Positions 1-64,000 of a stretch of 64,000 bases of DNA are shown here, piece by piece; position 1 is the first letter of the stretch; each line of letters opens with the position of its first letter. The notes beneath the pieces were generated by a model. That model did not search any database. It was not told where the DNA came from and saw nothing but the letters and a program-made list of their open reading frames with translations. The position numbers and the translations under genes are program-made. Where the stretch lies: positions 1 through 64,000 of the forward strand of contig CAMDBU010000008.1 in assembly GCA_945889495.1 (NCBI GenBank), written 5' to 3'. This stretch comes from Syntrophobacter sp. SbD2 (GTDB lineage Bacteria > Desulfobacterota > Binatia > UBA9968).

Positions 1-84
1 GGCTTCCACCATCGTCAGCTCATTACGTAACGATCGTTGTATGATGTCTAGTCGTTTCTCGTCTCTCATCGTCAGGGTTGTCAT
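1..84 (-). CDS. N-terminus of a transposase, possibly ISNCY/IS1202-like; truncated by the window edge
   Basis: Hand translation of the minus strand from ATG at 84: MTTLTMRDEKRLDIIQRSLRNELTMVEA..., similar to the N-terminal HTH start of ISNCY-type transposases; open to the window edge. Confidence 0.5.
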   Translation of the reverse strand, partial: MTTLTMRDEKRLDIIQRSLRNELTMVEA

Positions 85-138
85 CCTTCCACCCTGACAT
101 ATTCACGTTGCCGTTAGACCCTGACAGATTCACTTTGC
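82..138. mobile_element. Probable IS terminal region with two 20-nt direct repeats
   Basis: CCCTGACATATTCACGTTGC (92-111) and CCCTGACAGATTCACTTTGC (119-138), 27-nt period, immediately upstream of the transposase-like start. Confidence 0.5.
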
Positions 139-537
139 TACAACACGCCGTCGTTGGAAAGCTTGACCACGGTTTTCAGGATGCCGGCCAACTGATCGGC
201 GTTGCCGGAGCGATCTTGGGCCGCGAGCCACTGTTCGATCTGGCCAACCATGTCGGTTAAAGTTTTCGGCTGTTGCTCGGTGGATTCCATGATTCTTGCC
301 AATCTAAAGCGCGCGCCCGATCGATTTGCCATGGGCGCGGTTCGCTGTACGGCAAAGTATAAGCGATGGCTGGCGCGGCGGAAAGCTATTTGTCAGGAAG
401 AATGAAATGGATCTTTGGCTGGAGGAGACGCAAGCTGTCAGCCAATTGACAGCGCCCGATGGGCGGCAGGACGAGGAGTCGCGCCGCGCAGTCGGTTTAG
501 CGCGGTTTATTTTGGCGCGATGAAGGGCCTTGGGCGG

Positions 538-1674
538 TCAACTAAGGTCGAAGCCGTAGAGCGCCGCGGCGTTCTTACAGAGAATTTTTTCGCGGTCGGC
601 GGCGCCGATGTTTTTGAAATCGTCGGCGATCTTATCCTGGGACTTGGGCCAAAACGTCGCGCTGTGCGGGAAGTCCGACGACCAGAGAATGTTGTCGACG
701 CCGATTTTATCGCGCAGGTCGAGGCCGAAGGTGTCGTCGATGAAGGTGGCGTAGAGCTGGCGGCGGAAATACTCGCTGGGCTTGAGCGTCAGCTTGGTCG
801 CGAAGGGCGTGCCGCGGAAGCGGATGCCGCGGTGGTCGAAGCGCTCGTCGATGCGGTGGAGAAAAAACGGCAGCCAGCCGCAGTTCAACTCCGCCGACAC
901 CACTTTGAGACCGGGAAATCGCTCGAGCACGCCGGAGATAATCAAAGTCGAAAACGAACGCTCGACTTCGTGTGAATTGATCGCCTGGGCAATTGTCCGC
1001 TTCTTCGAGTTGGAATCCCAATCGACCCATTGAAAGCCGGCGAACTCGTGCAGGCTGAGCGGCATTTTCAACTCCTGGGCGGCGGCCCAAAAGGGATCGT
1101 AGCTGTCGGAGTGAAACGGCAAGTCGTCCGGTGGCGAGGCCCAGATGATCGCGCCGGCGAGGCCCTTCTTCGCGCAGTCGGCCAAATCGAGCGCCGCCTG
1201 TTTGGGATCGTAGAGCGAGATCAGCGCCAGACCTTTCAAACGCTTGGGCGAGTGGGCGCAAAACTCGGCCAACCAATCGTTGTAGACCTGAAAGCAGGCG
1301 CGCTGAAAGCCGGCGTCCCTGATCCAAAACATGCGAAAGCCCAGCGTGGTGTAGAGCACATCGCCGGCGACGCCGTCCTGGTCCATGTCCTTCAACCGCT
1401 GCGCCGGGTCCCAGCCGCCGCGGTGAGCGCCGGCGTAGGAAAAGCCTTCGAGGAGTTTTTGCAATTCCTCCGCAGATTTGTTGGCGCCGAAACCCAAGAT
1501 GACGTTGTGCGGCTCGCGCTCAGCTTCGATATGCCACCAGGCGCCGGGCTGGCCCTTGTAGTTGGTCTCCATATGGGGCGCGCTGGCGCGAAATTTCTCG
1601 GGCAAACGTTCCTGCCACAGGTTCAACGGTTCGCTGACATGGGAGTCGGCGTCAAGGATGATCTGCTGGGCCAT
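538..1674 (-). CDS. Amidohydrolase family 2 (metal-dependent hydrolase)
   Basis: 378 aa; N-term ILDADSHVSEP, SLHEFAG, C-term DNILWSSDFPHSATFWP...AAALYGFDLS typical of amidohydro_2. Confidence 0.9.
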   Translation of the reverse strand: MAQQIILDADSHVSEPLNLWQERLPEKFRASAPHMETNYKGQPGAWWHIEAEREPHNVILGFGANKSAEELQKLLEGFSYAGAHRGGWDPAQRLKDMDQDGVAGDVLYTTLGFRMFWIRDAGFQRACFQVYNDWLAEFCAHSPKRLKGLALISLYDPKQAALDLADCAKKGLAGAIIWASPPDDLPFHSDSYDPFWAAAQELKMPLSLHEFAGFQWVDWDSNSKKRTIAQAINSHEVERSFSTLIISGVLERFPGLKVVSAELNCGWLPFFLHRIDERFDHRGIRFRGTPFATKLTLKPSEYFRRQLYATFIDDTFGLDLRDKIGVDNILWSSDFPHSATFWPKSQDKIADDFKNIGAADREKILCKNAAALYGFDLS

Positions 1675-1772
1675 TTAAGAATCTCCCGCTACGTGAATTG
1701 TTTGTCGTCATTCGAATCGGTCTCGGAATTTCTCCCGCCAAGGCGCAAAGGCGCCAAGGTCAGAGGGGGATT

Positions 1773-2795
1773 TCACCGGCCGTAAAAGCGCCGGGCGTTG
1801 TCGCCGAGGATGGCGGTCTTATGTTCGGTCTTGAGGTCGTTGCGCTCCAACACTTCGTCGATCTCTTCCATGCAGTTGCTCATCGATATTTCATGGGGGA
1901 AGTCCGACGCGAACATGAACGGTTTCGGACCGACGCGGTCGATGGCGTAGGCGAGCGCCTTTTCGTTGCCTTCGCAGCCGACGAAAATCCGATCGTCCTT
2001 GAAATAATCGATGGGGTGGCGCTTGAGTTTCAGGCCGCCATATTCCAACTCGCGTTCGAGGCGGTCGATGACCAGCGGTATCCACGCCGTGCCGCCTTCC
2101 ATGAAGCCGACGCGCAGTTTGGGAAAGCGGTCGAACACGCCGTCGACCATCATGCCGGTCATGGCGATGGCGAGGGGAAACGGCATGCCCAACGCGCGCG
2201 TCGCCGGGAAAACCGTGTAGCTGTTGAAGCCCAGGTTGATATAGCTGCCGCCATGGACGGCCATGACGCAATTTAATTTCTCCGCCTCTTCGTAGATCGG
2301 CCAGAACTCCTGGTGGCTGACATGGCGGGTGAGACCGTTGGACGGAATCATCGCGCCCATGAAGCCCAATTCTTTGACTGAGCGGCGCAGTTCGCTGACC
2401 GCATCGGGCACGTTTTGCATCGGGATCAAGGACACCGCTTGAAACTTATCGCTGCGTTTCAGATAGCGGGTGTGGATGTAATCGTTATACGCCTGGGCAT
2501 AGGCCAGCGCCCAGGTCGGATAGGCGACGTTGCCATAGGCCAAGCCGGCGGTGGGATAGAGCACCGTGTAGTCGGTGCCGGTCTTTTCTAAAAATTTTAA
2601 CCACTCTTCCGGCCCGGTGCTGGGATCGAAGGTGCCCGGCGTGCGCGGCGTGCCGTCGGCCGGAGTGTGAAAATTATCCAGGCTCGGAATCCAGTTCCTC
2701 GTGCCGCGGTTGTTATAGGGCGCCTTGACGAAGGTCAGGATCTCTTCGGCGTTCTCCATGACATGGCCGTCGGCGTCGACGTAATGATTTGGCAT
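1773..2795 (-). CDS. Amidohydrolase family 2
   Basis: 340 aa; YVDADGHVMEN, MAVHGG, FMFASDFPHEISM, LGDNARRFYGR. Confidence 0.9.
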   Translation of the reverse strand: MPNHYVDADGHVMENAEEILTFVKAPYNNRGTRNWIPSLDNFHTPADGTPRTPGTFDPSTGPEEWLKFLEKTGTDYTVLYPTAGLAYGNVAYPTWALAYAQAYNDYIHTRYLKRSDKFQAVSLIPMQNVPDAVSELRRSVKELGFMGAMIPSNGLTRHVSHQEFWPIYEEAEKLNCVMAVHGGSYINLGFNSYTVFPATRALGMPFPLAIAMTGMMVDGVFDRFPKLRVGFMEGGTAWIPLVIDRLERELEYGGLKLKRHPIDYFKDDRIFVGCEGNEKALAYAIDRVGPKPFMFASDFPHEISMSNCMEEIDEVLERNDLKTEHKTAILGDNARRFYGR

Positions 2796-2958
2796 AAAGC
2801 CTCCTTTGGAAATTGTTCGATTGCGGAAATGTATTCGCCCGTCTGGTTATATGGCGAGTGAGATCGGGGCGTCAAGCGCCAATGACCGCTAAGAAAATAT
2901 CTCGGTTCGTGCGCTCTCGTACCGCGTGAGGGATAGCTTTGTGGCGCTTGCCGGATCG

Positions 2959-3251
2959 CTAGGCGAGTCCCAGCCAGCTCCGCAAGGACTGATGCAAGCG
3001 ATCGGCATCCTTCGGCGACAATCGGCCGACGGTTTTCAAAGCTAGGTTTTGGTGAACCGTGTAAAGGCCGCGTTAAGTCCAGACGCCTTCCAGTCATCGA
3101 GCAGAAATTCGCCAGCGAGCAGCGCGGCTGTCTTGCTGGTTAAGGGAACGATAAAAATGTCTTGAGATGAATGCGCTGCGCTTACGACAACCGCAGGCCG
3201 AACCTTGGCGGCGGACAAATCCGAGAATGGATAGCGGACTAGTTGATGATG
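2959..3251 (-). pseudogene. Decayed MazF/PemK-like toxin
   Basis: Hand translation: LVRYPFSDLSAAKVRPAVVVSAAHSSQDIFIVPLTSKTAALLAGEFLLDDWKASGLN then a frame change to GLYTVHQNLALKTVGRLSPKDADRLHQSLRSWLGLA*; no usable in-frame start after the antitoxin stop. Confidence 0.75.
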
Positions 3252-3455
3252 TCATTCCTGGAGAAGCTGGCCATATACATCGTCCTCGGGATTATCCCAA
3301 ACCGCGTTGAGCGATGATTGGCTCGCCCCCAGCCAGAATTGGCTCTCTTCGTCAGTCATGAGTGTCACCAAAACTTGCGCGCCCTCGGGAAGGTCGATTT
3401 TTTCCAGTGGTTCGATTTTCCCATCGTGGATAAAGGCCCTGAGCGATTTCGCCAT
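3252..3455 (-). CDS. Small antitoxin-like protein (DUF104-like N-terminus)
   Basis: MAKSLRAFIHDGKIEPLEKIDLPEGAQVLVTLMTDEESQFWLGASQSSLNAVWDNPEDDVYGQLLQE; directly upstream of the toxin remnant. Confidence 0.75.
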   Translation of the reverse strand: MAKSLRAFIHDGKIEPLEKIDLPEGAQVLVTLMTDEESQFWLGASQSSLNAVWDNPEDDVYGQLLQE

Positions 3456-3768
3456 GACATGCTCCTTGTAACTGTACGAATCGGCAAACGCATTGATAGA
3501 TAATAGTAGTCCAAGCCGCGTGGCTGTGCAAAGCTCCATGAGGTTTCACGTTGCCTAGCAGACCGTGTCGCAATTCCGTTCATGGTTCGAGAACCTCACC
3601 ACGAACGGAATTGCTGGGTAGTGAATTCAGCTACTTCCCCGTTTGTCCTGAGGCTCTCGAAGGGCGAACGTGCGATTGCGACACAGTCTGTAGGCGGGAA
3701 CCGGGCAGAGCCATCGCGAAGCCAGAGTGCTATCACCCGATCCCAGGGGCAGATCCGATGGGTGGGCG

Positions 3769-4749
3769 CTACGGTTTTTTGTACAGTTGGTCGACGAAGC
3801 CTTCGCGTACCAGTCGGTCGATGAGCGAGTTGTCGGCGAAGGTCTCGATGGGTAGACCTTTTTTGCCCATCAGTTCCAAGCTCGCCGCCACTGCTTCGGC
3901 TTCGACGCGCGGCACTCGGTCGACGTATTTGGTCGCGTCGTTATAAATATCCTCGATGGCGCGGCTTTCCTTGAGCCGGCTGAAGTAGGCGATCGCTTTG
4001 ATGACGCGGCTTTTGTTATTCGGATCGCGTAGCGCGGCGACGCCTTCCAAGTAGGCGCGCATGATTTTCTCCAGCGTCTCCGGCGCGCGCCGTTGAAACT
4101 CGCGGGCGACTACCAGTTGGCCCATGGAGTATTGAATGCCGGAGTCGGCGAGCTCGACTAATATTCTATGCGGCGCATCGGTGCGCAGGGTCGCCAGCAC
4201 GGCGGCGTCGATCTGGCGGTGGCGGAAGGCTAGGGCGACTTCTAAAGTTCCGCCCAACTGGCGAATCGTCACGGCGTTTTCCAAACCGACGCGGCGCAAC
4301 AGGATGCGGGTCAAATTATCCGTGGTCGAGCCGAAGCGCGACACGCCGAAAGTTTTACCGCGCAGCTCTTCGACTTTCATCACCTCGGGCCGCGCCCACA
4401 GGCGCAAATAAGGCCGGTTGGCCAGGCTGGCGATGGCGACGATGGGCGCGCCGCCGAGAGCGGCGGCGATCACCGCGTTGGCGCCGGCGATGGCGCACTG
4501 GACATCGCCGCCGATCAACGCCGGCACCATCACGGGACTTGACGAGATGAAAACGAAATTGGCATCGACGCCGTATTTATTAAACGCGCCGACTTCCTGG
4601 GCCATCCACAGGCCGACGGCGGTAGGGCCGGTGCTGGAGTAGCCGAGGGTGAGTTTGTTTTTTTCCGCCGCGTTGGTCGGCGCGGATAGCAGCAGCGCTA
4701 TCAGAGCGGGCGCCACAGCATGGCCGAAACATTTCCATCGTCGTGCCAT
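3769..4749 (-). CDS. ABC transporter substrate-binding protein (NMT1/THI5-like)
   Basis: Signal peptide MARRWKCFGHAVAPALIALLLSAPTNAAE then LTLGYSSTGPTAVGLWMAQEVGAFNKYGVDANFVFI; the ORF extension to 4947 reads through a palindromic repeat. Confidence 0.88.
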   Translation of the reverse strand: MARRWKCFGHAVAPALIALLLSAPTNAAEKNKLTLGYSSTGPTAVGLWMAQEVGAFNKYGVDANFVFISSSPVMVPALIGGDVQCAIAGANAVIAAALGGAPIVAIASLANRPYLRLWARPEVMKVEELRGKTFGVSRFGSTTDNLTRILLRRVGLENAVTIRQLGGTLEVALAFRHRQIDAAVLATLRTDAPHRILVELADSGIQYSMGQLVVAREFQRRAPETLEKIMRAYLEGVAALRDPNNKSRVIKAIAYFSRLKESRAIEDIYNDATKYVDRVPRVEAEAVAASLELMGKKGLPIETFADNSLIDRLVREGFVDQLYKKP

Positions 4750-4811
4750 TCGAATCTCCTCGGGAAATAACCTTTGGTAGTCTGCCTCGCTAATGACACT
4801 GACTGCCAATC

Positions 4812-4892
4812 CGTCATACCCGCGAAAGCGGGTATCCAGGTTAATTTGCTGCCGTCTAAATCTGGATTCCCGCCTGCGCGGGAATGACGGAC
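4812..4892. repeat. Composite palindrome dimer, copy 1
   Basis: CATACCCGCGAAAGCGGGTATCCAGGTTAATTT...ATCTGGATTCCCGCCTGCGCGGGAATGACGG; two hairpins separated by a short spacer. Confidence 0.85.
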
Positions 4893-4950
4893 GATGGGTC
4901 GAACCCAAGCTAATATTTTCAAACCCACTCGGCCGGTTGGCTGTCAAACC

Positions 4951-5952
4951 TCACCGGTAAACGCTGTCGATAAAACCGCTGCTTTCCAATTTGCGGATGA
5001 AGCGGTCGTCGAAAAATAGTTTTGGCTCTTGGTCTTTGGCTTTGGGATTTCTTTCGGCGATCTCGTCCACCACCGATCTGACATTGTCCATCGTGGGTAG
5101 TGGAACCTTCAGTAGGTACTTAGCGATTTGCACGTCGTAGGTTTCGCTCAATAGGTCGGGGTCGGCGGTGCGCAGGTATTTGCGCAGGACGGTGTAGCTC
5201 AAGGCGCGGTCTTTTTTCATCAGGGCGCTGGCCTCGACGACCGCCGACAGATAGCGCCGCACCAGCTCGGGATCGTTGCGGATGAGTTCGCCGCGGGTGG
5301 AGACGCCGTTGGCGGCGTAGGCGATGTTGAGGGTCGGCAGATGGAGCATTAACCGATTGCCGAGCTTGATCGCGCGGGAGGTTTGCGGATAGCCGAACAC
5401 GCCGCCGTGGATGCGCCCGCCTTGCATGGCGCCGACGATCCATTCGCCGGCTCCGATCTCGGCGATGGCGACGTCTTTGCCGTCGGCCAGGCCGAAGTGG
5501 CGCAGCGCGATGCGCGCGCCGGTGTGTAACGAGGTGCCGTAGCGGCTGATGCCGATGGTTTTGCCGCGCAGCTGCTCGGGTTTTTCTATCTCGGGGCGCA
5601 CCACCAGATTGAGCACCAGGGTCCCGACCAAGGTGGCGACGATTTTGACGTCGAGGCCGCCGATGGCGGCGCCGGCGGTGGTGCCGCCGGCGATGTGGAC
5701 GAAGTCGACTTCGCGCGCGGCTAGCGTGGTGATGCCTTGCAGGCCGCTGGGCATGGCGACGACTTCGACTTGCAGGCCATGCTTGGCGAAAATTCCTGAC
5801 TCATGGGCCGCCCAGGCTGGCGACATGCTGCCGGAGATGCTGGTGATGGCGGCACGAATCCTGCGCAGACCGGTTTGCTCGGCGGCATGGGTTATGCCGG
5901 CACAGAGGAAGAACAGGGCAACCAATATTCGCACCAGCCTGCGTCTTGGCAT
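4951..5952 (-). CDS. ABC transporter substrate-binding protein (NMT1/THI5-like)
   Basis: 333 aa; signal peptide; ISGSMSPAWAAHESGIFAKHGLQVEVVAMPSGLQGITTLAAREVDFVHIAGG. Confidence 0.9.
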   Translation of the reverse strand: MPRRRLVRILVALFFLCAGITHAAEQTGLRRIRAAITSISGSMSPAWAAHESGIFAKHGLQVEVVAMPSGLQGITTLAAREVDFVHIAGGTTAGAAIGGLDVKIVATLVGTLVLNLVVRPEIEKPEQLRGKTIGISRYGTSLHTGARIALRHFGLADGKDVAIAEIGAGEWIVGAMQGGRIHGGVFGYPQTSRAIKLGNRLMLHLPTLNIAYAANGVSTRGELIRNDPELVRRYLSAVVEASALMKKDRALSYTVLRKYLRTADPDLLSETYDVQIAKYLLKVPLPTMDNVRSVVDEIAERNPKAKDQEPKLFFDDRFIRKLESSGFIDSVYR

Positions 5953-6005
5953 CGTAAACCTCAGATGGATTCGCTGGCTGTTGCTATAACCCAGATCGGC
6001 AAAAT

Positions 6006-6416
6006 TTACATCGGCATCTTGGGAAACTTCGGCAGGGCCGGATTCATGTGATCCCAGGGCTGGGCGCTCGACACGTAGACATCCATGGCAGGTTGATACT
6101 GCTTCGGGTCATCTAGGCTACCCGCGGTGATGATCGCCAGATCCGGCATGCTGTTCGACTTGCCAATCAGTCGTGCACCGCAGTCTGGGCAGAAGCCACG
6201 GCTAACGGTGTTGCCGCTGTCGGCTTTCATATCGTGATATTTCACATTGCCGGTGACCTTGAGCGTCGCTGCTGGGATGCCGACTGCCGCTTCATAGGCG
6301 CTGCCGGTGGCCTTCTGGCAGTCGCGACAGTGGCAGTTGCCCATGAAGATCGGATCGGCGGTGGCTTCATAACGGACCTTGCCGCACAGACATCCGCCGG
6401 TAAATTTCGTTGCCAT
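6006..6416 (-). CDS. GFA family protein (CENP-V/GFA fold)
   Basis: GGCLCGKVRYEA...GNCHCRDCQKATGSAY...RGFCPDCGARL Cys-rich GFA signature. Confidence 0.92.
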   Translation of the reverse strand: MATKFTGGCLCGKVRYEATADPIFMGNCHCRDCQKATGSAYEAAVGIPAATLKVTGNVKYHDMKADSGNTVSRGFCPDCGARLIGKSNSMPDLAIITAGSLDDPKQYQPAMDVYVSSAQPWDHMNPALPKFPKMPM

Positions 6417-6451
6417 GGTTTGCTCCTTCGGGTTTGGATTCGTTTCTATAT

Positions 6452-7114
6452 CTAGGCTTTCCAGTGCGGTGGGTAGGTGCGCTGGTAGTTGGGCAGCGCT
6501 TCGATGCGGCCGGCCCAGCGCGCGAGGTTGGGAAAATATTGCGCCAGCGGCAGCCAGTTGAAGTTAAACGGCTGGGCCGCTTCTTTCGATGCCGCGCGCA
6601 GGATTAGCTGTATCATCGGAAAGATCGCGATGTCGGCGGCGCTGATGGTTTCGCCCACCAGCCAAACTCGGCGCGCCAATTTGTCGTCGAGGGCTTTGAG
6701 TTCTTGGCGAATGGTTGCCGCGGCCTGCTGGATCTCCTCGACCTGGTCCAAACCTTTGCCGAAGAACATCGGCCGCACCACTTTGTCACCCGCGCTGGTG
6801 AAATAGGACTCGCACTCGGAGATCGTCTGCCAGATCAGTCCGCTTTCCTCCGCCGTCGTGCCGAACAGCGGCGGGGCTGGATACTTGCGGTCGAGGTAGC
6901 TCATCATCGCCAGCGACTCGTAAACCACGAAGTCGCCGTCCTTCAACGTCGGCACCTTGCCGCGCGGGTTGAGTTGCAAATAGTCCGGCGCTTTATGCTC
7001 GCCCTTGGAGAATTCCAACAGCTTTGACTGGTACTCCAAGCCTTTGACTTCCAGCGTCAGCATGACGCGCCAGGCAAACGGACTGCCGCTGCCCCAGTAG
7101 AGTTCGATGGCCAT
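6452..7114 (-). CDS. Glutathione S-transferase family protein
   Basis: MAIELYWGSGSPFAWRVMLTLEVKGLEYQSKLLEFSKGEHKAPDYLQLNPRGKVPTLKDGDFVVYESLAMMSYLDRKYP. Confidence 0.92.
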   Translation of the reverse strand: MAIELYWGSGSPFAWRVMLTLEVKGLEYQSKLLEFSKGEHKAPDYLQLNPRGKVPTLKDGDFVVYESLAMMSYLDRKYPAPPLFGTTAEESGLIWQTISECESYFTSAGDKVVRPMFFGKGLDQVEEIQQAAATIRQELKALDDKLARRVWLVGETISAADIAIFPMIQLILRAASKEAAQPFNFNWLPLAQYFPNLARWAGRIEALPNYQRTYPPHWKA

Positions 7115-7481
7115 GGTAAGGGTCTCCTGTCCCGTCAACTTATCGAACAATGATCGCACTGTGAACAGGCACCGGAAAAAAACCGCATACTCGATACTGA
7201 GCGGCTGTGCGGCGACAAATTCACGCCAAAGGTGGTTGGGGCTGTGGCGGCGCTGGTTGCCGAGGGCGCGGCGCCGATCAGTTCAATCCTGCGCGAAGTA
7301 GGTGTGAACGTTGCTCGTATATTGAATATACCAGACCAGCGATATTGGATAGACGAGCAACCGCGACAATTGACAACTTATTGATTGCAGGAGTAATTTC
7401 GAATTGATGATTGTTGGATATCCAATATACGAGATCTGTTCACTCAATGGTTGGCGCTCCGGAACAATCATCTCAAATTAA

Positions 7482-8351
7482 ATGCAAGAACTAATTGACA
7501 TCATAGAGAAACACAAGGCAATCAACTTTGTTGAACTGCTTAAAACCAAGGAAGGTTTGAAAGAATTTTCCACAATATTTTATGAGGACGTTGCTGAAAT
7601 TTACGACATTGTCACAAGGATCAAGAATGTTGAGAGAAATCCAACAGGATTTTCAATAAACGATGCAGCAATATTAGGGCTTCTTGTCAGGATATGGAAG
7701 TTACTTAAAGAAGTTGTGAAGTATTATAAAGCTGACAACGGACAAATAATTTCACATTTCGACCGGCAAATCGTTGAGTCTGCAATTACAGCGAGCTACC
7801 TTTTGGTAAAAGAAGAGAATGAACTGATAGAAGATTATAGAAAGTGCTCATACAAAAATAGACTTGAAGCATTAGAGGAAGCAGAAACAAAGGAGTTTTA
7901 CAAAACTCCGGCAGGAATTCGGTTGTTAAAATCTATCCGAGAAAAAATGGCCACCGAAGGGTTTGACCAAAACTCATTTGAACAACAAATACGCAGAAGA
8001 TGGAGGCTTGAAGGGAAATCCTTCCGACAAATTTTCGAGCAACTTGAACCTGACGAATTTTATAAACTAATTTACGGCATACCATCAGAGTCATTGCATG
8101 GATCATGGAATGAATCCTTGGATTTTGATCTTGCAAAAAATGATGATGGTACATTTTCCCCACACCCTTTCTACCAGCCCGTTGATGTACGATTTGTCAC
8201 TCCAATCTTACGGCTTACCAATGCCCCATATTTGTTGTGGCTAGAACGAATTGACTGCAAAAATGAATATATTGAAAAGGTATTCAAATGGATAGAAAAC
8301 ATTAATAAACGATTGTTTTTAGCATTTGAAGAAACCTATGACTTGCGCTAA
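7482..8351 (+). CDS. Hypothetical protein, AT-rich (possibly DUF5677-like)
   Basis: 289 aa ORF with markedly AT-rich codon usage against a GC-rich background; coherent predicted helical protein. Confidence 0.75.
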   Translation: MQELIDIIEKHKAINFVELLKTKEGLKEFSTIFYEDVAEIYDIVTRIKNVERNPTGFSINDAAILGLLVRIWKLLKEVVKYYKADNGQIISHFDRQIVESAITASYLLVKEENELIEDYRKCSYKNRLEALEEAETKEFYKTPAGIRLLKSIREKMATEGFDQNSFEQQIRRRWRLEGKSFRQIFEQLEPDEFYKLIYGIPSESLHGSWNESLDFDLAKNDDGTFSPHPFYQPVDVRFVTPILRLTNAPYLLWLERIDCKNEYIEKVFKWIENINKRLFLAFEETYDLR

Positions 8352-8528
8352 CCATTGCATTCACCAGACGGCAAGAAGCGCGAGCGGCGCTGACGCGGCA
8401 AGCTTTGGTGGGCCGCTGGTGATGCAGGTCGTTAACCCCCAGGATTGAATTGATTTCTCCATCAACTCAAATCTAACCAATCTCTTTTTCTTTCGCCGCG
8501 CTTTGCTTCGGTGATGCGTTTCGCGACT

Positions 8529-8603
8529 ACGCCTCGTCCAATTCCGGATAATGGTGGAAGATGCCGTGCTCGTTGAACGCCAATCGGCGCGGCGATCTTA
8601 GAC
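8529..8603 (-). pseudogene. Remnant C-terminal tail of a GST paralogue
   Basis: Minus-strand translation LRSPRRLAFNEHGIFHHYPELDEA*, close to the C-terminus of the 9286 gene (LASPRRLAFNENGIFRHYPELDEA*); no upstream GST body. Confidence 0.8.
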
Positions 8604-8649
8604 TGGCGCAGACGCGGATTTTTCCCGTGCTATCAAGTATTTCTGGACG

Positions 8650-9153
8650 CTAGCGTGCGGCCTGTTTAATCGCGTCCCGCAGATAGCGGAGCGTCAGGGT
8701 CGTGAAGGCGATCATGTTGGGTTCTCGGTCCGGTAGGCCTGTCTCCTGCACGTCGACGCGCGTTATCGGACCGGAGACGCAGATCGTCGTGCGGCCGGGC
8801 GGCAATCCGGAGCGGCCGCGGGTGGGTCCGGCGAGGCCGGATTCGGCGATGCACCATGTGGCGCCCAGGCGCTGGCGCATGGCGGCGGCGATGGCTGTGA
8901 TCATCTCCGGCGTAGTGCCGCGATAGTTCTCAAACATCGATGCCGGCACGCCCACCAGCGCCGTGCGCGAGCCCAAGGTGTAGAGCACGCCGCCGCCGGC
9001 GTAGTACTTGGACGCGCCGGCCACCCACAGCAGCGCGGCGGATACGAGGCCTCCGGTAGTGGACTCCGCCACGCAAACCGTCTCGCCGCGCTCGGTCAGC
9101 AAGGCGGCGATCTCGTTGGCAAGGTCTTTCTGTTCGTCGGTAAGAAAAGACAT
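8650..9153 (-). CDS. CinA C-terminal domain family protein (nicotinamide-nucleotide amidohydrolase-like)
   Basis: LLTERGETVCVAESTTGGLVSAALLWVAGASKYYAGGGVLYT...CIAESGLAGPTRGRSGLPPG. Confidence 0.88.
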   Translation of the reverse strand: MSFLTDEQKDLANEIAALLTERGETVCVAESTTGGLVSAALLWVAGASKYYAGGGVLYTLGSRTALVGVPASMFENYRGTTPEMITAIAAAMRQRLGATWCIAESGLAGPTRGRSGLPPGRTTICVSGPITRVDVQETGLPDREPNMIAFTTLTLRYLRDAIKQAAR

Positions 9154-9285
9154 GGGCGCCTCCGTGGGATTCTTAACTTGCGCTGGTGTCACATTGGCAC
9201 CGCGATATTTGTCACTCCGTAAATTCAGTGCCAACCAATCATTTTTGCTGCGCCCGGTTTTCGCGTCAGCATTGCCGACCGCTAC

Positions 9286-10008
9286 CTACGCTTCATCCAG
9301 CTCGGGGTAATGACGGAATATGCCGTTCTCGTTGAACGCCAAGCGGCGCGGCGAGGCGAGATATTTCTTGATGCGCGGGCGGGACATGACTTTGTCGTGC
9401 AACGCGACCACGCGCGGGCAGGAGGGCTCGACTTTGGCCATGGCGCGGGGAAAGGCGTAGCGCAGACCTTCGACCATTTGAAACAGCGATAGGTCGGTGT
9501 AGCAAATCTTTCTGCCGAGCAGGTAGGGGCGCGCGTTGCCGTTCTGGGTCAAAATCTTTTCGTAGTAGCCCATGAACTTCGGAATGCGTTGGGAAGTGAA
9601 GAACGCCGAGCGCTTCTTGGCTTCCTCCTTCTGCTCTTCATAATAAAGCGCGTTGGCGATCGGATGGTGCGTCGCGCCGACCTCGGCGACCCAGTCGGTG
9701 ATGGTCAGTTGCAACTGATGCACCCACAGCCGGCTGGCTTGATCTTTCGGCACTAGTCCCAGACGCGGTCCGAGGAACTGTAAAATATTGGCGGTCTGGC
9801 CGATCATCAGTTTGCCGGCCTTCAAGAACGGCGGCGCGAAGGATGGATGCTCGACGGTCGGATCTTCGAGTATCTTCACGATGCCGGGGCGGCCGAAGGC
9901 CGGATCGCGGGCGACATCGACATAGTCGGCGCCGGCGTCTTCGAGAGCCAGGCGAACGAATTCGCCGCGGCCCTGGATCGATGGTTGGTAGTAAAGTTCG
10001 TAGCGCAT
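9286..10008 (-). CDS. Glutathione S-transferase family protein
   Basis: MRYELYYQPSIQGRGEFVRLALEDAGADYVDVAR...LMIGQTANILQFLGPRLGLVP. Confidence 0.9.
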   Translation of the reverse strand: MRYELYYQPSIQGRGEFVRLALEDAGADYVDVARDPAFGRPGIVKILEDPTVEHPSFAPPFLKAGKLMIGQTANILQFLGPRLGLVPKDQASRLWVHQLQLTITDWVAEVGATHHPIANALYYEEQKEEAKKRSAFFTSQRIPKFMGYYEKILTQNGNARPYLLGRKICYTDLSLFQMVEGLRYAFPRAMAKVEPSCPRVVALHDKVMSRPRIKKYLASPRRLAFNENGIFRHYPELDEA

Positions 10009-10076
10009 TTTGGGCTCCTTCGTTTTCGTTTTCGTGATCGTGGCTCGTGCTCGTTTTCGGAATCGTCGCAATTTAT

Positions 10077-11045
10077 TCAGCGCGGCGCTAGCTTGTCGAT
10101 CGCCCCGCTGGTCTCCATTGCTCTGAGCAAGCTGTTATCGAAAATTCCCTTCACGTCTACTTTCGGCAGCGGCGGGCCTTGGGCCTGCATGGCGTCGATG
10201 GTGGCGCGGGCCGAAATTTCGTCGACGTAGGGGATGCGCGGCAAATCGCCGGCCATTTCGTCGTAAAATCGATTGAGCACTTCCGGGTCGCGCTGGCGTG
10301 TGTATTTGGCGATCACTTTGATGGTCGCTTCTTTTTGCGTGCGCACGGCGTGCAGCCCTTCGATGTAACCGCGCAGGAAGGCCTCGCTGCTATCGCGCCG
10401 TTCGCGTAAAAATCTTTTGGTGATGCCGCTGACGGTTATCAATTGGCGGATGCCGAGATCGCGGATCGCGCTGAAGCTGCGCAGCCCCTGTTTCTCGGCG
10501 GCGAACGTGTTGGGCGCGGTGAGGATGGTCGCGGCGGCTTGTTTGCGCAGCACGGCGGCGGCGCGCTCGGGCTGGCCGGCGGTGCCGAACTGGACGAACT
10601 GCACTTCGTCCTTGCGGATGCCGACCTTCTCCAAGACTTTCAACATGTAGCCGTAGGTCGGGCTGGTGGGATCGAGGGCGAGCCGTTTGCCGCGCAGCTC
10701 TTCGATCTTGGTAATGCTCGGATCGGTGATGATCACGTAATGGTTAACCGTGTTGTATTGGGTGGCGATGAAGACGCCGTCGCCGCCGCCGGAAACCAGC
10801 CGAATCAAACCTTCGGCGCCGCCTTGATAGGCTTGAATCTCGCCCGAGGTGAGCGCTGAAAGCATGACGCGATTGCCCTGGATATAAAGGATCTTGACGT
10901 CAACGCCATGCCTGGCGAATAGGCCGAGGTCATGGGCAACCCAGAGCGGCGCGAAGCTGCCGCTGATCGCCGAATAGGCGACGGCCATGGAGGGAAGTTT
11001 TCTTTCTTGCGCGCTGGCTTGGTTCACGGCGCAAATCAGTAACAA
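10077..11045 (-). CDS. ABC transporter substrate-binding protein (NMT1/THI5-like)
   Basis: MAVAYSAISGSFAPLWVAHDLGLFARHGVDVKILYIQGNRVMLSALTSGEIQAYQGG. Confidence 0.9.
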   Translation of the reverse strand: MLLICAVNQASAQERKLPSMAVAYSAISGSFAPLWVAHDLGLFARHGVDVKILYIQGNRVMLSALTSGEIQAYQGGAEGLIRLVSGGGDGVFIATQYNTVNHYVIITDPSITKIEELRGKRLALDPTSPTYGYMLKVLEKVGIRKDEVQFVQFGTAGQPERAAAVLRKQAAATILTAPNTFAAEKQGLRSFSAIRDLGIRQLITVSGITKRFLRERRDSSEAFLRGYIEGLHAVRTQKEATIKVIAKYTRQRDPEVLNRFYDEMAGDLPRIPYVDEISARATIDAMQAQGPPLPKVDVKGIFDNSLLRAMETSGAIDKLAPR

Positions 11046-11084
11046 CGGTAAGATCGATTGTACGACGAAGGCTCGAAGGTGTTT

Positions 11085-11110
11085 GTGGGCGAAAGATTTT
11101 TCGCCCCTAC
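11085..11110 (-). repeat. GTAGGGGCGA-type hairpin (AAAAATCTTT-loop variant)
   Basis: GTGGGCGAAAGATTTTTCGCCCCTAC. Confidence 0.8.
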
Positions 11111-11184
11111 GGCCCGTTTGGCACCTGTTGTCATCCTAGGCGAAACATAGCTTCCGCAGCGAGATAGCTTTTTCATCAACCTGC

Positions 11185-12297
11185 CTACTTCAATATTTTC
11201 CGCGCGAACTCGCCGGCCGGTTCGCGCCAGTTCTGGATCACGTCTTCGCCGTAGAAGCGGCGCTTTTCAAATTCTTCCGGCGTGGTGATGTCTTTTGCCG
11301 CCGGCGTGTTGTGGCGCGCCAGCCATTTGGTATCAACGTCGAAGCGGCGGCTACCCTGAGTGAGAGCGCGGCCGTAGAGCTCCTGGCCTTCCTTACTGAG
11401 CAGCCAATTCAAATAGACTTTGGCGGCGTTGGGGTGGGGCGAGTTGGCCATCATGCCGACGGTGCCGAAGCCGTTACTGCCGTTCAAGCCCTCTTTGAGA
11501 TTGAGCAGCAGTTTGATCGGCAGGCCATTTTTCAAATAGGGCTCCATGAAGCGCTGCGCCACCGCCAGCGCGATGGCGATGTTGCCGCGCGCCAGGGCGA
11601 CGGCGATCTGTTGGCCGTCGCGGTGTATATACAGCTGCTGATCGGCGAGCTTCTGGAGAAACTCTTTCCCCTTGGCGCGCATCAGATAGCCCCACAGTCC
11701 TTGGCCGGCGCTCGCCACGCGTGGCTCGAACATGCCGATCTTGCCCTTCCACTTGGGCTGCAAGAGGTCCTCGTAGGAAGTGATCTCGTTGGGTTTCACC
11801 AAGTCGGTGTTGTAAAACGGCGGCACGGTGAAATCGGCGGAGAACGAATAAATGAAGCGGTTGGTCTTGAGATTGTCTTCCCACATATGGCCGCCCCACC
11901 ATTGCTTGGGGTCTTTGACTTCGGGCAGGACGATCTGGTCCATGAACGGCACCAGCATGTTGTCGTTCTTGAGCGGCTGCAAGGTGCCAGAGCCGCCGTG
12001 CAAAACGTCAAAAAATTTCACGCCGGCTTTGAATTCCGAGATCGCCCGGTTGGCATTCTGCGGCCCCGGCGCCGAGAGCAGTTCCAACTCAATGCCGAAG
12101 CGGCTTTCGAAGGTCTCTTTGAACTGCCGGCGCAGCACCGCCGTCGGTGGCCCACCGACGACAACTTTGCCTTCCTTCTTGGCCGCCTCGACGAGACGGC
12201 GCCATTCGTCTTGGGCGTCAGCGGCGCGGGCGCTGTCGATGCCGGTGAGACATAGAAGGAGAATTAAGAAATTAACTTTCAAGCGCCAACGCATCAT
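11185..12297 (-). CDS. Extracellular solute-binding protein, Fe3+-type
   Basis: Signal peptide MMRWRLKVNFLILLLCLTGIDSARA; EGKVVVGGPPTAVLRRQFKETFESRFGIELELLSAPGPQNANRAISEFKAG. Confidence 0.88.
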   Translation of the reverse strand: MMRWRLKVNFLILLLCLTGIDSARAADAQDEWRRLVEAAKKEGKVVVGGPPTAVLRRQFKETFESRFGIELELLSAPGPQNANRAISEFKAGVKFFDVLHGGSGTLQPLKNDNMLVPFMDQIVLPEVKDPKQWWGGHMWEDNLKTNRFIYSFSADFTVPPFYNTDLVKPNEITSYEDLLQPKWKGKIGMFEPRVASAGQGLWGYLMRAKGKEFLQKLADQQLYIHRDGQQIAVALARGNIAIALAVAQRFMEPYLKNGLPIKLLLNLKEGLNGSNGFGTVGMMANSPHPNAAKVYLNWLLSKEGQELYGRALTQGSRRFDVDTKWLARHNTPAAKDITTPEEFEKRRFYGEDVIQNWREPAGEFARKILK

Positions 12298-12447
12298 GCC
12301 AAAAATTTCCTCGCGACCGATTTCCCAAAACCCAGGTGAGATTGTGGGTTGCTGATTTGAATAGCTTAGTTTCGCTGAGGAAGTCAAAGTGGCTAGTGGA
12401 CATTTTCTCCGGCCTGGAGTACGGCACTAGAGAGCGGAGGAGAACAT

Positions 12448-13482
12448 ATGCAGGTACTCGTTTGGTTGCTGTTACTAACCCTGACCGCAGCGCCGGCTTT
12501 CGCCCAGGCGCCGTTTTATCAAGAAAAGACGATCACGGTGATACTCGGCGGACCGCCGGCCGGATCAGCCGACCTGCGCACCAGGGCGGTGACCAATATT
12601 CTGCGCAAGCATATTCCCGGCAATCCGACCATCGTCATTCAGCATATGGGCGGCGGCGGCGGCCGCCAGGCGGCCAATCATGTTTTCAAAGTCGCCAAGC
12701 CCGATGGCCTGACCGTCGGCAGCATGGGCGCGGCGCTGGTGGCCAACGCGGTGTTGGGCGAGCCCGGCGTGCAGTATGACATCGATAAGTTTACTTATCT
12801 CGGTACGCCGGATAGCTTGCAGCACTATCTGTTTATTACGCACCGGGACGCCGGCGTGGGCAGCCTCGACAAGTTGCGCACGACCGCGGGGGTGCGCATC
12901 GCCAGCCAGTCGGTGGGTCACCCGATCTATATCACCGGGCGGGTTTTCGCTTATCTCCTGGGTATGAAAGAGCCGAGATTTGTCGTCGGATTTACCGGCC
13001 CCGAGATCGACGTAGCTCTGGTCCAGCGCGAAGTCGACTCTCGGGTCACCACCGGTGACACACTGATGCGGCGCAACCGCGACTTATTGGACAATGGGCT
13101 GGTGGACGTCCATGCCAGCATCGAGATCCCTAAAGGCGAACGTAATCCGCGATTCGCCCAGGTGCCGGAAGCCGAGACCTTTGCCAAAACCGACCGTGAG
13201 AAAAAAATGGTCGAAATGTTTCGCGCCTTCCGCATCGCCGGGCAAAATTTTTTCCTGCCGCCGGGTGTACCCAGAGATCGAGCGCAGATTCTCGCCGACG
13301 CCATGCGTAAGACGCTCAGCGATCCCGAGTTCTTAAAAGAATATCAAAAGCTCTCCGGCGAGGAAGCCTCACCGCTGGCGGCAGAAGCGCTGGAGAAAGT
13401 CATCCGCGAGCTGCCGCGCGACGCCAATGTCGTTGAGTTGTTCAAGAAACTGGCCGGCGCCGACCCATTGCCGGCGCGGTGA
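12448..13482 (+). CDS. Tripartite tricarboxylate transporter substrate-binding protein (TctC/Bug family)
   Basis: PFYQEKTITVILGGPPAGSADLRTRAVTNILRKHIPGNPTIVIQHMGGGGGRQAANHVFKVAKPDG. Confidence 0.92.
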   Translation: MQVLVWLLLLTLTAAPAFAQAPFYQEKTITVILGGPPAGSADLRTRAVTNILRKHIPGNPTIVIQHMGGGGGRQAANHVFKVAKPDGLTVGSMGAALVANAVLGEPGVQYDIDKFTYLGTPDSLQHYLFITHRDAGVGSLDKLRTTAGVRIASQSVGHPIYITGRVFAYLLGMKEPRFVVGFTGPEIDVALVQREVDSRVTTGDTLMRRNRDLLDNGLVDVHASIEIPKGERNPRFAQVPEAETFAKTDREKKMVEMFRAFRIAGQNFFLPPGVPRDRAQILADAMRKTLSDPEFLKEYQKLSGEEASPLAAEALEKVIRELPRDANVVELFKKLAGADPLPAR

Positions 13483-13519
13483 TGAACAGTCGCGATGGGT
13501 GGGAGATGGAAATACGATC

Positions 13520-13597
13520 TCACCACGAAGGCACGAAGAGGGTAGGGGCGAAAAATCTTTCGCCCCTACTATAACCCTGCGTGCCTTCGTGGTGAAA
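13520..13597. repeat. Nested inverted repeat: CACGAAG dialect enclosing a GTAGGGGCGA hairpin
   Basis: TCACCACGAAGGCACGAAG ... GTGCCTTCGTGGTGA enclosing GTAGGGGCGAAAAATCTTTCGCCCCTAC (13542-13569). Confidence 0.9.
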
Positions 13598-13606
13598 AAT
13601 CTTCGG

Positions 13607-14536
13607 TTACCCTTTTAAAGTCTTGTTGAAGTGATCCACGGTGCGCTGCCAAGCGAGTTTGGCGGCGCCTTCGTCGTAGCGCGGCGTCGTGTCGTTATGA
13701 AAGCCGTGATTGGTTTTGGCGTAGATAAAGCCTTCGTGCTTGATGCCATTAGCCTTAAGCGCGGTTTCGTAGCCCGCCCAAGTGCCGGTGGTGTTGGGGT
13801 CCAATTCCGCATCAGCGAAATGGGCCAAAATGGCTCCTTTGATCTTTGGCACGTCCGCGGGCGCCGGCGCGCGGCCGTAAAAGGGCGCCCCAGCGGCAAG
13901 TTGCGGCACTCGTACTGCCAACTGGTTCACCATGCCACCGCCAAAACAAAAACCGACCGCTCCGAGCTTGCCGGTCGATTGAGGATGTTTTAGCAAAAAA
14001 TCGGTTGCCGCGGCAAAGTCTTCGGTAATTTTCGGGCCGTTGAGTTGCTTTTGCATTCCCAGCGCCTTTTCATCGGCTTCGGCGCCATATTTGTCGACAC
14101 TCGGGTAGCCGCCCAATGGCCAGATAGCATCGGGGGCGAACGCCATGAATCCGTTGACCGCTAAGCGGCGTGCCACGTCTTCCACATAGGGGTTCAAACC
14201 GCGATTTTCGTGAATGACAACAACGACGGGAAATTTGTCGCCGCTAGCCGGGCGCGCGAGTAAGCCGCGCATTTTCCCGTCGGTGGCGTTGCCGTTCGGT
14301 GACGAATAAAAAGTGTACTCGGCCTTGATCCGTTTGTCGTCTTTCGGCACTTGCTGTGCCCATGCGTAATTGGGCCGAAGCATGTCCCACAAAGCTGTCG
14401 CCGTGAGTCCGCCGACGGCGAATTTCGCCGCGCCGTCTAAGAACTCACGCCGGTTCACCGTGCCATGCACGTACTTGTTGAATAGACTGAGTAACTGCGG
14501 ATCGAAATCGCTGGCTTTCTTTCTGTCCACGATCAA
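13607..14536 (-). CDS. Dienelactone hydrolase family protein
   Basis: N-term RREFLDGAAKFAVGG; VVVIHENRGLNPYVEDVARRLAVNGFMAFAPDAIWPLGG; GFCFGGG; TNHGFHND. Confidence 0.9.
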   Translation of the reverse strand: MIVDRKKASDFDPQLLSLFNKYVHGTVNRREFLDGAAKFAVGGLTATALWDMLRPNYAWAQQVPKDDKRIKAEYTFYSSPNGNATDGKMRGLLARPASGDKFPVVVVIHENRGLNPYVEDVARRLAVNGFMAFAPDAIWPLGGYPSVDKYGAEADEKALGMQKQLNGPKITEDFAAATDFLLKHPQSTGKLGAVGFCFGGGMVNQLAVRVPQLAAGAPFYGRAPAPADVPKIKGAILAHFADAELDPNTTGTWAGYETALKANGIKHEGFIYAKTNHGFHNDTTPRYDEGAAKLAWQRTVDHFNKTLKG

Positions 14537-14607
14537 GTTCCTCCTATCGTTAAAAGTCTTTGAAATAATCGCTGTACTGTAAGTGCGCGCTAATCGTCTT
14601 CTATCGA

Positions 14608-15291
14608 TCAGAATTGAATCATATCGAACTTTGTCAAAGTCACCTGCTGAGCCACGCCCGGCGCATTGGTAAGATGATAGGCGGTATACTGTTCGAAATA
14701 GGTATCTTCCGACGACATGCCGTCTACCGGGATAATCACTTTAAAGCCCCTGAATGCGGCTTGACTGCCGGTGGAGATCACGGCGCCATGAGCCGCGGTG
14801 CCGATAACGATTACGGTCTTGATGCCTTTATCGCGAAGGATCTTTTCCAAGTCCGTCCCGACAAATTTGTCGGCGGGTGCCCGCACGAGGGGTTCACCGG
14901 CGATAGGGGCCACTTCTGGGAAAATATCGGCGGGCGTCGATGATGTCGTGTAGCTGTATATAACCGATACGCCCTTGGTCCTGGCTTGAGTCAAGAAAGC
15001 TTGAATCTTGGGCACGGAGGCGACGCAGCGCGGCCGCCGTTCGTTATTGCAAGTCTGTTTTACGATATCCAATACAAGATAAGCGGTTGATTTAGGATCG
15101 TCGATCTTAACCGGCTTCAACTCCGGCGCCTTAGGCGCTTGCACGCTCGCCCACTCGTCGATGATCGTCTTCGACTGGGCGAACGACGCAACGGAGTAGA
15201 ACAAAGTCGCTGCTAACGACAGGAAAATTATTTCAACTATCCGGATTGAACGATCTTTCCGAAATGGTAGATGGCTCACGGAATTCTCCAT
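14608..15291 (-). CDS. Isochorismatase-fold protein, exported, lacking the canonical active-site Cys
   Basis: Signal peptide; AYLVLDIVKQTC; VIVIGTAAHGAVISTGSQAAFRGFKVIIPVDG matches the motif region of isochorismatase-like hydrolases. Confidence 0.78.
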   Translation of the reverse strand: MENSVSHLPFRKDRSIRIVEIIFLSLAATLFYSVASFAQSKTIIDEWASVQAPKAPELKPVKIDDPKSTAYLVLDIVKQTCNNERRPRCVASVPKIQAFLTQARTKGVSVIYSYTTSSTPADIFPEVAPIAGEPLVRAPADKFVGTDLEKILRDKGIKTVIVIGTAAHGAVISTGSQAAFRGFKVIIPVDGMSSEDTYFEQYTAYHLTNAPGVAQQVTLTKFDMIQF

Positions 15292-15430
15292 GTTTGTTGT
15301 TACCAAAAAAATTATCGTTGTGCCCGTATTGTCCGACCGGAGTCGCCAGTGCATCAATGCTTGGTGATTTTGTCCAGAAGGTAACCTAACGAATAGTTTA
15401 GTCAATACACCTTATCGGGTATTCCTGTAA

Positions 15431-15928
15431 GTGCTCTTTTGGGGAAAGGCCATGGTTGAGCCGGAAATTAAATCGGCTATTGTCGTCTCCATGGCGAAGG
15501 AACCTTTCGATAGTCCGCCGGCGCAGGCGGATGGGCTTCGCCGTTCACTGCTTGATCTCCACGACGCGCTGTTGCGTCTGCACAAAGTTTTGATCGAGTC
15601 CGAGCGACTGGTCTACGAACGCGAGGTCGCGCCGATCCGTTCGCCGAGCCATTTTTTTCAGCTGCTCACCGGCGATCCCTATTTCGCCTGGCTGCGGCCG
15701 GTCTCGCAGCTGATCGTCGCCATTGATGAAACCATGGACGATAAGGAAGGTCTTACCGGCGCCAGCGTCGACGCGGTGATGCGCCAGGCGGTGTTCCTAC
15801 TGATGCCGGCCGAGAGCGCCGGCGAATTCGGCGCCCGCTACGTCGCCGCCCTACAACGCGACCCGCGCGTCGTGCTCAGCCACGCCCAAGTGGCCAAGCG
15901 CATCGGCTCGGGGGCGGCGGCGACGTGA
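15431..15928 (+). CDS. Conserved hypothetical protein
   Basis: 165 aa ORF in good coding context; no family recognised with confidence. Confidence 0.65.
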   Translation: MLFWGKAMVEPEIKSAIVVSMAKEPFDSPPAQADGLRRSLLDLHDALLRLHKVLIESERLVYEREVAPIRSPSHFFQLLTGDPYFAWLRPVSQLIVAIDETMDDKEGLTGASVDAVMRQAVFLLMPAESAGEFGARYVAALQRDPRVVLSHAQVAKRIGSGAAAT

Positions 15929-15970
15929 AGTGGCGTGGACGGTGGACCGGTAGCGTTTAGTTGCTCGGAT

Positions 15971-16071
<101 letters not shown>

Positions 16072-16114
16072 CAATCCCCTTCCGAACTCCTCGCTGCCAC
16101 CGCTAGTTCACTTT

Positions 16115-16498
16115 TCACAGTCGGAATCGCCGGATGCCGTCCACCAGCCGTTTGACGTTGAAGTTGATCAGAAGCCCTTTGCCGATCGATGCGAGTTTCA
16201 TATACGTGAGCAATTGCGCTTCGTGAATCGGCAAGGTCTTTTCGATGCTCTTCAGTTCGATGATGACCTGCTCATCGACCAGCAGGTCGATTCTAAATCC
16301 GCAGTCCAGTTGAACCTCTTTGTATTCGATGGCGACAGGAACTTGCAGGCGAAAAGGAAGATCGTTGAGAGAAAGTTCGCGCGCCAAGCACTGCTCGTAG
16401 GCCGATTCGAGCAGACCCGGCCCGAGCGCGCGATGGACTTCGATGGCGCAGCCGATGATTTTTCCCGTCAAGGCGTCGCTGGTTGCTTGGGGGGTCAT
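16115..16498 (-). CDS. GxxExxY protein
   Basis: MTPQATSDALTGKIIGCAIEVHRALGPGLLESAYEQCLARELSLNDLPFRLQVPVAIEYKEVQLDCGFRIDLLVDEQVIIELKSIEKTLPIHEAQLLTYMKLA. Confidence 0.92.
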   Translation of the reverse strand: MTPQATSDALTGKIIGCAIEVHRALGPGLLESAYEQCLARELSLNDLPFRLQVPVAIEYKEVQLDCGFRIDLLVDEQVIIELKSIEKTLPIHEAQLLTYMKLASIGKGLLINFNVKRLVDGIRRFRL

Positions 16499-16530
16499 GT
16501 GGATAATGGTCTCGTTTGGCGACAACGCGT

Positions 16531-16642
<112 letters not shown>

Positions 16643-16655
16643 TTCTGAATGTCTA

Positions 16656-18278
16656 TCAATCCATCTTGATATCGACGATCACCAACTCGTCCTTGGCGAG
16701 TGCTTCCTTGAACACCGGAGAGAGCTGATCTTTTTGGGTCACGCTGTAGCTTTTGGCGCCGTAGAGGTCGGCGAGTTTGGCTAGGTCGGGGATGAACAGT
16801 TCGGTGCCGATGATCCGGCCGCCGTAGTTGTTTTGCTGGTCGCGGCGCATGCCGCCGTAGGCGTTGTTGCGCAGGATCAGGACCATCACCGGGATGTTGT
16901 GGTAGCGCGCGGTGGCGAGCTCTTGCTGCTCCATCATGAACGAGCCGTCGCCGGTGATGCAGATCACCCGGGCGTCGGGGCGGCCGATTTTGACGCCGTA
17001 GGCGGTGGCGAGCGCGGTGCCGATGGCGCGGAACTCGCCGGCGTGGATGATGGGAACTTTGGAATCGATGTTGCGCAGGGTGTCGCCGGTCATGCCCGAG
17101 GTGGTGATGATTTCCTTGCCGGTGAGCTGTTCGTTGAGTGCGCGCAGCACCGAGACATAGCCGAGATTCTGTTTGCCGATGGTTTCGTCGATGCCCTTCA
17201 GCCATTCACCTTTGGCTTGCGCCACCGCTTTGCCGTTGTCGGGACGGGCGGGTTTCGCCGGCTTGGCTTTGACGCCGTCGATGATCGCGCGTAGGGCGGT
17301 CTTGGCGTCGGCTTGGATGGCCAACTCGGCGGGGTAAATGCGGCCGAACTGTTCTGGGTCGGTGTCGATATGAATGATTCGGCCATTTTCCGGCATGACT
17401 TTGTGGCCGAAACCGAGCGTCGTGCCCTCGCTAAAACTAGTGCCGACGGCGAGTACCAAATCGGCTTTCTGAAAAAATGGCCGGGCGTACATGCGGCCGC
17501 CGTTGCCGAGACAGCCTAGCGCCAGCGGATGATTCTCGGGAAAAACGCCTTTGGCGGTGTAGCTGCTGGCTACCGGCATTGATAGCAGTTCCGCTAGTTC
17601 TTGCACTTCCTCTTGTGCCTGGGCCCAGTCGACGCCGGTGCCGGCGAGCACTACTGGAGTTTTCGCGCCGAGCAACAGATCGACGGCAGCGCCCACCGTG
17701 CGCGCGTCCACCGCCGGGGCGGCGGGATTGGCCGACGGCGCGAAGGTGATCGGTTCGGGCAGATGGGTTTCCTGCAAGTCTTCCGGGATGCAGAAAAACA
17801 CCGGCCCCTGGCGGCCGCGGGTGGTTTGGCGGAACATTGAATCCAACACCGAGCCCAACTCTTCGACGCGCCCCAAGCGCGCGCTCTGCTTGGTGATCGG
17901 TTGAAACAAACGCACATGCTCCATGCCATGCCAGGAAGCCCAGTGGCCCTTAGCGAAAGATTCCGTGCCGATGTCGGACGAGATCACAAATAGCGGCACC
18001 GCTTCTTTATAGGCTTGGGCCACCGCGGTGACGATATTCGTCGCGCCGCCGCCGGCGGAGACCAAACATACCGCCGGCTGCTTGGTCACCCGGGCGTAGC
18101 CCAGCGCCATATTGCCGGCGCCGCCTTCATGCTGGGCGTTGATGAAGCGCAGCTCAGGCCGCTTGGCGATGGCGTCGCCAAAGGGGAATAGGGTGTGGGC
18201 GAGCACGCCAAAAATACACCGGACATTTTGCGAAATCAGGTAATCGACGACAGTCTCAGCGACATTGGGTGCGGTCAT
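16656..18278 (-). CDS. Thiamine pyrophosphate-dependent enzyme (acetolactate synthase-like)
   Basis: MTAPNVAETVVDYLISQNVRCIFGVLAHTLFPFGDA...ITGDGSFMMEQQELATARYHNIPVMVLILRNNAYGG. Confidence 0.92.
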   Translation of the reverse strand: MTAPNVAETVVDYLISQNVRCIFGVLAHTLFPFGDAIAKRPELRFINAQHEGGAGNMALGYARVTKQPAVCLVSAGGGATNIVTAVAQAYKEAVPLFVISSDIGTESFAKGHWASWHGMEHVRLFQPITKQSARLGRVEELGSVLDSMFRQTTRGRQGPVFFCIPEDLQETHLPEPITFAPSANPAAPAVDARTVGAAVDLLLGAKTPVVLAGTGVDWAQAQEEVQELAELLSMPVASSYTAKGVFPENHPLALGCLGNGGRMYARPFFQKADLVLAVGTSFSEGTTLGFGHKVMPENGRIIHIDTDPEQFGRIYPAELAIQADAKTALRAIIDGVKAKPAKPARPDNGKAVAQAKGEWLKGIDETIGKQNLGYVSVLRALNEQLTGKEIITTSGMTGDTLRNIDSKVPIIHAGEFRAIGTALATAYGVKIGRPDARVICITGDGSFMMEQQELATARYHNIPVMVLILRNNAYGGMRRDQQNNYGGRIIGTELFIPDLAKLADLYGAKSYSVTQKDQLSPVFKEALAKDELVIVDIKMD

Positions 18279-18498
18279 GGGTGGTAATCCTCCTAAATGG
18301 TTAGGTTTGCTTAGTGCAGCAACCGGCGAAAAGCAATCACCGCGGCATTTTTGCCGCGCAGGTCGTGCTCGGACGGCGCTCACAGTAGGGTAAATTTACG
18401 TTCACGGCGGCGCCTTAGCGTGTTATCATTGGTCAGGATTGAAATTTATGACCGGCGGCGCAGAAGCGATCTCAGGCGCGAAGAACGAGAGGTAGCCC

Positions 18499-18873
18499 AT
18501 GGAATCCATCGTACAGACAGTTGCCAACGTTGTGATCGTCCAGGTAGACGGTCGCGTCGATCACAGTACGGCGCCGGCGTTCGGCAGCGTGCTTTTACCC
18601 CATATCGAAGGTTGCGCCGGCGACGAGAAAAAACTGGTGGTTGACTTGAGTAAAGTCAATTATATGAGTAGCGCGGGGTTGCGAGTGTTGATGATCGCCG
18701 CAAAGGGTTGTCGCAAACAGGCGGGTAAAGTTGTGCTAGCTGGGCTGCAGCCGAGCGTTTTGGAGGTCTTCAAAATCGGTCGTTTCGACATGGTGTTGGA
18801 CACTTACCCGACTGTGCGCGACGCGCTGGCGGCGATTTCACCGGCCGCGGCGGCGATCTATGTCGAGCACTAA
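18499..18873 (+). CDS. STAS-domain anti-anti-sigma factor
   Basis: VIVQVDGRVDHSTAPAFGSVLLPHIEG...KKLVVDLSKVNYMSSAGLRVLMIAAKGCRKQAGKVVLAGLQPSVLEVFKIGRFD. Confidence 0.93.
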   Translation: MESIVQTVANVVIVQVDGRVDHSTAPAFGSVLLPHIEGCAGDEKKLVVDLSKVNYMSSAGLRVLMIAAKGCRKQAGKVVLAGLQPSVLEVFKIGRFDMVLDTYPTVRDALAAISPAAAAIYVEH

Positions 18874-18875
18874 GC

Positions 18876-19337
18876 ATGCAAAGTTCATTACCCGTCCGCC
18901 GTACCGAAGCGCTGACCATCGACGCCGTGGCACACTGCACCGAGTTCGCTAGCGCGCAGGCGCGTCAGGCGGGCTTTCCTGCGGCGCGGGTGGACGAAGT
19001 CGAGTTAGTGGTCGAAGAAGTGGCGGCGAATATCTGTCATTACAGTTACGGCGATCGCCTCGGCAATGTCGAGCTGGTTTGCCAGCTGCTTGGGGATCGA
19101 GCGTTGGCGCTGGAATTCACCGATGGCGGGCAACCCTTCAACATGCTCGCCATGCCTGAACCCAATCTCGCTGTCGATATCGATCAGCGCGGCTTGGGTG
19201 GCGTCGGTGTGCCGATGATGCGAGCCTTAGTCGACCGGGCGAGCTATCGGCGCGACGGTCAGCGTAATGTTTTGCGCCTGGAATTTCATTCGGCCTGCCG
19301 TTTGGGCGGTGCATCGCAAATCGATTCAAACGAATAA
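18876..19337 (+). CDS. Anti-sigma regulatory factor, HATPase_c (RsbW-like)
   Basis: VDEVELVVEEVAANICHYSYGD...LALEFTDGGQPFNMLAMPEPNLAVDIDQRGLGGVGVPMMRALVDRASYRRDGQRNVLRLEF. Confidence 0.92.
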   Translation: MQSSLPVRRTEALTIDAVAHCTEFASAQARQAGFPAARVDEVELVVEEVAANICHYSYGDRLGNVELVCQLLGDRALALEFTDGGQPFNMLAMPEPNLAVDIDQRGLGGVGVPMMRALVDRASYRRDGQRNVLRLEFHSACRLGGASQIDSNE

Positions 19338-19349
19338 CCGACGACGCTC

Positions 19350-20312
19350 ATGCGCATCTGCTTTTGGGGAACCCGAGGTTCCTTGCCCAGCGCCATCGAT
19401 GGCGCGGCGATTCGCGCCAAGATCAAACGCGCACTGGTCCAAGCCGACGGCCGGAAGTTCGCCGATGCCGCGGCCATCGACCGATTCATCGATAACGAAT
19501 TGGAATTTCCCGTCGCCGGCGGTTACGGCGGCAACACTTCCTGCGTCGAGATCGGCGGCGGCGAGCAGTACACGCTGTGCGACATGGGTTCGGGGCTGCG
19601 CTGTTTCGGCGAGCAGATGATGGCGCGCCATGGACCGGCGCGGCCGCAGGTCTATAATTTTTTCATGTCCCATGTGCATTGGGATCATATCATGGGCTTC
19701 CCGTTTTTCCCGCCGGCCTATATTCCCGGCAACACCATCCGCATCCATGGCGCCCATCCGCAGGCTTGGCTCGAAGAGGCGTTTCATCGCCAGCACGCCG
19801 ATCCCTGTTTCCCGGTGCAGTGGGAGCAGTTGCGCGCGACCATCAGTTTCATCTCGCTGGAGACCGATCGTTGGTACGACATCGATGGTCTGCGCGTCAA
19901 AGCCAAGCGGCAGTTCCATCCGGGCGACTCCTACGGCTACCGCTTCGAGAAAAACGGCCGCAGCATGGTCTACTCCACCGATGGTGAGCATAGGCTCAAG
20001 TCGGAAGCGGAAACCGCGGCGATGGTGGAATTTTACTGCGACGCCGACCTACTGGTATTCGACGCCATGTATTCGCTCAAGGACATGATGGATGGCAAGG
20101 CGGACTGGGGTCATTCGAGCAACATCGTCGGCGTCGATCTCTGTCTGCGCGCTGCCGTTAAGCATTACTGCATGTTCCACCACGAACCGGCCTACGACGA
20201 CGCGACGATTTATTCGGTCCTCGGCGAAACCCGCCGTTACGCCGAGCTCATCGGCGAAAATCAATCGCTGCAAATCTCCACCGCCCACGACGGCCTGGTC
20301 ATCGATCTCTAA
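19350..20312 (+). CDS. MBL-fold metallo-hydrolase
   Basis: MRICFWGTRGSLPSA...FFMSHVHWDHIMGFPFF...HPGDSYGYRFEKNGRSMVYSTDGEH. Confidence 0.92.
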   Translation: MRICFWGTRGSLPSAIDGAAIRAKIKRALVQADGRKFADAAAIDRFIDNELEFPVAGGYGGNTSCVEIGGGEQYTLCDMGSGLRCFGEQMMARHGPARPQVYNFFMSHVHWDHIMGFPFFPPAYIPGNTIRIHGAHPQAWLEEAFHRQHADPCFPVQWEQLRATISFISLETDRWYDIDGLRVKAKRQFHPGDSYGYRFEKNGRSMVYSTDGEHRLKSEAETAAMVEFYCDADLLVFDAMYSLKDMMDGKADWGHSSNIVGVDLCLRAAVKHYCMFHHEPAYDDATIYSVLGETRRYAELIGENQSLQISTAHDGLVIDL

Positions 20313-20316
20313 CTTC

Positions 20317-22461
20317 GTGGCTCACTCCGAGGATCTCCCGCCCCAGCGCAAATGGTTTAGCTGGCACCTGTTCGACGGCCTGGGCGCCGACAATGGCCGC
20401 AAGGCGGCGATCGCGATTTTGCTGTTGTTGGCGCTGGGGCAAGTCTGGTTCGGCGAGGCGGGCTGGACTCGGGTGCGCGATCTGTGGTTCGACGCCTATC
20501 AGCGCGCTCTGCCGCGGTCGGTGACCCAGCTGCCGGTGGTGATCGTCGATATCGACGACGAAAGTCTGCAACAGTTCGGCCGCTGGCCCTGGCCGCGCAC
20601 GCGTTTGGCGCAGTTGATTTCGGCGACCCATCGCTTGGGCGCCTTGGCCGTCGGTCTCGATATCATCATGCCCGAGGCCGACAGCCAGTCGCCGGAGAGT
20701 TTGCTCGCCGAGCGCGCCGATGCCACGCCGGAGTTGCGCCGCAGCTTCGCCGCGCTGCCGTCCAACGATGCGCTGCTGGCGGTGACCCTCGGCCAGGTGC
20801 CCGCGGTGCTCGGCCGTGCCGCGCTGGCCGATGCGCCGCCGCGAAACAATTACCGCACCAGTCAAACTCCAGTCGTGATCGCCGGCCATTCGCCGCTCGA
20901 GTTCGCGCCGCGCTACGGCGGGCAGATTATCAATCTGGAGACGCTCGAAGCGGCGGCCCATGGGCGCGGCTATCTGAACGACAGCCGCGACGCCGACGGC
21001 GTGGTGCGCAGCATGCCGTTGGTGCTAAGCGTCAACGGCGACCTGGCGCCGGCCTTGGCCGTCGAGCTGTTGCGCGTGGCCAGCGGCCAAGCGGCCTACT
21101 CGGTGCGCAGCGACGGCGATGGCATCGTCGGCTTACAGATCGGCACCTCGGTGATACCCACCGACGGCGACGGAAAGTTGCGCCTGTACTATTCGCCCGC
21201 CGATAGCCGGCGGCGGGTTTCCGCGGCGGCGATCCTGCGCGGCACGCTGCCGGCCAAGGCGTTGGCCAATCAAGTGGCGCTCATCGGCGCCACCGCGGTG
21301 GGCATCAGCGACGTCGCGGCGACGCCGCTGGGCGCGCGCATGGATGGCGTCGAGATCCACGCCCAATTGATCGAAAATATTCTATACGGCAGCCGGTTGA
21401 TTCGCCCAGCGACGGCGCGCTGGTGGGAACTCTTCGCGCTGGTCGCCTTCGGCGTGGTTTTGATCGTCGCGTTGCCGCGCCGCAAGCCGACCCTCGGCAT
21501 GATTTTGTTTTGCGCCATCGCCGCGACGCTGGTGATCGCGAGCTTCATCGCCTTTCAAAAGTTGCGCGTGCTCTACGATCCGACGCTGCCGGTGGCGGCC
21601 AATGGCGTGGTTGTCGGCTTGCTCCTGACCGCCGGTTTTTCCGCCGCGCTGCGCCGGCGCCGCGAACTCGATGCCGAATTGGCGCTGGAGCGCAACGAGC
21701 GTCTGCGCGCCGCCGGCGAGCTGCGCGCGGCGCGGGAAATTCAGATGGGCATGTTGCCCGATCCGAATTCGATCGACGGCCTGCCGGCGAGTTTGGATTT
21801 CTTCGCTGTGTTGGAGCCGGCCGAGGAAGTGGGCGGCGATCTTTACGACGGCTTCATGCTCGATGAGCGGCGGCTTTTTTTCATGATTGGCGATGTCTCG
21901 GGTAAGGGCGTACCGGCGTCCTTGTTCATGGCGCTGACCAAGACGCTGTGCAAGACCCTGGCGCGGCAGGGGTGCGCCGAGCTCGGCCAGGTGCTGGATT
22001 CGGTCAACCAGGAAATCTCCCAGGACAATCCCACCGTGATGTTCGTCACCGCCATCGTTGGCATCATCGATAGCCGCACCGGCGAGGTCGAGCTGTGCAA
22101 CGCCGGTCACAATGCGCCGCTGCTCCTGCGCCGCGGCGCGGCGCTCCATGAACTGGACGGCGCCGGCGGTCCGCCGCTCGGTCTCGACGGCAGGGTCCGC
22201 TATCCGACCCAGCGCTTACGCATGGCCGAGGGCGATATTTTGCTTCTGGTCACCGATGGCATCACCGAGGCGGAAAATCGTTCCCACGCGCAGTACGGCT
22301 TGGCGCGCATTGTTCAATGTCTGGCTGAAACGCCGGTGGCGAGTGCTGCCGCGGTGTGCCAGCAGCTGCGCGCCGATGTGAAAATCTTTATCGCCGACGC
22401 CCCGTCCTCTGACGATCTGACGTTGCTGGCGGTACGCTTCAGCGGGAATCGTTCGGACTAG
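20317..22461 (+). CDS. CHASE2 domain plus SpoIIE/PP2C-type serine phosphatase, transmembrane
   Basis: GTG start at 20317 in the 20092 ORF frame; VVIVDIDDESLQQFGRWPWPRTRLAQLI (CHASE2), TM helices, AAREIQMGMLPDPNSIDGLPASLDFFAVLEPAEEVGGDLYDGFML...VTDGITEAEN. Confidence 0.93.
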   Translation: MAHSEDLPPQRKWFSWHLFDGLGADNGRKAAIAILLLLALGQVWFGEAGWTRVRDLWFDAYQRALPRSVTQLPVVIVDIDDESLQQFGRWPWPRTRLAQLISATHRLGALAVGLDIIMPEADSQSPESLLAERADATPELRRSFAALPSNDALLAVTLGQVPAVLGRAALADAPPRNNYRTSQTPVVIAGHSPLEFAPRYGGQIINLETLEAAAHGRGYLNDSRDADGVVRSMPLVLSVNGDLAPALAVELLRVASGQAAYSVRSDGDGIVGLQIGTSVIPTDGDGKLRLYYSPADSRRRVSAAAILRGTLPAKALANQVALIGATAVGISDVAATPLGARMDGVEIHAQLIENILYGSRLIRPATARWWELFALVAFGVVLIVALPRRKPTLGMILFCAIAATLVIASFIAFQKLRVLYDPTLPVAANGVVVGLLLTAGFSAALRRRRELDAELALERNERLRAAGELRAAREIQMGMLPDPNSIDGLPASLDFFAVLEPAEEVGGDLYDGFMLDERRLFFMIGDVSGKGVPASLFMALTKTLCKTLARQGCAELGQVLDSVNQEISQDNPTVMFVTAIVGIIDSRTGEVELCNAGHNAPLLLRRGAALHELDGAGGPPLGLDGRVRYPTQRLRMAEGDILLLVTDGITEAENRSHAQYGLARIVQCLAETPVASAAAVCQQLRADVKIFIADAPSSDDLTLLAVRFSGNRSD

Positions 22462-22494
22462 CGGGGAAAACCTGATCGCGGCTTTGTCCGTTCA

Positions 22495-23097
22495 CTAACG
22501 CAGGATCACTTCGACGCGGCGGTTACGCGGTTCGGCCTGTTCGTCGGCGGTGGGTACTAACGGTTCGCGCTCGCCGCGGCCGACGGCGCGGATGAAGGTG
22601 GCTTTGATGTTGTTTTGCACCAGCATGGTGCGCACCGCTTCGGCCCGTTGCAAGGACAGCCGGTCGTTGTCGGCGTCGCTACCGACCCGGTCGGTGTGGC
22701 CGGTGACCTGGACTTCGACGGCTTGGCGGCGCGCCGCCTCGGCCATCAGCGTGTCCAATTGCAGCCGGGACGCCGCGGTGACCTGGGTGCTGTTGGTGTC
22801 GAAGTACAGCGTGAAGCTGAGCGCTTTGGGCGGTTGCGCGGCCAGCGCCGCGCCGAAGATTTGATCGGTCTGCGCGGCGCTCGATGCTTGCCGTTGGATG
22901 TTTCCGGCGCTGTCGACAGTGGCGCCACCAAAGGGCTGATCCAAGGTCACTGCCTGGGCGCCCTCGCCAACGATCACCGCCGTGGATGCGCCGCCTTCTT
23001 CGGGCAAGAGGACGACGTAAGTATTGACCTTGGGCGCCGGTTTCACCGTGGCGCAGCCGGCGAGCATCAAGCAGGCGAGCCAAATCTGCCGGCGCAT
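22495..23097 (-). CDS. OmpA-family lipoprotein
   Basis: Lipobox LACLMLAGC; LYFDTNSTQVTAASRLQLDTLMAEA...VTGHTDRVGSDADNDRLSLQRAEAVRTML...NRRVEVILR. Confidence 0.93.
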   Translation of the reverse strand: MRRQIWLACLMLAGCATVKPAPKVNTYVVLLPEEGGASTAVIVGEGAQAVTLDQPFGGATVDSAGNIQRQASSAAQTDQIFGAALAAQPPKALSFTLYFDTNSTQVTAASRLQLDTLMAEAARRQAVEVQVTGHTDRVGSDADNDRLSLQRAEAVRTMLVQNNIKATFIRAVGRGEREPLVPTADEQAEPRNRRVEVILR

Positions 23098-23125
23098 GAC
23101 CCTGCGACAGTTCTGGAAATAGTTT

Positions 23126-23569
23126 TTATTCTTCAACTTGGACCGCGAAAGTGGTGCCGCGCACGCCCAGGATGGTGGTCGGAGTCTTGACCTTCATAGC
23201 GTCGGGGGAGCGTTTGGCGATTTGGCCGGAGACCACGGCGAGGGTGCCGCGTTGCACTTCGGTGACGAACTCGCCGTCCTGGGTGGTCGGGTTGAAGCGG
23301 AACTGTTTCAACTCGATGCGGCTGTTGGGACCGGCGGACAGCCGTGAGCTGTCGATGAAGGTCAACCCCACCGCGCCATTGGCGCCGGTGATTAGGACAT
23401 CGGACTGCTGCACCAGATCGCCGGGCTTGGCCGGCTGCTGGATTTTGTCGCGCAGGATGAACACCGCGCCGCTGACATTCTTGATCTGGCCGATATCGGC
23501 CAGCGCCACAGTGGCCGATGCGGCGATGGCCGCGAGCGACAATAGAATGGTCCGAAAGCAACGATTCAT
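23126..23569 (-). CDS. FecR-domain protein
   Basis: Signal peptide; GQIKNVSGAVFILRDKIQQPAKPGDLVQQSDVLITGANGAVGLTFIDSSRLSAGPNSRIELKQF...TPTTILGVRGTTFAVQVEE. Confidence 0.92.
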   Translation of the reverse strand: MNRCFRTILLSLAAIAASATVALADIGQIKNVSGAVFILRDKIQQPAKPGDLVQQSDVLITGANGAVGLTFIDSSRLSAGPNSRIELKQFRFNPTTQDGEFVTEVQRGTLAVVSGQIAKRSPDAMKVKTPTTILGVRGTTFAVQVEE

Positions 23570-23607
23570 TGAATTACCTTTCCTACGTTTAATAGCCGGG
23601 TCAATTT

Positions 23608-24725
23608 TTACCGCTCGGTCATTGTATCAGACCAGCGGTTTTCGCGCCAATCGCGCCGGGCCACGTAGACGGCGCGAAAGCTATTGACGATGAACAGCAG
23701 CACCGCCACGGCGCTGAGTAAGCCACCCCACTTTTGCCCGCCGGGGAGGAATCCCAGGTCGCCGATGACGCGCGCCAGCAGTGAAACATGCAGCAACCCG
23801 GCGTGGAGATGGAACGAAGCGTCGAATTCTACGGGGAGCTGGAAGAGCGCGGTCAAAACCAACGGGGTGTGGGCGAAGATTATCGACATGACGAAGCCGA
23901 CGAACACCGTGTGAATCATGGCGTCGTAGAGCGGCCCGGCGCCGAAAAAGCGCGCGAACCAAAGCCAAGCGATGCCGCCGACAGCGAGCCAAAAATATCC
24001 GGCGACCCGATATAGGGCGATGAAGCGCGGCAGGCCGAATTCTTGGAAGCTCTGCCAAGCGCCATCGTAGCGCAGCAGCCATAGCGCCATGGCGATCATG
24101 GCGGCGCCGGCCAAGCGCAGGCTCAGGCGAAATTCAAACGGCGACAGCGCCAGACCGATGACAAAGACGATGGCCGCGGCGCGAAATAGGTCCTGGACAA
24201 ACGGTGTGGCATCGCGCGCCCGTGCGGCTTCGAGTCGTTCGCCGCCGAGCAGCAAAATCGTAAACCCGGCCCACCAAGGAACGATGCGATGGATCGGCAG
24301 CTCGGTGAGCCAGAGGAGGTTGCCGCTCAAGAGCACCGCGGCACTCAACACCATCATGATGAAATGGTCTTCATGGTGGTGTTGGTACAGGTCGGCAAAG
24401 CACCAGGCCAGCAGCAAGGCGGCGTTGGCGGCGAAAAATGGCGCGACCACCGCCGGTAGTTGAAGGATTAAGGAGAGCGCGCTCAAGACGCTCAGCAACG
24501 ACACGCCATAGACCCACCAGCGGTTCATGGCGCTGACGCGCTCCAGGCCGAGCCAGGTGAACAGGAAGCCAAGGATCACGAGCGGGCCGTGCAGTGATCG
24601 CATCTCGGCACTTGGCAACGGCGCGAAGATTTTTAACTGGGCCACGCCGATGCCGATCCCGCCAGCAGCGCTAAGCTGGCGAGGATGATCAAGAGGAGCC
24701 GAATGGCACGCGGCGAGGGAGTCAT
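23608..24725 (-). CDS. Multi-pass membrane protein with an apparent frameshift near its N-terminus
   Basis: Many TM segments; histidine-rich loop LYQHHHEDHF. ATG at 24725 opens MTPSPRAIRLLLIILASLALLAG in another frame that switches near 24655-24662. Confidence 0.75.
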
Positions 24726-24823
24726 GGTTGGGTTTTTTCACCACGAAGTGTTCATGAGCTTACGCTCGTCTGCGGACAATGAAAATGGCGGATTTCTCTG
24801 CGCCGGCCGCACTAACCTAATTC

Positions 24824-24902
24824 GTTGTTCCCGCGTAGGCGGGAATCCAGGTTTGTGCTGCGCCGAATTAACCTGGATACCCGCTTTCGCGGGTATGTCG
24901 GA
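24824..24902. repeat. Composite palindrome dimer, copy 2 (opposite orientation)
   Basis: GTTCCCGCGTAGGCGGGAATCCAGGTTTGTGCTGCGCCGAATTAACCTGGATACCCGCTTTCGCGGGTATGTC. Confidence 0.85.
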
Positions 24903-24951
24903 CACCCGTGCCGATTGGAAGTATAGATCAGCCGCCGGCAAAAATTGTCGA

Positions 24952-25028
24952 AAGAGGCACGAAGGACACGAAGGTAGGATAAGAAATTTGCTTTCAAATT
25001 CTTCGTGGGCTTAGTGTCTTCCTGGTGA
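24952..25028. repeat. CACGAAG-dialect inverted repeat
   Basis: GAGGCACGAAGGACACGAAGGTAGG...TTCTTCGTGGGCTTAGTGTCTTCCTGGTGAAT. Confidence 0.8.
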
Positions 25029-25050
25029 ATACGCTCTTGTTACAACTGGC

Positions 25051-26823
25051 CTAAATCGCCGCGGATGGGCCGGCGCGCATGTCGTGGTGGACGCCGAAGC
25101 GGCGGCCGAAGTAGCGCACCAGCAGGGCGCCGCTGACGGTGAAGAAAATAATAAAGATGCTGACGATGCTCGCCGCTTCGCGGTTGCCGACGGCGTTGGA
25201 GGATAGCTCCAAGGCCATCAACGACAGCGTCATGGTGTCGCGGGAAGCGAGCAGGATAATGCTGCTAGTGGCCCCCGAGGCGGTGACGAAATTCATCACC
25301 GCGACCAACACCAGAGTGGGCATCAACAGCGGCAGCCAGATTTTAAAATAAGTTCTGATCCAGCCGGCGCCGGAGACCCGTGCGGCTTCTTCCATGTCGG
25401 CGCCGACCTGGACCAGCACGCCTTTCATGATATTGACGCCGGTGGTTTTGCCTTGCAGGACGACGACGATGATCAGCGCCCAAATAGTCCCGAAGAGCGC
25501 GTTCAAGCCCGGCGTGCCGATAAATACCCAGAGGAGCCCGAGGCCGGCGAGGATGCCGGGGATGGCGCCGGAGCCCCAGATCATCAGATCGAGCGCGCCG
25601 CGGCCGGGCAGCCGTGTGCGCACCAGAATATAAGCCAGTACGGAAAAAATCAGCGGACTGACCAACGCCGCGGTGAGCGCCAGGGTCAAGGTCGTGCGCA
25701 GCGCTTTGACGAACACCGGGTCCGACAACACCAAGCGCCAATGTTCGAGCGTGAAGCCCAGGACGAAGTAGCCGATGCGCTGCATGAAGCTGCCGAGGAT
25801 GAGAATCACCATGGGGCCAAAGGTCAACAGGGTGAGAAACACCGCCAGTAGGGCGAAGGCCAGGTAGTTGCCCTTGCCGAGATCGATCAGGCCTGGGCGA
25901 AAGCTGCCGGTGATGGTGGTGTAGCGGCGCCGCTCCAAGATCCAGCGTTGCAAGGGGATGATCAAGACGATCATCAAGAGCGTAATGCTCGCCAGCACGG
26001 TGGCCTCGCCGTAGTTGGGGATGGCGTTACGCACCAGCGCATAGACTTTGGTCGAATAAACGTAGAAGCCAAATGGTACGCCCAGCAAATATTCGGTCTC
26101 GAAGGATTGAAACACCCGCAGCAGTTGGAGGGCGAACACCATGATCATCGGCGACACCATCAATGGCAGCGTGACTTTGAATAGCGTGCGCAAATTGCTC
26201 GCGCCGCCGACCCGGGCGGCTTCTTCGAGCGTCGAATCCATGTTGCGAAAGGCTGGGGTCATGAGCATGACCTTGATCGAGATGCCATGGCCCATCAGGT
26301 TGGCCCAGACGATGCCGGGCACGCTGAAAATATTGAACGGCCCCTGGTCCAAGCCGAAGAGGTTTTTCAAACCGACGTTGATCATGCCGATGTCGGGGTC
26401 GAGCAGCGTGATCCAAGCGATGGTGGTGGGCAGGCTCGGCACCATGTAGGAAACCCAGAAGAGAAATTCCAAGGTTCGGCTGCACGGGATCTTGGTCCGC
26501 GCCAAGAGCCAGGCGATGGCCACGCCGATGGGAAAACTGATGCCCACGGTGAGCGACCAGATGAGCAGCGAATTGCCCAGCGATTGGATCAGTCCGGGGC
26601 GCTGAAAGGCATTGACCCAATGGTCGATACCGAAACGGCGCGGCTCGACAAACCAATCGTTGGCAGCGTTGAAGCTGTTGATCAATAACAACAGCACCGG
26701 CCACAGCAGCAGGTAGCCGAGCACGATCAGCACCATGGCCATCAGGAAATGGCCGCGGCTAAGGCGCGGCGGGCTGATCGTGATCGGGACGCTCAGGGGA
26801 GTTATGGTTGGCGATTGTTCCAC
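25051..26823 (-). CDS. ABC transporter permease (Fe3+/thiamine-type, two fused membrane domains)
   Basis: 590 aa; two copies of the permease EAA-type loop (EEAARVGGASNLRTLFKVTLPLM and EEAARVSGAGWIRTYFKIWLPLL). Confidence 0.93.
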   Translation of the reverse strand: MEQSPTITPLSVPITISPPRLSRGHFLMAMVLIVLGYLLLWPVLLLLINSFNAANDWFVEPRRFGIDHWVNAFQRPGLIQSLGNSLLIWSLTVGISFPIGVAIAWLLARTKIPCSRTLEFLFWVSYMVPSLPTTIAWITLLDPDIGMINVGLKNLFGLDQGPFNIFSVPGIVWANLMGHGISIKVMLMTPAFRNMDSTLEEAARVGGASNLRTLFKVTLPLMVSPMIMVFALQLLRVFQSFETEYLLGVPFGFYVYSTKVYALVRNAIPNYGEATVLASITLLMIVLIIPLQRWILERRRYTTITGSFRPGLIDLGKGNYLAFALLAVFLTLLTFGPMVILILGSFMQRIGYFVLGFTLEHWRLVLSDPVFVKALRTTLTLALTAALVSPLIFSVLAYILVRTRLPGRGALDLMIWGSGAIPGILAGLGLLWVFIGTPGLNALFGTIWALIIVVVLQGKTTGVNIMKGVLVQVGADMEEAARVSGAGWIRTYFKIWLPLLMPTLVLVAVMNFVTASGATSSIILLASRDTMTLSLMALELSSNAVGNREAASIVSIFIIFFTVSGALLVRYFGRRFGVHHDMRAGPSAAI

Positions 26824-26847
26824 GGTTGGAGTTACAGCTTGGTGCTG

Positions 26848-26932
26848 ATTTTCGTGATCGTGTTCGTGCTCGTGCTCGGAAATATCGCAGCGGGATTCTT
26901 ACGATCACGAGCCACGAACACGATCACGATTA
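26848..26932. repeat. TCGTGATCGTG-dialect inverted repeat between SBP and permease genes
   Basis: TTCGTGATCGTGTTCGTGCTCGTGCTCGGA...CGATCACGAGCCACGAACACGATCACGA. Confidence 0.88.
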
Positions 26933-28168
26933 TTTCTGCCGGCTCTCCCACAGCTTAAAAACCCACTTCTGGGCTTCCTCGGTTCGCTCTCCGCTCGAGG
27001 GCTCGGCGTCGGGGAAGTTGTATTCCTTGCCGAAACCGCGGCGCTGTTGCGGCGAGACTTCGCCGAAGGGGATATCGGTGCGCAGTGACGAGCGGTCGAG
27101 ATTGGGGATCAAGGTGTGGGTCAGCATCTGGCCTTCCCTGGAGAGAAACCAGTTGATGAATAGCTTGGCGGCGCTCGGATGGGGCGCGTTGGCGAAAGCC
27201 GAGATGCAGCAACCCGAGCCCGAGGCGCGCAGCACGCCGGCCTTCTTGACCAAATAGCGGGCTTTGATCGGCAAGCCTTTTTTCGCCAAGGCGACATATT
27301 CTTCGGTGCCGGTGGCGACAAACTGCAGCGGAAAGCGGCCGTTCACCAACCAAGTTTCAAGGATGCGCCGGTCGTCGCTGAAGGTGACGCCGGTGTTGGT
27401 CATGTAGCGCTTGACCCAATCGGGGCCGCGGTCAGGCTCGAAGTAGCTATCGATCATCTGGCGGATGCCGGATGGATCGCCCATACCCTGGCCGGCGATT
27501 TTGCCTTTCCACCTGGGATCGAAGACATCGGTTTGTTTGACCAGGGTGGCGATCTCGGCTTCCTTGATCTTGTCGGTGTTGTACCAGATCTCGTATTGGT
27601 CCTCTAAACCGGCGTGATAGATGAGCGCGAACTTCCCGAACTTGTCGGTGTACATGTGCTTACCCTTGTACCACTTGGACAGGTCGGTGACTTCCGGATG
27701 GAACAGCAGCGGCGGCAGCGCCACCAGGGAGTCGGACGGCACCAGCCGTTGCTGGTTCTCGCGCGAGCTGATGAGCGCGACGTCGACGGTGAACTTGCCG
27801 CCTTTGCGTTCGGCGAGCACTCTGTTGACGGTATCGATGGCGTTGCCGGTGGAGACCTCGACTTTGATGTTGAACTTTTTATTAAACGCGTCCACCACCG
27901 GGCGGTACTGGCGCGACGGCGCGCCACCGGACGCGATCGCCAGCGTGCCTTCCTGCTGGGCGGCGGCGATCAGCTTGGTCCATTCCTGCTCGAAGTTAGC
28001 GCTCGCCGCTGGCGCGGCTTTGGCTGGCGGCGTCGGGGTGGCGCCGAAGGCGCCGCTGGCTGCGAAGAGGAGCAGCAGAGATCCGACGGATCCGACGGAT
28101 CGGACCGATCGGTCGGATCGTTTGTTGGCGCTGGCAATCGCTTTTGCTAGATCTAGTAGCCTCTTCAT
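26930..28168 (-). CDS. Extracellular solute-binding protein, Fe3+-type
   Basis: KLIAAAQQEGTLAIASGGAPSRQYRPVVDAFNKKFNIKVEVSTGNAIDTVNRVLAERKGGKFTVDVALIS; operon with permease and ATPase. Confidence 0.9.
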   Translation of the reverse strand: MKRLLDLAKAIASANKRSDRSVRSVGSVGSLLLLFAASGAFGATPTPPAKAAPAASANFEQEWTKLIAAAQQEGTLAIASGGAPSRQYRPVVDAFNKKFNIKVEVSTGNAIDTVNRVLAERKGGKFTVDVALISSRENQQRLVPSDSLVALPPLLFHPEVTDLSKWYKGKHMYTDKFGKFALIYHAGLEDQYEIWYNTDKIKEAEIATLVKQTDVFDPRWKGKIAGQGMGDPSGIRQMIDSYFEPDRGPDWVKRYMTNTGVTFSDDRRILETWLVNGRFPLQFVATGTEEYVALAKKGLPIKARYLVKKAGVLRASGSGCCISAFANAPHPSAAKLFINWFLSREGQMLTHTLIPNLDRSSLRTDIPFGEVSPQQRRGFGKEYNFPDAEPSSGERTEEAQKWVFKLWESRQK

Positions 28169-28179
28169 AACATCCTCTC

Positions 28180-29364
28180 TCACTCGTCCTTATGCGACCA
28201 GTTGGACGACCAGGCGCTGTGGCCGTCGGGGCGCAGTTTGAGCCAGACTTTGTTGGCTTCCTCAATCGGCCGGTGGCGCTCGCCGTAGAGCAGCATGGCG
28301 CCCTGGCCGTCGATTTCGATCTGATACTCGATGCGCTCACCGACAAACAGCGCGGCTTGCACGGTACCGCCAATGGTTCCCGCCGGTGGCGCGCCGCCGT
28401 TGGCCGGCAGGATCTCGACATCTTCTGGGCGCACGCCCATGTAGACCGCGGCGCCGCTGGCGATGCCGTCGGGATGATAGGTGCGGCCGAAGACCACGCA
28501 ATCCGGCGCGCCTTCCAGGGCGATGGCCAGCTGGCCGGCGCCGTTACTCGATTGCACTTTGCCTTTGAACAGCAAGGTCCGGCCGACGAAATCGCGGACA
28601 AATTCGTTACTCGGCGCTTCGTAGAGCAAGCGCGGATCGCCTTGTTGCTGGACCACGCCGAAATTCATCAGCACGATGCGATTGGACAAGCTCAGCGCTT
28701 CGATCTGGTCATGGGTGACGAACAGCATGGCGATGTTCAATCTCTTTTGCAGCAGCTTGACGCCGACGCGCATCTGCTCGCGCAGCTTGGCGTCGAGGTT
28801 GCTGAACGGTTCGTCGAGCAACAGCACCCGCGGTTCGGTCACCAGCGCGCGGGCGAAGGCGACGCGCTGCTGTTGGCCGCCGCTCAACAGCGGCCCCTGG
28901 CGGTCTTCGAAGCCGGCCAAGCCGACTAGATCGAGCGCCTTGGCGACCCGGTCCTTGATTTCGTTTTTGGGAAAGTGGCGCGCCTGGAGCGGAAAGGCGA
29001 CGTTCTCCGCCACCGTCATATGCGGCCATATCGCATAGGACTGAAACACCATGCCGACGTTGCGCTTGTCGGGCGACATGAACAGACGCTTGGCGGTCAT
29101 GACCACCGCCTGCGCGCCGAAATAAATATCGCCGGCATCGGGATGTTCGAGACCGGCGACCATTCTCAAAGTCGTGGTCTTGCCGCAACCGCTCGGGCCG
29201 AGGAGCGTGAGAATCTCGCCGTCGCGAATGTCGAGGGACAAATCTTGCACCGCCGGTTTGCTGCTGCCGGGATAAGTTTTCCACAAACCGCGCAGGCTGA
29301 CGGCGATCTTGGCGTCGTCGTCGGGTTTAGCCGTAGCGGTGGAAGTGGGCGCAGCGCTAGTCAT
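28180..29364 (-). CDS. ABC transporter ATP-binding protein
   Basis: Walker A LGPSGCGKTTTLRMVAGLE, LLSGGQQQRVAFARAL, VLLLDEPFSNLD; C-terminal TOBE-like region. Confidence 0.95.
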   Translation of the reverse strand: MTSAAPTSTATAKPDDDAKIAVSLRGLWKTYPGSSKPAVQDLSLDIRDGEILTLLGPSGCGKTTTLRMVAGLEHPDAGDIYFGAQAVVMTAKRLFMSPDKRNVGMVFQSYAIWPHMTVAENVAFPLQARHFPKNEIKDRVAKALDLVGLAGFEDRQGPLLSGGQQQRVAFARALVTEPRVLLLDEPFSNLDAKLREQMRVGVKLLQKRLNIAMLFVTHDQIEALSLSNRIVLMNFGVVQQQGDPRLLYEAPSNEFVRDFVGRTLLFKGKVQSSNGAGQLAIALEGAPDCVVFGRTYHPDGIASGAAVYMGVRPEDVEILPANGGAPPAGTIGGTVQAALFVGERIEYQIEIDGQGAMLLYGERHRPIEEANKVWLKLRPDGHSAWSSNWSHKDE

Positions 29365-29412
29365 GGTGCTGAATCTTGTACAGGAAAGTTGGCGTGGACT
29401 CTAGTGGGATTC

Positions 29413-29440
29413 GGCGGGCGGGTCTAAAACCCGTCCCTAC
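29413..29440 (-). repeat. GTAG-headed hairpin (minus orientation)
   Basis: GGCGGGCGGGTCTAAAACCCGTCCCTAC. Confidence 0.75.
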
Positions 29441-29487
29441 GAATCAAACATCGGGAAAGATCTTTGCCAGCGATTGAAGTCCCAGGT

Positions 29488-29513
29488 GTAGGGGCAGGTT
29501 TGAAACCTGCCCG
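29488..29513 (+). repeat. GTAG-headed hairpin (plus orientation)
   Basis: GTAGGGGCAGGTTTGAAACCTGCCCG. Confidence 0.75.
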
Positions 29514-29515
29514 TC

Positions 29516-30538
29516 TTAGAAACCCTTGGCGTTTTCTCTCATATAAAATCCCAACTTTTTCATCGCCGGCCAGTCGTCGATGGAGAACAGGATGGTGTCG
29601 TCGCTGCTACTGTTCTCATGATGGTGCCAAGTCCAGGCGGGCACGGCGAAGATATCGCCTTTGTTATATTCCAACCGCTCGCCGTCGATGACTACGGTTC
29701 CCGAACCTTCGAAGGCGAAGTAAAAGCTGGTGCTGTTGTGGCGGTGCGCCAGGGTTTTTTGTTTCTTCGACAGCAGCTGCGCTTGCCAGGCGATGGTCGG
29801 CAAGGTCGGGCCGCCGTCCACTGGACTGGCGAGCATGATCATGACGCCGTCATAGGGATCGCTCTCGTGGTTCTCGCGTAGCGCCATTAATGCCGCGTGG
29901 GTGTCGGCCCAGGCGTAGCGCATGGGCGGCAGCGGGAAGGGCGCCTCATTCGCTATCGGCCGCGCTAGTCCGAGAGTCCGCTGGCCGTAGCCGGCGGGTT
30001 TTTTCACTTCCTCATAAGGCGCGTCTTTGGGGAAGCGCTCGTTGATGTTGACGTTGGGGTTATAGCCGTTGTCGTAGCCATCGATCCAGATCGCCGGCGT
30101 CTTATCCTTGTTCCAATGATCATGGTAGGTCCACGCCGGGCTGATGACGACGTCGCCGCGCTCCATGGGATAGGCCTCGTATTCACAAACGAACACGGCG
30201 TCCTTGGGCGCTTCGCAGACCAGCCTCGTTTCACTACGCAGGTTGCGATGGCACTGGGTGCGCTCGCCGGGCATGAGAATTTGCGCGTTCATCCAGATCG
30301 GAAAGTTTTTCGCTTCGATGCCGACCACCGAGCGCATGCCGGTCATGCCGTCGGGGCCGACGGTGACGATCTCGCCGGAGCGTTGCAAGCCGCGGTAGAT
30401 GCCGTCCCATTGCCAGTGCGCCGCGGTCTTGCCGGCGCGGGCGACGGCATTTTTGTCGCGTTTCAAGCCCGCGCCGACCAAATAGTGATCGCCCAAAAAT
30501 CGTTCGAGGTCTTCGTGGCTGGTGCCGACGTCGCTCAT
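29516..30538 (-). CDS. Gentisate 1,2-dioxygenase-like bicupin
   Basis: 340 aa; two cupin modules, e.g. RTQCHRNLRSETRLVCE and LAHRHNSTSFYFAFEGSGTVVIDGERLEYNKGDIFAVPAWTWHHH. Confidence 0.88.
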   Translation of the reverse strand: MSDVGTSHEDLERFLGDHYLVGAGLKRDKNAVARAGKTAAHWQWDGIYRGLQRSGEIVTVGPDGMTGMRSVVGIEAKNFPIWMNAQILMPGERTQCHRNLRSETRLVCEAPKDAVFVCEYEAYPMERGDVVISPAWTYHDHWNKDKTPAIWIDGYDNGYNPNVNINERFPKDAPYEEVKKPAGYGQRTLGLARPIANEAPFPLPPMRYAWADTHAALMALRENHESDPYDGVMIMLASPVDGGPTLPTIAWQAQLLSKKQKTLAHRHNSTSFYFAFEGSGTVVIDGERLEYNKGDIFAVPAWTWHHHENSSSDDTILFSIDDWPAMKKLGFYMRENAKGF

Positions 30539-30548
30539 AGTAAACTCC

Positions 30549-30607
30549 TGGTCTAGGGTTTGGCGTCTAGCGTCTGGAGTTTAACGCCAGACCCTAGACG
30601 CTAGAAC
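30549..30607. repeat. GTCTAG/GTCTGG-dialect inverted repeat
   Basis: GGTCTAGGGTTTGGCGTCTAGCGTCTGGAGTTTAACGCCAGACCCTAGACGCTAGAACC. Confidence 0.8.
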
Positions 30608-30614
30608 CTAAACG

Positions 30615-31769
30615 TTAATCGTTGAGATGAAAGTAGCGAACGCAATTATCCACCAACATGGCTTTTAACTCGTTCTCCGGCACGCCGGCGAAGTCTTCGC
30701 GCAAATATTTTTGCGAGTTGGGATAATCGCTGGCGGCGTGGGCGAAGTCGGTGCCCCACATGATCTTGTCGACGCCGATGCTGTGGCGCCGCTTGATGCC
30801 GACCGGATCGCGCAGGAAGCCCCAGTAGTTGCGCTCGGTCAAGTATTCGCTGGGCAGGCGGTCGAGTTTATTGAGTCCCCAGGCGTCGTGGATCATGCCC
30901 ATGTAGCGTTTGTAGTGATCGTCGACCTGCCACAGGCCGTACTCGAACCAGCCGACCATGGTTTCGGCCCAGTAGAATTCCAGCTTGGGAAAGCGGTCCC
31001 AGACGCCGAAGAACGCCATCTGCAAGGGCGCGGTCATGGCGTCGTTGGTGAAACGGGTAAAAAACTTGAAGGCGTCTTTTTGATGGACGTCGTGGCCGGG
31101 GTCCTTGGGGTAGCTGTAATCCGGCTCGCCTTTACCTGAACCCATGTTGCCGGTGTTGTGGTTGGTCATTGCCATGCCCATGTCGATGGCGGCGGCCCAG
31201 AACTTGTCGTCCGCCGCGGTTGGATAGCTCTTGCCGCTCGGATAGCGGTCGAGTTTGACGCCCTTCATGCCCAACTTCTTGCAGTGCGCCATTTCCGCGA
31301 TCGCGTCGTCGACGTTGGTGGTCGGTAGCGTGCCCATGCAAACCAAACGGTCCGGCGCCGGCGCCATGTATTCTTCACCGAGAAATTCATTGTAGGCGCG
31401 GATGCAGTCGCGGTAGAAGTCGTCGTCCTTGGTCTGGCGTAGGACGAAAGTGATCTGCGAGAAAAGAATCTCGCAATCGATGCCGTCCTGCACCTGCTCG
31501 TCCAAACGCTGCTGCGGCGAACCGGTGCCGGCGCAGGTCTCGAAGGTCGGCACTTGCTTGGCGAGATCGGTGTGGGCGACGCGCACGCTGCGGGTGATGC
31601 CAATCGTATTCGGCTTGCCGCCGTCGATGACCACGGCGTCGGAGCTGTTCGGCATTTTCACGCGCTTGGGCGCGCGCTCGCGATACTTCGCCTGCACGCG
31701 GTCGCGCCAGATGTCGGGGTTCAAGTCGATATGGCCGTCGCCGGAAATGCATTGGTACTGTCGAGCCAT
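30615..31769 (-). CDS. Amidohydrolase family 2
   Basis: MARQYQCISGDGHIDLNPDIW...DKIMWGTDFAHAASDYPNSQ...MLVDNCVRYFHLND. Confidence 0.9.
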   Translation of the reverse strand: MARQYQCISGDGHIDLNPDIWRDRVQAKYRERAPKRVKMPNSSDAVVIDGGKPNTIGITRSVRVAHTDLAKQVPTFETCAGTGSPQQRLDEQVQDGIDCEILFSQITFVLRQTKDDDFYRDCIRAYNEFLGEEYMAPAPDRLVCMGTLPTTNVDDAIAEMAHCKKLGMKGVKLDRYPSGKSYPTAADDKFWAAAIDMGMAMTNHNTGNMGSGKGEPDYSYPKDPGHDVHQKDAFKFFTRFTNDAMTAPLQMAFFGVWDRFPKLEFYWAETMVGWFEYGLWQVDDHYKRYMGMIHDAWGLNKLDRLPSEYLTERNYWGFLRDPVGIKRRHSIGVDKIMWGTDFAHAASDYPNSQKYLREDFAGVPENELKAMLVDNCVRYFHLND

Positions 31770-31851
31770 GGAATGAGGTCCTTTCGAGTGCGAACTTGGT
31801 AGCTGAAATTTGTATTCAGTTTGGCCTGGGGAGTCAAGCATATGTAATAGA

Positions 31852-31936
31852 CATGAGGCGCGAGGCTTGAGGCATGAGCCGGACCGGATTTCGGACTATT
31901 CTCTTACTCAAGCCTCGTGCCTCATGCCTCATGCCT
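31852..31936. repeat. ATGAGGC/CTTGAGGC-dialect inverted repeat
   Basis: CATGAGGCGCGAGGCTTGAGGCATGAG...TTTCGGA...CAAGCCTCGTGCCTCATGCCTCATG. Confidence 0.9.
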
Positions 31937-31997
31937 TACTTCATTGCACTCAACCGCACTGTCGATATATGTTGCGCCGATAACGAAAGGAACCAAC

Positions 31998-32948
31998 ATG
32001 GCCAATCCCAAGCTGCACTTTTATTTTCGCGAACCGACCATCGATACCAACATTCCGATCACCGACGGCACCGTCAAGATTGACGGCTTCGACTGGGAGT
32101 TCGTTGCCGATGAGGAGTCCTGCGACGCTTGGGACTGCGGCTTTGCCGCGCGGGTGCGCGCCTACGCCAAGGGCGAGGCGCATATCTCGATCCCGGCGTT
32201 CCCCAACCGCAAGTTTCGCCTGGCCTATATCTACGTCAACAGCAAAGCCGGCATCGAGACCGCGAAAGATTTAGAAGGCCGGCGCGTCGGCATCATGCAG
32301 TGGGACAACACCGCCGGGGTCTGGGCGCGCGGTGCGCTGCAACATTACTACGGCGTCGATTTGACCAAGATCGACTGGTGCTCGCCGCGGGCGAAAAAGA
32401 TGACCGTGGCCGCGGGCATCCGCATCGACCAGATCGAGTCCAACGACGATCCCGATTTACTGCTCGACAACATGCTCATCGACGGCAAGATCGATGCGGT
32501 GATCGGCCCCAACGTGCTGCCGTCGATTACCGCCCGCGACCCGCGGACTCGTAGATTGTTCCGCGACTTTCGCAAAGAAGAGCAGGAGTATTATCGGAAG
32601 ACGAAAATTTTCCCGACCAGCCACATCGTCACGTTGAAGCAGGCGTTTGTCGATAAGTATCCAAACGCACCGGTGGCGCTGTTGAAAGCCTTCCGCCAGT
32701 CGCGCGACGTCGCCGTCGACCGGCTCATGGGTCCCGACCCGCAAATCATCATGTATTCCTGGATGGCGGCGGCGGTGGCCGAACAGCGTGAACTGATGGG
32801 CGACAATTATTGGGCCTACAACGTGCCCGACAACGTGCGCGAGTTGGAAGCCATGACCCAATATTCCCACGAGCAAGGCCTGACGCCGACGCGCATCGAT
32901 TATAAGACATTTTTTCATCCCGACGCGGCGGCGCTGCCGGGAGTGTGA
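31998..32948 (+). CDS. Substrate-binding protein-like (4,5-dihydroxyphthalate decarboxylase/SBP-like family)
   Basis: MANPKLHFYFREPTIDTNIPITDGTVKIDGFDWEFV...GIMQWDNTAGVWARGALQHYYGVDLTKIDW. Confidence 0.8.
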   Translation: MANPKLHFYFREPTIDTNIPITDGTVKIDGFDWEFVADEESCDAWDCGFAARVRAYAKGEAHISIPAFPNRKFRLAYIYVNSKAGIETAKDLEGRRVGIMQWDNTAGVWARGALQHYYGVDLTKIDWCSPRAKKMTVAAGIRIDQIESNDDPDLLLDNMLIDGKIDAVIGPNVLPSITARDPRTRRLFRDFRKEEQEYYRKTKIFPTSHIVTLKQAFVDKYPNAPVALLKAFRQSRDVAVDRLMGPDPQIIMYSWMAAAVAEQRELMGDNYWAYNVPDNVRELEAMTQYSHEQGLTPTRIDYKTFFHPDAAALPGV

Positions 32949-32999
32949 GGAAGAAGGCAATAGGCAATAGGCAATAGTGATGAACCGCGACAATCCGAC

Positions 33000-33023
33000 G
33001 TAGGGGCGACCGGCCGGTCGCCC
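33000..33023 (+). repeat. REP-like palindrome upstream of the RAYT gene
   Basis: GTAG followed by GGGCGACCGGCCGGTCGCCC. Confidence 0.9.
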
Positions 33024-33039
33024 TTTTCTGGGATAGTAG

Positions 33040-33603
33040 ATGACCGTTCCACCCGACGTAAGACGCCGACGTTCGATTCGACTGCAAGATTATGATTATT
33101 CATTGGCTGGGGCATATTTCATTACGATGGTGACTAAAGACCGCCAATGTTTATTTGGTGAAGTTGTTGAAGCTGAAATGCGATTGAACGACTGGGGCCG
33201 TATCGTCCAGGATGAATGGGACAAGTCAGCGCAGATACGAAAAGAAATCGAGTTGGATGCGTTCGTCATTATGCCAAATCACGTTCACGGTATTATCGCG
33301 ATCGCTGAACCGGTGGGGAGGGCGACCGGCCGGTCGCCCCTTGTCGGTCCTGGGAAACGGTCCGTCGGTGCGTTTGTCGGTGGGTTCAAGGCTGCGGTCA
33401 CTCAACGGATCAATGGCGCCCGTGGCACGCCCGGTGTATCCGTGTGGCAGCGCAACTACTTCGAGCATGTGATACGCAACGAGGATTCGTTGCATCGCAT
33501 TCGCCAGTATATTACCGATAACCCAATGCGCTGGGAATTTGACCGTGAGAATCCTGCGGCGCAGCATCCTGAAGCGAATTATACCTGGCGTGACGAAAGG
33601 TAG
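33040..33603 (+). CDS. REP-associated tyrosine transposase-like (RAYT/Y1_Tnp, IS200-like HUH)
   Basis: RRRSIRLQDYDYSLAGAYFITMVTKDRQCLFG...AFVIMPNHVHGIIAI...VWQRNYFEHVIRNEDSLHRIRQYITDNPMRW. Confidence 0.92.
   Translation: MTVPPDVRRRRSIRLQDYDYSLAGAYFITMVTKDRQCLFGEVVEAEMRLNDWGRIVQDEWDKSAQIRKEIELDAFVIMPNHVHGIIAIAEPVGRATGRSPLVGPGKRSVGAFVGGFKAAVTQRINGARGTPGVSVWQRNYFEHVIRNEDSLHRIRQYITDNPMRWEFDRENPAAQHPEANYTWRDER
33317..33340 (+). repeat. REP-like palindrome inside the RAYT coding sequence
   Basis: GGAGGGCGACCGGCCGGTCGCCCC, read in frame as GRATGRSP. Confidence 0.88.
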
Positions 33604-33623
33604 GGGCGACCGGCTGGTCGCCC
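33600..33623 (+). repeat. REP-like palindrome at the 3' end of the RAYT gene
   Basis: GTAG followed by GGGCGACCGGCTGGTCGCCC. Confidence 0.9.
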
Positions 33624-33646
33624 TCTTGGAACGATCGGAGAGGCCG

Positions 33647-34699
33647 ATGACAATCAATTTGTTGTTATTGCTGTACCTGTTTTCCTTTCTGCCGGCTGCG
33701 CTGCATGCCCAAACCGCCAAACCCCCAACCCTCGCCGAGCTCGCCAGCTACACCGGCGCCGATCGCGAGAAGATGCTCGCGGCCGGGGCGAAGAAGGAAG
33801 GCAAGCTCACCTGGTACACCGCTTTGGCGGGGGAGTCGTATCGCGAACTGGCCAAGGCCTTCGAGGCCAAATACGGCGTGCAGGTGGAGTCCTACCGCGC
33901 CACCAGTAAGGATCTGATTTCCAAATTTCTCGCCGAGGCGCAGGCCAAGCGCTATTTGATGGACGTGGCGGAGAGCTCCTTGCCGCTGCTGATGTTGATG
34001 CAGGCGCTGAAGCTGATTCAGCCGTTCACCAGCCCGCATATCGGCCGGTTGATTCCCGACGCCAAGGAAGAAGCCGGCAAGGGGCTGATCTACTGGGGCA
34101 CGGTGCGCGAGTCTTACATGGGCTTTGCCTACAACAAAAATAAACTGCCGGCCAACGCGGTGCCGAAGAACTACGACGATTTATTGAAACCGGCGCTCAA
34201 AGGGCGCATGTCGTTCGTGACCACCGACACCGGCTCGCGCACGGTGGGCGGCATGCTGCTTACCAAGGGCGAGGAATATCTCAAGCGGCTGCGCGGCCAA
34301 GAGATCACCATGCATTCGGTTTCCGGCCAGGCGTTGAACGACATGATTATCGGTGGCGAAGTCGAAGCCTCGCCGACGATCTTCCGCAACCACGCCCTGG
34401 TGGCCGCGCAGAAAAAGGCGCCAGTAGCCTGGGTGCCCATGGACATCGTCCCGGCCAGCGCCGGCAGCGCCGCGCTATCATCGCAAGCGCCCCATCCCCA
34501 CGCCGCAGTGCTGTTCGTCGACTTCCTCTTCAGCCCCGACGGCCAAAAAATCCTCGAAGCCTTCGACTACGGCAGCCCAGCCAAGGAGTATGGCTTCAAG
34601 CGCTGGTACGCGGAGAAGGGTTTGAACATCCAACAGCTGGAGAAAGAAATTGATAAGTGGGAGCGGGGGTTGAGGGATCTGGGAAGACGGCAGGGATAG
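33647..34699 (+). CDS. Extracellular solute-binding protein, Fe3+-type
   Basis: Signal peptide MTINLLLLLYLFSFLPAALHA; EGKLTWYTALAGESYRELAKAFEAKYGVQVESYRATS. Confidence 0.9.
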   Translation: MTINLLLLLYLFSFLPAALHAQTAKPPTLAELASYTGADREKMLAAGAKKEGKLTWYTALAGESYRELAKAFEAKYGVQVESYRATSKDLISKFLAEAQAKRYLMDVAESSLPLLMLMQALKLIQPFTSPHIGRLIPDAKEEAGKGLIYWGTVRESYMGFAYNKNKLPANAVPKNYDDLLKPALKGRMSFVTTDTGSRTVGGMLLTKGEEYLKRLRGQEITMHSVSGQALNDMIIGGEVEASPTIFRNHALVAAQKKAPVAWVPMDIVPASAGSAALSSQAPHPHAAVLFVDFLFSPDGQKILEAFDYGSPAKEYGFKRWYAEKGLNIQQLEKEIDKWERGLRDLGRRQG

Positions 34700-34858
34700 T
34701 TTAAATCGTTCAAGCAGTTCAACCGCTGCGCTCCGCTCAAATCGTTGGATTTCGGAATCCGACGTGGGATGGGTTGAGCGCGAGCGAAACCCATCATCTT
34801 TACGATCAATCGCGGTTCAACAGCAGCCGGGAGGCGTTGTAATTCGCGCCTTTGGGAT

Positions 34859-35119
34859 TTACCAGAGCACAGTCAACAGCGCCGGCATGATATTGAAACA
34901 TAAATGAATTAAGTCGCGAGGCCAGTCAGATTGACGTGATGTCTTAGGCCAAACGCTCTGGATAAGCGCGATCGTAGCAAACCGACAAATGCCGGCTGAA
35001 ACCCAGCCGAAGAGCATCAAAATCGCCGGTGGGACGGTCTTCCCTCCGGTGAGAAAGAGTCCCGCGCCGACAGCGCCGATGAAGCAAATTCGCCAATCAA
35101 TTGTTCGAAATCGCGGCAT
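34859..35119 (-). CDS. Small hydrophobic hypothetical protein
   Basis: 86 aa with hydrophobic stretches; fills an otherwise empty gap. Confidence 0.35.
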   Translation of the reverse strand: MPRFRTIDWRICFIGAVGAGLFLTGGKTVPPAILMLFGWVSAGICRFATIALIQSVWPKTSRQSDWPRDLIHLCFNIMPALLTVLW

Positions 35120-35201
35120 CGTCTCTCAGCCGTAGGTTTCGGCGCTGTGTGCTGCCATCCATCCTCAGGTTCACGAATCGAAGAAGTCTTGTGGATTACT
35201 A

Positions 35202-36233
35202 TCATTCCCCCAGCAGCTTCTTTAACCGCCCGATAATCTCCGCCGGCTGATTCATCACTTCCTTGGCCAGCGCTTCAATCTCATCGCCGGTGATCAGTTC
35301 GACATCCATGGATTTCTTTTTCGCTTCGGCGAGCAGCTCCGGATCGTTGACGGATTTGACGAAGGCGGCGCGTAGCGTCTTCACGTACTCCGCGGGCAGG
35401 TTGGGCGGGGCCATCATGGGGAAGGCGCCGAAGTCGGCGGTGCCTTGGATGACGTTGGCCAGGCGGCGTGATGCTGCGGGAGTTTGGTACTGGTCCATCA
35501 GTTCGTTCAACGTCGGCGTGTCGGCGATGCGCGGGTCGCGCTTCTTACTCATTTGCATGAGTACGCGGGCGAAGCCGGTCTTGCGCCAGGTGTGGTAGGG
35601 CTCGCGGCTGAAATAGACCGGGATGCTGATGGCGCGGCATTGGATCTCACCGCGTTCGGCGGCGAGATCGACATCGGCGCCGCCCTGGTAGCCCGAGACG
35701 ATTTGAAATTTGGCGCCGATGGTTTCTTCGAGCAGTTTGGGAATGTAGTAGCCGCTGTTGCCGGTGCCGGTGCTGCCGCATTTAGGCGGCGTCGCGGCGG
35801 TGCGCACGTCATTCATATTCGCGTACGGGCTTTTCGCCGCCATGTACATCAGCGGGTAGGAGCGCGTCGTGCTGCCAATCCAGGTGAACTTGGCCCAGTC
35901 GGACTGGACTTCCTTGCGGCCGAGCAGTTGGTCGAAATAGAGCCCGGCGTTGGTGACCACGGTAGTCAAGCCGTCAGGCTTGGCGACGCTGAAAGCATAA
36001 TTGGCCGCCACCGCCGAGCCGGCGCCGGGCATGTTTTGCACGATGATGTTGGGATTGCCGGCGAGGTACTTCGGCATGTAGGACGCGACTAGTCTCGCCC
36101 AGAGATCATGGCCGCTGCCGGCCGGATAACCGACCACGAAGCGAATGGTTTTGCCTTGGTAGTAGGGTGTTTGGGCTTGCAGGTTCGCCGACATGCCGAG
36201 GAATGACAGAAGGATCAGTAGGAAGTTGCGCAT
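35202..36233 (-). CDS. TctC/Bug-family substrate-binding protein
   Basis: PYYQGKTIRFVVGYPAGSGHDLWARLVASYMPKYLAGNPNIIVQNMPGAGSAVAANYAFSVAKPDG. Confidence 0.92.
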   Translation of the reverse strand: MRNFLLILLSFLGMSANLQAQTPYYQGKTIRFVVGYPAGSGHDLWARLVASYMPKYLAGNPNIIVQNMPGAGSAVAANYAFSVAKPDGLTTVVTNAGLYFDQLLGRKEVQSDWAKFTWIGSTTRSYPLMYMAAKSPYANMNDVRTAATPPKCGSTGTGNSGYYIPKLLEETIGAKFQIVSGYQGGADVDLAAERGEIQCRAISIPVYFSREPYHTWRKTGFARVLMQMSKKRDPRIADTPTLNELMDQYQTPAASRRLANVIQGTADFGAFPMMAPPNLPAEYVKTLRAAFVKSVNDPELLAEAKKKSMDVELITGDEIEALAKEVMNQPAEIIGRLKKLLGE

Positions 36234-36421
36234 GGCCTCACCGTTAGCGCAATTGCGCGGGGCCTGTCAAATTAACGTTGGCGGTGCGCGGTTCGGCTGC
36301 CCGGAGTGGAGAGATTTCTCGCTGCGCTCGAAATGACAGGCGTGCGATTGACAGTCGGAAGGATGAGATAGTATCGAAGTGGCTAGTGTCACCGCACCGC
36401 AATAAAGGAATCCCTCAGTTC

Positions 36422-37405
36422 ATGAAAAAGAATATTTCCGTGCTGATGTTTTTTGTTAGCTTCGTCTCGCTCACCAATGAAACCTTCGCCGCCAGCGAGC
36501 CGATGCGGCTAAAAATCATTTACTCGTCCTTCACCGGCGCCTATACGCCGCTGTGGCTGGCGGTGGAAGAAAAACTTGGCCGCAAGTACGGCTTGGAATT
36601 CGAAGCGGTGTACGCCGGGCGGGCGCGGCCGCATCAGCTGCTGCTCAGCGGCGATGCGCAATACGTCGTCTCTACTGGCACCGGCGTGGTGTCGAGCTAT
36701 GCCGTGGGCACCAAAGATTTGGTCATCATCGCTTCCTTCGTCAACGCCACCGGCTCGTCGATCTTCACCAAGCCGCAGATCACGACGGCGAAAGAATTGC
36801 GCGGCAAGACCGTGGCGTCGGGCCGGCCCGGTGCGGTGTCGGATATTTTGTTGCATTACATTCTCAAGCGGAAGCTCGCTTTGGAGCCGGGGCGGGACGT
36901 CAAGATCGTCAACGTCGGCGACACGCCGGCGATCCTGCCGGCGCTGGAGAAAGGCGTGGTCGACGGCGCAATGTTGACGACGCCGTCTCGGCTGGTCGCC
37001 AAGCGCGCTGGTTTTCGCGAGCTGGTCGACTTCGACGAACTCGGCGTGCAGTATCCTTATGTCGGCATCTCGACGCTCAAGGCCAACGTCAAAAAGAGCC
37101 CGGACGTGACGCTCCGCGTAGTGCGCGCGCTGACCGACGGCGTGCACCTGTTTCGCAGCAACCGCGAACGCAGCATGACGACCATGAAAAAATATCTGCG
37201 CGGCGCCAGCGACGAGATGCTGGACGAGACCTACAGCTACTTCAGCTCGCGCATGCCGCGCTTTCCCTATCCGTCGGTGGAAGCGATTCGCACCGCATTG
37301 GAGATGATGGTCGATCAGTTTCCCCAGGCTATGAGCGTCGATCCGAACGAAGTCGTCGATATGTCTTATGTGAAGCAAGTCGAAAGCAGCGCCGGCGCGA
37401 AATAG
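36422..37405 (+). CDS. ABC transporter substrate-binding protein (NMT1/THI5-like)
   Basis: MKKNISVLMFFVSFVSLTNETFAASEPMRLKIIYSSFTGAYTPLWLAVEEKLGRKYGLEFEAVYAG. Confidence 0.9.
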   Translation: MKKNISVLMFFVSFVSLTNETFAASEPMRLKIIYSSFTGAYTPLWLAVEEKLGRKYGLEFEAVYAGRARPHQLLLSGDAQYVVSTGTGVVSSYAVGTKDLVIIASFVNATGSSIFTKPQITTAKELRGKTVASGRPGAVSDILLHYILKRKLALEPGRDVKIVNVGDTPAILPALEKGVVDGAMLTTPSRLVAKRAGFRELVDFDELGVQYPYVGISTLKANVKKSPDVTLRVVRALTDGVHLFRSNRERSMTTMKKYLRGASDEMLDETYSYFSSRMPRFPYPSVEAIRTALEMMVDQFPQAMSVDPNEVVDMSYVKQVESSAGAK

Positions 37406-37414
37406 GCAATTGCC

Positions 37415-38413
37415 ATGACCGCAAGCTCGATCGCCGGACTATTATTCACTTTGTCGATGCTCGCTCGCTTCACGCCGGCGGCCACGGCGGCGGAATCACC
37501 GCCATTGGAACGGATCAACTTCGGTTTCAGCGCCGCCGGCTCGGTGGCGTCGGCGCCGTTGTGGATGGCCCAGGATAGTGGCGCGTTCAAGAAATATGGC
37601 CTCGACGTCAAACTGATTTTTCTCGCCGGCGGCTTGGCGCCGGTGGCGGTGATGGCCGGCGAAGTGCCCTTCGCGCTGATGTCGTCCGGCGTCATGGTGC
37701 CGGCGGCGCTGCGCGGCGCCGATCTCGTCATGGTCGCGGCGCTGAGCAATTATTTGAATCAGGTGCTGGCGGTGGCGCCGGAGTTTGCCGACGTGAAGCA
37801 GCTCAAGGGCAAGCGCATGGCGATTCAGCGCCTGGGCGATTTGACCCATATCGCGGCACGCGAAGCGTTGAAGAACATCGGCCTCGCCGAGTCGGACTTG
37901 CAGATGCAGCAGATCGGCGGCGGGCCGGCGCGCTTCACCGCGCTGCAAACCGGCAACGTCCAAGCCGCGATCCTAACCCCGCCCTACAGCACCCGAGCGC
38001 GCAAGTTGGGCTACCGGGTGCCGGTCAATCTTTACGACCTAAAAATTCCCTTCATCGGCACTGGCGTGGTGACGACCAAACAATTGGTCGCGACGCGCCG
38101 GCCGCTGGTGCTGAATCTACTTCGGGCGATCGCCGAAGGCATTCGCTTCTACAAACGCGAGCGCGACGCGCCGGTCAAGATCGCCGAGCGCTATTTGCCC
38201 GGCGCGGCACGGGAAGAGATCGCCGACGCGCTGGATCATTACAACCGCGATTTAGATGAGCGGCCGTTCCCACGCCCAGAGGGCTTCAAGATCGCCCTGG
38301 AATTGACCGCCCAGCAGACGCCCTTGGCCAAAGGCGTCGATGCCGAGCGCTTCATCGATCTGTCGCTGTTGCGTGAGTTGGAGCGCGGCGGGTTTTTTAG
38401 TGGCGCGAAATGA
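37415..38413 (+). CDS. ABC transporter substrate-binding protein (NMT1/THI5-like)
   Basis: INFGFSAAGSVASAPLWMAQDSGAFKKYGLDVKLIFLAGGLAPVAVMAGEVPFALMSSGVMV; 9 bp after the previous stop. Confidence 0.9.
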   Translation: MTASSIAGLLFTLSMLARFTPAATAAESPPLERINFGFSAAGSVASAPLWMAQDSGAFKKYGLDVKLIFLAGGLAPVAVMAGEVPFALMSSGVMVPAALRGADLVMVAALSNYLNQVLAVAPEFADVKQLKGKRMAIQRLGDLTHIAAREALKNIGLAESDLQMQQIGGGPARFTALQTGNVQAAILTPPYSTRARKLGYRVPVNLYDLKIPFIGTGVVTTKQLVATRRPLVLNLLRAIAEGIRFYKRERDAPVKIAERYLPGAAREEIADALDHYNRDLDERPFPRPEGFKIALELTAQQTPLAKGVDAERFIDLSLLRELERGGFFSGAK

Positions 38414-38454
38414 TTCGGCATCGACACGGATTTGCGGTTGATCGATGCCGATTG

Positions 38455-38527
38455 TTCACCACGAAGACACGAAGAGCGCGAAGGGTTCGGAGAAGTTATT
38501 GTTACGAACTTCGTGCCTTCGTGGTGA
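38455..38527. repeat. CACGAAG-dialect inverted repeat with apical TTCGGA
   Basis: TTCACCACGAAGACACGAAGAGCGCGAAGGGTTCGGAGAAG...CTTCGTGCCTTCGTGGTGA. Confidence 0.92.
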
Positions 38528-38560
38528 GAGAGCAATTCCCTCATCGCAGCGCATCTCGAT

Positions 38561-39784
38561 CTACTTCCAGCTCGGCAATAAGCCGAGCAGGAAATCCAAG
38601 TGGGCGATCAGGTAGATGAGCACGGAGACGGCGCAGAGCAGCAGATAGCCGATTTGAATCCATTCGGATTTTGTCAACGATCGTGGATGGAGCAAGCGCC
38701 GATGCAGCTCTGGCGCCAGCGCCAGGGCTTGCTGGCGCAGGGTCGGCATGGCGAGCAGATCGGCGACGATGTTGTAGCCGTCCATTTCCAAAAAATTAAA
38801 CGGATAGAGATTGATCAGCGCGCCTTCCCAGAGCACCACGCCGATGCCGAAGAGAAACGCTTGGGCCAAGCCGGGGCCGGTCTGGTAGGCGGCAAGAAAC
38901 GCCACGCTGCCCCAGAAAAGTTCCACCAGCGGGCCGGCGAGATCGACGACCACGCGGGCCTTGCGGGTTGACATGAAGATGTCGGTGACATCGGCGTAAA
39001 AGGTCGGCAGCACGCCTTGCAGGAGAAAGAATCCCAATTCACGCACCCGCCGGCCATAGGCTTTGCACGCCAGCGCATGCACGGTGACGTGCATCATCGA
39101 CACCGCCAGGAGCGACGTTAGTATGATCGCCGTGCTGCGCCACGGTGTGGCCGATAGCATTTGAGTGAATTGCTTCGCCCGCGGACTCAAGTGCAGCGCG
39201 GCGACGCCGGCTAGGACCGCGATCGCCAAGGTCATCACCAGGGTGACCGGATGGAACAGGACAAAGCCGCCGCAGCGGTAGATGGCGCCGCACAGCCGGT
39301 CGGCGTTGGGCAGCGTGAAAGCCAACCGGCGCCAGTATTTGGCCGCCGAGTTGATGCCGATGACCCAGAGATTTTCCTGGTTGCGCGCCAGGCTTTGCTG
39401 CAGCGCTAAATTTTCCCTTTCGACCAGCAGGCCGGCTTCGGAGAGTTTGGCGAGCACTGGGCGGATCTGCGCCGCGGTGAAATCGCCGAAGCGCTCTTGA
39501 CAGGCGCCGGCAATTTCCTCGACGCAATGGCCGCCGTCAAACCGTTCCCAGAGAAACGCTTCGCGCTCGTCGATCAATAGGTAACGGTCCTGGCGCAGAT
39601 TTTTCAGGATGAAGTTGCGCCGGCCGTCGGGGCTTTGCGGTTGGGCGGTGATCTCCCAGGTTTCCCTCTCGACGCGCCGCGGCCGGTAGCCCAGGTAGGC
39701 CTGGTCGCTGTCGATATGGTGGATTTCAAATCCCGCTTCACCGCTCTGGCGGGTGAGCAGTTGCAGCTTGGCCGGTTGATCCAT
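38561..39784 (-). CDS. PqqD-like N-terminus plus M50-like membrane domain, catalytic HExxH degenerate (HVTVH)
   Basis: LWERFDGGHCVEEIAGACQERFGDFTAAQIRPVLAKLSEAGLLV; MMHVTVHALACKAYGRRVRELGFFLLQGVLPTFYADVTDIF; FNFLEMDGYNIVADLL. Confidence 0.82.
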   Translation of the reverse strand: MDQPAKLQLLTRQSGEAGFEIHHIDSDQAYLGYRPRRVERETWEITAQPQSPDGRRNFILKNLRQDRYLLIDEREAFLWERFDGGHCVEEIAGACQERFGDFTAAQIRPVLAKLSEAGLLVERENLALQQSLARNQENLWVIGINSAAKYWRRLAFTLPNADRLCGAIYRCGGFVLFHPVTLVMTLAIAVLAGVAALHLSPRAKQFTQMLSATPWRSTAIILTSLLAVSMMHVTVHALACKAYGRRVRELGFFLLQGVLPTFYADVTDIFMSTRKARVVVDLAGPLVELFWGSVAFLAAYQTGPGLAQAFLFGIGVVLWEGALINLYPFNFLEMDGYNIVADLLAMPTLRQQALALAPELHRRLLHPRSLTKSEWIQIGYLLLCAVSVLIYLIAHLDFLLGLLPSWK

Positions 39785-39790
39785 GGGCGT

Positions 39791-40306
39791 TCAGGTGGAT
39801 TTGCGGCCGAACAACGATTGGGCGCCGGAAATATAGCCGGTGGCTTCCAGGGCCCAACGGATGGCGTCGCGGCTTTGCTCGTTGGTGACGCGCAGTCGCT
39901 CGATGAAGATCGTCACCAGCCGGTAGCAGATCTTCGCCGCCATCTCCGGGTGATAGGAAAAAATATCGTGGAAAACGCTGCGGTCCAGGCGCCACAGGAC
40001 GGTGTCGGTTTCGGCGCTGGCGCTGGCCGAGCGCGGCGCATTGTCGAACAATCCCATCTCACCGAAGAAATCGCCGACTTCGAAGCGCGTCAGCACCATC
40101 TCGACATCGCCGCTGACATGTTTACTGACCACCACCGTGCCGCGCTCGACGATATAGAGCGCGTCGGAGTCATCCATCTCGCGAAAAATCAGAGAGCCGG
40201 CGGCGAACTTCTTGGCGATCAGGAGCGGCGCCAAGTTGGCCATGGAGTCGGCTTCCAGGTCTTGGAACAGCACGACCTTGGGCAGAATATCGGGGATGTT
40301 GGCCAT
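39791..40306 (-). CDS. Cyclic nucleotide-binding domain protein
   Basis: MANIPDILPKVVLFQDLEADSMANLAPLLIAKKFAAGSLIFREMDDSDALYIVERGTVVVSK...RFEVGDFFGEMGLFDNAPRSASASAETDTVLWRLDR. Confidence 0.93.
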   Translation of the reverse strand: MANIPDILPKVVLFQDLEADSMANLAPLLIAKKFAAGSLIFREMDDSDALYIVERGTVVVSKHVSGDVEMVLTRFEVGDFFGEMGLFDNAPRSASASAETDTVLWRLDRSVFHDIFSYHPEMAAKICYRLVTIFIERLRVTNEQSRDAIRWALEATGYISGAQSLFGRKST

Positions 40307-40494
40307 GGGCGGATAATCTTTAGCGCGGATGCTAGCGGGCGCGCTAACAAAGCGCAAGCAAGCTTGGGGCAGGGTTCAGGGCGGCTCCGGGTAATCCATG
40401 ACGAAACCATCAGAACGGGACAGGAGCGCGGAGAATTGATATAGAGAATTGAAACCGCGGCGAGCTTGTCGCGGTCTCGATTGCGAATTCCCGA

Positions 40495-41199
40495 ATGTCT
40501 CAAACCATGGAACGGCTGATTTTATTCGACATCGACGGCACGCTGACGCGGACGCAGAATGGCTATCTGCCGTTCAACGAGGCGATTCTCGAAACTTTCG
40601 GTTTTGCCGGCGACATTCGCACCGTGGTGCCGGACGGCAATACCGATCCGCTAATCGTGAAAGATATCTTCGCCAAGGCCAATATTCCGATCGACGTCGA
40701 CGACGTGGGCTGGCGGCAATTCTCCGCCAACCTTTGCGCCAGCTATGGCCAGCATGTTGGCCGCGCGACGACCTCCGTGCGGCCGCTGCCCGGAGCGCGG
40801 GAATTACTCCAAGCACTTTCGCTGCGCGATGATTTCACCGCCAGCGTGGTAACGGGCAATTTTGAAGCTAGCGCCATGGTCAAGTTGACCGCGGCGGGAC
40901 TCGACGACTATCTGATCCGCGGCGCCTACGCTAGCGACTCCGAGCACCGGCCGGACTTGCCGGCGATCGCTAAAAGGCGCTGGGAAGAATGGACCGGGCG
41001 CACCCTTGCGCCGGATCGCTGCGTCATTGTCGGCGACACGCCAAAAGATTTGGACTGCGCCCGCGCCAACCGGATGAAATGTGTACTTGTCGGCACCGGC
41101 CGTTATCCGGTAGAAGAGTTGCAATATTGGCGGCCCGACGCTTGCCTGGCGGATTTGAGCGATACGGACGAAGTGGTCGGGTTGTTGGCGCGGCTGTGA
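40495..41199 (+). CDS. HAD-family hydrolase (phosphoglycolate phosphatase-like)
   Basis: LILFDIDGTLTRTQNGYLPFNEAI...ASVVTGNFEASAMVKLTAAGL...CVIVGDTPKDLDCARANRMKCVLVGTG. Confidence 0.92.
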   Translation: MSQTMERLILFDIDGTLTRTQNGYLPFNEAILETFGFAGDIRTVVPDGNTDPLIVKDIFAKANIPIDVDDVGWRQFSANLCASYGQHVGRATTSVRPLPGARELLQALSLRDDFTASVVTGNFEASAMVKLTAAGLDDYLIRGAYASDSEHRPDLPAIAKRRWEEWTGRTLAPDRCVIVGDTPKDLDCARANRMKCVLVGTGRYPVEELQYWRPDACLADLSDTDEVVGLLARL

Positions 41200-41333
41200 A
41201 ATGCCTTTCGGAGTCCTTCGACGGGCTCAGGACGAACGGAGACGGAGCGGAACTGATTGATCAATCGATTCCGTTCATGCTGAGCCTGTCGAAGCATGTT
41301 CCTTAATTATCGACGGCTACTTGGGAGGTCATC

Positions 41334-42335
41334 ATGCGTTATCGAACCATCGGCAGCACCGGCGTGAAAATATCCGAGATTGGTTTTGGCTGCGGCAACA
41401 ATGCGGTCTTGATGGTCAAGGCGCCCTATGACGAGCAGGTCAAAGTCGTGCGGCGCGCGCTTGACGCCGGCATCACGTTTTTCGACACCGCCTTTGCCTA
41501 CGGCTTGGGGAAATCGGAACAGAACTTGGGCCGCATCTTGAAAGACATTGGCGCCAATCCGGTGATCTCGACCAAGATTCGCCTCGACGCCGACTGCGTG
41601 AGCGACATCAAGGCGGCGACCATCCGCGCCGTCGAAGCCGGCCTCGACCGGCTCGGCCGCGAGCGCGTCGACTTCGTCCAGCTCCACACCCGCGTGACCA
41701 TGGCTCGTGGCGCGGGTCAGCGCTTCAGCCTGGCGCCGCAGGATGTGCTCGGGTCCAATGGCGTCATTGATGGATTCAAAGCCATGCGCGAGCGCGGCAA
41801 AGTGGGCTTTTTTGGTTTCAGCGGCTTGGGCGAAACCCCGGCGCTGCACGAGCTGGTCGACAGCGGCGAGTTTCACGGCTTTCAGTGCTACTACAATCTC
41901 CTCAACCCCAGCGCCGGCCAGCCGGTACCGAAAGATTTTAGCGCGCAAGACTACGGCTTGATCCTGGAGCGCACCGCCGCCAAAGGCATGGGCGCTTTCA
42001 TCATTCGTATTCTTGCCGCCGGCGCGCTCACCGCCGACCCCAGCGCCGGCGGAGGCGGCAGCGGTAATACGCTGTCGCCGGGCTCCGATTATCCGCTAGA
42101 TCTTGCGCGCACGGAAAAAGTGAAGGCGGCGCTGGGGGTCGCCGGCAAGGATTTAACCCAAGCGGCGATTCGCTTCGGCTTGATGCATCGGACCACCGCG
42201 GCCGTACTGGTAGGATTTTCCAATACCACGCATGTGGATGAGGCGGTGGCTTGTGCGGAGATGGTAGGGTTATCGGACGCGCAGATGGGCAAGATGAGAA
42301 ATCTCTGGGCTAGCGACTTTAACCGATCACAATAG
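41334..42335 (+). CDS. Aldo/keto reductase
   Basis: MRYRTIGSTGVKISEIGFGCGNNAV...ALDAGITFFDTAFAYGLGKSEQNLGRILKD. Confidence 0.93.
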   Translation: MRYRTIGSTGVKISEIGFGCGNNAVLMVKAPYDEQVKVVRRALDAGITFFDTAFAYGLGKSEQNLGRILKDIGANPVISTKIRLDADCVSDIKAATIRAVEAGLDRLGRERVDFVQLHTRVTMARGAGQRFSLAPQDVLGSNGVIDGFKAMRERGKVGFFGFSGLGETPALHELVDSGEFHGFQCYYNLLNPSAGQPVPKDFSAQDYGLILERTAAKGMGAFIIRILAAGALTADPSAGGGGSGNTLSPGSDYPLDLARTEKVKAALGVAGKDLTQAAIRFGLMHRTTAAVLVGFSNTTHVDEAVACAEMVGLSDAQMGKMRNLWASDFNRSQ

Positions 42336-42352
42336 TTAAAAGGAGCTTTGCG

Positions 42353-43468
42353 ATGGCTTTGTTCTTTCACTCCGACGATGTCGATCAAATGATTCCGATC
42401 AAAGAAGCGGTGCGGATCACAGAGGATTCGCTGCGCGATATGATCTCGCCCGAGGGCGTGTGCGCGCCGCGCAAGCGGTTGAATATGCATCGCCAGGTCG
42501 GCGAGGGGACGTTCGATACGGTGCTCAATATTTACGCCGGCGGATCGGCCAACTATGGGGCGGTGGGGGCGCAGGTGGCGCTCCATCGCAAAGCGATCGC
42601 CGGGGCGACCCAGCAGCGGCCGCCGTTCAATCCCGATCAGACCGAGCTGGCGCTGATTTACGATTCCGATACTGGCTCTTTGCTCGGTGTAATGGCGCAC
42701 CGGCCGCGGGATTTTACGGGTGTGGCTGACTTGCGCACGCCGGCGACTAGTCTGGCGGGGCTCGATCTGTTCGCGCGCAAGGACGCGCGGCGGGTGGGCA
42801 TTTATGGCTCGGGCATGCAGGCGTGGGCGACCTTTGCGGGTTTATGTGAAATGCGAAAGATCGACGGCGCCAAGGTTTTTAGCCCGACGCCGGCGCACCG
42901 CGAAGGCTTCGCGAAAAAGATCAGCGCGCGCACCGGCGTAAAAGTGACGCCGGTGGACCGGCCGGAGCTGGCGGCCAAGGACGTCGACATCATTCTCTGC
43001 ATGACCAATACCAACGTGCCGGTGATTAATGGCGCGTGGTTGGAAGCGGGGCAGTACATTATTTCCGTGGTCGGCAGCAATATTGAATTGGTCAAAAGCG
43101 GCAACCTCGACAAGCCGCGCCGGGAGATCGACGACGCCACGCTCAAGCGCTGCGACTTTGTCGTGGCATTATCGAAAGCTCAGGCGATTGACTCACAGCA
43201 GGGCGATATTTATTGGCCGGTGCAGGACGGCGTGATGACTTGGGACAAGGTCGTCGAGATCTCCGATGTGCTCGCCGGCAAGGTCCAAGGGCGGACCAAT
43301 GACCAGCAGATTATTCTCTACAAAAACCAAGGCGGCCAAGGCATCGTTGACATCGCGCTGGCCAAGAAATGCTACGATCTGGCAAAACAAAATGGTAAAG
43401 GCTACCAGATGAACATCGAGCCGCGGCTCAACTGGTGGGTGCAGGGCGGCCGGGCGGAGACTTGGTGA
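42353..43468 (+). CDS. Ornithine cyclodeaminase family protein
   Basis: IPIKEAVRITEDSLRDM...VGIYGSGMQAWATFAGLCEMRKIDGAKVFSPTPAHREGFAKKI...MTNTNVPVINGAWLEAGQYIISVVGSN. Confidence 0.9.
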   Translation: MALFFHSDDVDQMIPIKEAVRITEDSLRDMISPEGVCAPRKRLNMHRQVGEGTFDTVLNIYAGGSANYGAVGAQVALHRKAIAGATQQRPPFNPDQTELALIYDSDTGSLLGVMAHRPRDFTGVADLRTPATSLAGLDLFARKDARRVGIYGSGMQAWATFAGLCEMRKIDGAKVFSPTPAHREGFAKKISARTGVKVTPVDRPELAAKDVDIILCMTNTNVPVINGAWLEAGQYIISVVGSNIELVKSGNLDKPRREIDDATLKRCDFVVALSKAQAIDSQQGDIYWPVQDGVMTWDKVVEISDVLAGKVQGRTNDQQIILYKNQGGQGIVDIALAKKCYDLAKQNGKGYQMNIEPRLNWWVQGGRAETW

Positions 43469-43519
43469 GGTTGAAAGTTTCGAGTTGCGGGTTTTCAGTT
43501 TCGAGTTTAAGGAGAAATT

Positions 43520-44569
43520 GTGAAGGCATATTGGAAAAATACTTTTGCCGCGGCCTTGTCTTTGGTTCTTTTGGTGAGTGCGAGCGAGGTTCGCGCGCAG
43601 GCCGAGCCATTTTACAAAGGCAAGAACGTGCGGATTATCGTCGGCGCATCGGCGGGCGGTTTTTACGACCGCTGGGCGCGGCTGTTGGCGCGGTTTATTC
43701 CGAAATATTTGCCGGGCAATCCGTCGATGATCGTCCAGACCATGCCTGGCGCCGGTTCGCTGGTGGCGACCAATTACGTCTACGGCATCGCCAAGCCCGA
43801 TGGGCTGACCTTGCTCATGCCCAACAGCAACACTTATCTCGAACAGCTCTCCGGCCATAAGGAAGTGCGCTTCGATCTGCGCAAGATGTCGATCATCGGT
43901 TCCCAGGAAAAAAACTTCATGCTGCTCTACATGCGCGCCGACGCGCCCTATAAGACGATTGCCGATCTGATCAACGCCAAGGAGCCGCCCAAGTGCGGCA
44001 GTTCCGGGGTGTCGAGCGCCGGCTACATTCTCGATCGAGTGCTTGAGATCGCGTTCAATGCCAAGATCGCGACGGTCATGGGCTATCCGGGCGGCAACGA
44101 GATCGATCTCGCGGTGGAGAAGGGCGAGATCGTCTGCCGCGGCAACACCATCAATCCGCACTTCGGCCGCGAGCCCTTCGACAGTTGGCACAAGAAGGGT
44201 TTCGACCGTCACTTGGTGCAGTCGGGAAAAAAACGCGATCCGCTGGTGCCCGAGGCGCCGACGATTTATGAACTCATGGATCAGTACAAGACCAGCGAGA
44301 CCAATCGTCGAGTAGCCCGCGTGCTGCTCGACGGCGCCGAGTTCGGCCGCTGGATGCTGGTGACGCCGGGCACGCCGCCGGACCGGGTAAAGATGCTGCG
44401 CGCGGCCTACGCGCAGTCGGTCAAAGATCCCGAGCTCATCGCCGAGGCGAAAAAGTCGCGCATGGATTTGGAGCCGTCGAGCGGTGAAGAATTGCAGAAG
44501 CTGCTCGCTGAATTGCTCGACCAACCGCGCGAAGTGGTCGAACGGGCCAAGAAGGTTTTGGCGGAGTAG
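43520..44569 (+). CDS. TctC/Bug-family substrate-binding protein
   Basis: PFYKGKNVRIIVGASAGGFYDRWARLLARFIPKYLPGNPSMIVQTMPGAGSLVATNYVYGIAKPDG. Confidence 0.93.
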   Translation: MKAYWKNTFAAALSLVLLVSASEVRAQAEPFYKGKNVRIIVGASAGGFYDRWARLLARFIPKYLPGNPSMIVQTMPGAGSLVATNYVYGIAKPDGLTLLMPNSNTYLEQLSGHKEVRFDLRKMSIIGSQEKNFMLLYMRADAPYKTIADLINAKEPPKCGSSGVSSAGYILDRVLEIAFNAKIATVMGYPGGNEIDLAVEKGEIVCRGNTINPHFGREPFDSWHKKGFDRHLVQSGKKRDPLVPEAPTIYELMDQYKTSETNRRVARVLLDGAEFGRWMLVTPGTPPDRVKMLRAAYAQSVKDPELIAEAKKSRMDLEPSSGEELQKLLAELLDQPREVVERAKKVLAE

Positions 44570-44626
44570 CGATTGCGTTCAAAGGTTCAAGAGGTCAATG
44601 GTCGGCGCAAGGAGAGAACCAATATC

Positions 44627-45661
44627 ATGAAGCTTAGACTCGCGCTGTTGTTTTTGACGGTCAATTCGATGGCGAGCTTTCCGGTCTACGGCCAAGCGCC
44701 GAACTTCCAGGGCAAGACCATGCACATCGTCGTCGGCACGGTGGCCGGCGATCTCTATGACCTCTACGCCCGGGCGATCGCGCTGTTCATGGGCAAGTAT
44801 TTGCCGGGCAATCCCAACATCATCGTGCAAAACATGCCCGGCGCCGGCCACATGATCGCGGCCAATCATGTCTACAACGTCGCCAAGCCCGATGGGCTGA
44901 CCTTGGGCGCGATCAATGCCGGGCTCTATTTCGAGCAGTTGATTGGCCGGTCGGAGGTAAGATTTGACTGGGCGAGATTCAACTGGATCGGCAACGCGAC
45001 TAAGTCGCCGCAGGTACTCTACATGCGCGCCGACACGCCGTTCAAAACCATCGAAGACGTGCGTAACGCCAAGGAAGCGCCCAAGTGCGGCACCACGGGA
45101 CTTAGCAACATGGGCTACTTCGTGCCGAAGATCTTGGAAGAAACCGTCGGCGCCAAGTTCAACGTCATCGCCGGCTACCAGGGCGGCAACGAGATCGATC
45201 TGGGCGTCGAGCGCGGTGAGATCGTCTGCCGCTCGCTCAGCACCGAGGCCTATTTCTCCCGCGAGCCGTTTTTCACCTGGCGCAAGAACGGTTTTTCCCG
45301 CGAGCTCATGCAAGGCGGGCGGGCGCGCATCGCGCAACTGCCCAACACGCCGACGATCTACGAGCTCATGGACAAGTACAAATCACCGGAGCTGGCGCGC
45401 CGCCTGGCGACCGCGCTACTGGCCTCGGGCGAGTTTCACCGGCCCTACATGGCACCGCCAAAAATGCGCCCCGAGGTGGTCAAAACGCTGCGCGACGCCT
45501 TCACCCGAACCATGAAGGACGCGGACTTCATCGCGGAGGCCAAGAAGAAGCGATTGGATTTGGATCCGACCACCGGCGAAGAAGTGCAGAGCTTGGCGAC
45601 CGAAGTCTTGGCGCAGCCCAAGGACGTCATCGAGCGGTTGAAAAAAATGATGGGGCGGTGA
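44627..45661 (+). CDS. TctC/Bug-family substrate-binding protein (tandem paralogue)
   Basis: NFQGKTMHIVVGTVAGDLYDLYARAIALFMGKYLPGNPNIIVQNMPGAGHMIAANHVYNVAKPDG. Confidence 0.93.
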   Translation: MKLRLALLFLTVNSMASFPVYGQAPNFQGKTMHIVVGTVAGDLYDLYARAIALFMGKYLPGNPNIIVQNMPGAGHMIAANHVYNVAKPDGLTLGAINAGLYFEQLIGRSEVRFDWARFNWIGNATKSPQVLYMRADTPFKTIEDVRNAKEAPKCGTTGLSNMGYFVPKILEETVGAKFNVIAGYQGGNEIDLGVERGEIVCRSLSTEAYFSREPFFTWRKNGFSRELMQGGRARIAQLPNTPTIYELMDKYKSPELARRLATALLASGEFHRPYMAPPKMRPEVVKTLRDAFTRTMKDADFIAEAKKKRLDLDPTTGEEVQSLATEVLAQPKDVIERLKKMMGR

Positions 45662-45765
45662 GCATTTCAGGAAGCAATACTGGCGATTGTAGGCTGCCGG
45701 AAGTTCAATTGCTGGCGCTGGGAAATTGGTGCTACTATGTCCTGGTCGAGATCTGGAGGTGAAAA

Positions 45766-45978
45766 GTGAAAGAAAGTTATACCGCGGTTCTCAAACAGGT
45801 CGACTCCTGGTGGATCGGATGGGTTGAAGAGGTTCCGGGGGTTAATTGTCAGGAAGCTTCGAAAGCTGAACTCCTCGAATCTCTTCAAGCGACCTTACGC
45901 GAAGCGCTCGAATATAACCGTCAGGATGCATTGGCCGCCGCCGGCGAAGGATACCAAGAAGAAACCATTATCCTATGA
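45766..45978 (+). CDS. hicB: HicB-family antitoxin
   Basis: YTAVLKQVDSWWIGWVEEVPGVNCQEASKAELLESLQATLREALEYNRQDAL. Confidence 0.88.
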   Translation: MKESYTAVLKQVDSWWIGWVEEVPGVNCQEASKAELLESLQATLREALEYNRQDALAAAGEGYQEETIIL

Positions 45979-46163
45979 AGCGTGGCGATCTGATTCGCTA
46001 CTTACGAGAAAATGGCTGTGTACTCCTGCGCGAAGGCGGCCGTCATTCTTGGTGGCACAACCCTGGCCAAAACAAACGCTCAGCGATTCCGCGCCACAAT
46101 GAAATTGTCGATGTTCTGGCCCGCAAAATCTGCAAAGACTTAGGCGTCCCGCCGATCAAGTAA
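45975..46163 (+). CDS. hicA: HicA-family toxin
   Basis: MKRGDLIRYLRENGCVLLREGGRHSWWHNPGQNKRSAIPRHNEIVDVLARKICKDLGVP; ATGA overlap with hicB. Confidence 0.92.
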   Translation: MKRGDLIRYLRENGCVLLREGGRHSWWHNPGQNKRSAIPRHNEIVDVLARKICKDLGVPPIK

Positions 46164-46176
46164 GCCAACCAACCGT

Positions 46177-47238
46177 TTACGGCTTGATATCCTGCATAAA
46201 CCACTCGCTCGGAATCTCATGGCCCATGCCGGTTTCTTTGGCGGCTTTGTAGGCGCAGTAGCCCATGGCGGCGAACTGGACGCCGGTGCCGACGTTGTTC
46301 AAGAAAAAACTAATCTGTTTGTCGTCGGTGCGGCTCGGCACTTTGCCGGCGATGAGGTCGCAGATCTCCGGATACTTGGTCCAGTCGCGCGGTTTTTCCC
46401 GGCGCACGCCGGGCATGTCTTCGATGATGCCGGGCGGCTGGTAGTGCATGATGCCGCCGAACTGGGTGTGGATGGCGATGGGATGGCATTTCTCCAAGAC
46501 CGCCAGATCGGTTTCAAACTCGCGGATCGAGTTGTAGTGCATGCCGGCTTCTAACCATTCCATCTTCACTACTGGGCGCGATGAATTGGTCGCGCTGCAA
46601 ATGACATCGCAGCCGCGCACCGCTTCTTCGGGGCTGCCCACCGGTTCGCCGGCGCAGCCGGTTTCTTTCTCCATCTCGGCGACGAATTCTTTACGGTGTT
46701 CGGCGTTGGGGCTGAAGACTTTGACTTTTTTGATTCCCATCACCGCGGTCATGTAGCGGTAGTGCGCCTTGGCCTGGCCACCCGAGCCGATCAGCCCCAA
46801 GGTCTGGGAATCCTTGCGCGCCATCACTTTCATGCCGAGGGCGCTAGTGACGCCGACGCGGGTCTGCTGGATCAAGCCGTCGGGCATGATCGCTAACAGC
46901 TCGCCGGTCTCGGAGCTGTAGAGTTGCACCAGACCGACGAACAGACCTTTGCCGGCCAGCGGGATTTTTTCCAAGCGCACGACGCCGTGAACTTCTTGTT
47001 CTTGAACGATGTCCGAGGTGACGCGCAGGGCGAGCACGCCGTACTTGCCGACGCCGCCGTCGACGGACTTGAAACTGTAGGTCGAATTGGGCAGCGCGTG
47101 GGGCAGATAGGAGTGCGCCGTGGGCCGATTGACGGCGCGGCTGGCGGCCTGCTCGCGGTAGGATTCCTCCATGACCGCGAGACAGTCCTTTACGTTGAGC
47201 GCCTTTTGCACGTCGTCGTTGGTGAGAATGAGAGTCAT
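46177..47238 (-). CDS. Ornithine cyclodeaminase family protein
   Basis: TLGLIGSGGQAKAHYRYMTAVMGIKKVKVFSPNAEHRKEFVAEM...CSATNSSRPVVKMEWLEAGMHYNSI. Confidence 0.9.
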   Translation of the reverse strand: MTLILTNDDVQKALNVKDCLAVMEESYREQAASRAVNRPTAHSYLPHALPNSTYSFKSVDGGVGKYGVLALRVTSDIVQEQEVHGVVRLEKIPLAGKGLFVGLVQLYSSETGELLAIMPDGLIQQTRVGVTSALGMKVMARKDSQTLGLIGSGGQAKAHYRYMTAVMGIKKVKVFSPNAEHRKEFVAEMEKETGCAGEPVGSPEEAVRGCDVICSATNSSRPVVKMEWLEAGMHYNSIREFETDLAVLEKCHPIAIHTQFGGIMHYQPPGIIEDMPGVRREKPRDWTKYPEICDLIAGKVPSRTDDKQISFFLNNVGTGVQFAAMGYCAYKAAKETGMGHEIPSEWFMQDIKP

Positions 47239-47577
47239 GGGAAAACCTCCAATCGATGGGTCGAGAAACTTTCTAGCATAGGGCTTGGGCGGGGCATAGC
47301 CGAAGGGTCGAAATTCCCGGCGATTGCCGTCGCCGTCAAGTTTTCAACTGGAGGCCCAATCGCCGACAGCTTTGAGCTCAACGGTACGGACTTTGTCGGC
47401 TACTGGCTGGCAGCAGGTTTCGTTCGCGCGTCATTTTTGGCGTGTTTGTCCAGTTGTGGGACTCTTCGCGTTGCTGAGAGCGATGGCCATGATTGCGTAA
47501 TCGATGGTGCGACAATTGCTAAAACTTCTAACCATCGTCCAGCAGATTCCATAGCCGTCCAAATAGAGAGGAAACCC

Positions 47578-48054
47578 ATGTACCAAAGTCTCAGTGAGAA
47601 TGCCTCCCAACAGTCCCATGCCGGCGAGCTTTCTTTAGTCATCGGCCCCACCGAAGTGGCCGATGTGATGGTCGGCAAGGTGGCGACCTTGAGCGCGCAC
47701 CATGGCTTTGACGAAGCGGTGAGGTTGATGAACGACCGCCACTTCCGTCACTGCGTGGTGGTCGATATGCAGGGGAAGCTCTGTGGTGTGATCTCGGACC
47801 GCGATATCTTGCGCAGCATGGCGCGCAGTCCCAACTCGCGCTCCAAGTCGCTCGACCAAATCTTGACGCGCAATCCAGTGACGGTGCGGCGCAATACTTC
47901 GATCCTCGACGCGGTGTCGAAAATCCTCTCCAAGCGGATCAACTGCCTGCCGGTGGTAGAAGACGACGGCTCGGTGTGCGGCATCGTGACCTCCACCGAT
48001 TTACTAAAATCCTACCAGCAGCTGCTCGAGATGGTGCACAAGCAGGCGCGTTGA
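47578..48054 (+). CDS. CBS-domain pair protein
   Basis: VADVMVGKVATLSAHHGFDEAVRLMNDRHFRHCVVVDMQGKLCGVISDRDILRS...LPVVEDDGSVCGIVTSTDLL. Confidence 0.93.
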   Translation: MYQSLSENASQQSHAGELSLVIGPTEVADVMVGKVATLSAHHGFDEAVRLMNDRHFRHCVVVDMQGKLCGVISDRDILRSMARSPNSRSKSLDQILTRNPVTVRRNTSILDAVSKILSKRINCLPVVEDDGSVCGIVTSTDLLKSYQQLLEMVHKQAR

Positions 48055-48111
48055 GCGCGTCTTCGACCATCGCGACGGTTGATCCCATTCCAGTGCGCGC
48101 TAGATTTACCC

Positions 48112-48336
48112 ATGGCGCGAAAAATCTCAGTCACGGTCAAAGCCAACGCGCGCCAAATCGCCGTCGAGCAGATCGCGCCAAACAATTTCACCGTCACGGT
48201 ACGCGCTCCCGCGCGAGACGGCGCAGCCAATCGCGCGGTTATCGAAGCCTTGGCGGCGTACTTCGCCATTCTCAAATCCACTCTGACCATCCTGCGCGGC
48301 CAGTCGGCGCGCAAAAAGCTCGTCGAGATTCTTTGA
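48112..48336 (+). CDS. DUF167 (YggU-like) protein
   Basis: ISVTVKANARQIAVEQIAPNNFTVTVRAPARDGAANRAVIEALAAYFAILKSTLTILRGQSARKKLVEI. Confidence 0.9.
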   Translation: MARKISVTVKANARQIAVEQIAPNNFTVTVRAPARDGAANRAVIEALAAYFAILKSTLTILRGQSARKKLVEIL

Positions 48337-48424
48337 TCTCCGTTCGGCTGCGCAATGGCGTTGTGAGCTTGCGGCCAGCGCCGATTCGGCATATGAAATT
48401 GGAAAACCTCTCAAGGATCGCCGC

Positions 48425-49624
48425 TTGTCAAAAGCTGAAAATATCGAAGCCGTAAGTCTGCCGCTCGCCAACTGGGGGCGGCTCGCCGCCAACTGCACGG
48501 CGCATATGACCGAGCATCTGTTCAACGCCGTGGTCAGCGTCATCCTGCCTTTGATCACCGCGTCCTTGGGGCTGAGCCTGTCGCAGGCCGGTGCGCTGGC
48601 GTCGGTCCGGACTCTAATGGCCGGGGTGGCGAGTTTTCCCTCGGGATTTTTCGCCGACTTGGCGAGCCGGCGCAATTTGCTGCTCGGCGGCTGCGTCGCT
48701 GTGATCGGCTTGGCGTCACTCGGCTTGAGCCTGTCCTATAGCTTTACATTGCTCTTGGTGTTTATGGGTTTGGGCGGCTTTGGCGGCGGCTGGTTTCATC
48801 CCCAATCGTTGGCGATCCTGTCGGAGCGCTATCGCACGCAAAAAGCCTTCGCCCTGGGCGTTCATGACAGTAGCGCCAATCTCGGCGAGGTGATCGGCCC
48901 GCTGGCGATGGGCTTGATGCTCAACTTCTTCGACTGGCGCACCGCGTTGTTGTTCTGGGCGATTCCCGGACTCGTGGTTGGCGTCGCTTACGCGCTCGCC
49001 GGCTCCGAGGGCAATCTCGCCGTGCCGCGCGCGCGCGATTATCGCAAGGCGATTTTGAATGACGTGCTCAAGAACAAAACCGTCTGCGGTTTGGTGGCTG
49101 TTTCCACCTTGCGCGCCATGGGGCAGACCGCGCTGGCGTCGTTCCTGCCGTTGTATTTGGCGCTGCATTTAAAACTGCCGGCGGCGGTGGCCGGCGCCTA
49201 CATGTCGATCCTGTTTCTCTGCGCCGGCATCGCGCCGGCGCTGGTCGGTTGGGTATCGGACCGCATCGGCCATCGCTATTTGATCGTGCTGTTTTCGCTC
49301 CTGAGCGTCGCCATGGTGGCGGCGATCCCACACTTGGGTTCCGGCATTGTCCTGATGGCGGGCTTGGGTCTGTTGGGCGCGCTCCTCTGGGCGCTCCGGC
49401 CGGTGATCGTCTCGGCGGCCATGTCCGAGGCGCCGCAACAGTTGTCCGGCAGTATCGTCGCGCTGATTTACGGCGCCAACATGGGTTTATCCTTCCTCGC
49501 GCCGCTCCTGGCTGGCGTGATCGCCGACAGCTACGGCTTGCCCACGGCGATCACCGCCATCGCGCTATTCCCGTTGCTCGCTTCGTTGATCTGTTTTGTT
49601 CTGCTGATTCAGCGGCGCGGGTGA
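48425..49624 (+). CDS. MFS transporter
   Basis: 399 aa, multiple TM segments; FPSGFFADLASRRNLLLGG. Confidence 0.92.
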   Translation: MSKAENIEAVSLPLANWGRLAANCTAHMTEHLFNAVVSVILPLITASLGLSLSQAGALASVRTLMAGVASFPSGFFADLASRRNLLLGGCVAVIGLASLGLSLSYSFTLLLVFMGLGGFGGGWFHPQSLAILSERYRTQKAFALGVHDSSANLGEVIGPLAMGLMLNFFDWRTALLFWAIPGLVVGVAYALAGSEGNLAVPRARDYRKAILNDVLKNKTVCGLVAVSTLRAMGQTALASFLPLYLALHLKLPAAVAGAYMSILFLCAGIAPALVGWVSDRIGHRYLIVLFSLLSVAMVAAIPHLGSGIVLMAGLGLLGALLWALRPVIVSAAMSEAPQQLSGSIVALIYGANMGLSFLAPLLAGVIADSYGLPTAITAIALFPLLASLICFVLLIQRRG

Positions 49625-49663
49625 CGCGCCGGTGTTTCTAGTGCGGCGCAACCGCGGCCGAAT

Positions 49664-49769
49664 CTCGGAGTATCTCTCGCAAAGGCGCTAAGCTCGCAAA
49701 GGTCGGAGTAGAGATGTTTTCCGAACTTGGCGTCTTTGCGCCTTTGCGAGATAAATATCCGGATCCGAG
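49664..49769. repeat. GCGCAAAG-dialect inverted repeat with inner and outer TCGGA boxes
   Basis: CTCGGAGTATCTCTCGCAAAGGCGC...GGTCGGA...TCCGAACTTGGCG...GCGCCTTTGCGAGATAAATATCCGGATCCGAG. Confidence 0.9.
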
Positions 49770-49805
49770 TGCGATCGCGGAATCACTGATTTCGGCTAAT
49801 TGTTT

Positions 49806-51236
49806 CTATCGGCGCCGTTTACGCGCGGGCTTGCGTGTGGCTTTGCTGTCGCCGGCTTCGGCGATGGTTTCGCTGGTCTGGCCGTCGAACTTGGGTTGGA
49901 CGTTGTCGCGAATCCACTTCTGATCCCACCATTCCACCGGCAGGATCGCTACGCCGTGGAGATACACGCCGAAGTGTAAATGATCGCCGCCGGCCAGGCC
50001 GGTCTCGCCGGTCTTGCCGATGGGCTGTTCTTGCTTGATTTGGTCGCCGACCTTGACGTCGATGGAGCTCAAGTGCGAGTAGAGCGTGAACAGCCCCAAC
50101 CCATGGTCGATGATCACCGTGTTGCCGTAGATGCCCAGATCGCCGACGAAGGCGACCGTCCCATGGTTGGAGGCTTCCACTGGGTAATGTTTGGTGACCG
50201 ACAGGTCGTAGCCTAGATGGTAGGCCTGGTCGATTTCCTCTTCCTTGTAGACATAGGTGCGCGCGTCGGCGAAGTTGGCCTCGACCTTGGAGTTGGTGAG
50301 CTGGTGGAAGGCGCCGTCCCAGAGTTTTGCCGCCGTCGACTTTTCGGTGATCGCTTTGATCTTGTCTTCGTTTTCCTTGCGCAGCGCCTTGTTCACTTTG
50401 ACAAAGATATCCTTGGGCGCGCCTTGGCGCGCGCCGACATCGCTCACTAGCGGGGTGACTTTGTTGCGCAGAAAATCTTCCGAGATCTGAATAGTGCTTT
50501 TTTTGTATTTGACGTTCTTGAGTGTGTAGGCTAACTGCATTTCCTTGCTGTTGCCGGCTTTGTCGGTGGCGACTAGCATGGCGCGCTCGTCCTCGCCGAC
50601 ATTATAGGCGTGGGCGAAAAAGGCGATGTAATGGTCGGGCTGGCTTTTGATCTGTCCCTTGTAGCCGGGAAAGAAATACTTGCCGATTTTTATTCCGCTG
50701 GTCACGGTGTCGGCCGACGGCTTATAAACGATCATGCCAACCCCGCCAAAGTTCACGTAGCGGTCGTCGGCGATGATTTCCAAGGTCGGCGGAGTGATGT
50801 CGATGGTGAGATTTTTCTCGACCAGAGTCTGGTTGCCGCGAAAAAAATTCCACCAGGAATTGTCGCGCGCCGCGATCCGCAGGACCGCCGGCCCTTCCTT
50901 CAAGCCCTCGAGTTTCGCCGACAGCGCCACGGTGAATTTCTTTTGCAGCACCAACTCACTGTATTGCTCGCTGGCCAGCGGGTAGTCTTTGCCGCCGGAA
51001 TTGAGTACGGCGGAAAACGAGTTCAACCCGCTGCCTTGCTCGGTGATTTCGATCTGCAATGGTCCCAGGCCGAGAGTCTCGCTGTCGGGGGTGATCTTGA
51101 TCTGCGGCTTATGCCATTCGAAGCGCGGCACGGCAAAATAACCGCCGGCCATGACCATGGCGGCGAGCAAAAAGTAGATCACGCCTCGCCCTGGGACGAA
51201 GCTCCTCTTGGGTCTGCCAAATTCGAGTGCGCTCAT
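49806..51236 (-). CDS. M23-family metallopeptidase, membrane-anchored
   Basis: HLGYDLSVTKHYPVEASNHGTVAFVGDLGIYGNTVIIDHGLGLFTLYSHLSSIDVKVGDQIKQEQPIGKTGETGLAGGDHLHFGV. Confidence 0.94.
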   Translation of the reverse strand: MSALEFGRPKRSFVPGRGVIYFLLAAMVMAGGYFAVPRFEWHKPQIKITPDSETLGLGPLQIEITEQGSGLNSFSAVLNSGGKDYPLASEQYSELVLQKKFTVALSAKLEGLKEGPAVLRIAARDNSWWNFFRGNQTLVEKNLTIDITPPTLEIIADDRYVNFGGVGMIVYKPSADTVTSGIKIGKYFFPGYKGQIKSQPDHYIAFFAHAYNVGEDERAMLVATDKAGNSKEMQLAYTLKNVKYKKSTIQISEDFLRNKVTPLVSDVGARQGAPKDIFVKVNKALRKENEDKIKAITEKSTAAKLWDGAFHQLTNSKVEANFADARTYVYKEEEIDQAYHLGYDLSVTKHYPVEASNHGTVAFVGDLGIYGNTVIIDHGLGLFTLYSHLSSIDVKVGDQIKQEQPIGKTGETGLAGGDHLHFGVYLHGVAILPVEWWDQKWIRDNVQPKFDGQTSETIAEAGDSKATRKPARKRRR

Positions 51237-51607
51237 GTTTGGTTTGGAAAAAAATCGACAGGCTACGAAATTGTCTGATCAAGATAAACGCCGTCCGTCG
51301 TGATGTCAATCAAAAGGACGGCGATTGCGGTGAATCTCGATTCGCTAAGACGGACGAAGAGATTTCTCCCTGTGGTCGAAATGACAGAAGGTCACGCGGG
51401 ATGACGGTTCTTCGCATGGGCGAGAATTGTTTTTGCAGTACGCGCGATCTAGTAGGGTGTTGAAAAAGTCCTCGGAGTCCTTCGACGGGGCTCAGGACGA
51501 ACGGATCTGATATTAAAATTGTTGAGACAAATTCGTTCATGCTGAGCCCTTCGACCTGGCTCCGGACAGTCTTGTCGAAGCATGTTCTATCATCTTTCAG
51601 CGGCCGG

Positions 51608-52300
51608 CTACAGCATGCCCTTATCGTTGAAGCTAAAATAGCGGTCATGGCCGATGACGACATGGTCGAGCACGCGCACGCCCATGACCTCGCCGACCTC
51701 CTTCAAGCGTTTGGTGATGTCGATGTCCTCGGCGCTCGGCGCCGGATCGCCGCTCGGATGGTTGTGCACGAAGATCACTCCGGCGGCGGACTCGCGGATG
51801 ACTGGATTATAGACTTCGCGCGGATGGACCAAGGACGCGGTGAGCGATCCTTCGGAAATTTTGACTTCGCGTATTTTGCGATTCTTGTTGTCGAGCAGGA
51901 CGACGAGGAAAGATTCCCGCTTCTCGCGCCCGAGCGTTTCGCGAAAGTGGTGAAACACGTCTTCGGCGGAGTGGAGCGGCTGGCCGGTCTCCCATTTCTC
52001 GCTGCCGATGCGCTTGCCGATCTCCAGGCAGGCTTTGACCTGGGCGGCTTTGGCAGGTCCAATGCCTTTGATCGCGCACAGCTCGCTTGGCGCCGCTTCA
52101 TCGATGCCTTTGAGCCCGCCAAATTGCTGGAGCAGGAGCCGTGCGTGGTCGACGGCGCTCTGGCCGCTGGCGGCGTCACCGGTGCGCAGGATGATGGCCA
52201 GGAGTTCGGTCTCGCTCAGCGCTGGCGCGCCCCTGGCGAGCAATTTTTCCCGTGGCCGGTCGGCCTCGGGCCATTCTTTGATGGTGTACGATGAAACCAT
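51608..52300 (-). CDS. radC: RadC-family JAB protein
   Basis: REKLLARGAPALSETELLAIILRTG...FVHNHPSGDPAPSAEDIDITKRLKEVGEVMGVRVLDHVVIG. Confidence 0.94.
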   Translation of the reverse strand: MVSSYTIKEWPEADRPREKLLARGAPALSETELLAIILRTGDAASGQSAVDHARLLLQQFGGLKGIDEAAPSELCAIKGIGPAKAAQVKACLEIGKRIGSEKWETGQPLHSAEDVFHHFRETLGREKRESFLVVLLDNKNRKIREVKISEGSLTASLVHPREVYNPVIRESAAGVIFVHNHPSGDPAPSAEDIDITKRLKEVGEVMGVRVLDHVVIGHDRYFSFNDKGML

Positions 52301-52504
52301 GAACACCTCGCTTCGAAGTGCCTCGTCTACCACAGTCGCTCCCCGGGCTCAAAGGGAAAGTGCTGGCGGCGAGAGGTCCGGTCGGGTTCGGATGGTTGGC
52401 CGCAAAGAACGCAAAGGACTCAAAATGGGGAATGTATTCGTGCCACGGAAGTCGCGACCAATATCACGATCCCTGGTTGCGCTTCGCGCGCTTTGCGTAT
52501 CGGA

Positions 52505-52664
52505 GTCGGATATACCTCTCGCCAAGGCGCAAAGGCGCCAAGTTCGGAGAAGATGAAGATAAGCTTGAAATCATTGCCAAGGTTTTGCGATCCGATTCTC
52601 CGACCTTTGCGGCTTGGCGCTCCTTCGACTTCGCTCAGGACATGCTTTGCGGGAGATATTCCGA
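52505..52664. repeat. GCGCAAAG-dialect inverted repeat interrupted by a CTTCGAC...CTCAGGAC unit
   Basis: GTCGGATATACCTCTCGCCAAGGCGCAAAGGCGCCAAGTTCGGA...TCTCCGACCTTTGCGGCTTGGCG[CTCCTTCGACTTCGCTCAGGACATG]CTTTGCGGGAGATATTCCGA. Confidence 0.85.
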
Positions 52665-52722
52665 GATGGGCGGTGCTGGCGGACTATTTATACTCGCGGC
52701 GATTGCGCCTAGAATCGGCGCC

Positions 52723-53385
52723 ATGGCATCCGCTTTAGATATTCTCGTCACCGGCGGCACCGGCTACATCGGCCAGCATCTTATTCCATTGCTCCTCGCG
52801 CGCGGCCACCGGGTGCGGGTGTTGGCGCGGGCGCAGTCGCTGGGCCGGGTGCCGAGCGGCGCCGCTGGCGTGGTCGGCGATGCGCTCGATGGCGCTTCCA
52901 TCGGCGCGGCGCTGCGGCCGGGAGAAACCGTGATTCATTTGGTTGGCACGCCCCATCCGAGTCCGAGCAAAGCCGATCAGTTCGAGAAAATCGATTTGGT
53001 CTCGATCCGTGAGACGGTCAACGCGGCGCGTGAGATCGGCATCGCTCATCTGGTTTACGTCAGCGTCGCCCAGCCGGCGCCGGTTATGCAGGATTATCTC
53101 TATGTGCGCATGTTGGGCGAGAAGCTGATTCGCGAGGCCGGCCTCACCGCGAGTATTCTCCGTCCCTGGTACGTCCTCGGCCCCGGCCACTGGTGGCCGA
53201 AGCTGATCCGGCCGCTCTACAAACTCGCCGACCTGATTCCATCGCTGCGGCCCATGGTCGAGCGTTTGGGGTTGCTCAATATCGAGCAGATGGTGATGGC
53301 GATGGCCCACGCCGTGGAAAATCCGCCGGCAAATGGCGATCGGCGCATTTACGATGTGCCGGCGATCCGGCGGGCGCGGCTGTGA
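52723..53385 (+). CDS. NAD(P)-binding epimerase/dehydratase-like protein
   Basis: ALDILVTGGTGYIGQHLIPLLLARGHRVRVLAR...LVYVSVAQPAPVMQDYLYVRMLGEKLIREAGLTASILRPWYVLGPG. Confidence 0.9.
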   Translation: MASALDILVTGGTGYIGQHLIPLLLARGHRVRVLARAQSLGRVPSGAAGVVGDALDGASIGAALRPGETVIHLVGTPHPSPSKADQFEKIDLVSIRETVNAAREIGIAHLVYVSVAQPAPVMQDYLYVRMLGEKLIREAGLTASILRPWYVLGPGHWWPKLIRPLYKLADLIPSLRPMVERLGLLNIEQMVMAMAHAVENPPANGDRRIYDVPAIRRARL

Positions 53386-53453
53386 CTTGCATATATCCCG
53401 CTACCCCCCCTTTTTCAAAGGGGGAAGCCCGGCGCGGCTTTAGGAAGGTTGCC

Positions 53454-53768
53454 ATGGCCGCCCAAAATTTATTCGCCAATCTGCCACGCGGCAAAGTCGG
53501 CGAGGAGTTCTCGACGCTGTTCGAAAACGTCGGCGTCAAGATCGAGCGCATCGTTTCGCATTCAACTCCAAGCCCCGACGGCTTCTGGTACGATCAGGAA
53601 GATGACGAGTGGGTGGTGGTTCTACGCGGCGCGGCGACGTTAGAGTTCGCCGGCGGCGAGCTAATCGAGATGGGTGAAGGCGACTTCTTGACGATTCTGC
53701 GGCATGTGAAGCATCGGGTGACGCGGACGAGCGCGGAGACGATTTGGTTGGCGGTGCATGTGAATTGA
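53454..53768 (+). CDS. Cupin-domain protein
   Basis: WYDQEDDEWVVVLRGAATLEFAGGELIEMGEGDFLTILRHVKHRVTRTS. Confidence 0.88.
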   Translation: MAAQNLFANLPRGKVGEEFSTLFENVGVKIERIVSHSTPSPDGFWYDQEDDEWVVVLRGAATLEFAGGELIEMGEGDFLTILRHVKHRVTRTSAETIWLAVHVN

Positions 53769-53915
53769 AGCAAAGCGCTCTCAGAATTGTCGGCAAATAG
53801 GAGCAATGCATCGAGTGCTGCGCCGCTGCTGGTCCGTCAAATTGACAGGTCGCGGTTTGTTTCCTAAACTGTGGATATCGTTGGAAGCTTAAACGGTCTA
53901 ACCTAGGAGATCCGA

Positions 53916-54185
53916 ATGTCACTGGTCAAAGTTAAGGATAAGTTTCAAGTAACCCTGCCGGCAGCGCTTCGAGCCAAAGCCGGAGTTTCCGTTGGCGATA
54001 TTCTAGAGGTGAAGTGCCTAGGAAATAAGATCACCATGACGCCAAGGAGTGTCGTCGATCGCGAGATCGCCATTGCGCTCAAGGAGATCGATCAAGGCCG
54101 GACCTACGGACCCTTCAATACCGCGAAGGATTTGGTTCGATCGCTGAACGCTGAATCGCGCAAGCTCAAGAAAAAATCCGCCTGA
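53916..54185 (+). CDS. AbrB/MazE/SpoVT-type antitoxin
   Basis: MSLVKVKDKFQVTLPAALRAKAGVSVGDILEVKCLGNKITMTP. Confidence 0.9.
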   Translation: MSLVKVKDKFQVTLPAALRAKAGVSVGDILEVKCLGNKITMTPRSVVDREIAIALKEIDQGRTYGPFNTAKDLVRSLNAESRKLKKKSA

Positions 54186-54430
54186 TGCGTCTCGACTACT
54201 CACCGCAGTTTCTACGGAGCTGGGAGAACGCTCCGGCGCCGGTCCAAAAACGATTTGAAAAACAAGCCGCCTATTTGCTTGAAAATCTACGCCACCCTTC
54301 GCTCCGCGCGAAAAAATACGACGAAGCCCGCGATATTTGGCAAGCGCGCGTCGACGGCTCTTGGCGCTTCTACTTTCAGATCAGAGGCGACACTTACTAT
54401 CTGCTGAATATCATACCGCACCCGAAATGA
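54185..54430 (+). CDS. RelE/ParE-family toxin
   Basis: MRLDYSPQFLRSWENAPAPVQKRFEKQAAYLLENLRHPSLRAKKYDEARDIWQARVDGSWRFYFQIRGDTYYLLNIIPHPK; start overlaps antitoxin stop. Confidence 0.88.
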   Translation: MRLDYSPQFLRSWENAPAPVQKRFEKQAAYLLENLRHPSLRAKKYDEARDIWQARVDGSWRFYFQIRGDTYYLLNIIPHPK

Positions 54431-54469
54431 GTGGCGACTTAGAGTGGAGGATAAAGATAAAGGGCCTAT

Positions 54470-54507
54470 AAATACAAAGCCCCGCTCCAAAGCGGGGCTT
54501 TGTATTT
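54470..54507. terminator. Bidirectional intrinsic terminator
   Basis: AAATACAAAGCCCCGCT-CCAA-AGCGGGGCTTTGTATTT, perfect 17-bp stem with A/T tracts. Confidence 0.88.
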
Positions 54508-54586
54508 AGGACGCCTGATCTATCGCGATTTGTTCATTGAGTACACATGCTTCTTTCCCCTAGAGTTTTTTGGTTCAGTCATTTCA

Positions 54587-55264
54587 TTAATAACTGAGGG
54601 AAAGCGGCGGCGAAACAACCGGTACACTGAACGTGTGGGCCACGGTAGGTTGCGTCATCTGTACACCGGTGCTTATCTGGCCGCCGTATATCGAGACTCG
54701 CATCTCTGCCGCCGGTGCCTTCCTTGCTGGCGATCTGAAAGCTGGCGCCGGAGGTTTGCTGGATCGCCAGGCCGAAGTTCAAGCTTGGATTGTCGAGCCA
54801 GTACTGTACGATGCTGGTGATATCGAGGGTGACATAGTCTTGCTTCTCGGTGGTGACTACCGCACCGGACGCCGATGGTAGGGCGATGGTAGGGCGCAGT
54901 TGATGCCGGGAATGGTGTTTTGCGTGATCGTGGCTTCGGTCCAAGTGCTGGTTACCTGGCAGACTTGGAAACTACCGCCGGCGCTGACCGCGCTCAGATA
55001 AATTTTTAGCGTCGCCTTCTCAACCTCGGCGCTGACCACCCCGGCGGGGAGGTCGGCCAAGTCAAAGCGCAAAAAGCCCTTTTCGATGCTCGACACGTTG
55101 ACCGTGGCGGCCGCGTCGAAATTGTTGTTCGGTTTACTGGTTGACGTGTGACTGTCGTTGGTGAGCGTCGCCCCGGCCGCGTGCCCGGCGCTGGGGGCGA
55201 GGAACAAGAGCGCCAGTAGCGCTCCGCGCCAATTCCTAGTGAGCCTGGTTGCTTGGGTTTGCAT
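54587..55264 (-). pseudogene. Frameshifted secreted DNRLRE-like domain protein
   Basis: Signal peptide; KPNNNFDAAATVNVSSIEKGFLRFDLADLPAGVVSAEVEKATLKIYL...TSTWTEATITQNTIPGINCALPS then (shifted) SASGAVVTTEKQDYVTLDITSIVQYWLDNPSLNFGLAIQQTSGASFQIASKE. Confidence 0.82.
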
Positions 55265-55396
55265 TGATGTGTCCTCCTCCGCTGTTTGTGGGTTTATCGT
55301 CCAGCCTAAATTCTGGGATGGTCGAATATCACAAGTCCGGGGGGGCAAGCGACTTGCAAAAGCCTGACAGGATGGCGTGATCGTGGAATTGACGAG

Positions 55397-56650
55397 CTAC
55401 CGCGGCCTCGGCCGCACCCAAGATTTTCCCAAGAGGCTATAAAAGATCCCCGACAGAAAAAACATCGCGACCAAGCCCCAGAGCATGGGCTCGTAGGTCT
55501 GGTAGCGATCCCAGATCGCGCCGGTGATGACCGGGCCGGCGACGCTGCCCCAGACATAAAACATGCTCATGTAGCCGCGAATCTTGGCGAAGTGTTTGCG
55601 GCCGAAGATGTCGCCGACCATGGCCCAGGCGACTGGGTAGGTGGATTCCACCGTGGTGAAGAGCAGCGTGAACAGCAGTAGCGGCGCCATCGACGTGCCG
55701 AAGATCGGCAGCAGGATCGAGCCGCCGGCGATAAATAGGATCGCCGAGATCATCCGCGGCTTGTTCATCGAGTCGGCGAGCCAGCCGATTAAAACCGTCG
55801 ACGTGAAACCGAGAAAGGCGAAGGCGCTCAAGAGCAACGTCGCTTGCTGCGGGCTCATGCCTTTCCAGATCATCATCGGGATGAAGTGCGTGGAGATCGC
55901 GTGGTAGGACGCGTTGCGCACGGCGGCGCCGAACACCAGCGCCCAAAAGGCAAACGAGCGCATCGCTTGGCGCGGCGTGATCTCGATTTCGCTAATCGCC
56001 TCAGCCGAGGTGGTGCGATCGTGAAACGCTTGCTGAGTCTCGCCGTCGGGCAAAAGTCCCATGCTCTCGGGCGAACGGCGAATGGTGAGGCAGAGCGGGA
56101 TGCCAAAAACTAGAAACGAAACTCCGGCAAACGCCGCGCCCCAGCGCCATCCCCAGCTATGGACGATCATGCTCAAGATCGGCGCGATCAAGACCCCGCC
56201 GAGACCGTAGGCGGCGCTGTTGACGGTCATGGCGCGGGCGCGCAGCCGGATGAACCAGGTGTTGATCAGCGTCATCGGCGCGTGCATGAAGCCGCCCGAG
56301 TGCGTGAGCGAGATCAACACGGTGTAGACCAGGACAAAGCTCCAATAGTTTTGGATTTGCGAAAGCAGCAGATAGCCGACGCCCATCATGATCACGGTGG
56401 CGAGCATCACCGGCCGCGGCCCGTAGCGGTCGAGCAGATGGCCGACGATAGGTCCCTCAATGGCGCCCTCGGCGCGGGCCAAGGAAAACGCGAAGGAAGT
56501 CGCCGTGCGACTGAGATTTAACTCCTGGCTGAGCGGCAAGAAAAAAACCGTGAAGCCATAACTATGCAGCCCAGCGCCCAACAAACGCACCGCCGCCGAC
56601 GCGCCGACCATATGCCAGCCGTAGAATAGACCGGAAAACTTTTTCAACAT
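55397..56650 (-). CDS. MFS transporter (paralogue of 59327..60580)
   Basis: 417 aa; FYGWHMVGASAAVRLLGAGLHSYGFTVFFLPLSQELNLSRTATSFAFSLARAEGAIEGPIVGHLLDRYG. Confidence 0.92.
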   Translation of the reverse strand: MLKKFSGLFYGWHMVGASAAVRLLGAGLHSYGFTVFFLPLSQELNLSRTATSFAFSLARAEGAIEGPIVGHLLDRYGPRPVMLATVIMMGVGYLLLSQIQNYWSFVLVYTVLISLTHSGGFMHAPMTLINTWFIRLRARAMTVNSAAYGLGGVLIAPILSMIVHSWGWRWGAAFAGVSFLVFGIPLCLTIRRSPESMGLLPDGETQQAFHDRTTSAEAISEIEITPRQAMRSFAFWALVFGAAVRNASYHAISTHFIPMMIWKGMSPQQATLLLSAFAFLGFTSTVLIGWLADSMNKPRMISAILFIAGGSILLPIFGTSMAPLLLFTLLFTTVESTYPVAWAMVGDIFGRKHFAKIRGYMSMFYVWGSVAGPVITGAIWDRYQTYEPMLWGLVAMFFLSGIFYSLLGKSWVRPRPR

Positions 56651-56686
56651 TATTCTTTATCGATGAATTTAGGCGGGAAGTGAGCA

Positions 56687-56774
56687 AATGGATAATGGAT
56701 AATTGACAATGGATAATGTCGGACCGAAAATCCGATTCCGAAAATTATCCATTATCCATTTTCAATTATCCATT
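56687..56774. repeat. GGATAAT-dialect inverted repeat with TCGGA boxes
   Basis: AATGGATAATGGATAATTGACAATGGATAATGTCGGA...TTCCGAAAATTATCCATTATCCATTTTCAATTATCCATTG. Confidence 0.92.
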
Positions 56775-56775
56775 G

Positions 56776-57855
56776 TTATTCCGCTTCGCCGTTCTCCGCG
56801 GCTTTGAGGCGGCGCTGGCGCACGGCGTCGGCGAAGGTGTCGATCAAGGCGCGGCTGTCTTCCCAGCCGACGCAGGCGTCGGTGATGCTCTGGCCGTAGA
56901 CCAGCGCTTTACCGGGGAGGAGATCTTGGCGGCCGGCTTTGAGGTGGCTTTCGATCATGACGCCGAAGATACGCGGATCGCCGGCGGCGATCTGTGCGGC
57001 GACATCGCGGCCGACGCCGACCTGCTTGGCCGGCTCCTTGCCGCTGTTGCCATGGCTGCAATCGATCATGATGCGCGCGGCGATGCCGGACTCGGCCAGG
57101 CTTTTGGCCGCGGTGTCGACGTTGGCGGCGTCGTAGTTGGGCACTTTGCCGCCGCGCAAAATGACGTGGCAGTCTTCGTTGCCGAGAGTAGAAACGATGG
57201 CCGAATGGCCGTCCTTGGTTACGGAGAGAAAATGATGCGGCGCCTGGGCGGCGCGGATGGCGTCCAGGGCGATGCGCACGTTGCCGTCGGTGCCGTTTTT
57301 GAAACCGACCGGACAGGACAATCCGGAAGCGAGCTCGCGGTGCACCTGGCTTTCGGTGGTGCGCGCGCCGATGGCGCCCCAGGAGACTAGATCGGCGGTG
57401 TACTGCGGCGTGATCATGTCGAGGAATTCGCAGCCGGCGGGCATGCCCGACTCGTTCAACTCGCGCAGCAACTGCCGGCCGATGCGCAGGCCTTCGTTGA
57501 TTTGAAAACTGCCGTCGAGGTTGGGATCGTTGATCAGGCCTTTCCAGCCCACGGTGGTACGCGGCTTTTCGAAATAGACGCGCATGACGATCAATAGATC
57601 GGCGGAAGAGCGCTCCTTGGCTTCCTTCAAGCGCGCGGCGTATTCTTTGGCCGCTTTGACGTCGTGGATCGAGCAGGGGCCCATGATTACCAGCAAGCGG
57701 TCGTCGGCGCCGTGCAATATTCTATGAATATCGCGGCGCGCTTCGAACACGGTCTGGGCAGCCTTTTCGCCGATGGGAAAATCGTCGAGCAGGCGGGCCG
57801 GTGGCTGTAACTCTTTGATCTCTTTAATTCTCAGGTCGTCGGTTTGATAGGTCAT
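56776..57855 (-). CDS. 3-deoxy-7-phosphoheptulonate synthase, class I (AroF/AroG/AroH type)
   Basis: VIMGPCSIHDVKAAKEYAARL...MRVYFEKPRTTVGWKGLINDPNLDGSFQINEGLRIGRQLL...MIDCSHGNSGK. Confidence 0.96.
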   Translation of the reverse strand: MTYQTDDLRIKEIKELQPPARLLDDFPIGEKAAQTVFEARRDIHRILHGADDRLLVIMGPCSIHDVKAAKEYAARLKEAKERSSADLLIVMRVYFEKPRTTVGWKGLINDPNLDGSFQINEGLRIGRQLLRELNESGMPAGCEFLDMITPQYTADLVSWGAIGARTTESQVHRELASGLSCPVGFKNGTDGNVRIALDAIRAAQAPHHFLSVTKDGHSAIVSTLGNEDCHVILRGGKVPNYDAANVDTAAKSLAESGIAARIMIDCSHGNSGKEPAKQVGVGRDVAAQIAAGDPRIFGVMIESHLKAGRQDLLPGKALVYGQSITDACVGWEDSRALIDTFADAVRQRRLKAAENGEAE

Positions 57856-57938
57856 GTCAATTCTTTTCGCGTTTCGATGCGCCGATTATAGACGATCCTT
57901 GGCGGAAATCTATCGGGGTAAACCGGCGTGGCCGCGGG

Positions 57939-59162
57939 CTATTTTTCCAGGGTTTCGCGGGCGACCCAGCCGAGCAAGAGTGCTGCGACGATCAAGAGCG
58001 GCGCGTAGGCGAGAAACGGCACGCCGGGATTGAACTTGTCGGCGAGCAAGCCGCCGAAGAGCGGCGCACTGACGCCGCCGATCTCGGCCATAGTGCGACG
58101 CAAGGCCTGCAAACGGCCGCGGGCGTGCACCGGGACGACGTCGAAGGTGGATGTGGCCAGCGAACCGAGGGATAGGCCGTTGGCGACGCCGAGAAAAGAC
58201 AGCAAGATCGCCAGCTGAAGAAACGAGTCGGCGAAGGGGATGAGCAAAAACGCGATGGCCGGTATTCCCGTGCTCGGCACGGTGGCCCACTTGCGGCCGA
58301 CTTTGTCGATGACGAAGCCGGCCGGCAGGATCATGATGAAAACCGACAGGCCGGAGATGGTAAACAAGAGACCGATCTCCTTGGGCGACATGTGCAGCAT
58401 GCCGCTGGCGAAGATCGGCACGATGCTCTGGGTGGTGACGCGATGGGCGAAGCTCGTGAAGGTGGCGAGCACCAGCACGATGTAGGTGGCGCGCAACTCG
58501 GGGCTAATCTCGTAATATAAATCTCTGATGCTGCGCAGACGAGCGGCGATGGCGGCGAAGTTCCAGCCAGTTCTCGTTGTGCTCTTAGTGGTTGCTGGCG
58601 CCGGATGCTGGCGCGCTTCGATTTTCCAGCCGATCAGCGTCGACAGGCCGGCGCAGCCGGCGTAGGCCAAGAACACCGCGCGAAAGCCGATATGTTCGGT
58701 AAGTAGGCCGCCGATGAGCGGGCCGAAGGCGAGGCCAAGATAATTGATGCCGTGAAAGCCGCTGAGCACCCGGCCGCGCTGGTCGGCGCGCACCAGATCG
58801 ACGCCGGCGACTTCCCGGGCGATCACCCAGATGCTGTCGGCGATGCCGATGAAAAATACCGGGATCAAAATAAGCGTGAACCAGGGCATGAGCGCGGCGA
58901 GGATCGCCGAGGCGCAAGCGATGAGCGGTCCGGCGATGAGCGCGGCGCGGGCGCCGAAGCGGTCGAGGACCAAACCGCTAATCGGCATGCCGGCGAAGCG
59001 GCCCACCGACAGCGCGGTGATCAACTGCGCCGCGGTGCCCGGCGTGATGGCAAAATGTTTGGCCAGCACCGGGATCGTCGGCACCACCATGGCCCACATG
59101 CCGGCCATCAGCGTGCTGGTGTAGAGCGTGATCAGGCTACGGCTGGTGGGAGTGAGCGGCAT
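57939..59162 (-). CDS. MFS transporter
   Basis: MPLTPTSRSLITLYTSTLMAGMWAMVVPTIPVLAKHFAITPGTAAQLITALSVGRFAGMPISGLVLDRFGARAALI. Confidence 0.92.
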   Translation of the reverse strand: MPLTPTSRSLITLYTSTLMAGMWAMVVPTIPVLAKHFAITPGTAAQLITALSVGRFAGMPISGLVLDRFGARAALIAGPLIACASAILAALMPWFTLILIPVFFIGIADSIWVIAREVAGVDLVRADQRGRVLSGFHGINYLGLAFGPLIGGLLTEHIGFRAVFLAYAGCAGLSTLIGWKIEARQHPAPATTKSTTRTGWNFAAIAARLRSIRDLYYEISPELRATYIVLVLATFTSFAHRVTTQSIVPIFASGMLHMSPKEIGLLFTISGLSVFIMILPAGFVIDKVGRKWATVPSTGIPAIAFLLIPFADSFLQLAILLSFLGVANGLSLGSLATSTFDVVPVHARGRLQALRRTMAEIGGVSAPLFGGLLADKFNPGVPFLAYAPLLIVAALLLGWVARETLEK

Positions 59163-59196
59163 GGGTGTCGTTACAAAGATGCTGGGACTAGGAATT

Positions 59197-59320
59197 GTCT
59201 CTCGCAAAGGCGCAAAGGCGCAAAGTTCTGAGGGGGAAGATAAATCTTCTTACGAATTTTCTTCACTTGAATTTTTCCGACCTTTGCGAGCTTTGCGCTT
59301 TTGCGAGAGATAATCCGAAT
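59197..59320. repeat. GCGCAAAG-dialect inverted repeat
   Basis: GTCTCTCGCAAAGGCGCAAAGGCGCAAAGTTCTGAG...TTTTCCGACCTTTGCGAGCTTTGCGCTTTTGCGAGAGATAATCCGAA. Confidence 0.9.
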
Positions 59321-59326
59321 TCCCTC

Positions 59327-60580
59327 TCAGCGCGCCCTACCGGTGGCGCGTTGCCAGGAATTGCTCAGGCTCGCGAAGAAGATGCCGGCGCTGGCAAAGA
59401 CCCCAATGAGCGCCCAGAGAAGCGGCTGATAGGTGTGCCACTGGTCCCATACCGCGCCGGCCAACACCGGTCCCAAGACGCCGCCCCAGGTGTAAAACAG
59501 TCCCATGTAACCGCGAATCTTGGCGAAGTGTTTGCGGCCGAACAGATCGCCGGCGATGGCCCAGCCGACGGTGTAGGTCGCCTCGACGCCGGCGAATAGC
59601 ATGGTGAACAGCGCCATCAGCCAAAAGGAGCTGGTGTAAAGCGGCAATAACATGGCGAGCGCGGCGCTAAACAAAATCAGCGCGCAGAGCCGCGGCTTGT
59701 GCGCGTGGTCGGCGTACCAGCCAAAGATCAGCGTCGAGGCCATGCCGAGAAAGGCGAAGGCGCTGAGTAGCCAGGCGGCTTCGGATTGGCTCAAGCCTTT
59801 CCAAACCATCAGCGGAATGAAATGCACCGACACCGCGTGATAGGAGGCGTTGCGCACGCCGTTGGCGAGCACTGAGCCCCAGAAGGCAAATGACCGTAAC
59901 GCTTGCGCCAGGGTGACTTCGGTTTCGGCGAACACGGGTTGGCTGCTGTCCGCGACATCCGGCGGCGCGTCGCCGTCGGGCAGGAGTCCCATGCTTTCGG
60001 GCGAGCGCCGGATGGTTAAACAAATCGGGATGCCGACGACCAAGAAAGTTATCCCAGCCACCGCCGCGCCCCAGCGCCAACCCCAGGCTTGGACGATTAG
60101 ACTTAGCAGCGGCGCGATCACCACGCCGCCGAGGCCGAAGGCTGCGCTGTTCAATGTGATCGCGCGGGCGCGCTGGCGGATGAACCAGGTGTTGACCAAG
60201 ATCATCGGCGCGTGCATGAAGCCGCCGGCGTGGACCAAGGATATGACGCCGAGATAGACGATGAGAAAGCTCGCGTAGCTGTCGACCTGCGAAAGGATCA
60301 AATAACCGACGCCCATCAGTAGCGCCGCCGCAATCATGATCGGCTTGGCGCCGTAGCGGTCGAGCAAGTGACCGACGATGGGCCCTTCGATGGCGCCCTC
60401 GGCGCGGGCCAAGGAAAACGCCAGCGAGGTTGCGGTGCGATTGATGTTCAGATCTTGGCTGAGTGGCAAAAAGAAAACCGTGAAACCGAAACTGTGGAGT
60501 CCGGCACCGAGCACGCGTAGCGCCGAGGCGGCGCCGACCATGCGCCAGCCGTAGTAGAAGTTACTCGGCAGCTTAAACAA
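59327..60580 (-). CDS. MFS transporter (paralogue of 55397..56650)
   Basis: 417 aa; FYYGWRMVGAASALRVLGAGLHSFGFTVFFLPLSQDLNINRTATSLAFSLARAEGAIEGPIVGHLLDRYG. Confidence 0.92.
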   Translation of the reverse strand: MFKLPSNFYYGWRMVGAASALRVLGAGLHSFGFTVFFLPLSQDLNINRTATSLAFSLARAEGAIEGPIVGHLLDRYGAKPIMIAAALLMGVGYLILSQVDSYASFLIVYLGVISLVHAGGFMHAPMILVNTWFIRQRARAITLNSAAFGLGGVVIAPLLSLIVQAWGWRWGAAVAGITFLVVGIPICLTIRRSPESMGLLPDGDAPPDVADSSQPVFAETEVTLAQALRSFAFWGSVLANGVRNASYHAVSVHFIPLMVWKGLSQSEAAWLLSAFAFLGMASTLIFGWYADHAHKPRLCALILFSAALAMLLPLYTSSFWLMALFTMLFAGVEATYTVGWAIAGDLFGRKHFAKIRGYMGLFYTWGGVLGPVLAGAVWDQWHTYQPLLWALIGVFASAGIFFASLSNSWQRATGRAR

Positions 60581-60634
60581 GGCACGGCTTTCTAGTCATC
60601 GCGGCAAGCTGAACAAGTTGCGCTGGGCGCGGAA

Positions 60635-62026
60635 TTAAAACTCGGCGTTGCCCGGCGTGCGCGGGAAGGGGATGACGTCGCGAATATTTTTTAGCCCGGT
60701 CAAATACATCATCATCCGTTCGAGTCCCAAGCCGAAGCCGGCGTGGGGCACCGAGCCGTAGCGGCGCAGGTCGAGATACCACCAGTAAGGTTTTTCGTCC
60801 AAGCCGCTGTCGTGCAGTCTCTGAGTCAGCACATCATGGCGCTCTTCGCGCTGACTCCCTCCAATAATTTCGCCCACCCGCGGCACCAGCACGTCCATGG
60901 CGCGGACGGTTTTGCCGTCGTCGTTGACGCGCATGTAAAAGGCTTTGATGTCTTTCGGATAGTCGGTGACGATCACCGGTTTTTTGAAAATCTCTTCGGA
61001 GAGAAAGCGCTCATGCTCGGTCTGCAAGTCGCAGCCCCAGGTGACGGGGAACTCCCAAGTCTTGCCTGACTTTTGCAATTCCGAAACCGCGTCGGTGTAG
61101 GTGATATGGCCGAAGTCCGACTGGGCGACATGTTCGAGAGTCGCCAACACCGACTTCTCGATGAACTGGTTGAAGAATTCCAGATCCTCGCGGCAATGTT
61201 CGAGCACGTAGCGAATCGTGTATTTCAAAAAATCTTCGGCCAGCCGCATGTTGTCTTCGATCTCGTAAAAAGCCATCTCAGGCTCGACCATCCAGAACTC
61301 GGCCAGGTGGCGCGGCGTGTTGCTGTTCTCGGCGCGGAAGGTCGGGCCGAAGGTGTAGACTTTGGAAAACGCCAGGGCGAAGATTTCGCCTTCGAGCTGG
61401 CCGCTGACGGTGAGGAACGCCGGCTTGCCGAAGAAATCTTTTTGCCAATCGATCTTGCCGTCGTCGGTGCGCGGTGGCTGGTGCATGTTCAAGGTCGACA
61501 CGGCGAACATCTGGCCGGCGCCTTCGCAGTCCGATGTGGTGACGATGGGCGTGTGCACATAGATGAACTCGCGCTCCTGAAAAAACATATGGATCGCGTG
61601 GGTCAGCGCGTTGCGCAAACGAAAGGCCGCGCCGAAGGTGTTGCTACGAACTCTGAGGTGCGAAATCTCGCGGAGAAACTCTAAGGTGTGGCCTTTTTTC
61701 TGCAACGGGTAGGTCTGCGGATCGGCGCCGCCGTAGATGTGAATGGTCGCGACCTTCAGCTCCACCGCTTGTCCCTTGGCCGGCGACTCGACCAAGGTGC
61801 CGGTGGCCGCTAAGCTGCTGCCGGTGGTGATCTGTTTGAGGGTCTCGTCGGGGATCGTGCCGGCGTCGACCACCAGTTGCATGCTCTTGAAGCGCGAACC
61901 GTCGTTGAGCTCGATGAAGGTGACGCCCTTGGAATCGCGCCGCGAGCGCACCCAACCGCGTAGCGTGAGTTCGCTGCCGACCGGAGCGCTGAACGCCGCT
62001 TTGACCGAGAGGAAATTTGCCGTCAT
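60635..62026 (-). CDS. asnS: Asparaginyl-tRNA synthetase
   Basis: [25 protein letters not shown]...[21 protein letters not shown]...[29 protein letters not shown]...[34 protein letters not shown]. Confidence 0.96.
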
Positions 62027-62111
62027 AGGGGTCAAGTAACGGCAATTGGCCGAGGATGTCAACCGGGAATTGGCGGCGTGCGGATCGTGGAAAGAAGAAG
62101 AGGAAGATTAC

Positions 62112-62187
62112 TTACCACAGAGGGCACAGAGATCACAGAGGTTCGGAAAAAAGTTTCTCTGTGGTCTCTGTGAGCTCTGTGGTGAAA
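62112..62187. repeat. CACAGAG-dialect inverted repeat, copy 3
   Basis: TTACCACAGAGGGCACAGAGATCACAGAGGTTCGGAAAAAAGTTTCTCTGTGGTCTCTGTGAGCTCTGTGGTGAAA. Confidence 0.92.
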
Positions 62188-62208
62188 ACAATTCTTCTCT
62201 TCTCTACA

Positions 62209-63024
62209 TCAAACGATCCCTCGCGTCGGCTTCGCCGCGCTGGGGAACAGACCATGCTTGTCGAGGAACTCGATCATTAGGCGGTTGAACAGCCAGGGCT
62301 GTTCCAACTGGCAGGCGTGGCCGGCGCCGGGCAACACTTTTAATTCGCAGTTGGGCACGCGGGCTTGCAGCGCGAAGGAACTCGGATGGCTGCCGTCTTC
62401 GCTGCCGGTGAGGATGATCATCGGGCAGGCGATGCGCTCGTGATGGCCTTCGGGATAGGGCTGGGCCAGCGCGCGGAACTGGTGGATAATCGTTGCCGCG
62501 TCCGAGCTGTCGTTGCGCTCGCTGAACATATTGGCAAAGAAGTGCGCCATCGGCGTTATCCGAAACGCCGCGCTCATGTCTTCAAATGTATAACGCCAAC
62601 GGTAACCGATGCCCTCGGCGCTGTAATTATCGATGCGTTTCTTGGTGAATTCCTTGGTCGGGTTGTAGCCGGTGCCGCACAGCACCAGCGCGGAAGTTTT
62701 ATCCGGCCGTTGGTGAAACATGAACGGCGCGATGGATGATCCGACGGAACAGCCGGCCAAAACCGCTTTCTCCCCCGGTGCGATTTCGTCGACGGCTTCC
62801 CAGCAGGCCTGCGCCATGTCGTCCATGGTCAGGCCGGCGTCGGCCTTGGGCGAACGGCCGTAGCCGGGGATGTCGATGGCGATGCAGCGGTACCAAGTCG
62901 ACAGCTGCGCCATCTGATAAATCCAGCAGGACTGGTCCATGGGATTGGGATGGATAAACGCGATCACCGGGCCGGTGCGACCCATGCGTTCGTAATACAG
63001 TGGGCCGTGAATGTGTTGGGCCAT
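62209..63024 (-). CDS. Alpha/beta hydrolase
   Basis: PVIAFIHPNPMDQSCWIYQMAQLSTWYRCIAIDIPGYGRSPKAD...VLAGCSVGSSIAPFM...VLPGAGHACQLEQPWLFNRLMIEFL. Confidence 0.92.
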   Translation of the reverse strand: MAQHIHGPLYYERMGRTGPVIAFIHPNPMDQSCWIYQMAQLSTWYRCIAIDIPGYGRSPKADAGLTMDDMAQACWEAVDEIAPGEKAVLAGCSVGSSIAPFMFHQRPDKTSALVLCGTGYNPTKEFTKKRIDNYSAEGIGYRWRYTFEDMSAAFRITPMAHFFANMFSERNDSSDAATIIHQFRALAQPYPEGHHERIACPMIILTGSEDGSHPSSFALQARVPNCELKVLPGAGHACQLEQPWLFNRLMIEFLDKHGLFPSAAKPTRGIV

Positions 63025-63081
63025 TTTAAAATTCCCGTCTTGGTTTCGAGTTGATCGGAGGAACCAGAAACATTTTGTCGC

Positions 63082-64000
63082 TTACAGGTTAAACGGATTA
63101 TCCTTGCCCAAACCTTTCATCAAATCCGGCTGGTCGGCTTTGCCAATGGATTGGGCGAGTTCGAGTAAATAATCTTCCTGCTCGATGGCTTCGTAGCGCG
63201 CCATGGAATCGTTCGCCGATAGCGGCTTGCCGCCGATGAAGTGAAACGAGTGGCAATCCCAATCGTAAAACTCATCGCCGCGGCTGCAGATCTCTTTCCA
63301 GCGGATGCCCACTGGGCTGCGGTGTAGGCCGGTGCGCGCCGGCAGCGCTTCTTGTTCGGCGATGGTGAGATTGAGATCGGCTTTGTAAGCTTTCTCTTCG
63401 GGGATGCCGTCCCACATCTTTCGGTAGCTCGGCAAAAATTCTTCTTGGCGCACGGTGAGCGCGGTGTGCATGTCCCACCAGGTGCCATGGCCGGAGCAGC
63501 GTTCGTCGACCTGGTCGACCCGTTTGTAAATCAGCCGGCCGCCGGCGCGCAGGCGCAGCACCAGAGTGCCTTCGGCGGTCTTGGAGTCTTGCTCGGCTTC
63601 GATGCCGCAATATTTGGCGAAGAAGGCGGCATTTTTCTGTAGATCGCGCGCGCCGAAGACCGCGTGGCTGATGCGGCCGACACTTTCTTCCGTGGCGATG
63701 TCCATGGCACCCTCTGGCATTTGCACCGGCGCCCAGAACTCGTACTGGTTGCCGTCTGGATCGGCGAAGTAAATTACCGTGCCCTCGTCGCCGTCAGCGG
63801 CGGTTCTGATCGCGTCGGTGTGGAGAACTTTGTGGCGGTCGAGGCGGCGCAAATGTTTGTCGATGTCTTCCGGGCGGATGTAAAAGCCGCAGCGCGGCAG
63901 GTCTTTGCCCAGCTCCTTCGCCGGCGGATAAAACTCCGGCTGAAGGAATGCGCCGATGCGGCAGGAGCCGCCTTCCCACCAGAGAAAGCTGGTAATTTTG
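63082..64000 (-). CDS. VOC-family (glyoxalase/extradiol dioxygenase-like) protein, 5' end beyond window
   Basis: Frame stays open to 64000 (KITSFLWWEGGSCRIGAFLQPEFYPPAKELGKDLPRCGFYIRPEDIDKHLRRLDRHK...); VIYFADPDGNQYEFWAP, GRISHAVFGARDLQKNAAFFAKYCG. Confidence 0.85.
   Translation of the reverse strand, partial: KITSFLWWEGGSCRIGAFLQPEFYPPAKELGKDLPRCGFYIRPEDIDKHLRRLDRHKVLHTDAIRTAADGDEGTVIYFADPDGNQYEFWAPVQMPEGAMDIATEESVGRISHAVFGARDLQKNAAFFAKYCGIEAEQDSKTAEGTLVLRLRAGGRLIYKRVDQVDERCSGHGTWWDMHTALTVRQEEFLPSYRKMWDGIPEEKAYKADLNLTIAEQEALPARTGLHRSPVGIRWKEICSRGDEFYDWDCHSFHFIGGKPLSANDSMARYEAIEQEDYLLELAQSIGKADQPDLMKGLGKDNPFNL

What the first reader, a model, noticed from the sequence alone, without database searches (positions are those of the whole stretch)
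1704..62187. One hairpin architecture in about ten unrelated sequence dialects, with TCGGA boxes at arm ends
Intergenic inverted repeats of roughly 60-160 bp share one plan: each arm is made of short imperfect direct repeats, and the arms are inverted. The repeat word differs: CACAGAG (15971, 16531, 62112), CACGAAG (13520, 24952, 38455), GCGCAAAG (about 1735, 49664, 52505, 59197), GGATAAT (56687), ATGAGGC (31852), TCGTGATCG (10022, 26848), GTCTAG/GTCTGG (30549), CTTCGAC..GCTCAGGAC (41207, 51473), TTTCGAG (43472), GCAATAG x3 (32955). Across many of them a (T)TCGGA/TCCGA box sits where arm meets loop or at the outer border (62142, 16596, 38486, 49703/49720, 52543/52599, 59276, 31890, 56718/56736, 26876, 10056, 51473, 41207). 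This suggests a shared machinery recognising the border box and topology while arm sequence is free to change. I know of no described system with these properties.
Basis: partly seen in the sequence, partly recalled or inferred. Interest (0 to 1): 0.85.

Follow-up and report, generated by a model that had tools for sequence, protein, structure and literature searches.

The report
Tandem-word hairpins swapping dialects in place
The genome carries dozens of small DNA hairpins just after genes, whose arms are short repeated words; in related species the hairpin often stays in the same gap while its word is replaced, and the shared TTCGGA motif is a feature of this lineage's hairpin tips rather than a universal signal.

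Summary
The pattern is real. In 1.23 Mb of the same genome I found 76 intergenic inverted repeats whose arms are tandem 6-10-mers. TCGGA, read inward, is the top 5-mer of 1024 in their loops (52, expected 9.1; 11 outward) and outer flanks (33, expected 7.5; 3 outward). It is not in the loops of other inverted repeats there. The loop box crosses dialects; the outer box is limited to the CACAGAG/CACGAAG/CGCAAAG group.

CACGAAG-arm hairpins occur in about ten phyla without TCGGA, and genomes sampled outside the family have their own loops. The arm word is the widespread part; the box is lineage-specific.

New observation: orthologous intergenic regions of congeners often carry same-architecture hairpins in different dialects. 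Co-occupancy exceeds chance (12 of 152 regions, 4.65 expected, p=0.0004), and the dialect differs in 9 of those 12.

Best reading: REPIN/BIME-like non-autonomous hairpins adjoining stop codons, with fast turnover at conserved sites and word-number slippage. The mobiliser is unknown: Y1 transposases here are not flanked by these hairpins and do not track their number. Two unrelated genomes show recently amplified families.

The parts
15967..16077 (.). CACAGAG-word hairpin, box in right inner arm end and TCGGA at left outer edge
16530..16642 (.). CACAGAG-word hairpin with TTCGGA/TCCGAA as basal pair and TCCGAA box in loop
62114..62183 (.). CACAGAG-word hairpin with GTTCGGA after left arm
13520..13595 (.). 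CACGAAG-word hairpin with a GTAG-type palindrome (GTAGGGGCGAAA..TTTCGCCCCTAC) in its loop
24956..25029 (.). degenerate CACGAAG-word hairpin, no box
38456..38527 (.). CACGAAG-word hairpin with GTTCGGA in loop
1732..1759 (.). single CGCAAAG-word array preceded by TCGGA, no inverted partner
49675..49751 (.). CGCAAAG-word hairpin with TCGGA/TCCGA inside and outside
52516..52655 (.). CGCAAAG-word hairpin whose right arm is interrupted by a CTTCGAC..GCTCAGGAC element
52621..52644 (.). nested TCCTTCGACTTCGCTCAGGACATG insertion in the right arm of the preceding element
59184..59324 (.). CGCAAAG-word hairpin with TCCGA at right inner and outer edges
26852..26929 (.). TCGTGATCG-word hairpin with CTCGGAA in loop; congeners carry TTTCGAG, GGATCGGAC and GTTCAAG words in the same gap
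10019..10062 (.). single TCGTG-word array followed by TTTCGGA
30551..30613 (.). GTCTAGC-word hairpin; congeners G001 and G002 carry CACGAAG, G003 carries TTGAACGA words in the same gap
31849..31929 (.). TGAGGC-word hairpin with TTTCGGA in loop; congener G001 carries a TGGAGTG hairpin in the same gap
56687..56774 (.). TGGATAA-word hairpin with TCGGA/TCCGA in loop; congeners G001 and G003 carry TGCAAAG- and GGCAAAA-type words in the same gap
43477..43508 (.). single TTTCGAG array; same word in G001, other words in G002 and G003
32956..32978 (.). single GCAATAG x3 array; GCAATAG words also present in G001

Best explanation
These are non-autonomous, probably mobile hairpin elements of the REPIN/BIME kind that sit beside stop codons. 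Each is a near-palindrome: an arm of 2-4 short words, a lineage-specific apical helix (TTCGGA..TCCGAA in this genus) around a small AT-rich loop, and the inverted arm. Shown here: the architecture, the inward apical box, the location next to stop codons, lineage-specific loops, word-number variation among near-identical copies in another genome, and conserved occupancy of orthologous gaps with replacement of the word. Inferred: a trans-acting factor, probably one that recognises hairpin structure, copies these elements; tandem words gain and lose units by slippage; gaps that hold a hairpin are re-occupied by another dialect, either because they are preferred targets or because a hairpin after the gene is useful and any one will do. 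The TTCGGA box would be the apex of this lineage's elements, shared among its dialects by exchange or by a common mobiliser.
For: 76 tandem-arm repeats with an inward box, controls negative in loops. Median 18 bp from a stop codon; 5 of 75 in divergent gaps, which hold 21% of intergenic bases. 121 CACCACRRAGNNCACRRAG sites in the genome, 0 for the reversed pattern; patchy among 58 relatives (0 to 222 per genome). G001 and G003 hairpins share a recognisable consensus loop; G061 and G062 hold near-identical families, with 7-9-nt word-number differences between copies and a precise right end (...GGGCTATGTTCT) in G061. Orthologous gaps own/G001: both occupied 12 of 152, permutation expectation 4.65, p=0.0004, word different in 9. 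Empty sites of 3-4 bp in G001 at two occupied gaps. Not terminator-like: T-run at 4 of 76, against 10 of 22 short-loop repeats.
Against: No mobiliser found. No target-site duplication or insertion intermediate was seen. In this genome the loops of different copies are mostly not alike, unlike recent transposition. Selection for a hairpin with ordinary sequence turnover could give part of the conserved occupancy, because these genes are 73-90% identical and intergenic sites are near saturation. Only 12 doubly occupied gaps were compared.
Confidence: 0.5

Rival explanations
1. One reading: one machinery recognises the TCGGA box and the hairpin topology, and the arms are free to change.
For: Within this genus the inward box is shared by the CACnnAG/CGCAAAG group and, more weakly, by the pooled other dialects.
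Against: Same arms without the box in about ten phyla and in relatives of another family; the outer box is absent in most dialects; the loop box is absent from about half of the non-CACnnAG/CGCAAAG hairpins.
Confidence: 0.15
2. RNA-level elements: hairpins after stop codons protect mRNA ends or recruit an RNA-binding protein. Selection keeps a hairpin at the site while its sequence turns over; the apical TTCGGA helix is the protein site.
For: Stop-codon adjacency and depletion from divergent gaps; very stable folds; conserved occupancy with changed sequence.
Against: No orientation bias relative to the adjoining gene (own 7 same/3 opposite, G001 14/12). Spacer bases between words do not pair beyond chance in either genome of this genus. 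Many words are shared with distant phyla, which selection for structure alone does not predict.
Confidence: 0.15
3. RAYT/Y1 (IS200/IS605-type) transposases mobilise them as classical REPINs.
For: Anatomy close to REPINs; three Y1_Tnp genes in this genome.
Against: None of the three Y1 loci is flanked by a tandem-word hairpin. Y1 number does not track hairpin number: G009 has 17 Y1 and 0 sites; G001 has 2 Y1 and 199 sites.
Confidence: 0.1
4. No trans-acting factor: replication slippage and template switching turn chance palindromes into tandem-word hairpins.
For: Word-number slippage between copies is seen. Word identity is matched between the two arms (own 1.00 against 0.51 expected, G001 0.96 against 0.65), while the spacers are not complementary.
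Against: Template switching would also copy the spacers. The same words recur at about a hundred loci per genome and across phyla. Near-identical families exist.
Confidence: 0.1

Closest known systems
REPINs (REP doublets forming hairpins) with RAYTs, PMC3116915
   Same: Two inverted conserved arms, a variable spacer, a large hairpin, intergenic, high copy, lineage-specific types, singlets that look like remnants
   Different: Arms here are tandem 7-9-mers rather than one palindromic 16-mer; no GTAG tag; no adjoining RAYT; word replaced at orthologous sites
BIMEs and GTAG-/CGTC-tagged REPs, PMC3733652
   Same: Mosaics of small palindromes in intergenic DNA. The same genomes also hold GTAGGGGCG and CGTCAT..GTATGACG palindromes that look like these two superfamilies; some of the former sit in loops of the tandem-word hairpins
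   Different: Tandem-word hairpins carry neither tag
Heptameric GGGAATC repeats of Xanthomonas and GGGGAYT of Nostoc, PMC4692102
   Same: Heptamer arrays in intergenic DNA, in Xanthomonas often paired as inverted repeats
   Different: One G-rich word with quadruplex potential; no box; no word replacement described in the passages read
TAACTGA direct repeats of Beggiatoaceae, Cyanobacteria and Bacteroidetes, PMC4679880
   Same: One heptamer word shared by distant phyla, patchy, no known transfer mechanism
   Different: Direct arrays just upstream of start codons, with one inverted case; here inverted pairs next to stop codons
Cyanobacterial STRR heptamers and small dispersed repeats (recalled; primary papers not held)
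   Same: Short tandem heptamers and very small mobile repeats
   Different: Hairpin pairing and word replacement were not checked against these papers

Membership tests
REPIN/RAYT | two conserved sequences in inverted orientation around a spacer, able to form a hairpin | tested here: met
REPIN/RAYT | arm is a palindromic REP with a GTAG end | tested here: not met
   arms are tandem words without GTAG at the border
REPIN/RAYT | RAYT gene flanked by the same sequence | tested here: not met
   no tandem-word hairpin within about 1.5 kb of the three Y1_Tnp genes; flanks may be cut by contig ends
MITE | multi-copy element with precise ends and target-site duplication | tested here: inconclusive
   precise right end in G061, no duplication seen; ends not definable in this genus
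BIME (mosaic of small palindromes) | modules combined in different orders at different loci | tested here: met
   in G061 only; nested and loop insertions in this genus
Intrinsic terminator | short-loop GC-rich stem followed by a T-run | tested here: not met
   T-run at 4 of 76 tandem hairpins, loops mostly long
Known Rfam RNA | match above gathering score | tested here: not met
   0 matches in the window

The most novel reading that the evidence does not exclude
Intergenic hairpin sites act as inherited slots. Box-flanked arm cassettes are exchanged in place through the shared TTCGGA apex, so a gap keeps a hairpin while its word is overwritten by another word from the genome's repertoire.
Probability: 0.15. 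Interest if true: 0.88.

Novelty: new variant of a known kind. Interest (0 to 1): 0.62.

Why it matters
If it holds, positions of small hairpins after genes are conserved while their sequences are replaced wholesale. Sequence-based comparison would miss this kind of turnover, and it separates 'a hairpin is needed here' from 'this element inserted here'. It also gives a large, testable set of words shared across phyla for which no mobiliser is known.

Tried and rejected
RAYT mobilisation: Y1_Tnp loci and copy numbers do not fit. Intrinsic terminators: few T-runs. Rfam RNA: none. RNA-strand polarity: no orientation bias. Full covariation of arms: words match between arms but spacers do not. The first occupancy test with a strict detector gave only OR 4.9, p=0.03. 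My hand reading of single-occupied gaps suggested more shared sites but is biased towards finding partners, so I report the uniform detector, scored with length-stratified permutation. Full-text searches for the words themselves returned no paper on these hairpins; the library lacks most subscription journals.

Full report
Setting. The window is contig 8 (1-64000) of a 5.64-Mb draft genome in 239 contigs. Congener G003 appears to be the public record JAERMN01, 'Deltaproteobacteria bacterium isolate CoA_1_bin.89', because a hairpin at G003:C96:1730-1785 has the same coordinates as a hit in that record. The abundance of NMT1- and TctC-type binding proteins reminded me of Binatia, which I did not test. 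I read 1.23 Mb of this genome and 1.26 Mb of congener G001 as stretches, called genes with a hexamer model, and searched the gaps.

Is it there? Yes. The coordinates and boxes are as stated, within 1 bp. Inverted repeats of score >=32 number 107, against 0 in shuffled gaps; 76 of those scoring >=24 have tandem-word arms. Word periods are mostly 9, 8 and 7. In the window, four of the listed items are single arrays without an inverted partner, and the CTTCGAC type is a different element.

The box. Reading each arm inward, TCGGA is the leading 5-mer in loops and outer flanks of tandem-arm repeats; the outward reading is rare. Markov simulation by class shows the loop box in the CACnnAG/CGCAAAG group (z 10.5 here, 15.0 in G001) and in the pooled other dialects (6.5, 5.6). 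The outer box is confined to the first group (8.7, 6.4 against 1.8, -0.9). Non-tandem repeats of this genome show no loop enrichment; those of G001 show a weak one (z 3.1). CCCCTTTG-type repeats have it in 0 of 13 loops. The inner boxes are complementary and form an apical helix, TTCGGA..TCCGAA, around an AT-rich loop; both are present in 15 of 76 and 22 of 90 hairpins.

Elsewhere. Their loops carry no TCGGA except those of the congener record. Within the family, G010 and G017 keep TTTCGGA on one side only; G025, of another family, has GAAATYAGATTG; and three genomes from other groups (G058, G059, G062) have loops of their own, nearly uniform in G062. TGGAGT hairpins in G061 exist in 39 pattern matches, mostly with GGGGCGCC at the apex.

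Word replacement in place. At gap 30539-30614 this genome has GTCTAGC words, G001 and G002 have CACGAAG, and G003 has TTGAACGA. At 26743-26929 the four congeners have four words. At 31770-31997 it is TGAGGC against TGGAGTG. At 56651-56775 there are three words, with G001 showing a graded series TGCAAAG-TGCAGAA-TGAAGAA-TGGATAA. These were first noticed by eye in the window, so I tested 152 orthologous gaps with G001 using one detector: both 12, here only 14, G001 only 10, neither 116 (Fisher OR 9.9, p=1e-5; length-stratified permutation mean 4.65, p=0.0004). Four of the twelve lie in the window where the pattern was first noticed. Of the twelve, two share a word (C12:58413, C13:37812), one pair is of other repeat types (41200), and nine differ, one of them between related words. 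Several empty sites exist.

Location and evolution. Hairpins lie a median 18 bp from a stop codon and avoid divergent gaps. They lack T-runs and gene-relative orientation. The two arms match in word identity, but the 2-nt spacers do not pair beyond chance in this genus; a slight excess appears in the mixed set of other loci (p=0.04). In G061, near-identical copies differ by whole words, end exactly at ...GGGCTATGTTCT, and form part of a mosaic with other palindromes. In G062 similarity extends roughly 45-55 bp beyond the arms.

Mechanism. I favour REPIN/BIME-like non-autonomous hairpins with rapid turnover at gaps that tolerate or favour a hairpin. Mobility is inferred from copy number, amplified families elsewhere, patchiness and empty sites; the factor is unknown. 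Y1 transposases present here are not linked to these hairpins. Whether turnover reflects targeting, selection or cassette exchange through the shared apex is open.

Known relatives. REPINs, GTAG/CGTC REPs, Xanthomonas heptamer pairs and TAACTGA repeats cover parts of this anatomy. I found no description of the combination or of word replacement at orthologous sites, within an open-access library that lacks most subscription journals.

Noticed in passing
24830-24893 and many loci, e.g. C13:43686-43763: High-copy palindromes CGTCATACCCGCGAAAGCGGGTATCCAGG that look like CGTC-tagged REPs
   Followed up: partly
13546-13570; 33318-33341 and 33602-33625: GTAGGGGCGA-type palindromes, some inside loops of tandem-word hairpins, in line with GTAG-tagged REPs
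   Followed up: partly
L002 (C22:35063-35392) and flank 2892-3012: A Y1 transposase gene near an inverted repeat GGGGTCAAATCTGC, similar to the terminal repeats reported for RAYT-like genes that lack REPs
   Followed up: no
G061 loci L350-L372: Mosaic element of repeated CGGGATCCCGAG..CTCGGG hairpins, a TGGAGT hairpin and a terminal AGAACA..TGTTCT hairpin, with a sharp right end
   Followed up: partly
33040-33603: Open frame between two GTAGGGGCGACCGG palindromes, also present in G001; it looks like a candidate transposase with its own repeats, but it was not among the three Y1_Tnp matches and was not tested further
   Followed up: no
53386-53453; G001 IGRs: CCCCTTTGAAAAAGGGGGA..GGGGGATTT repeats without the box, common in G001
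   Followed up: no
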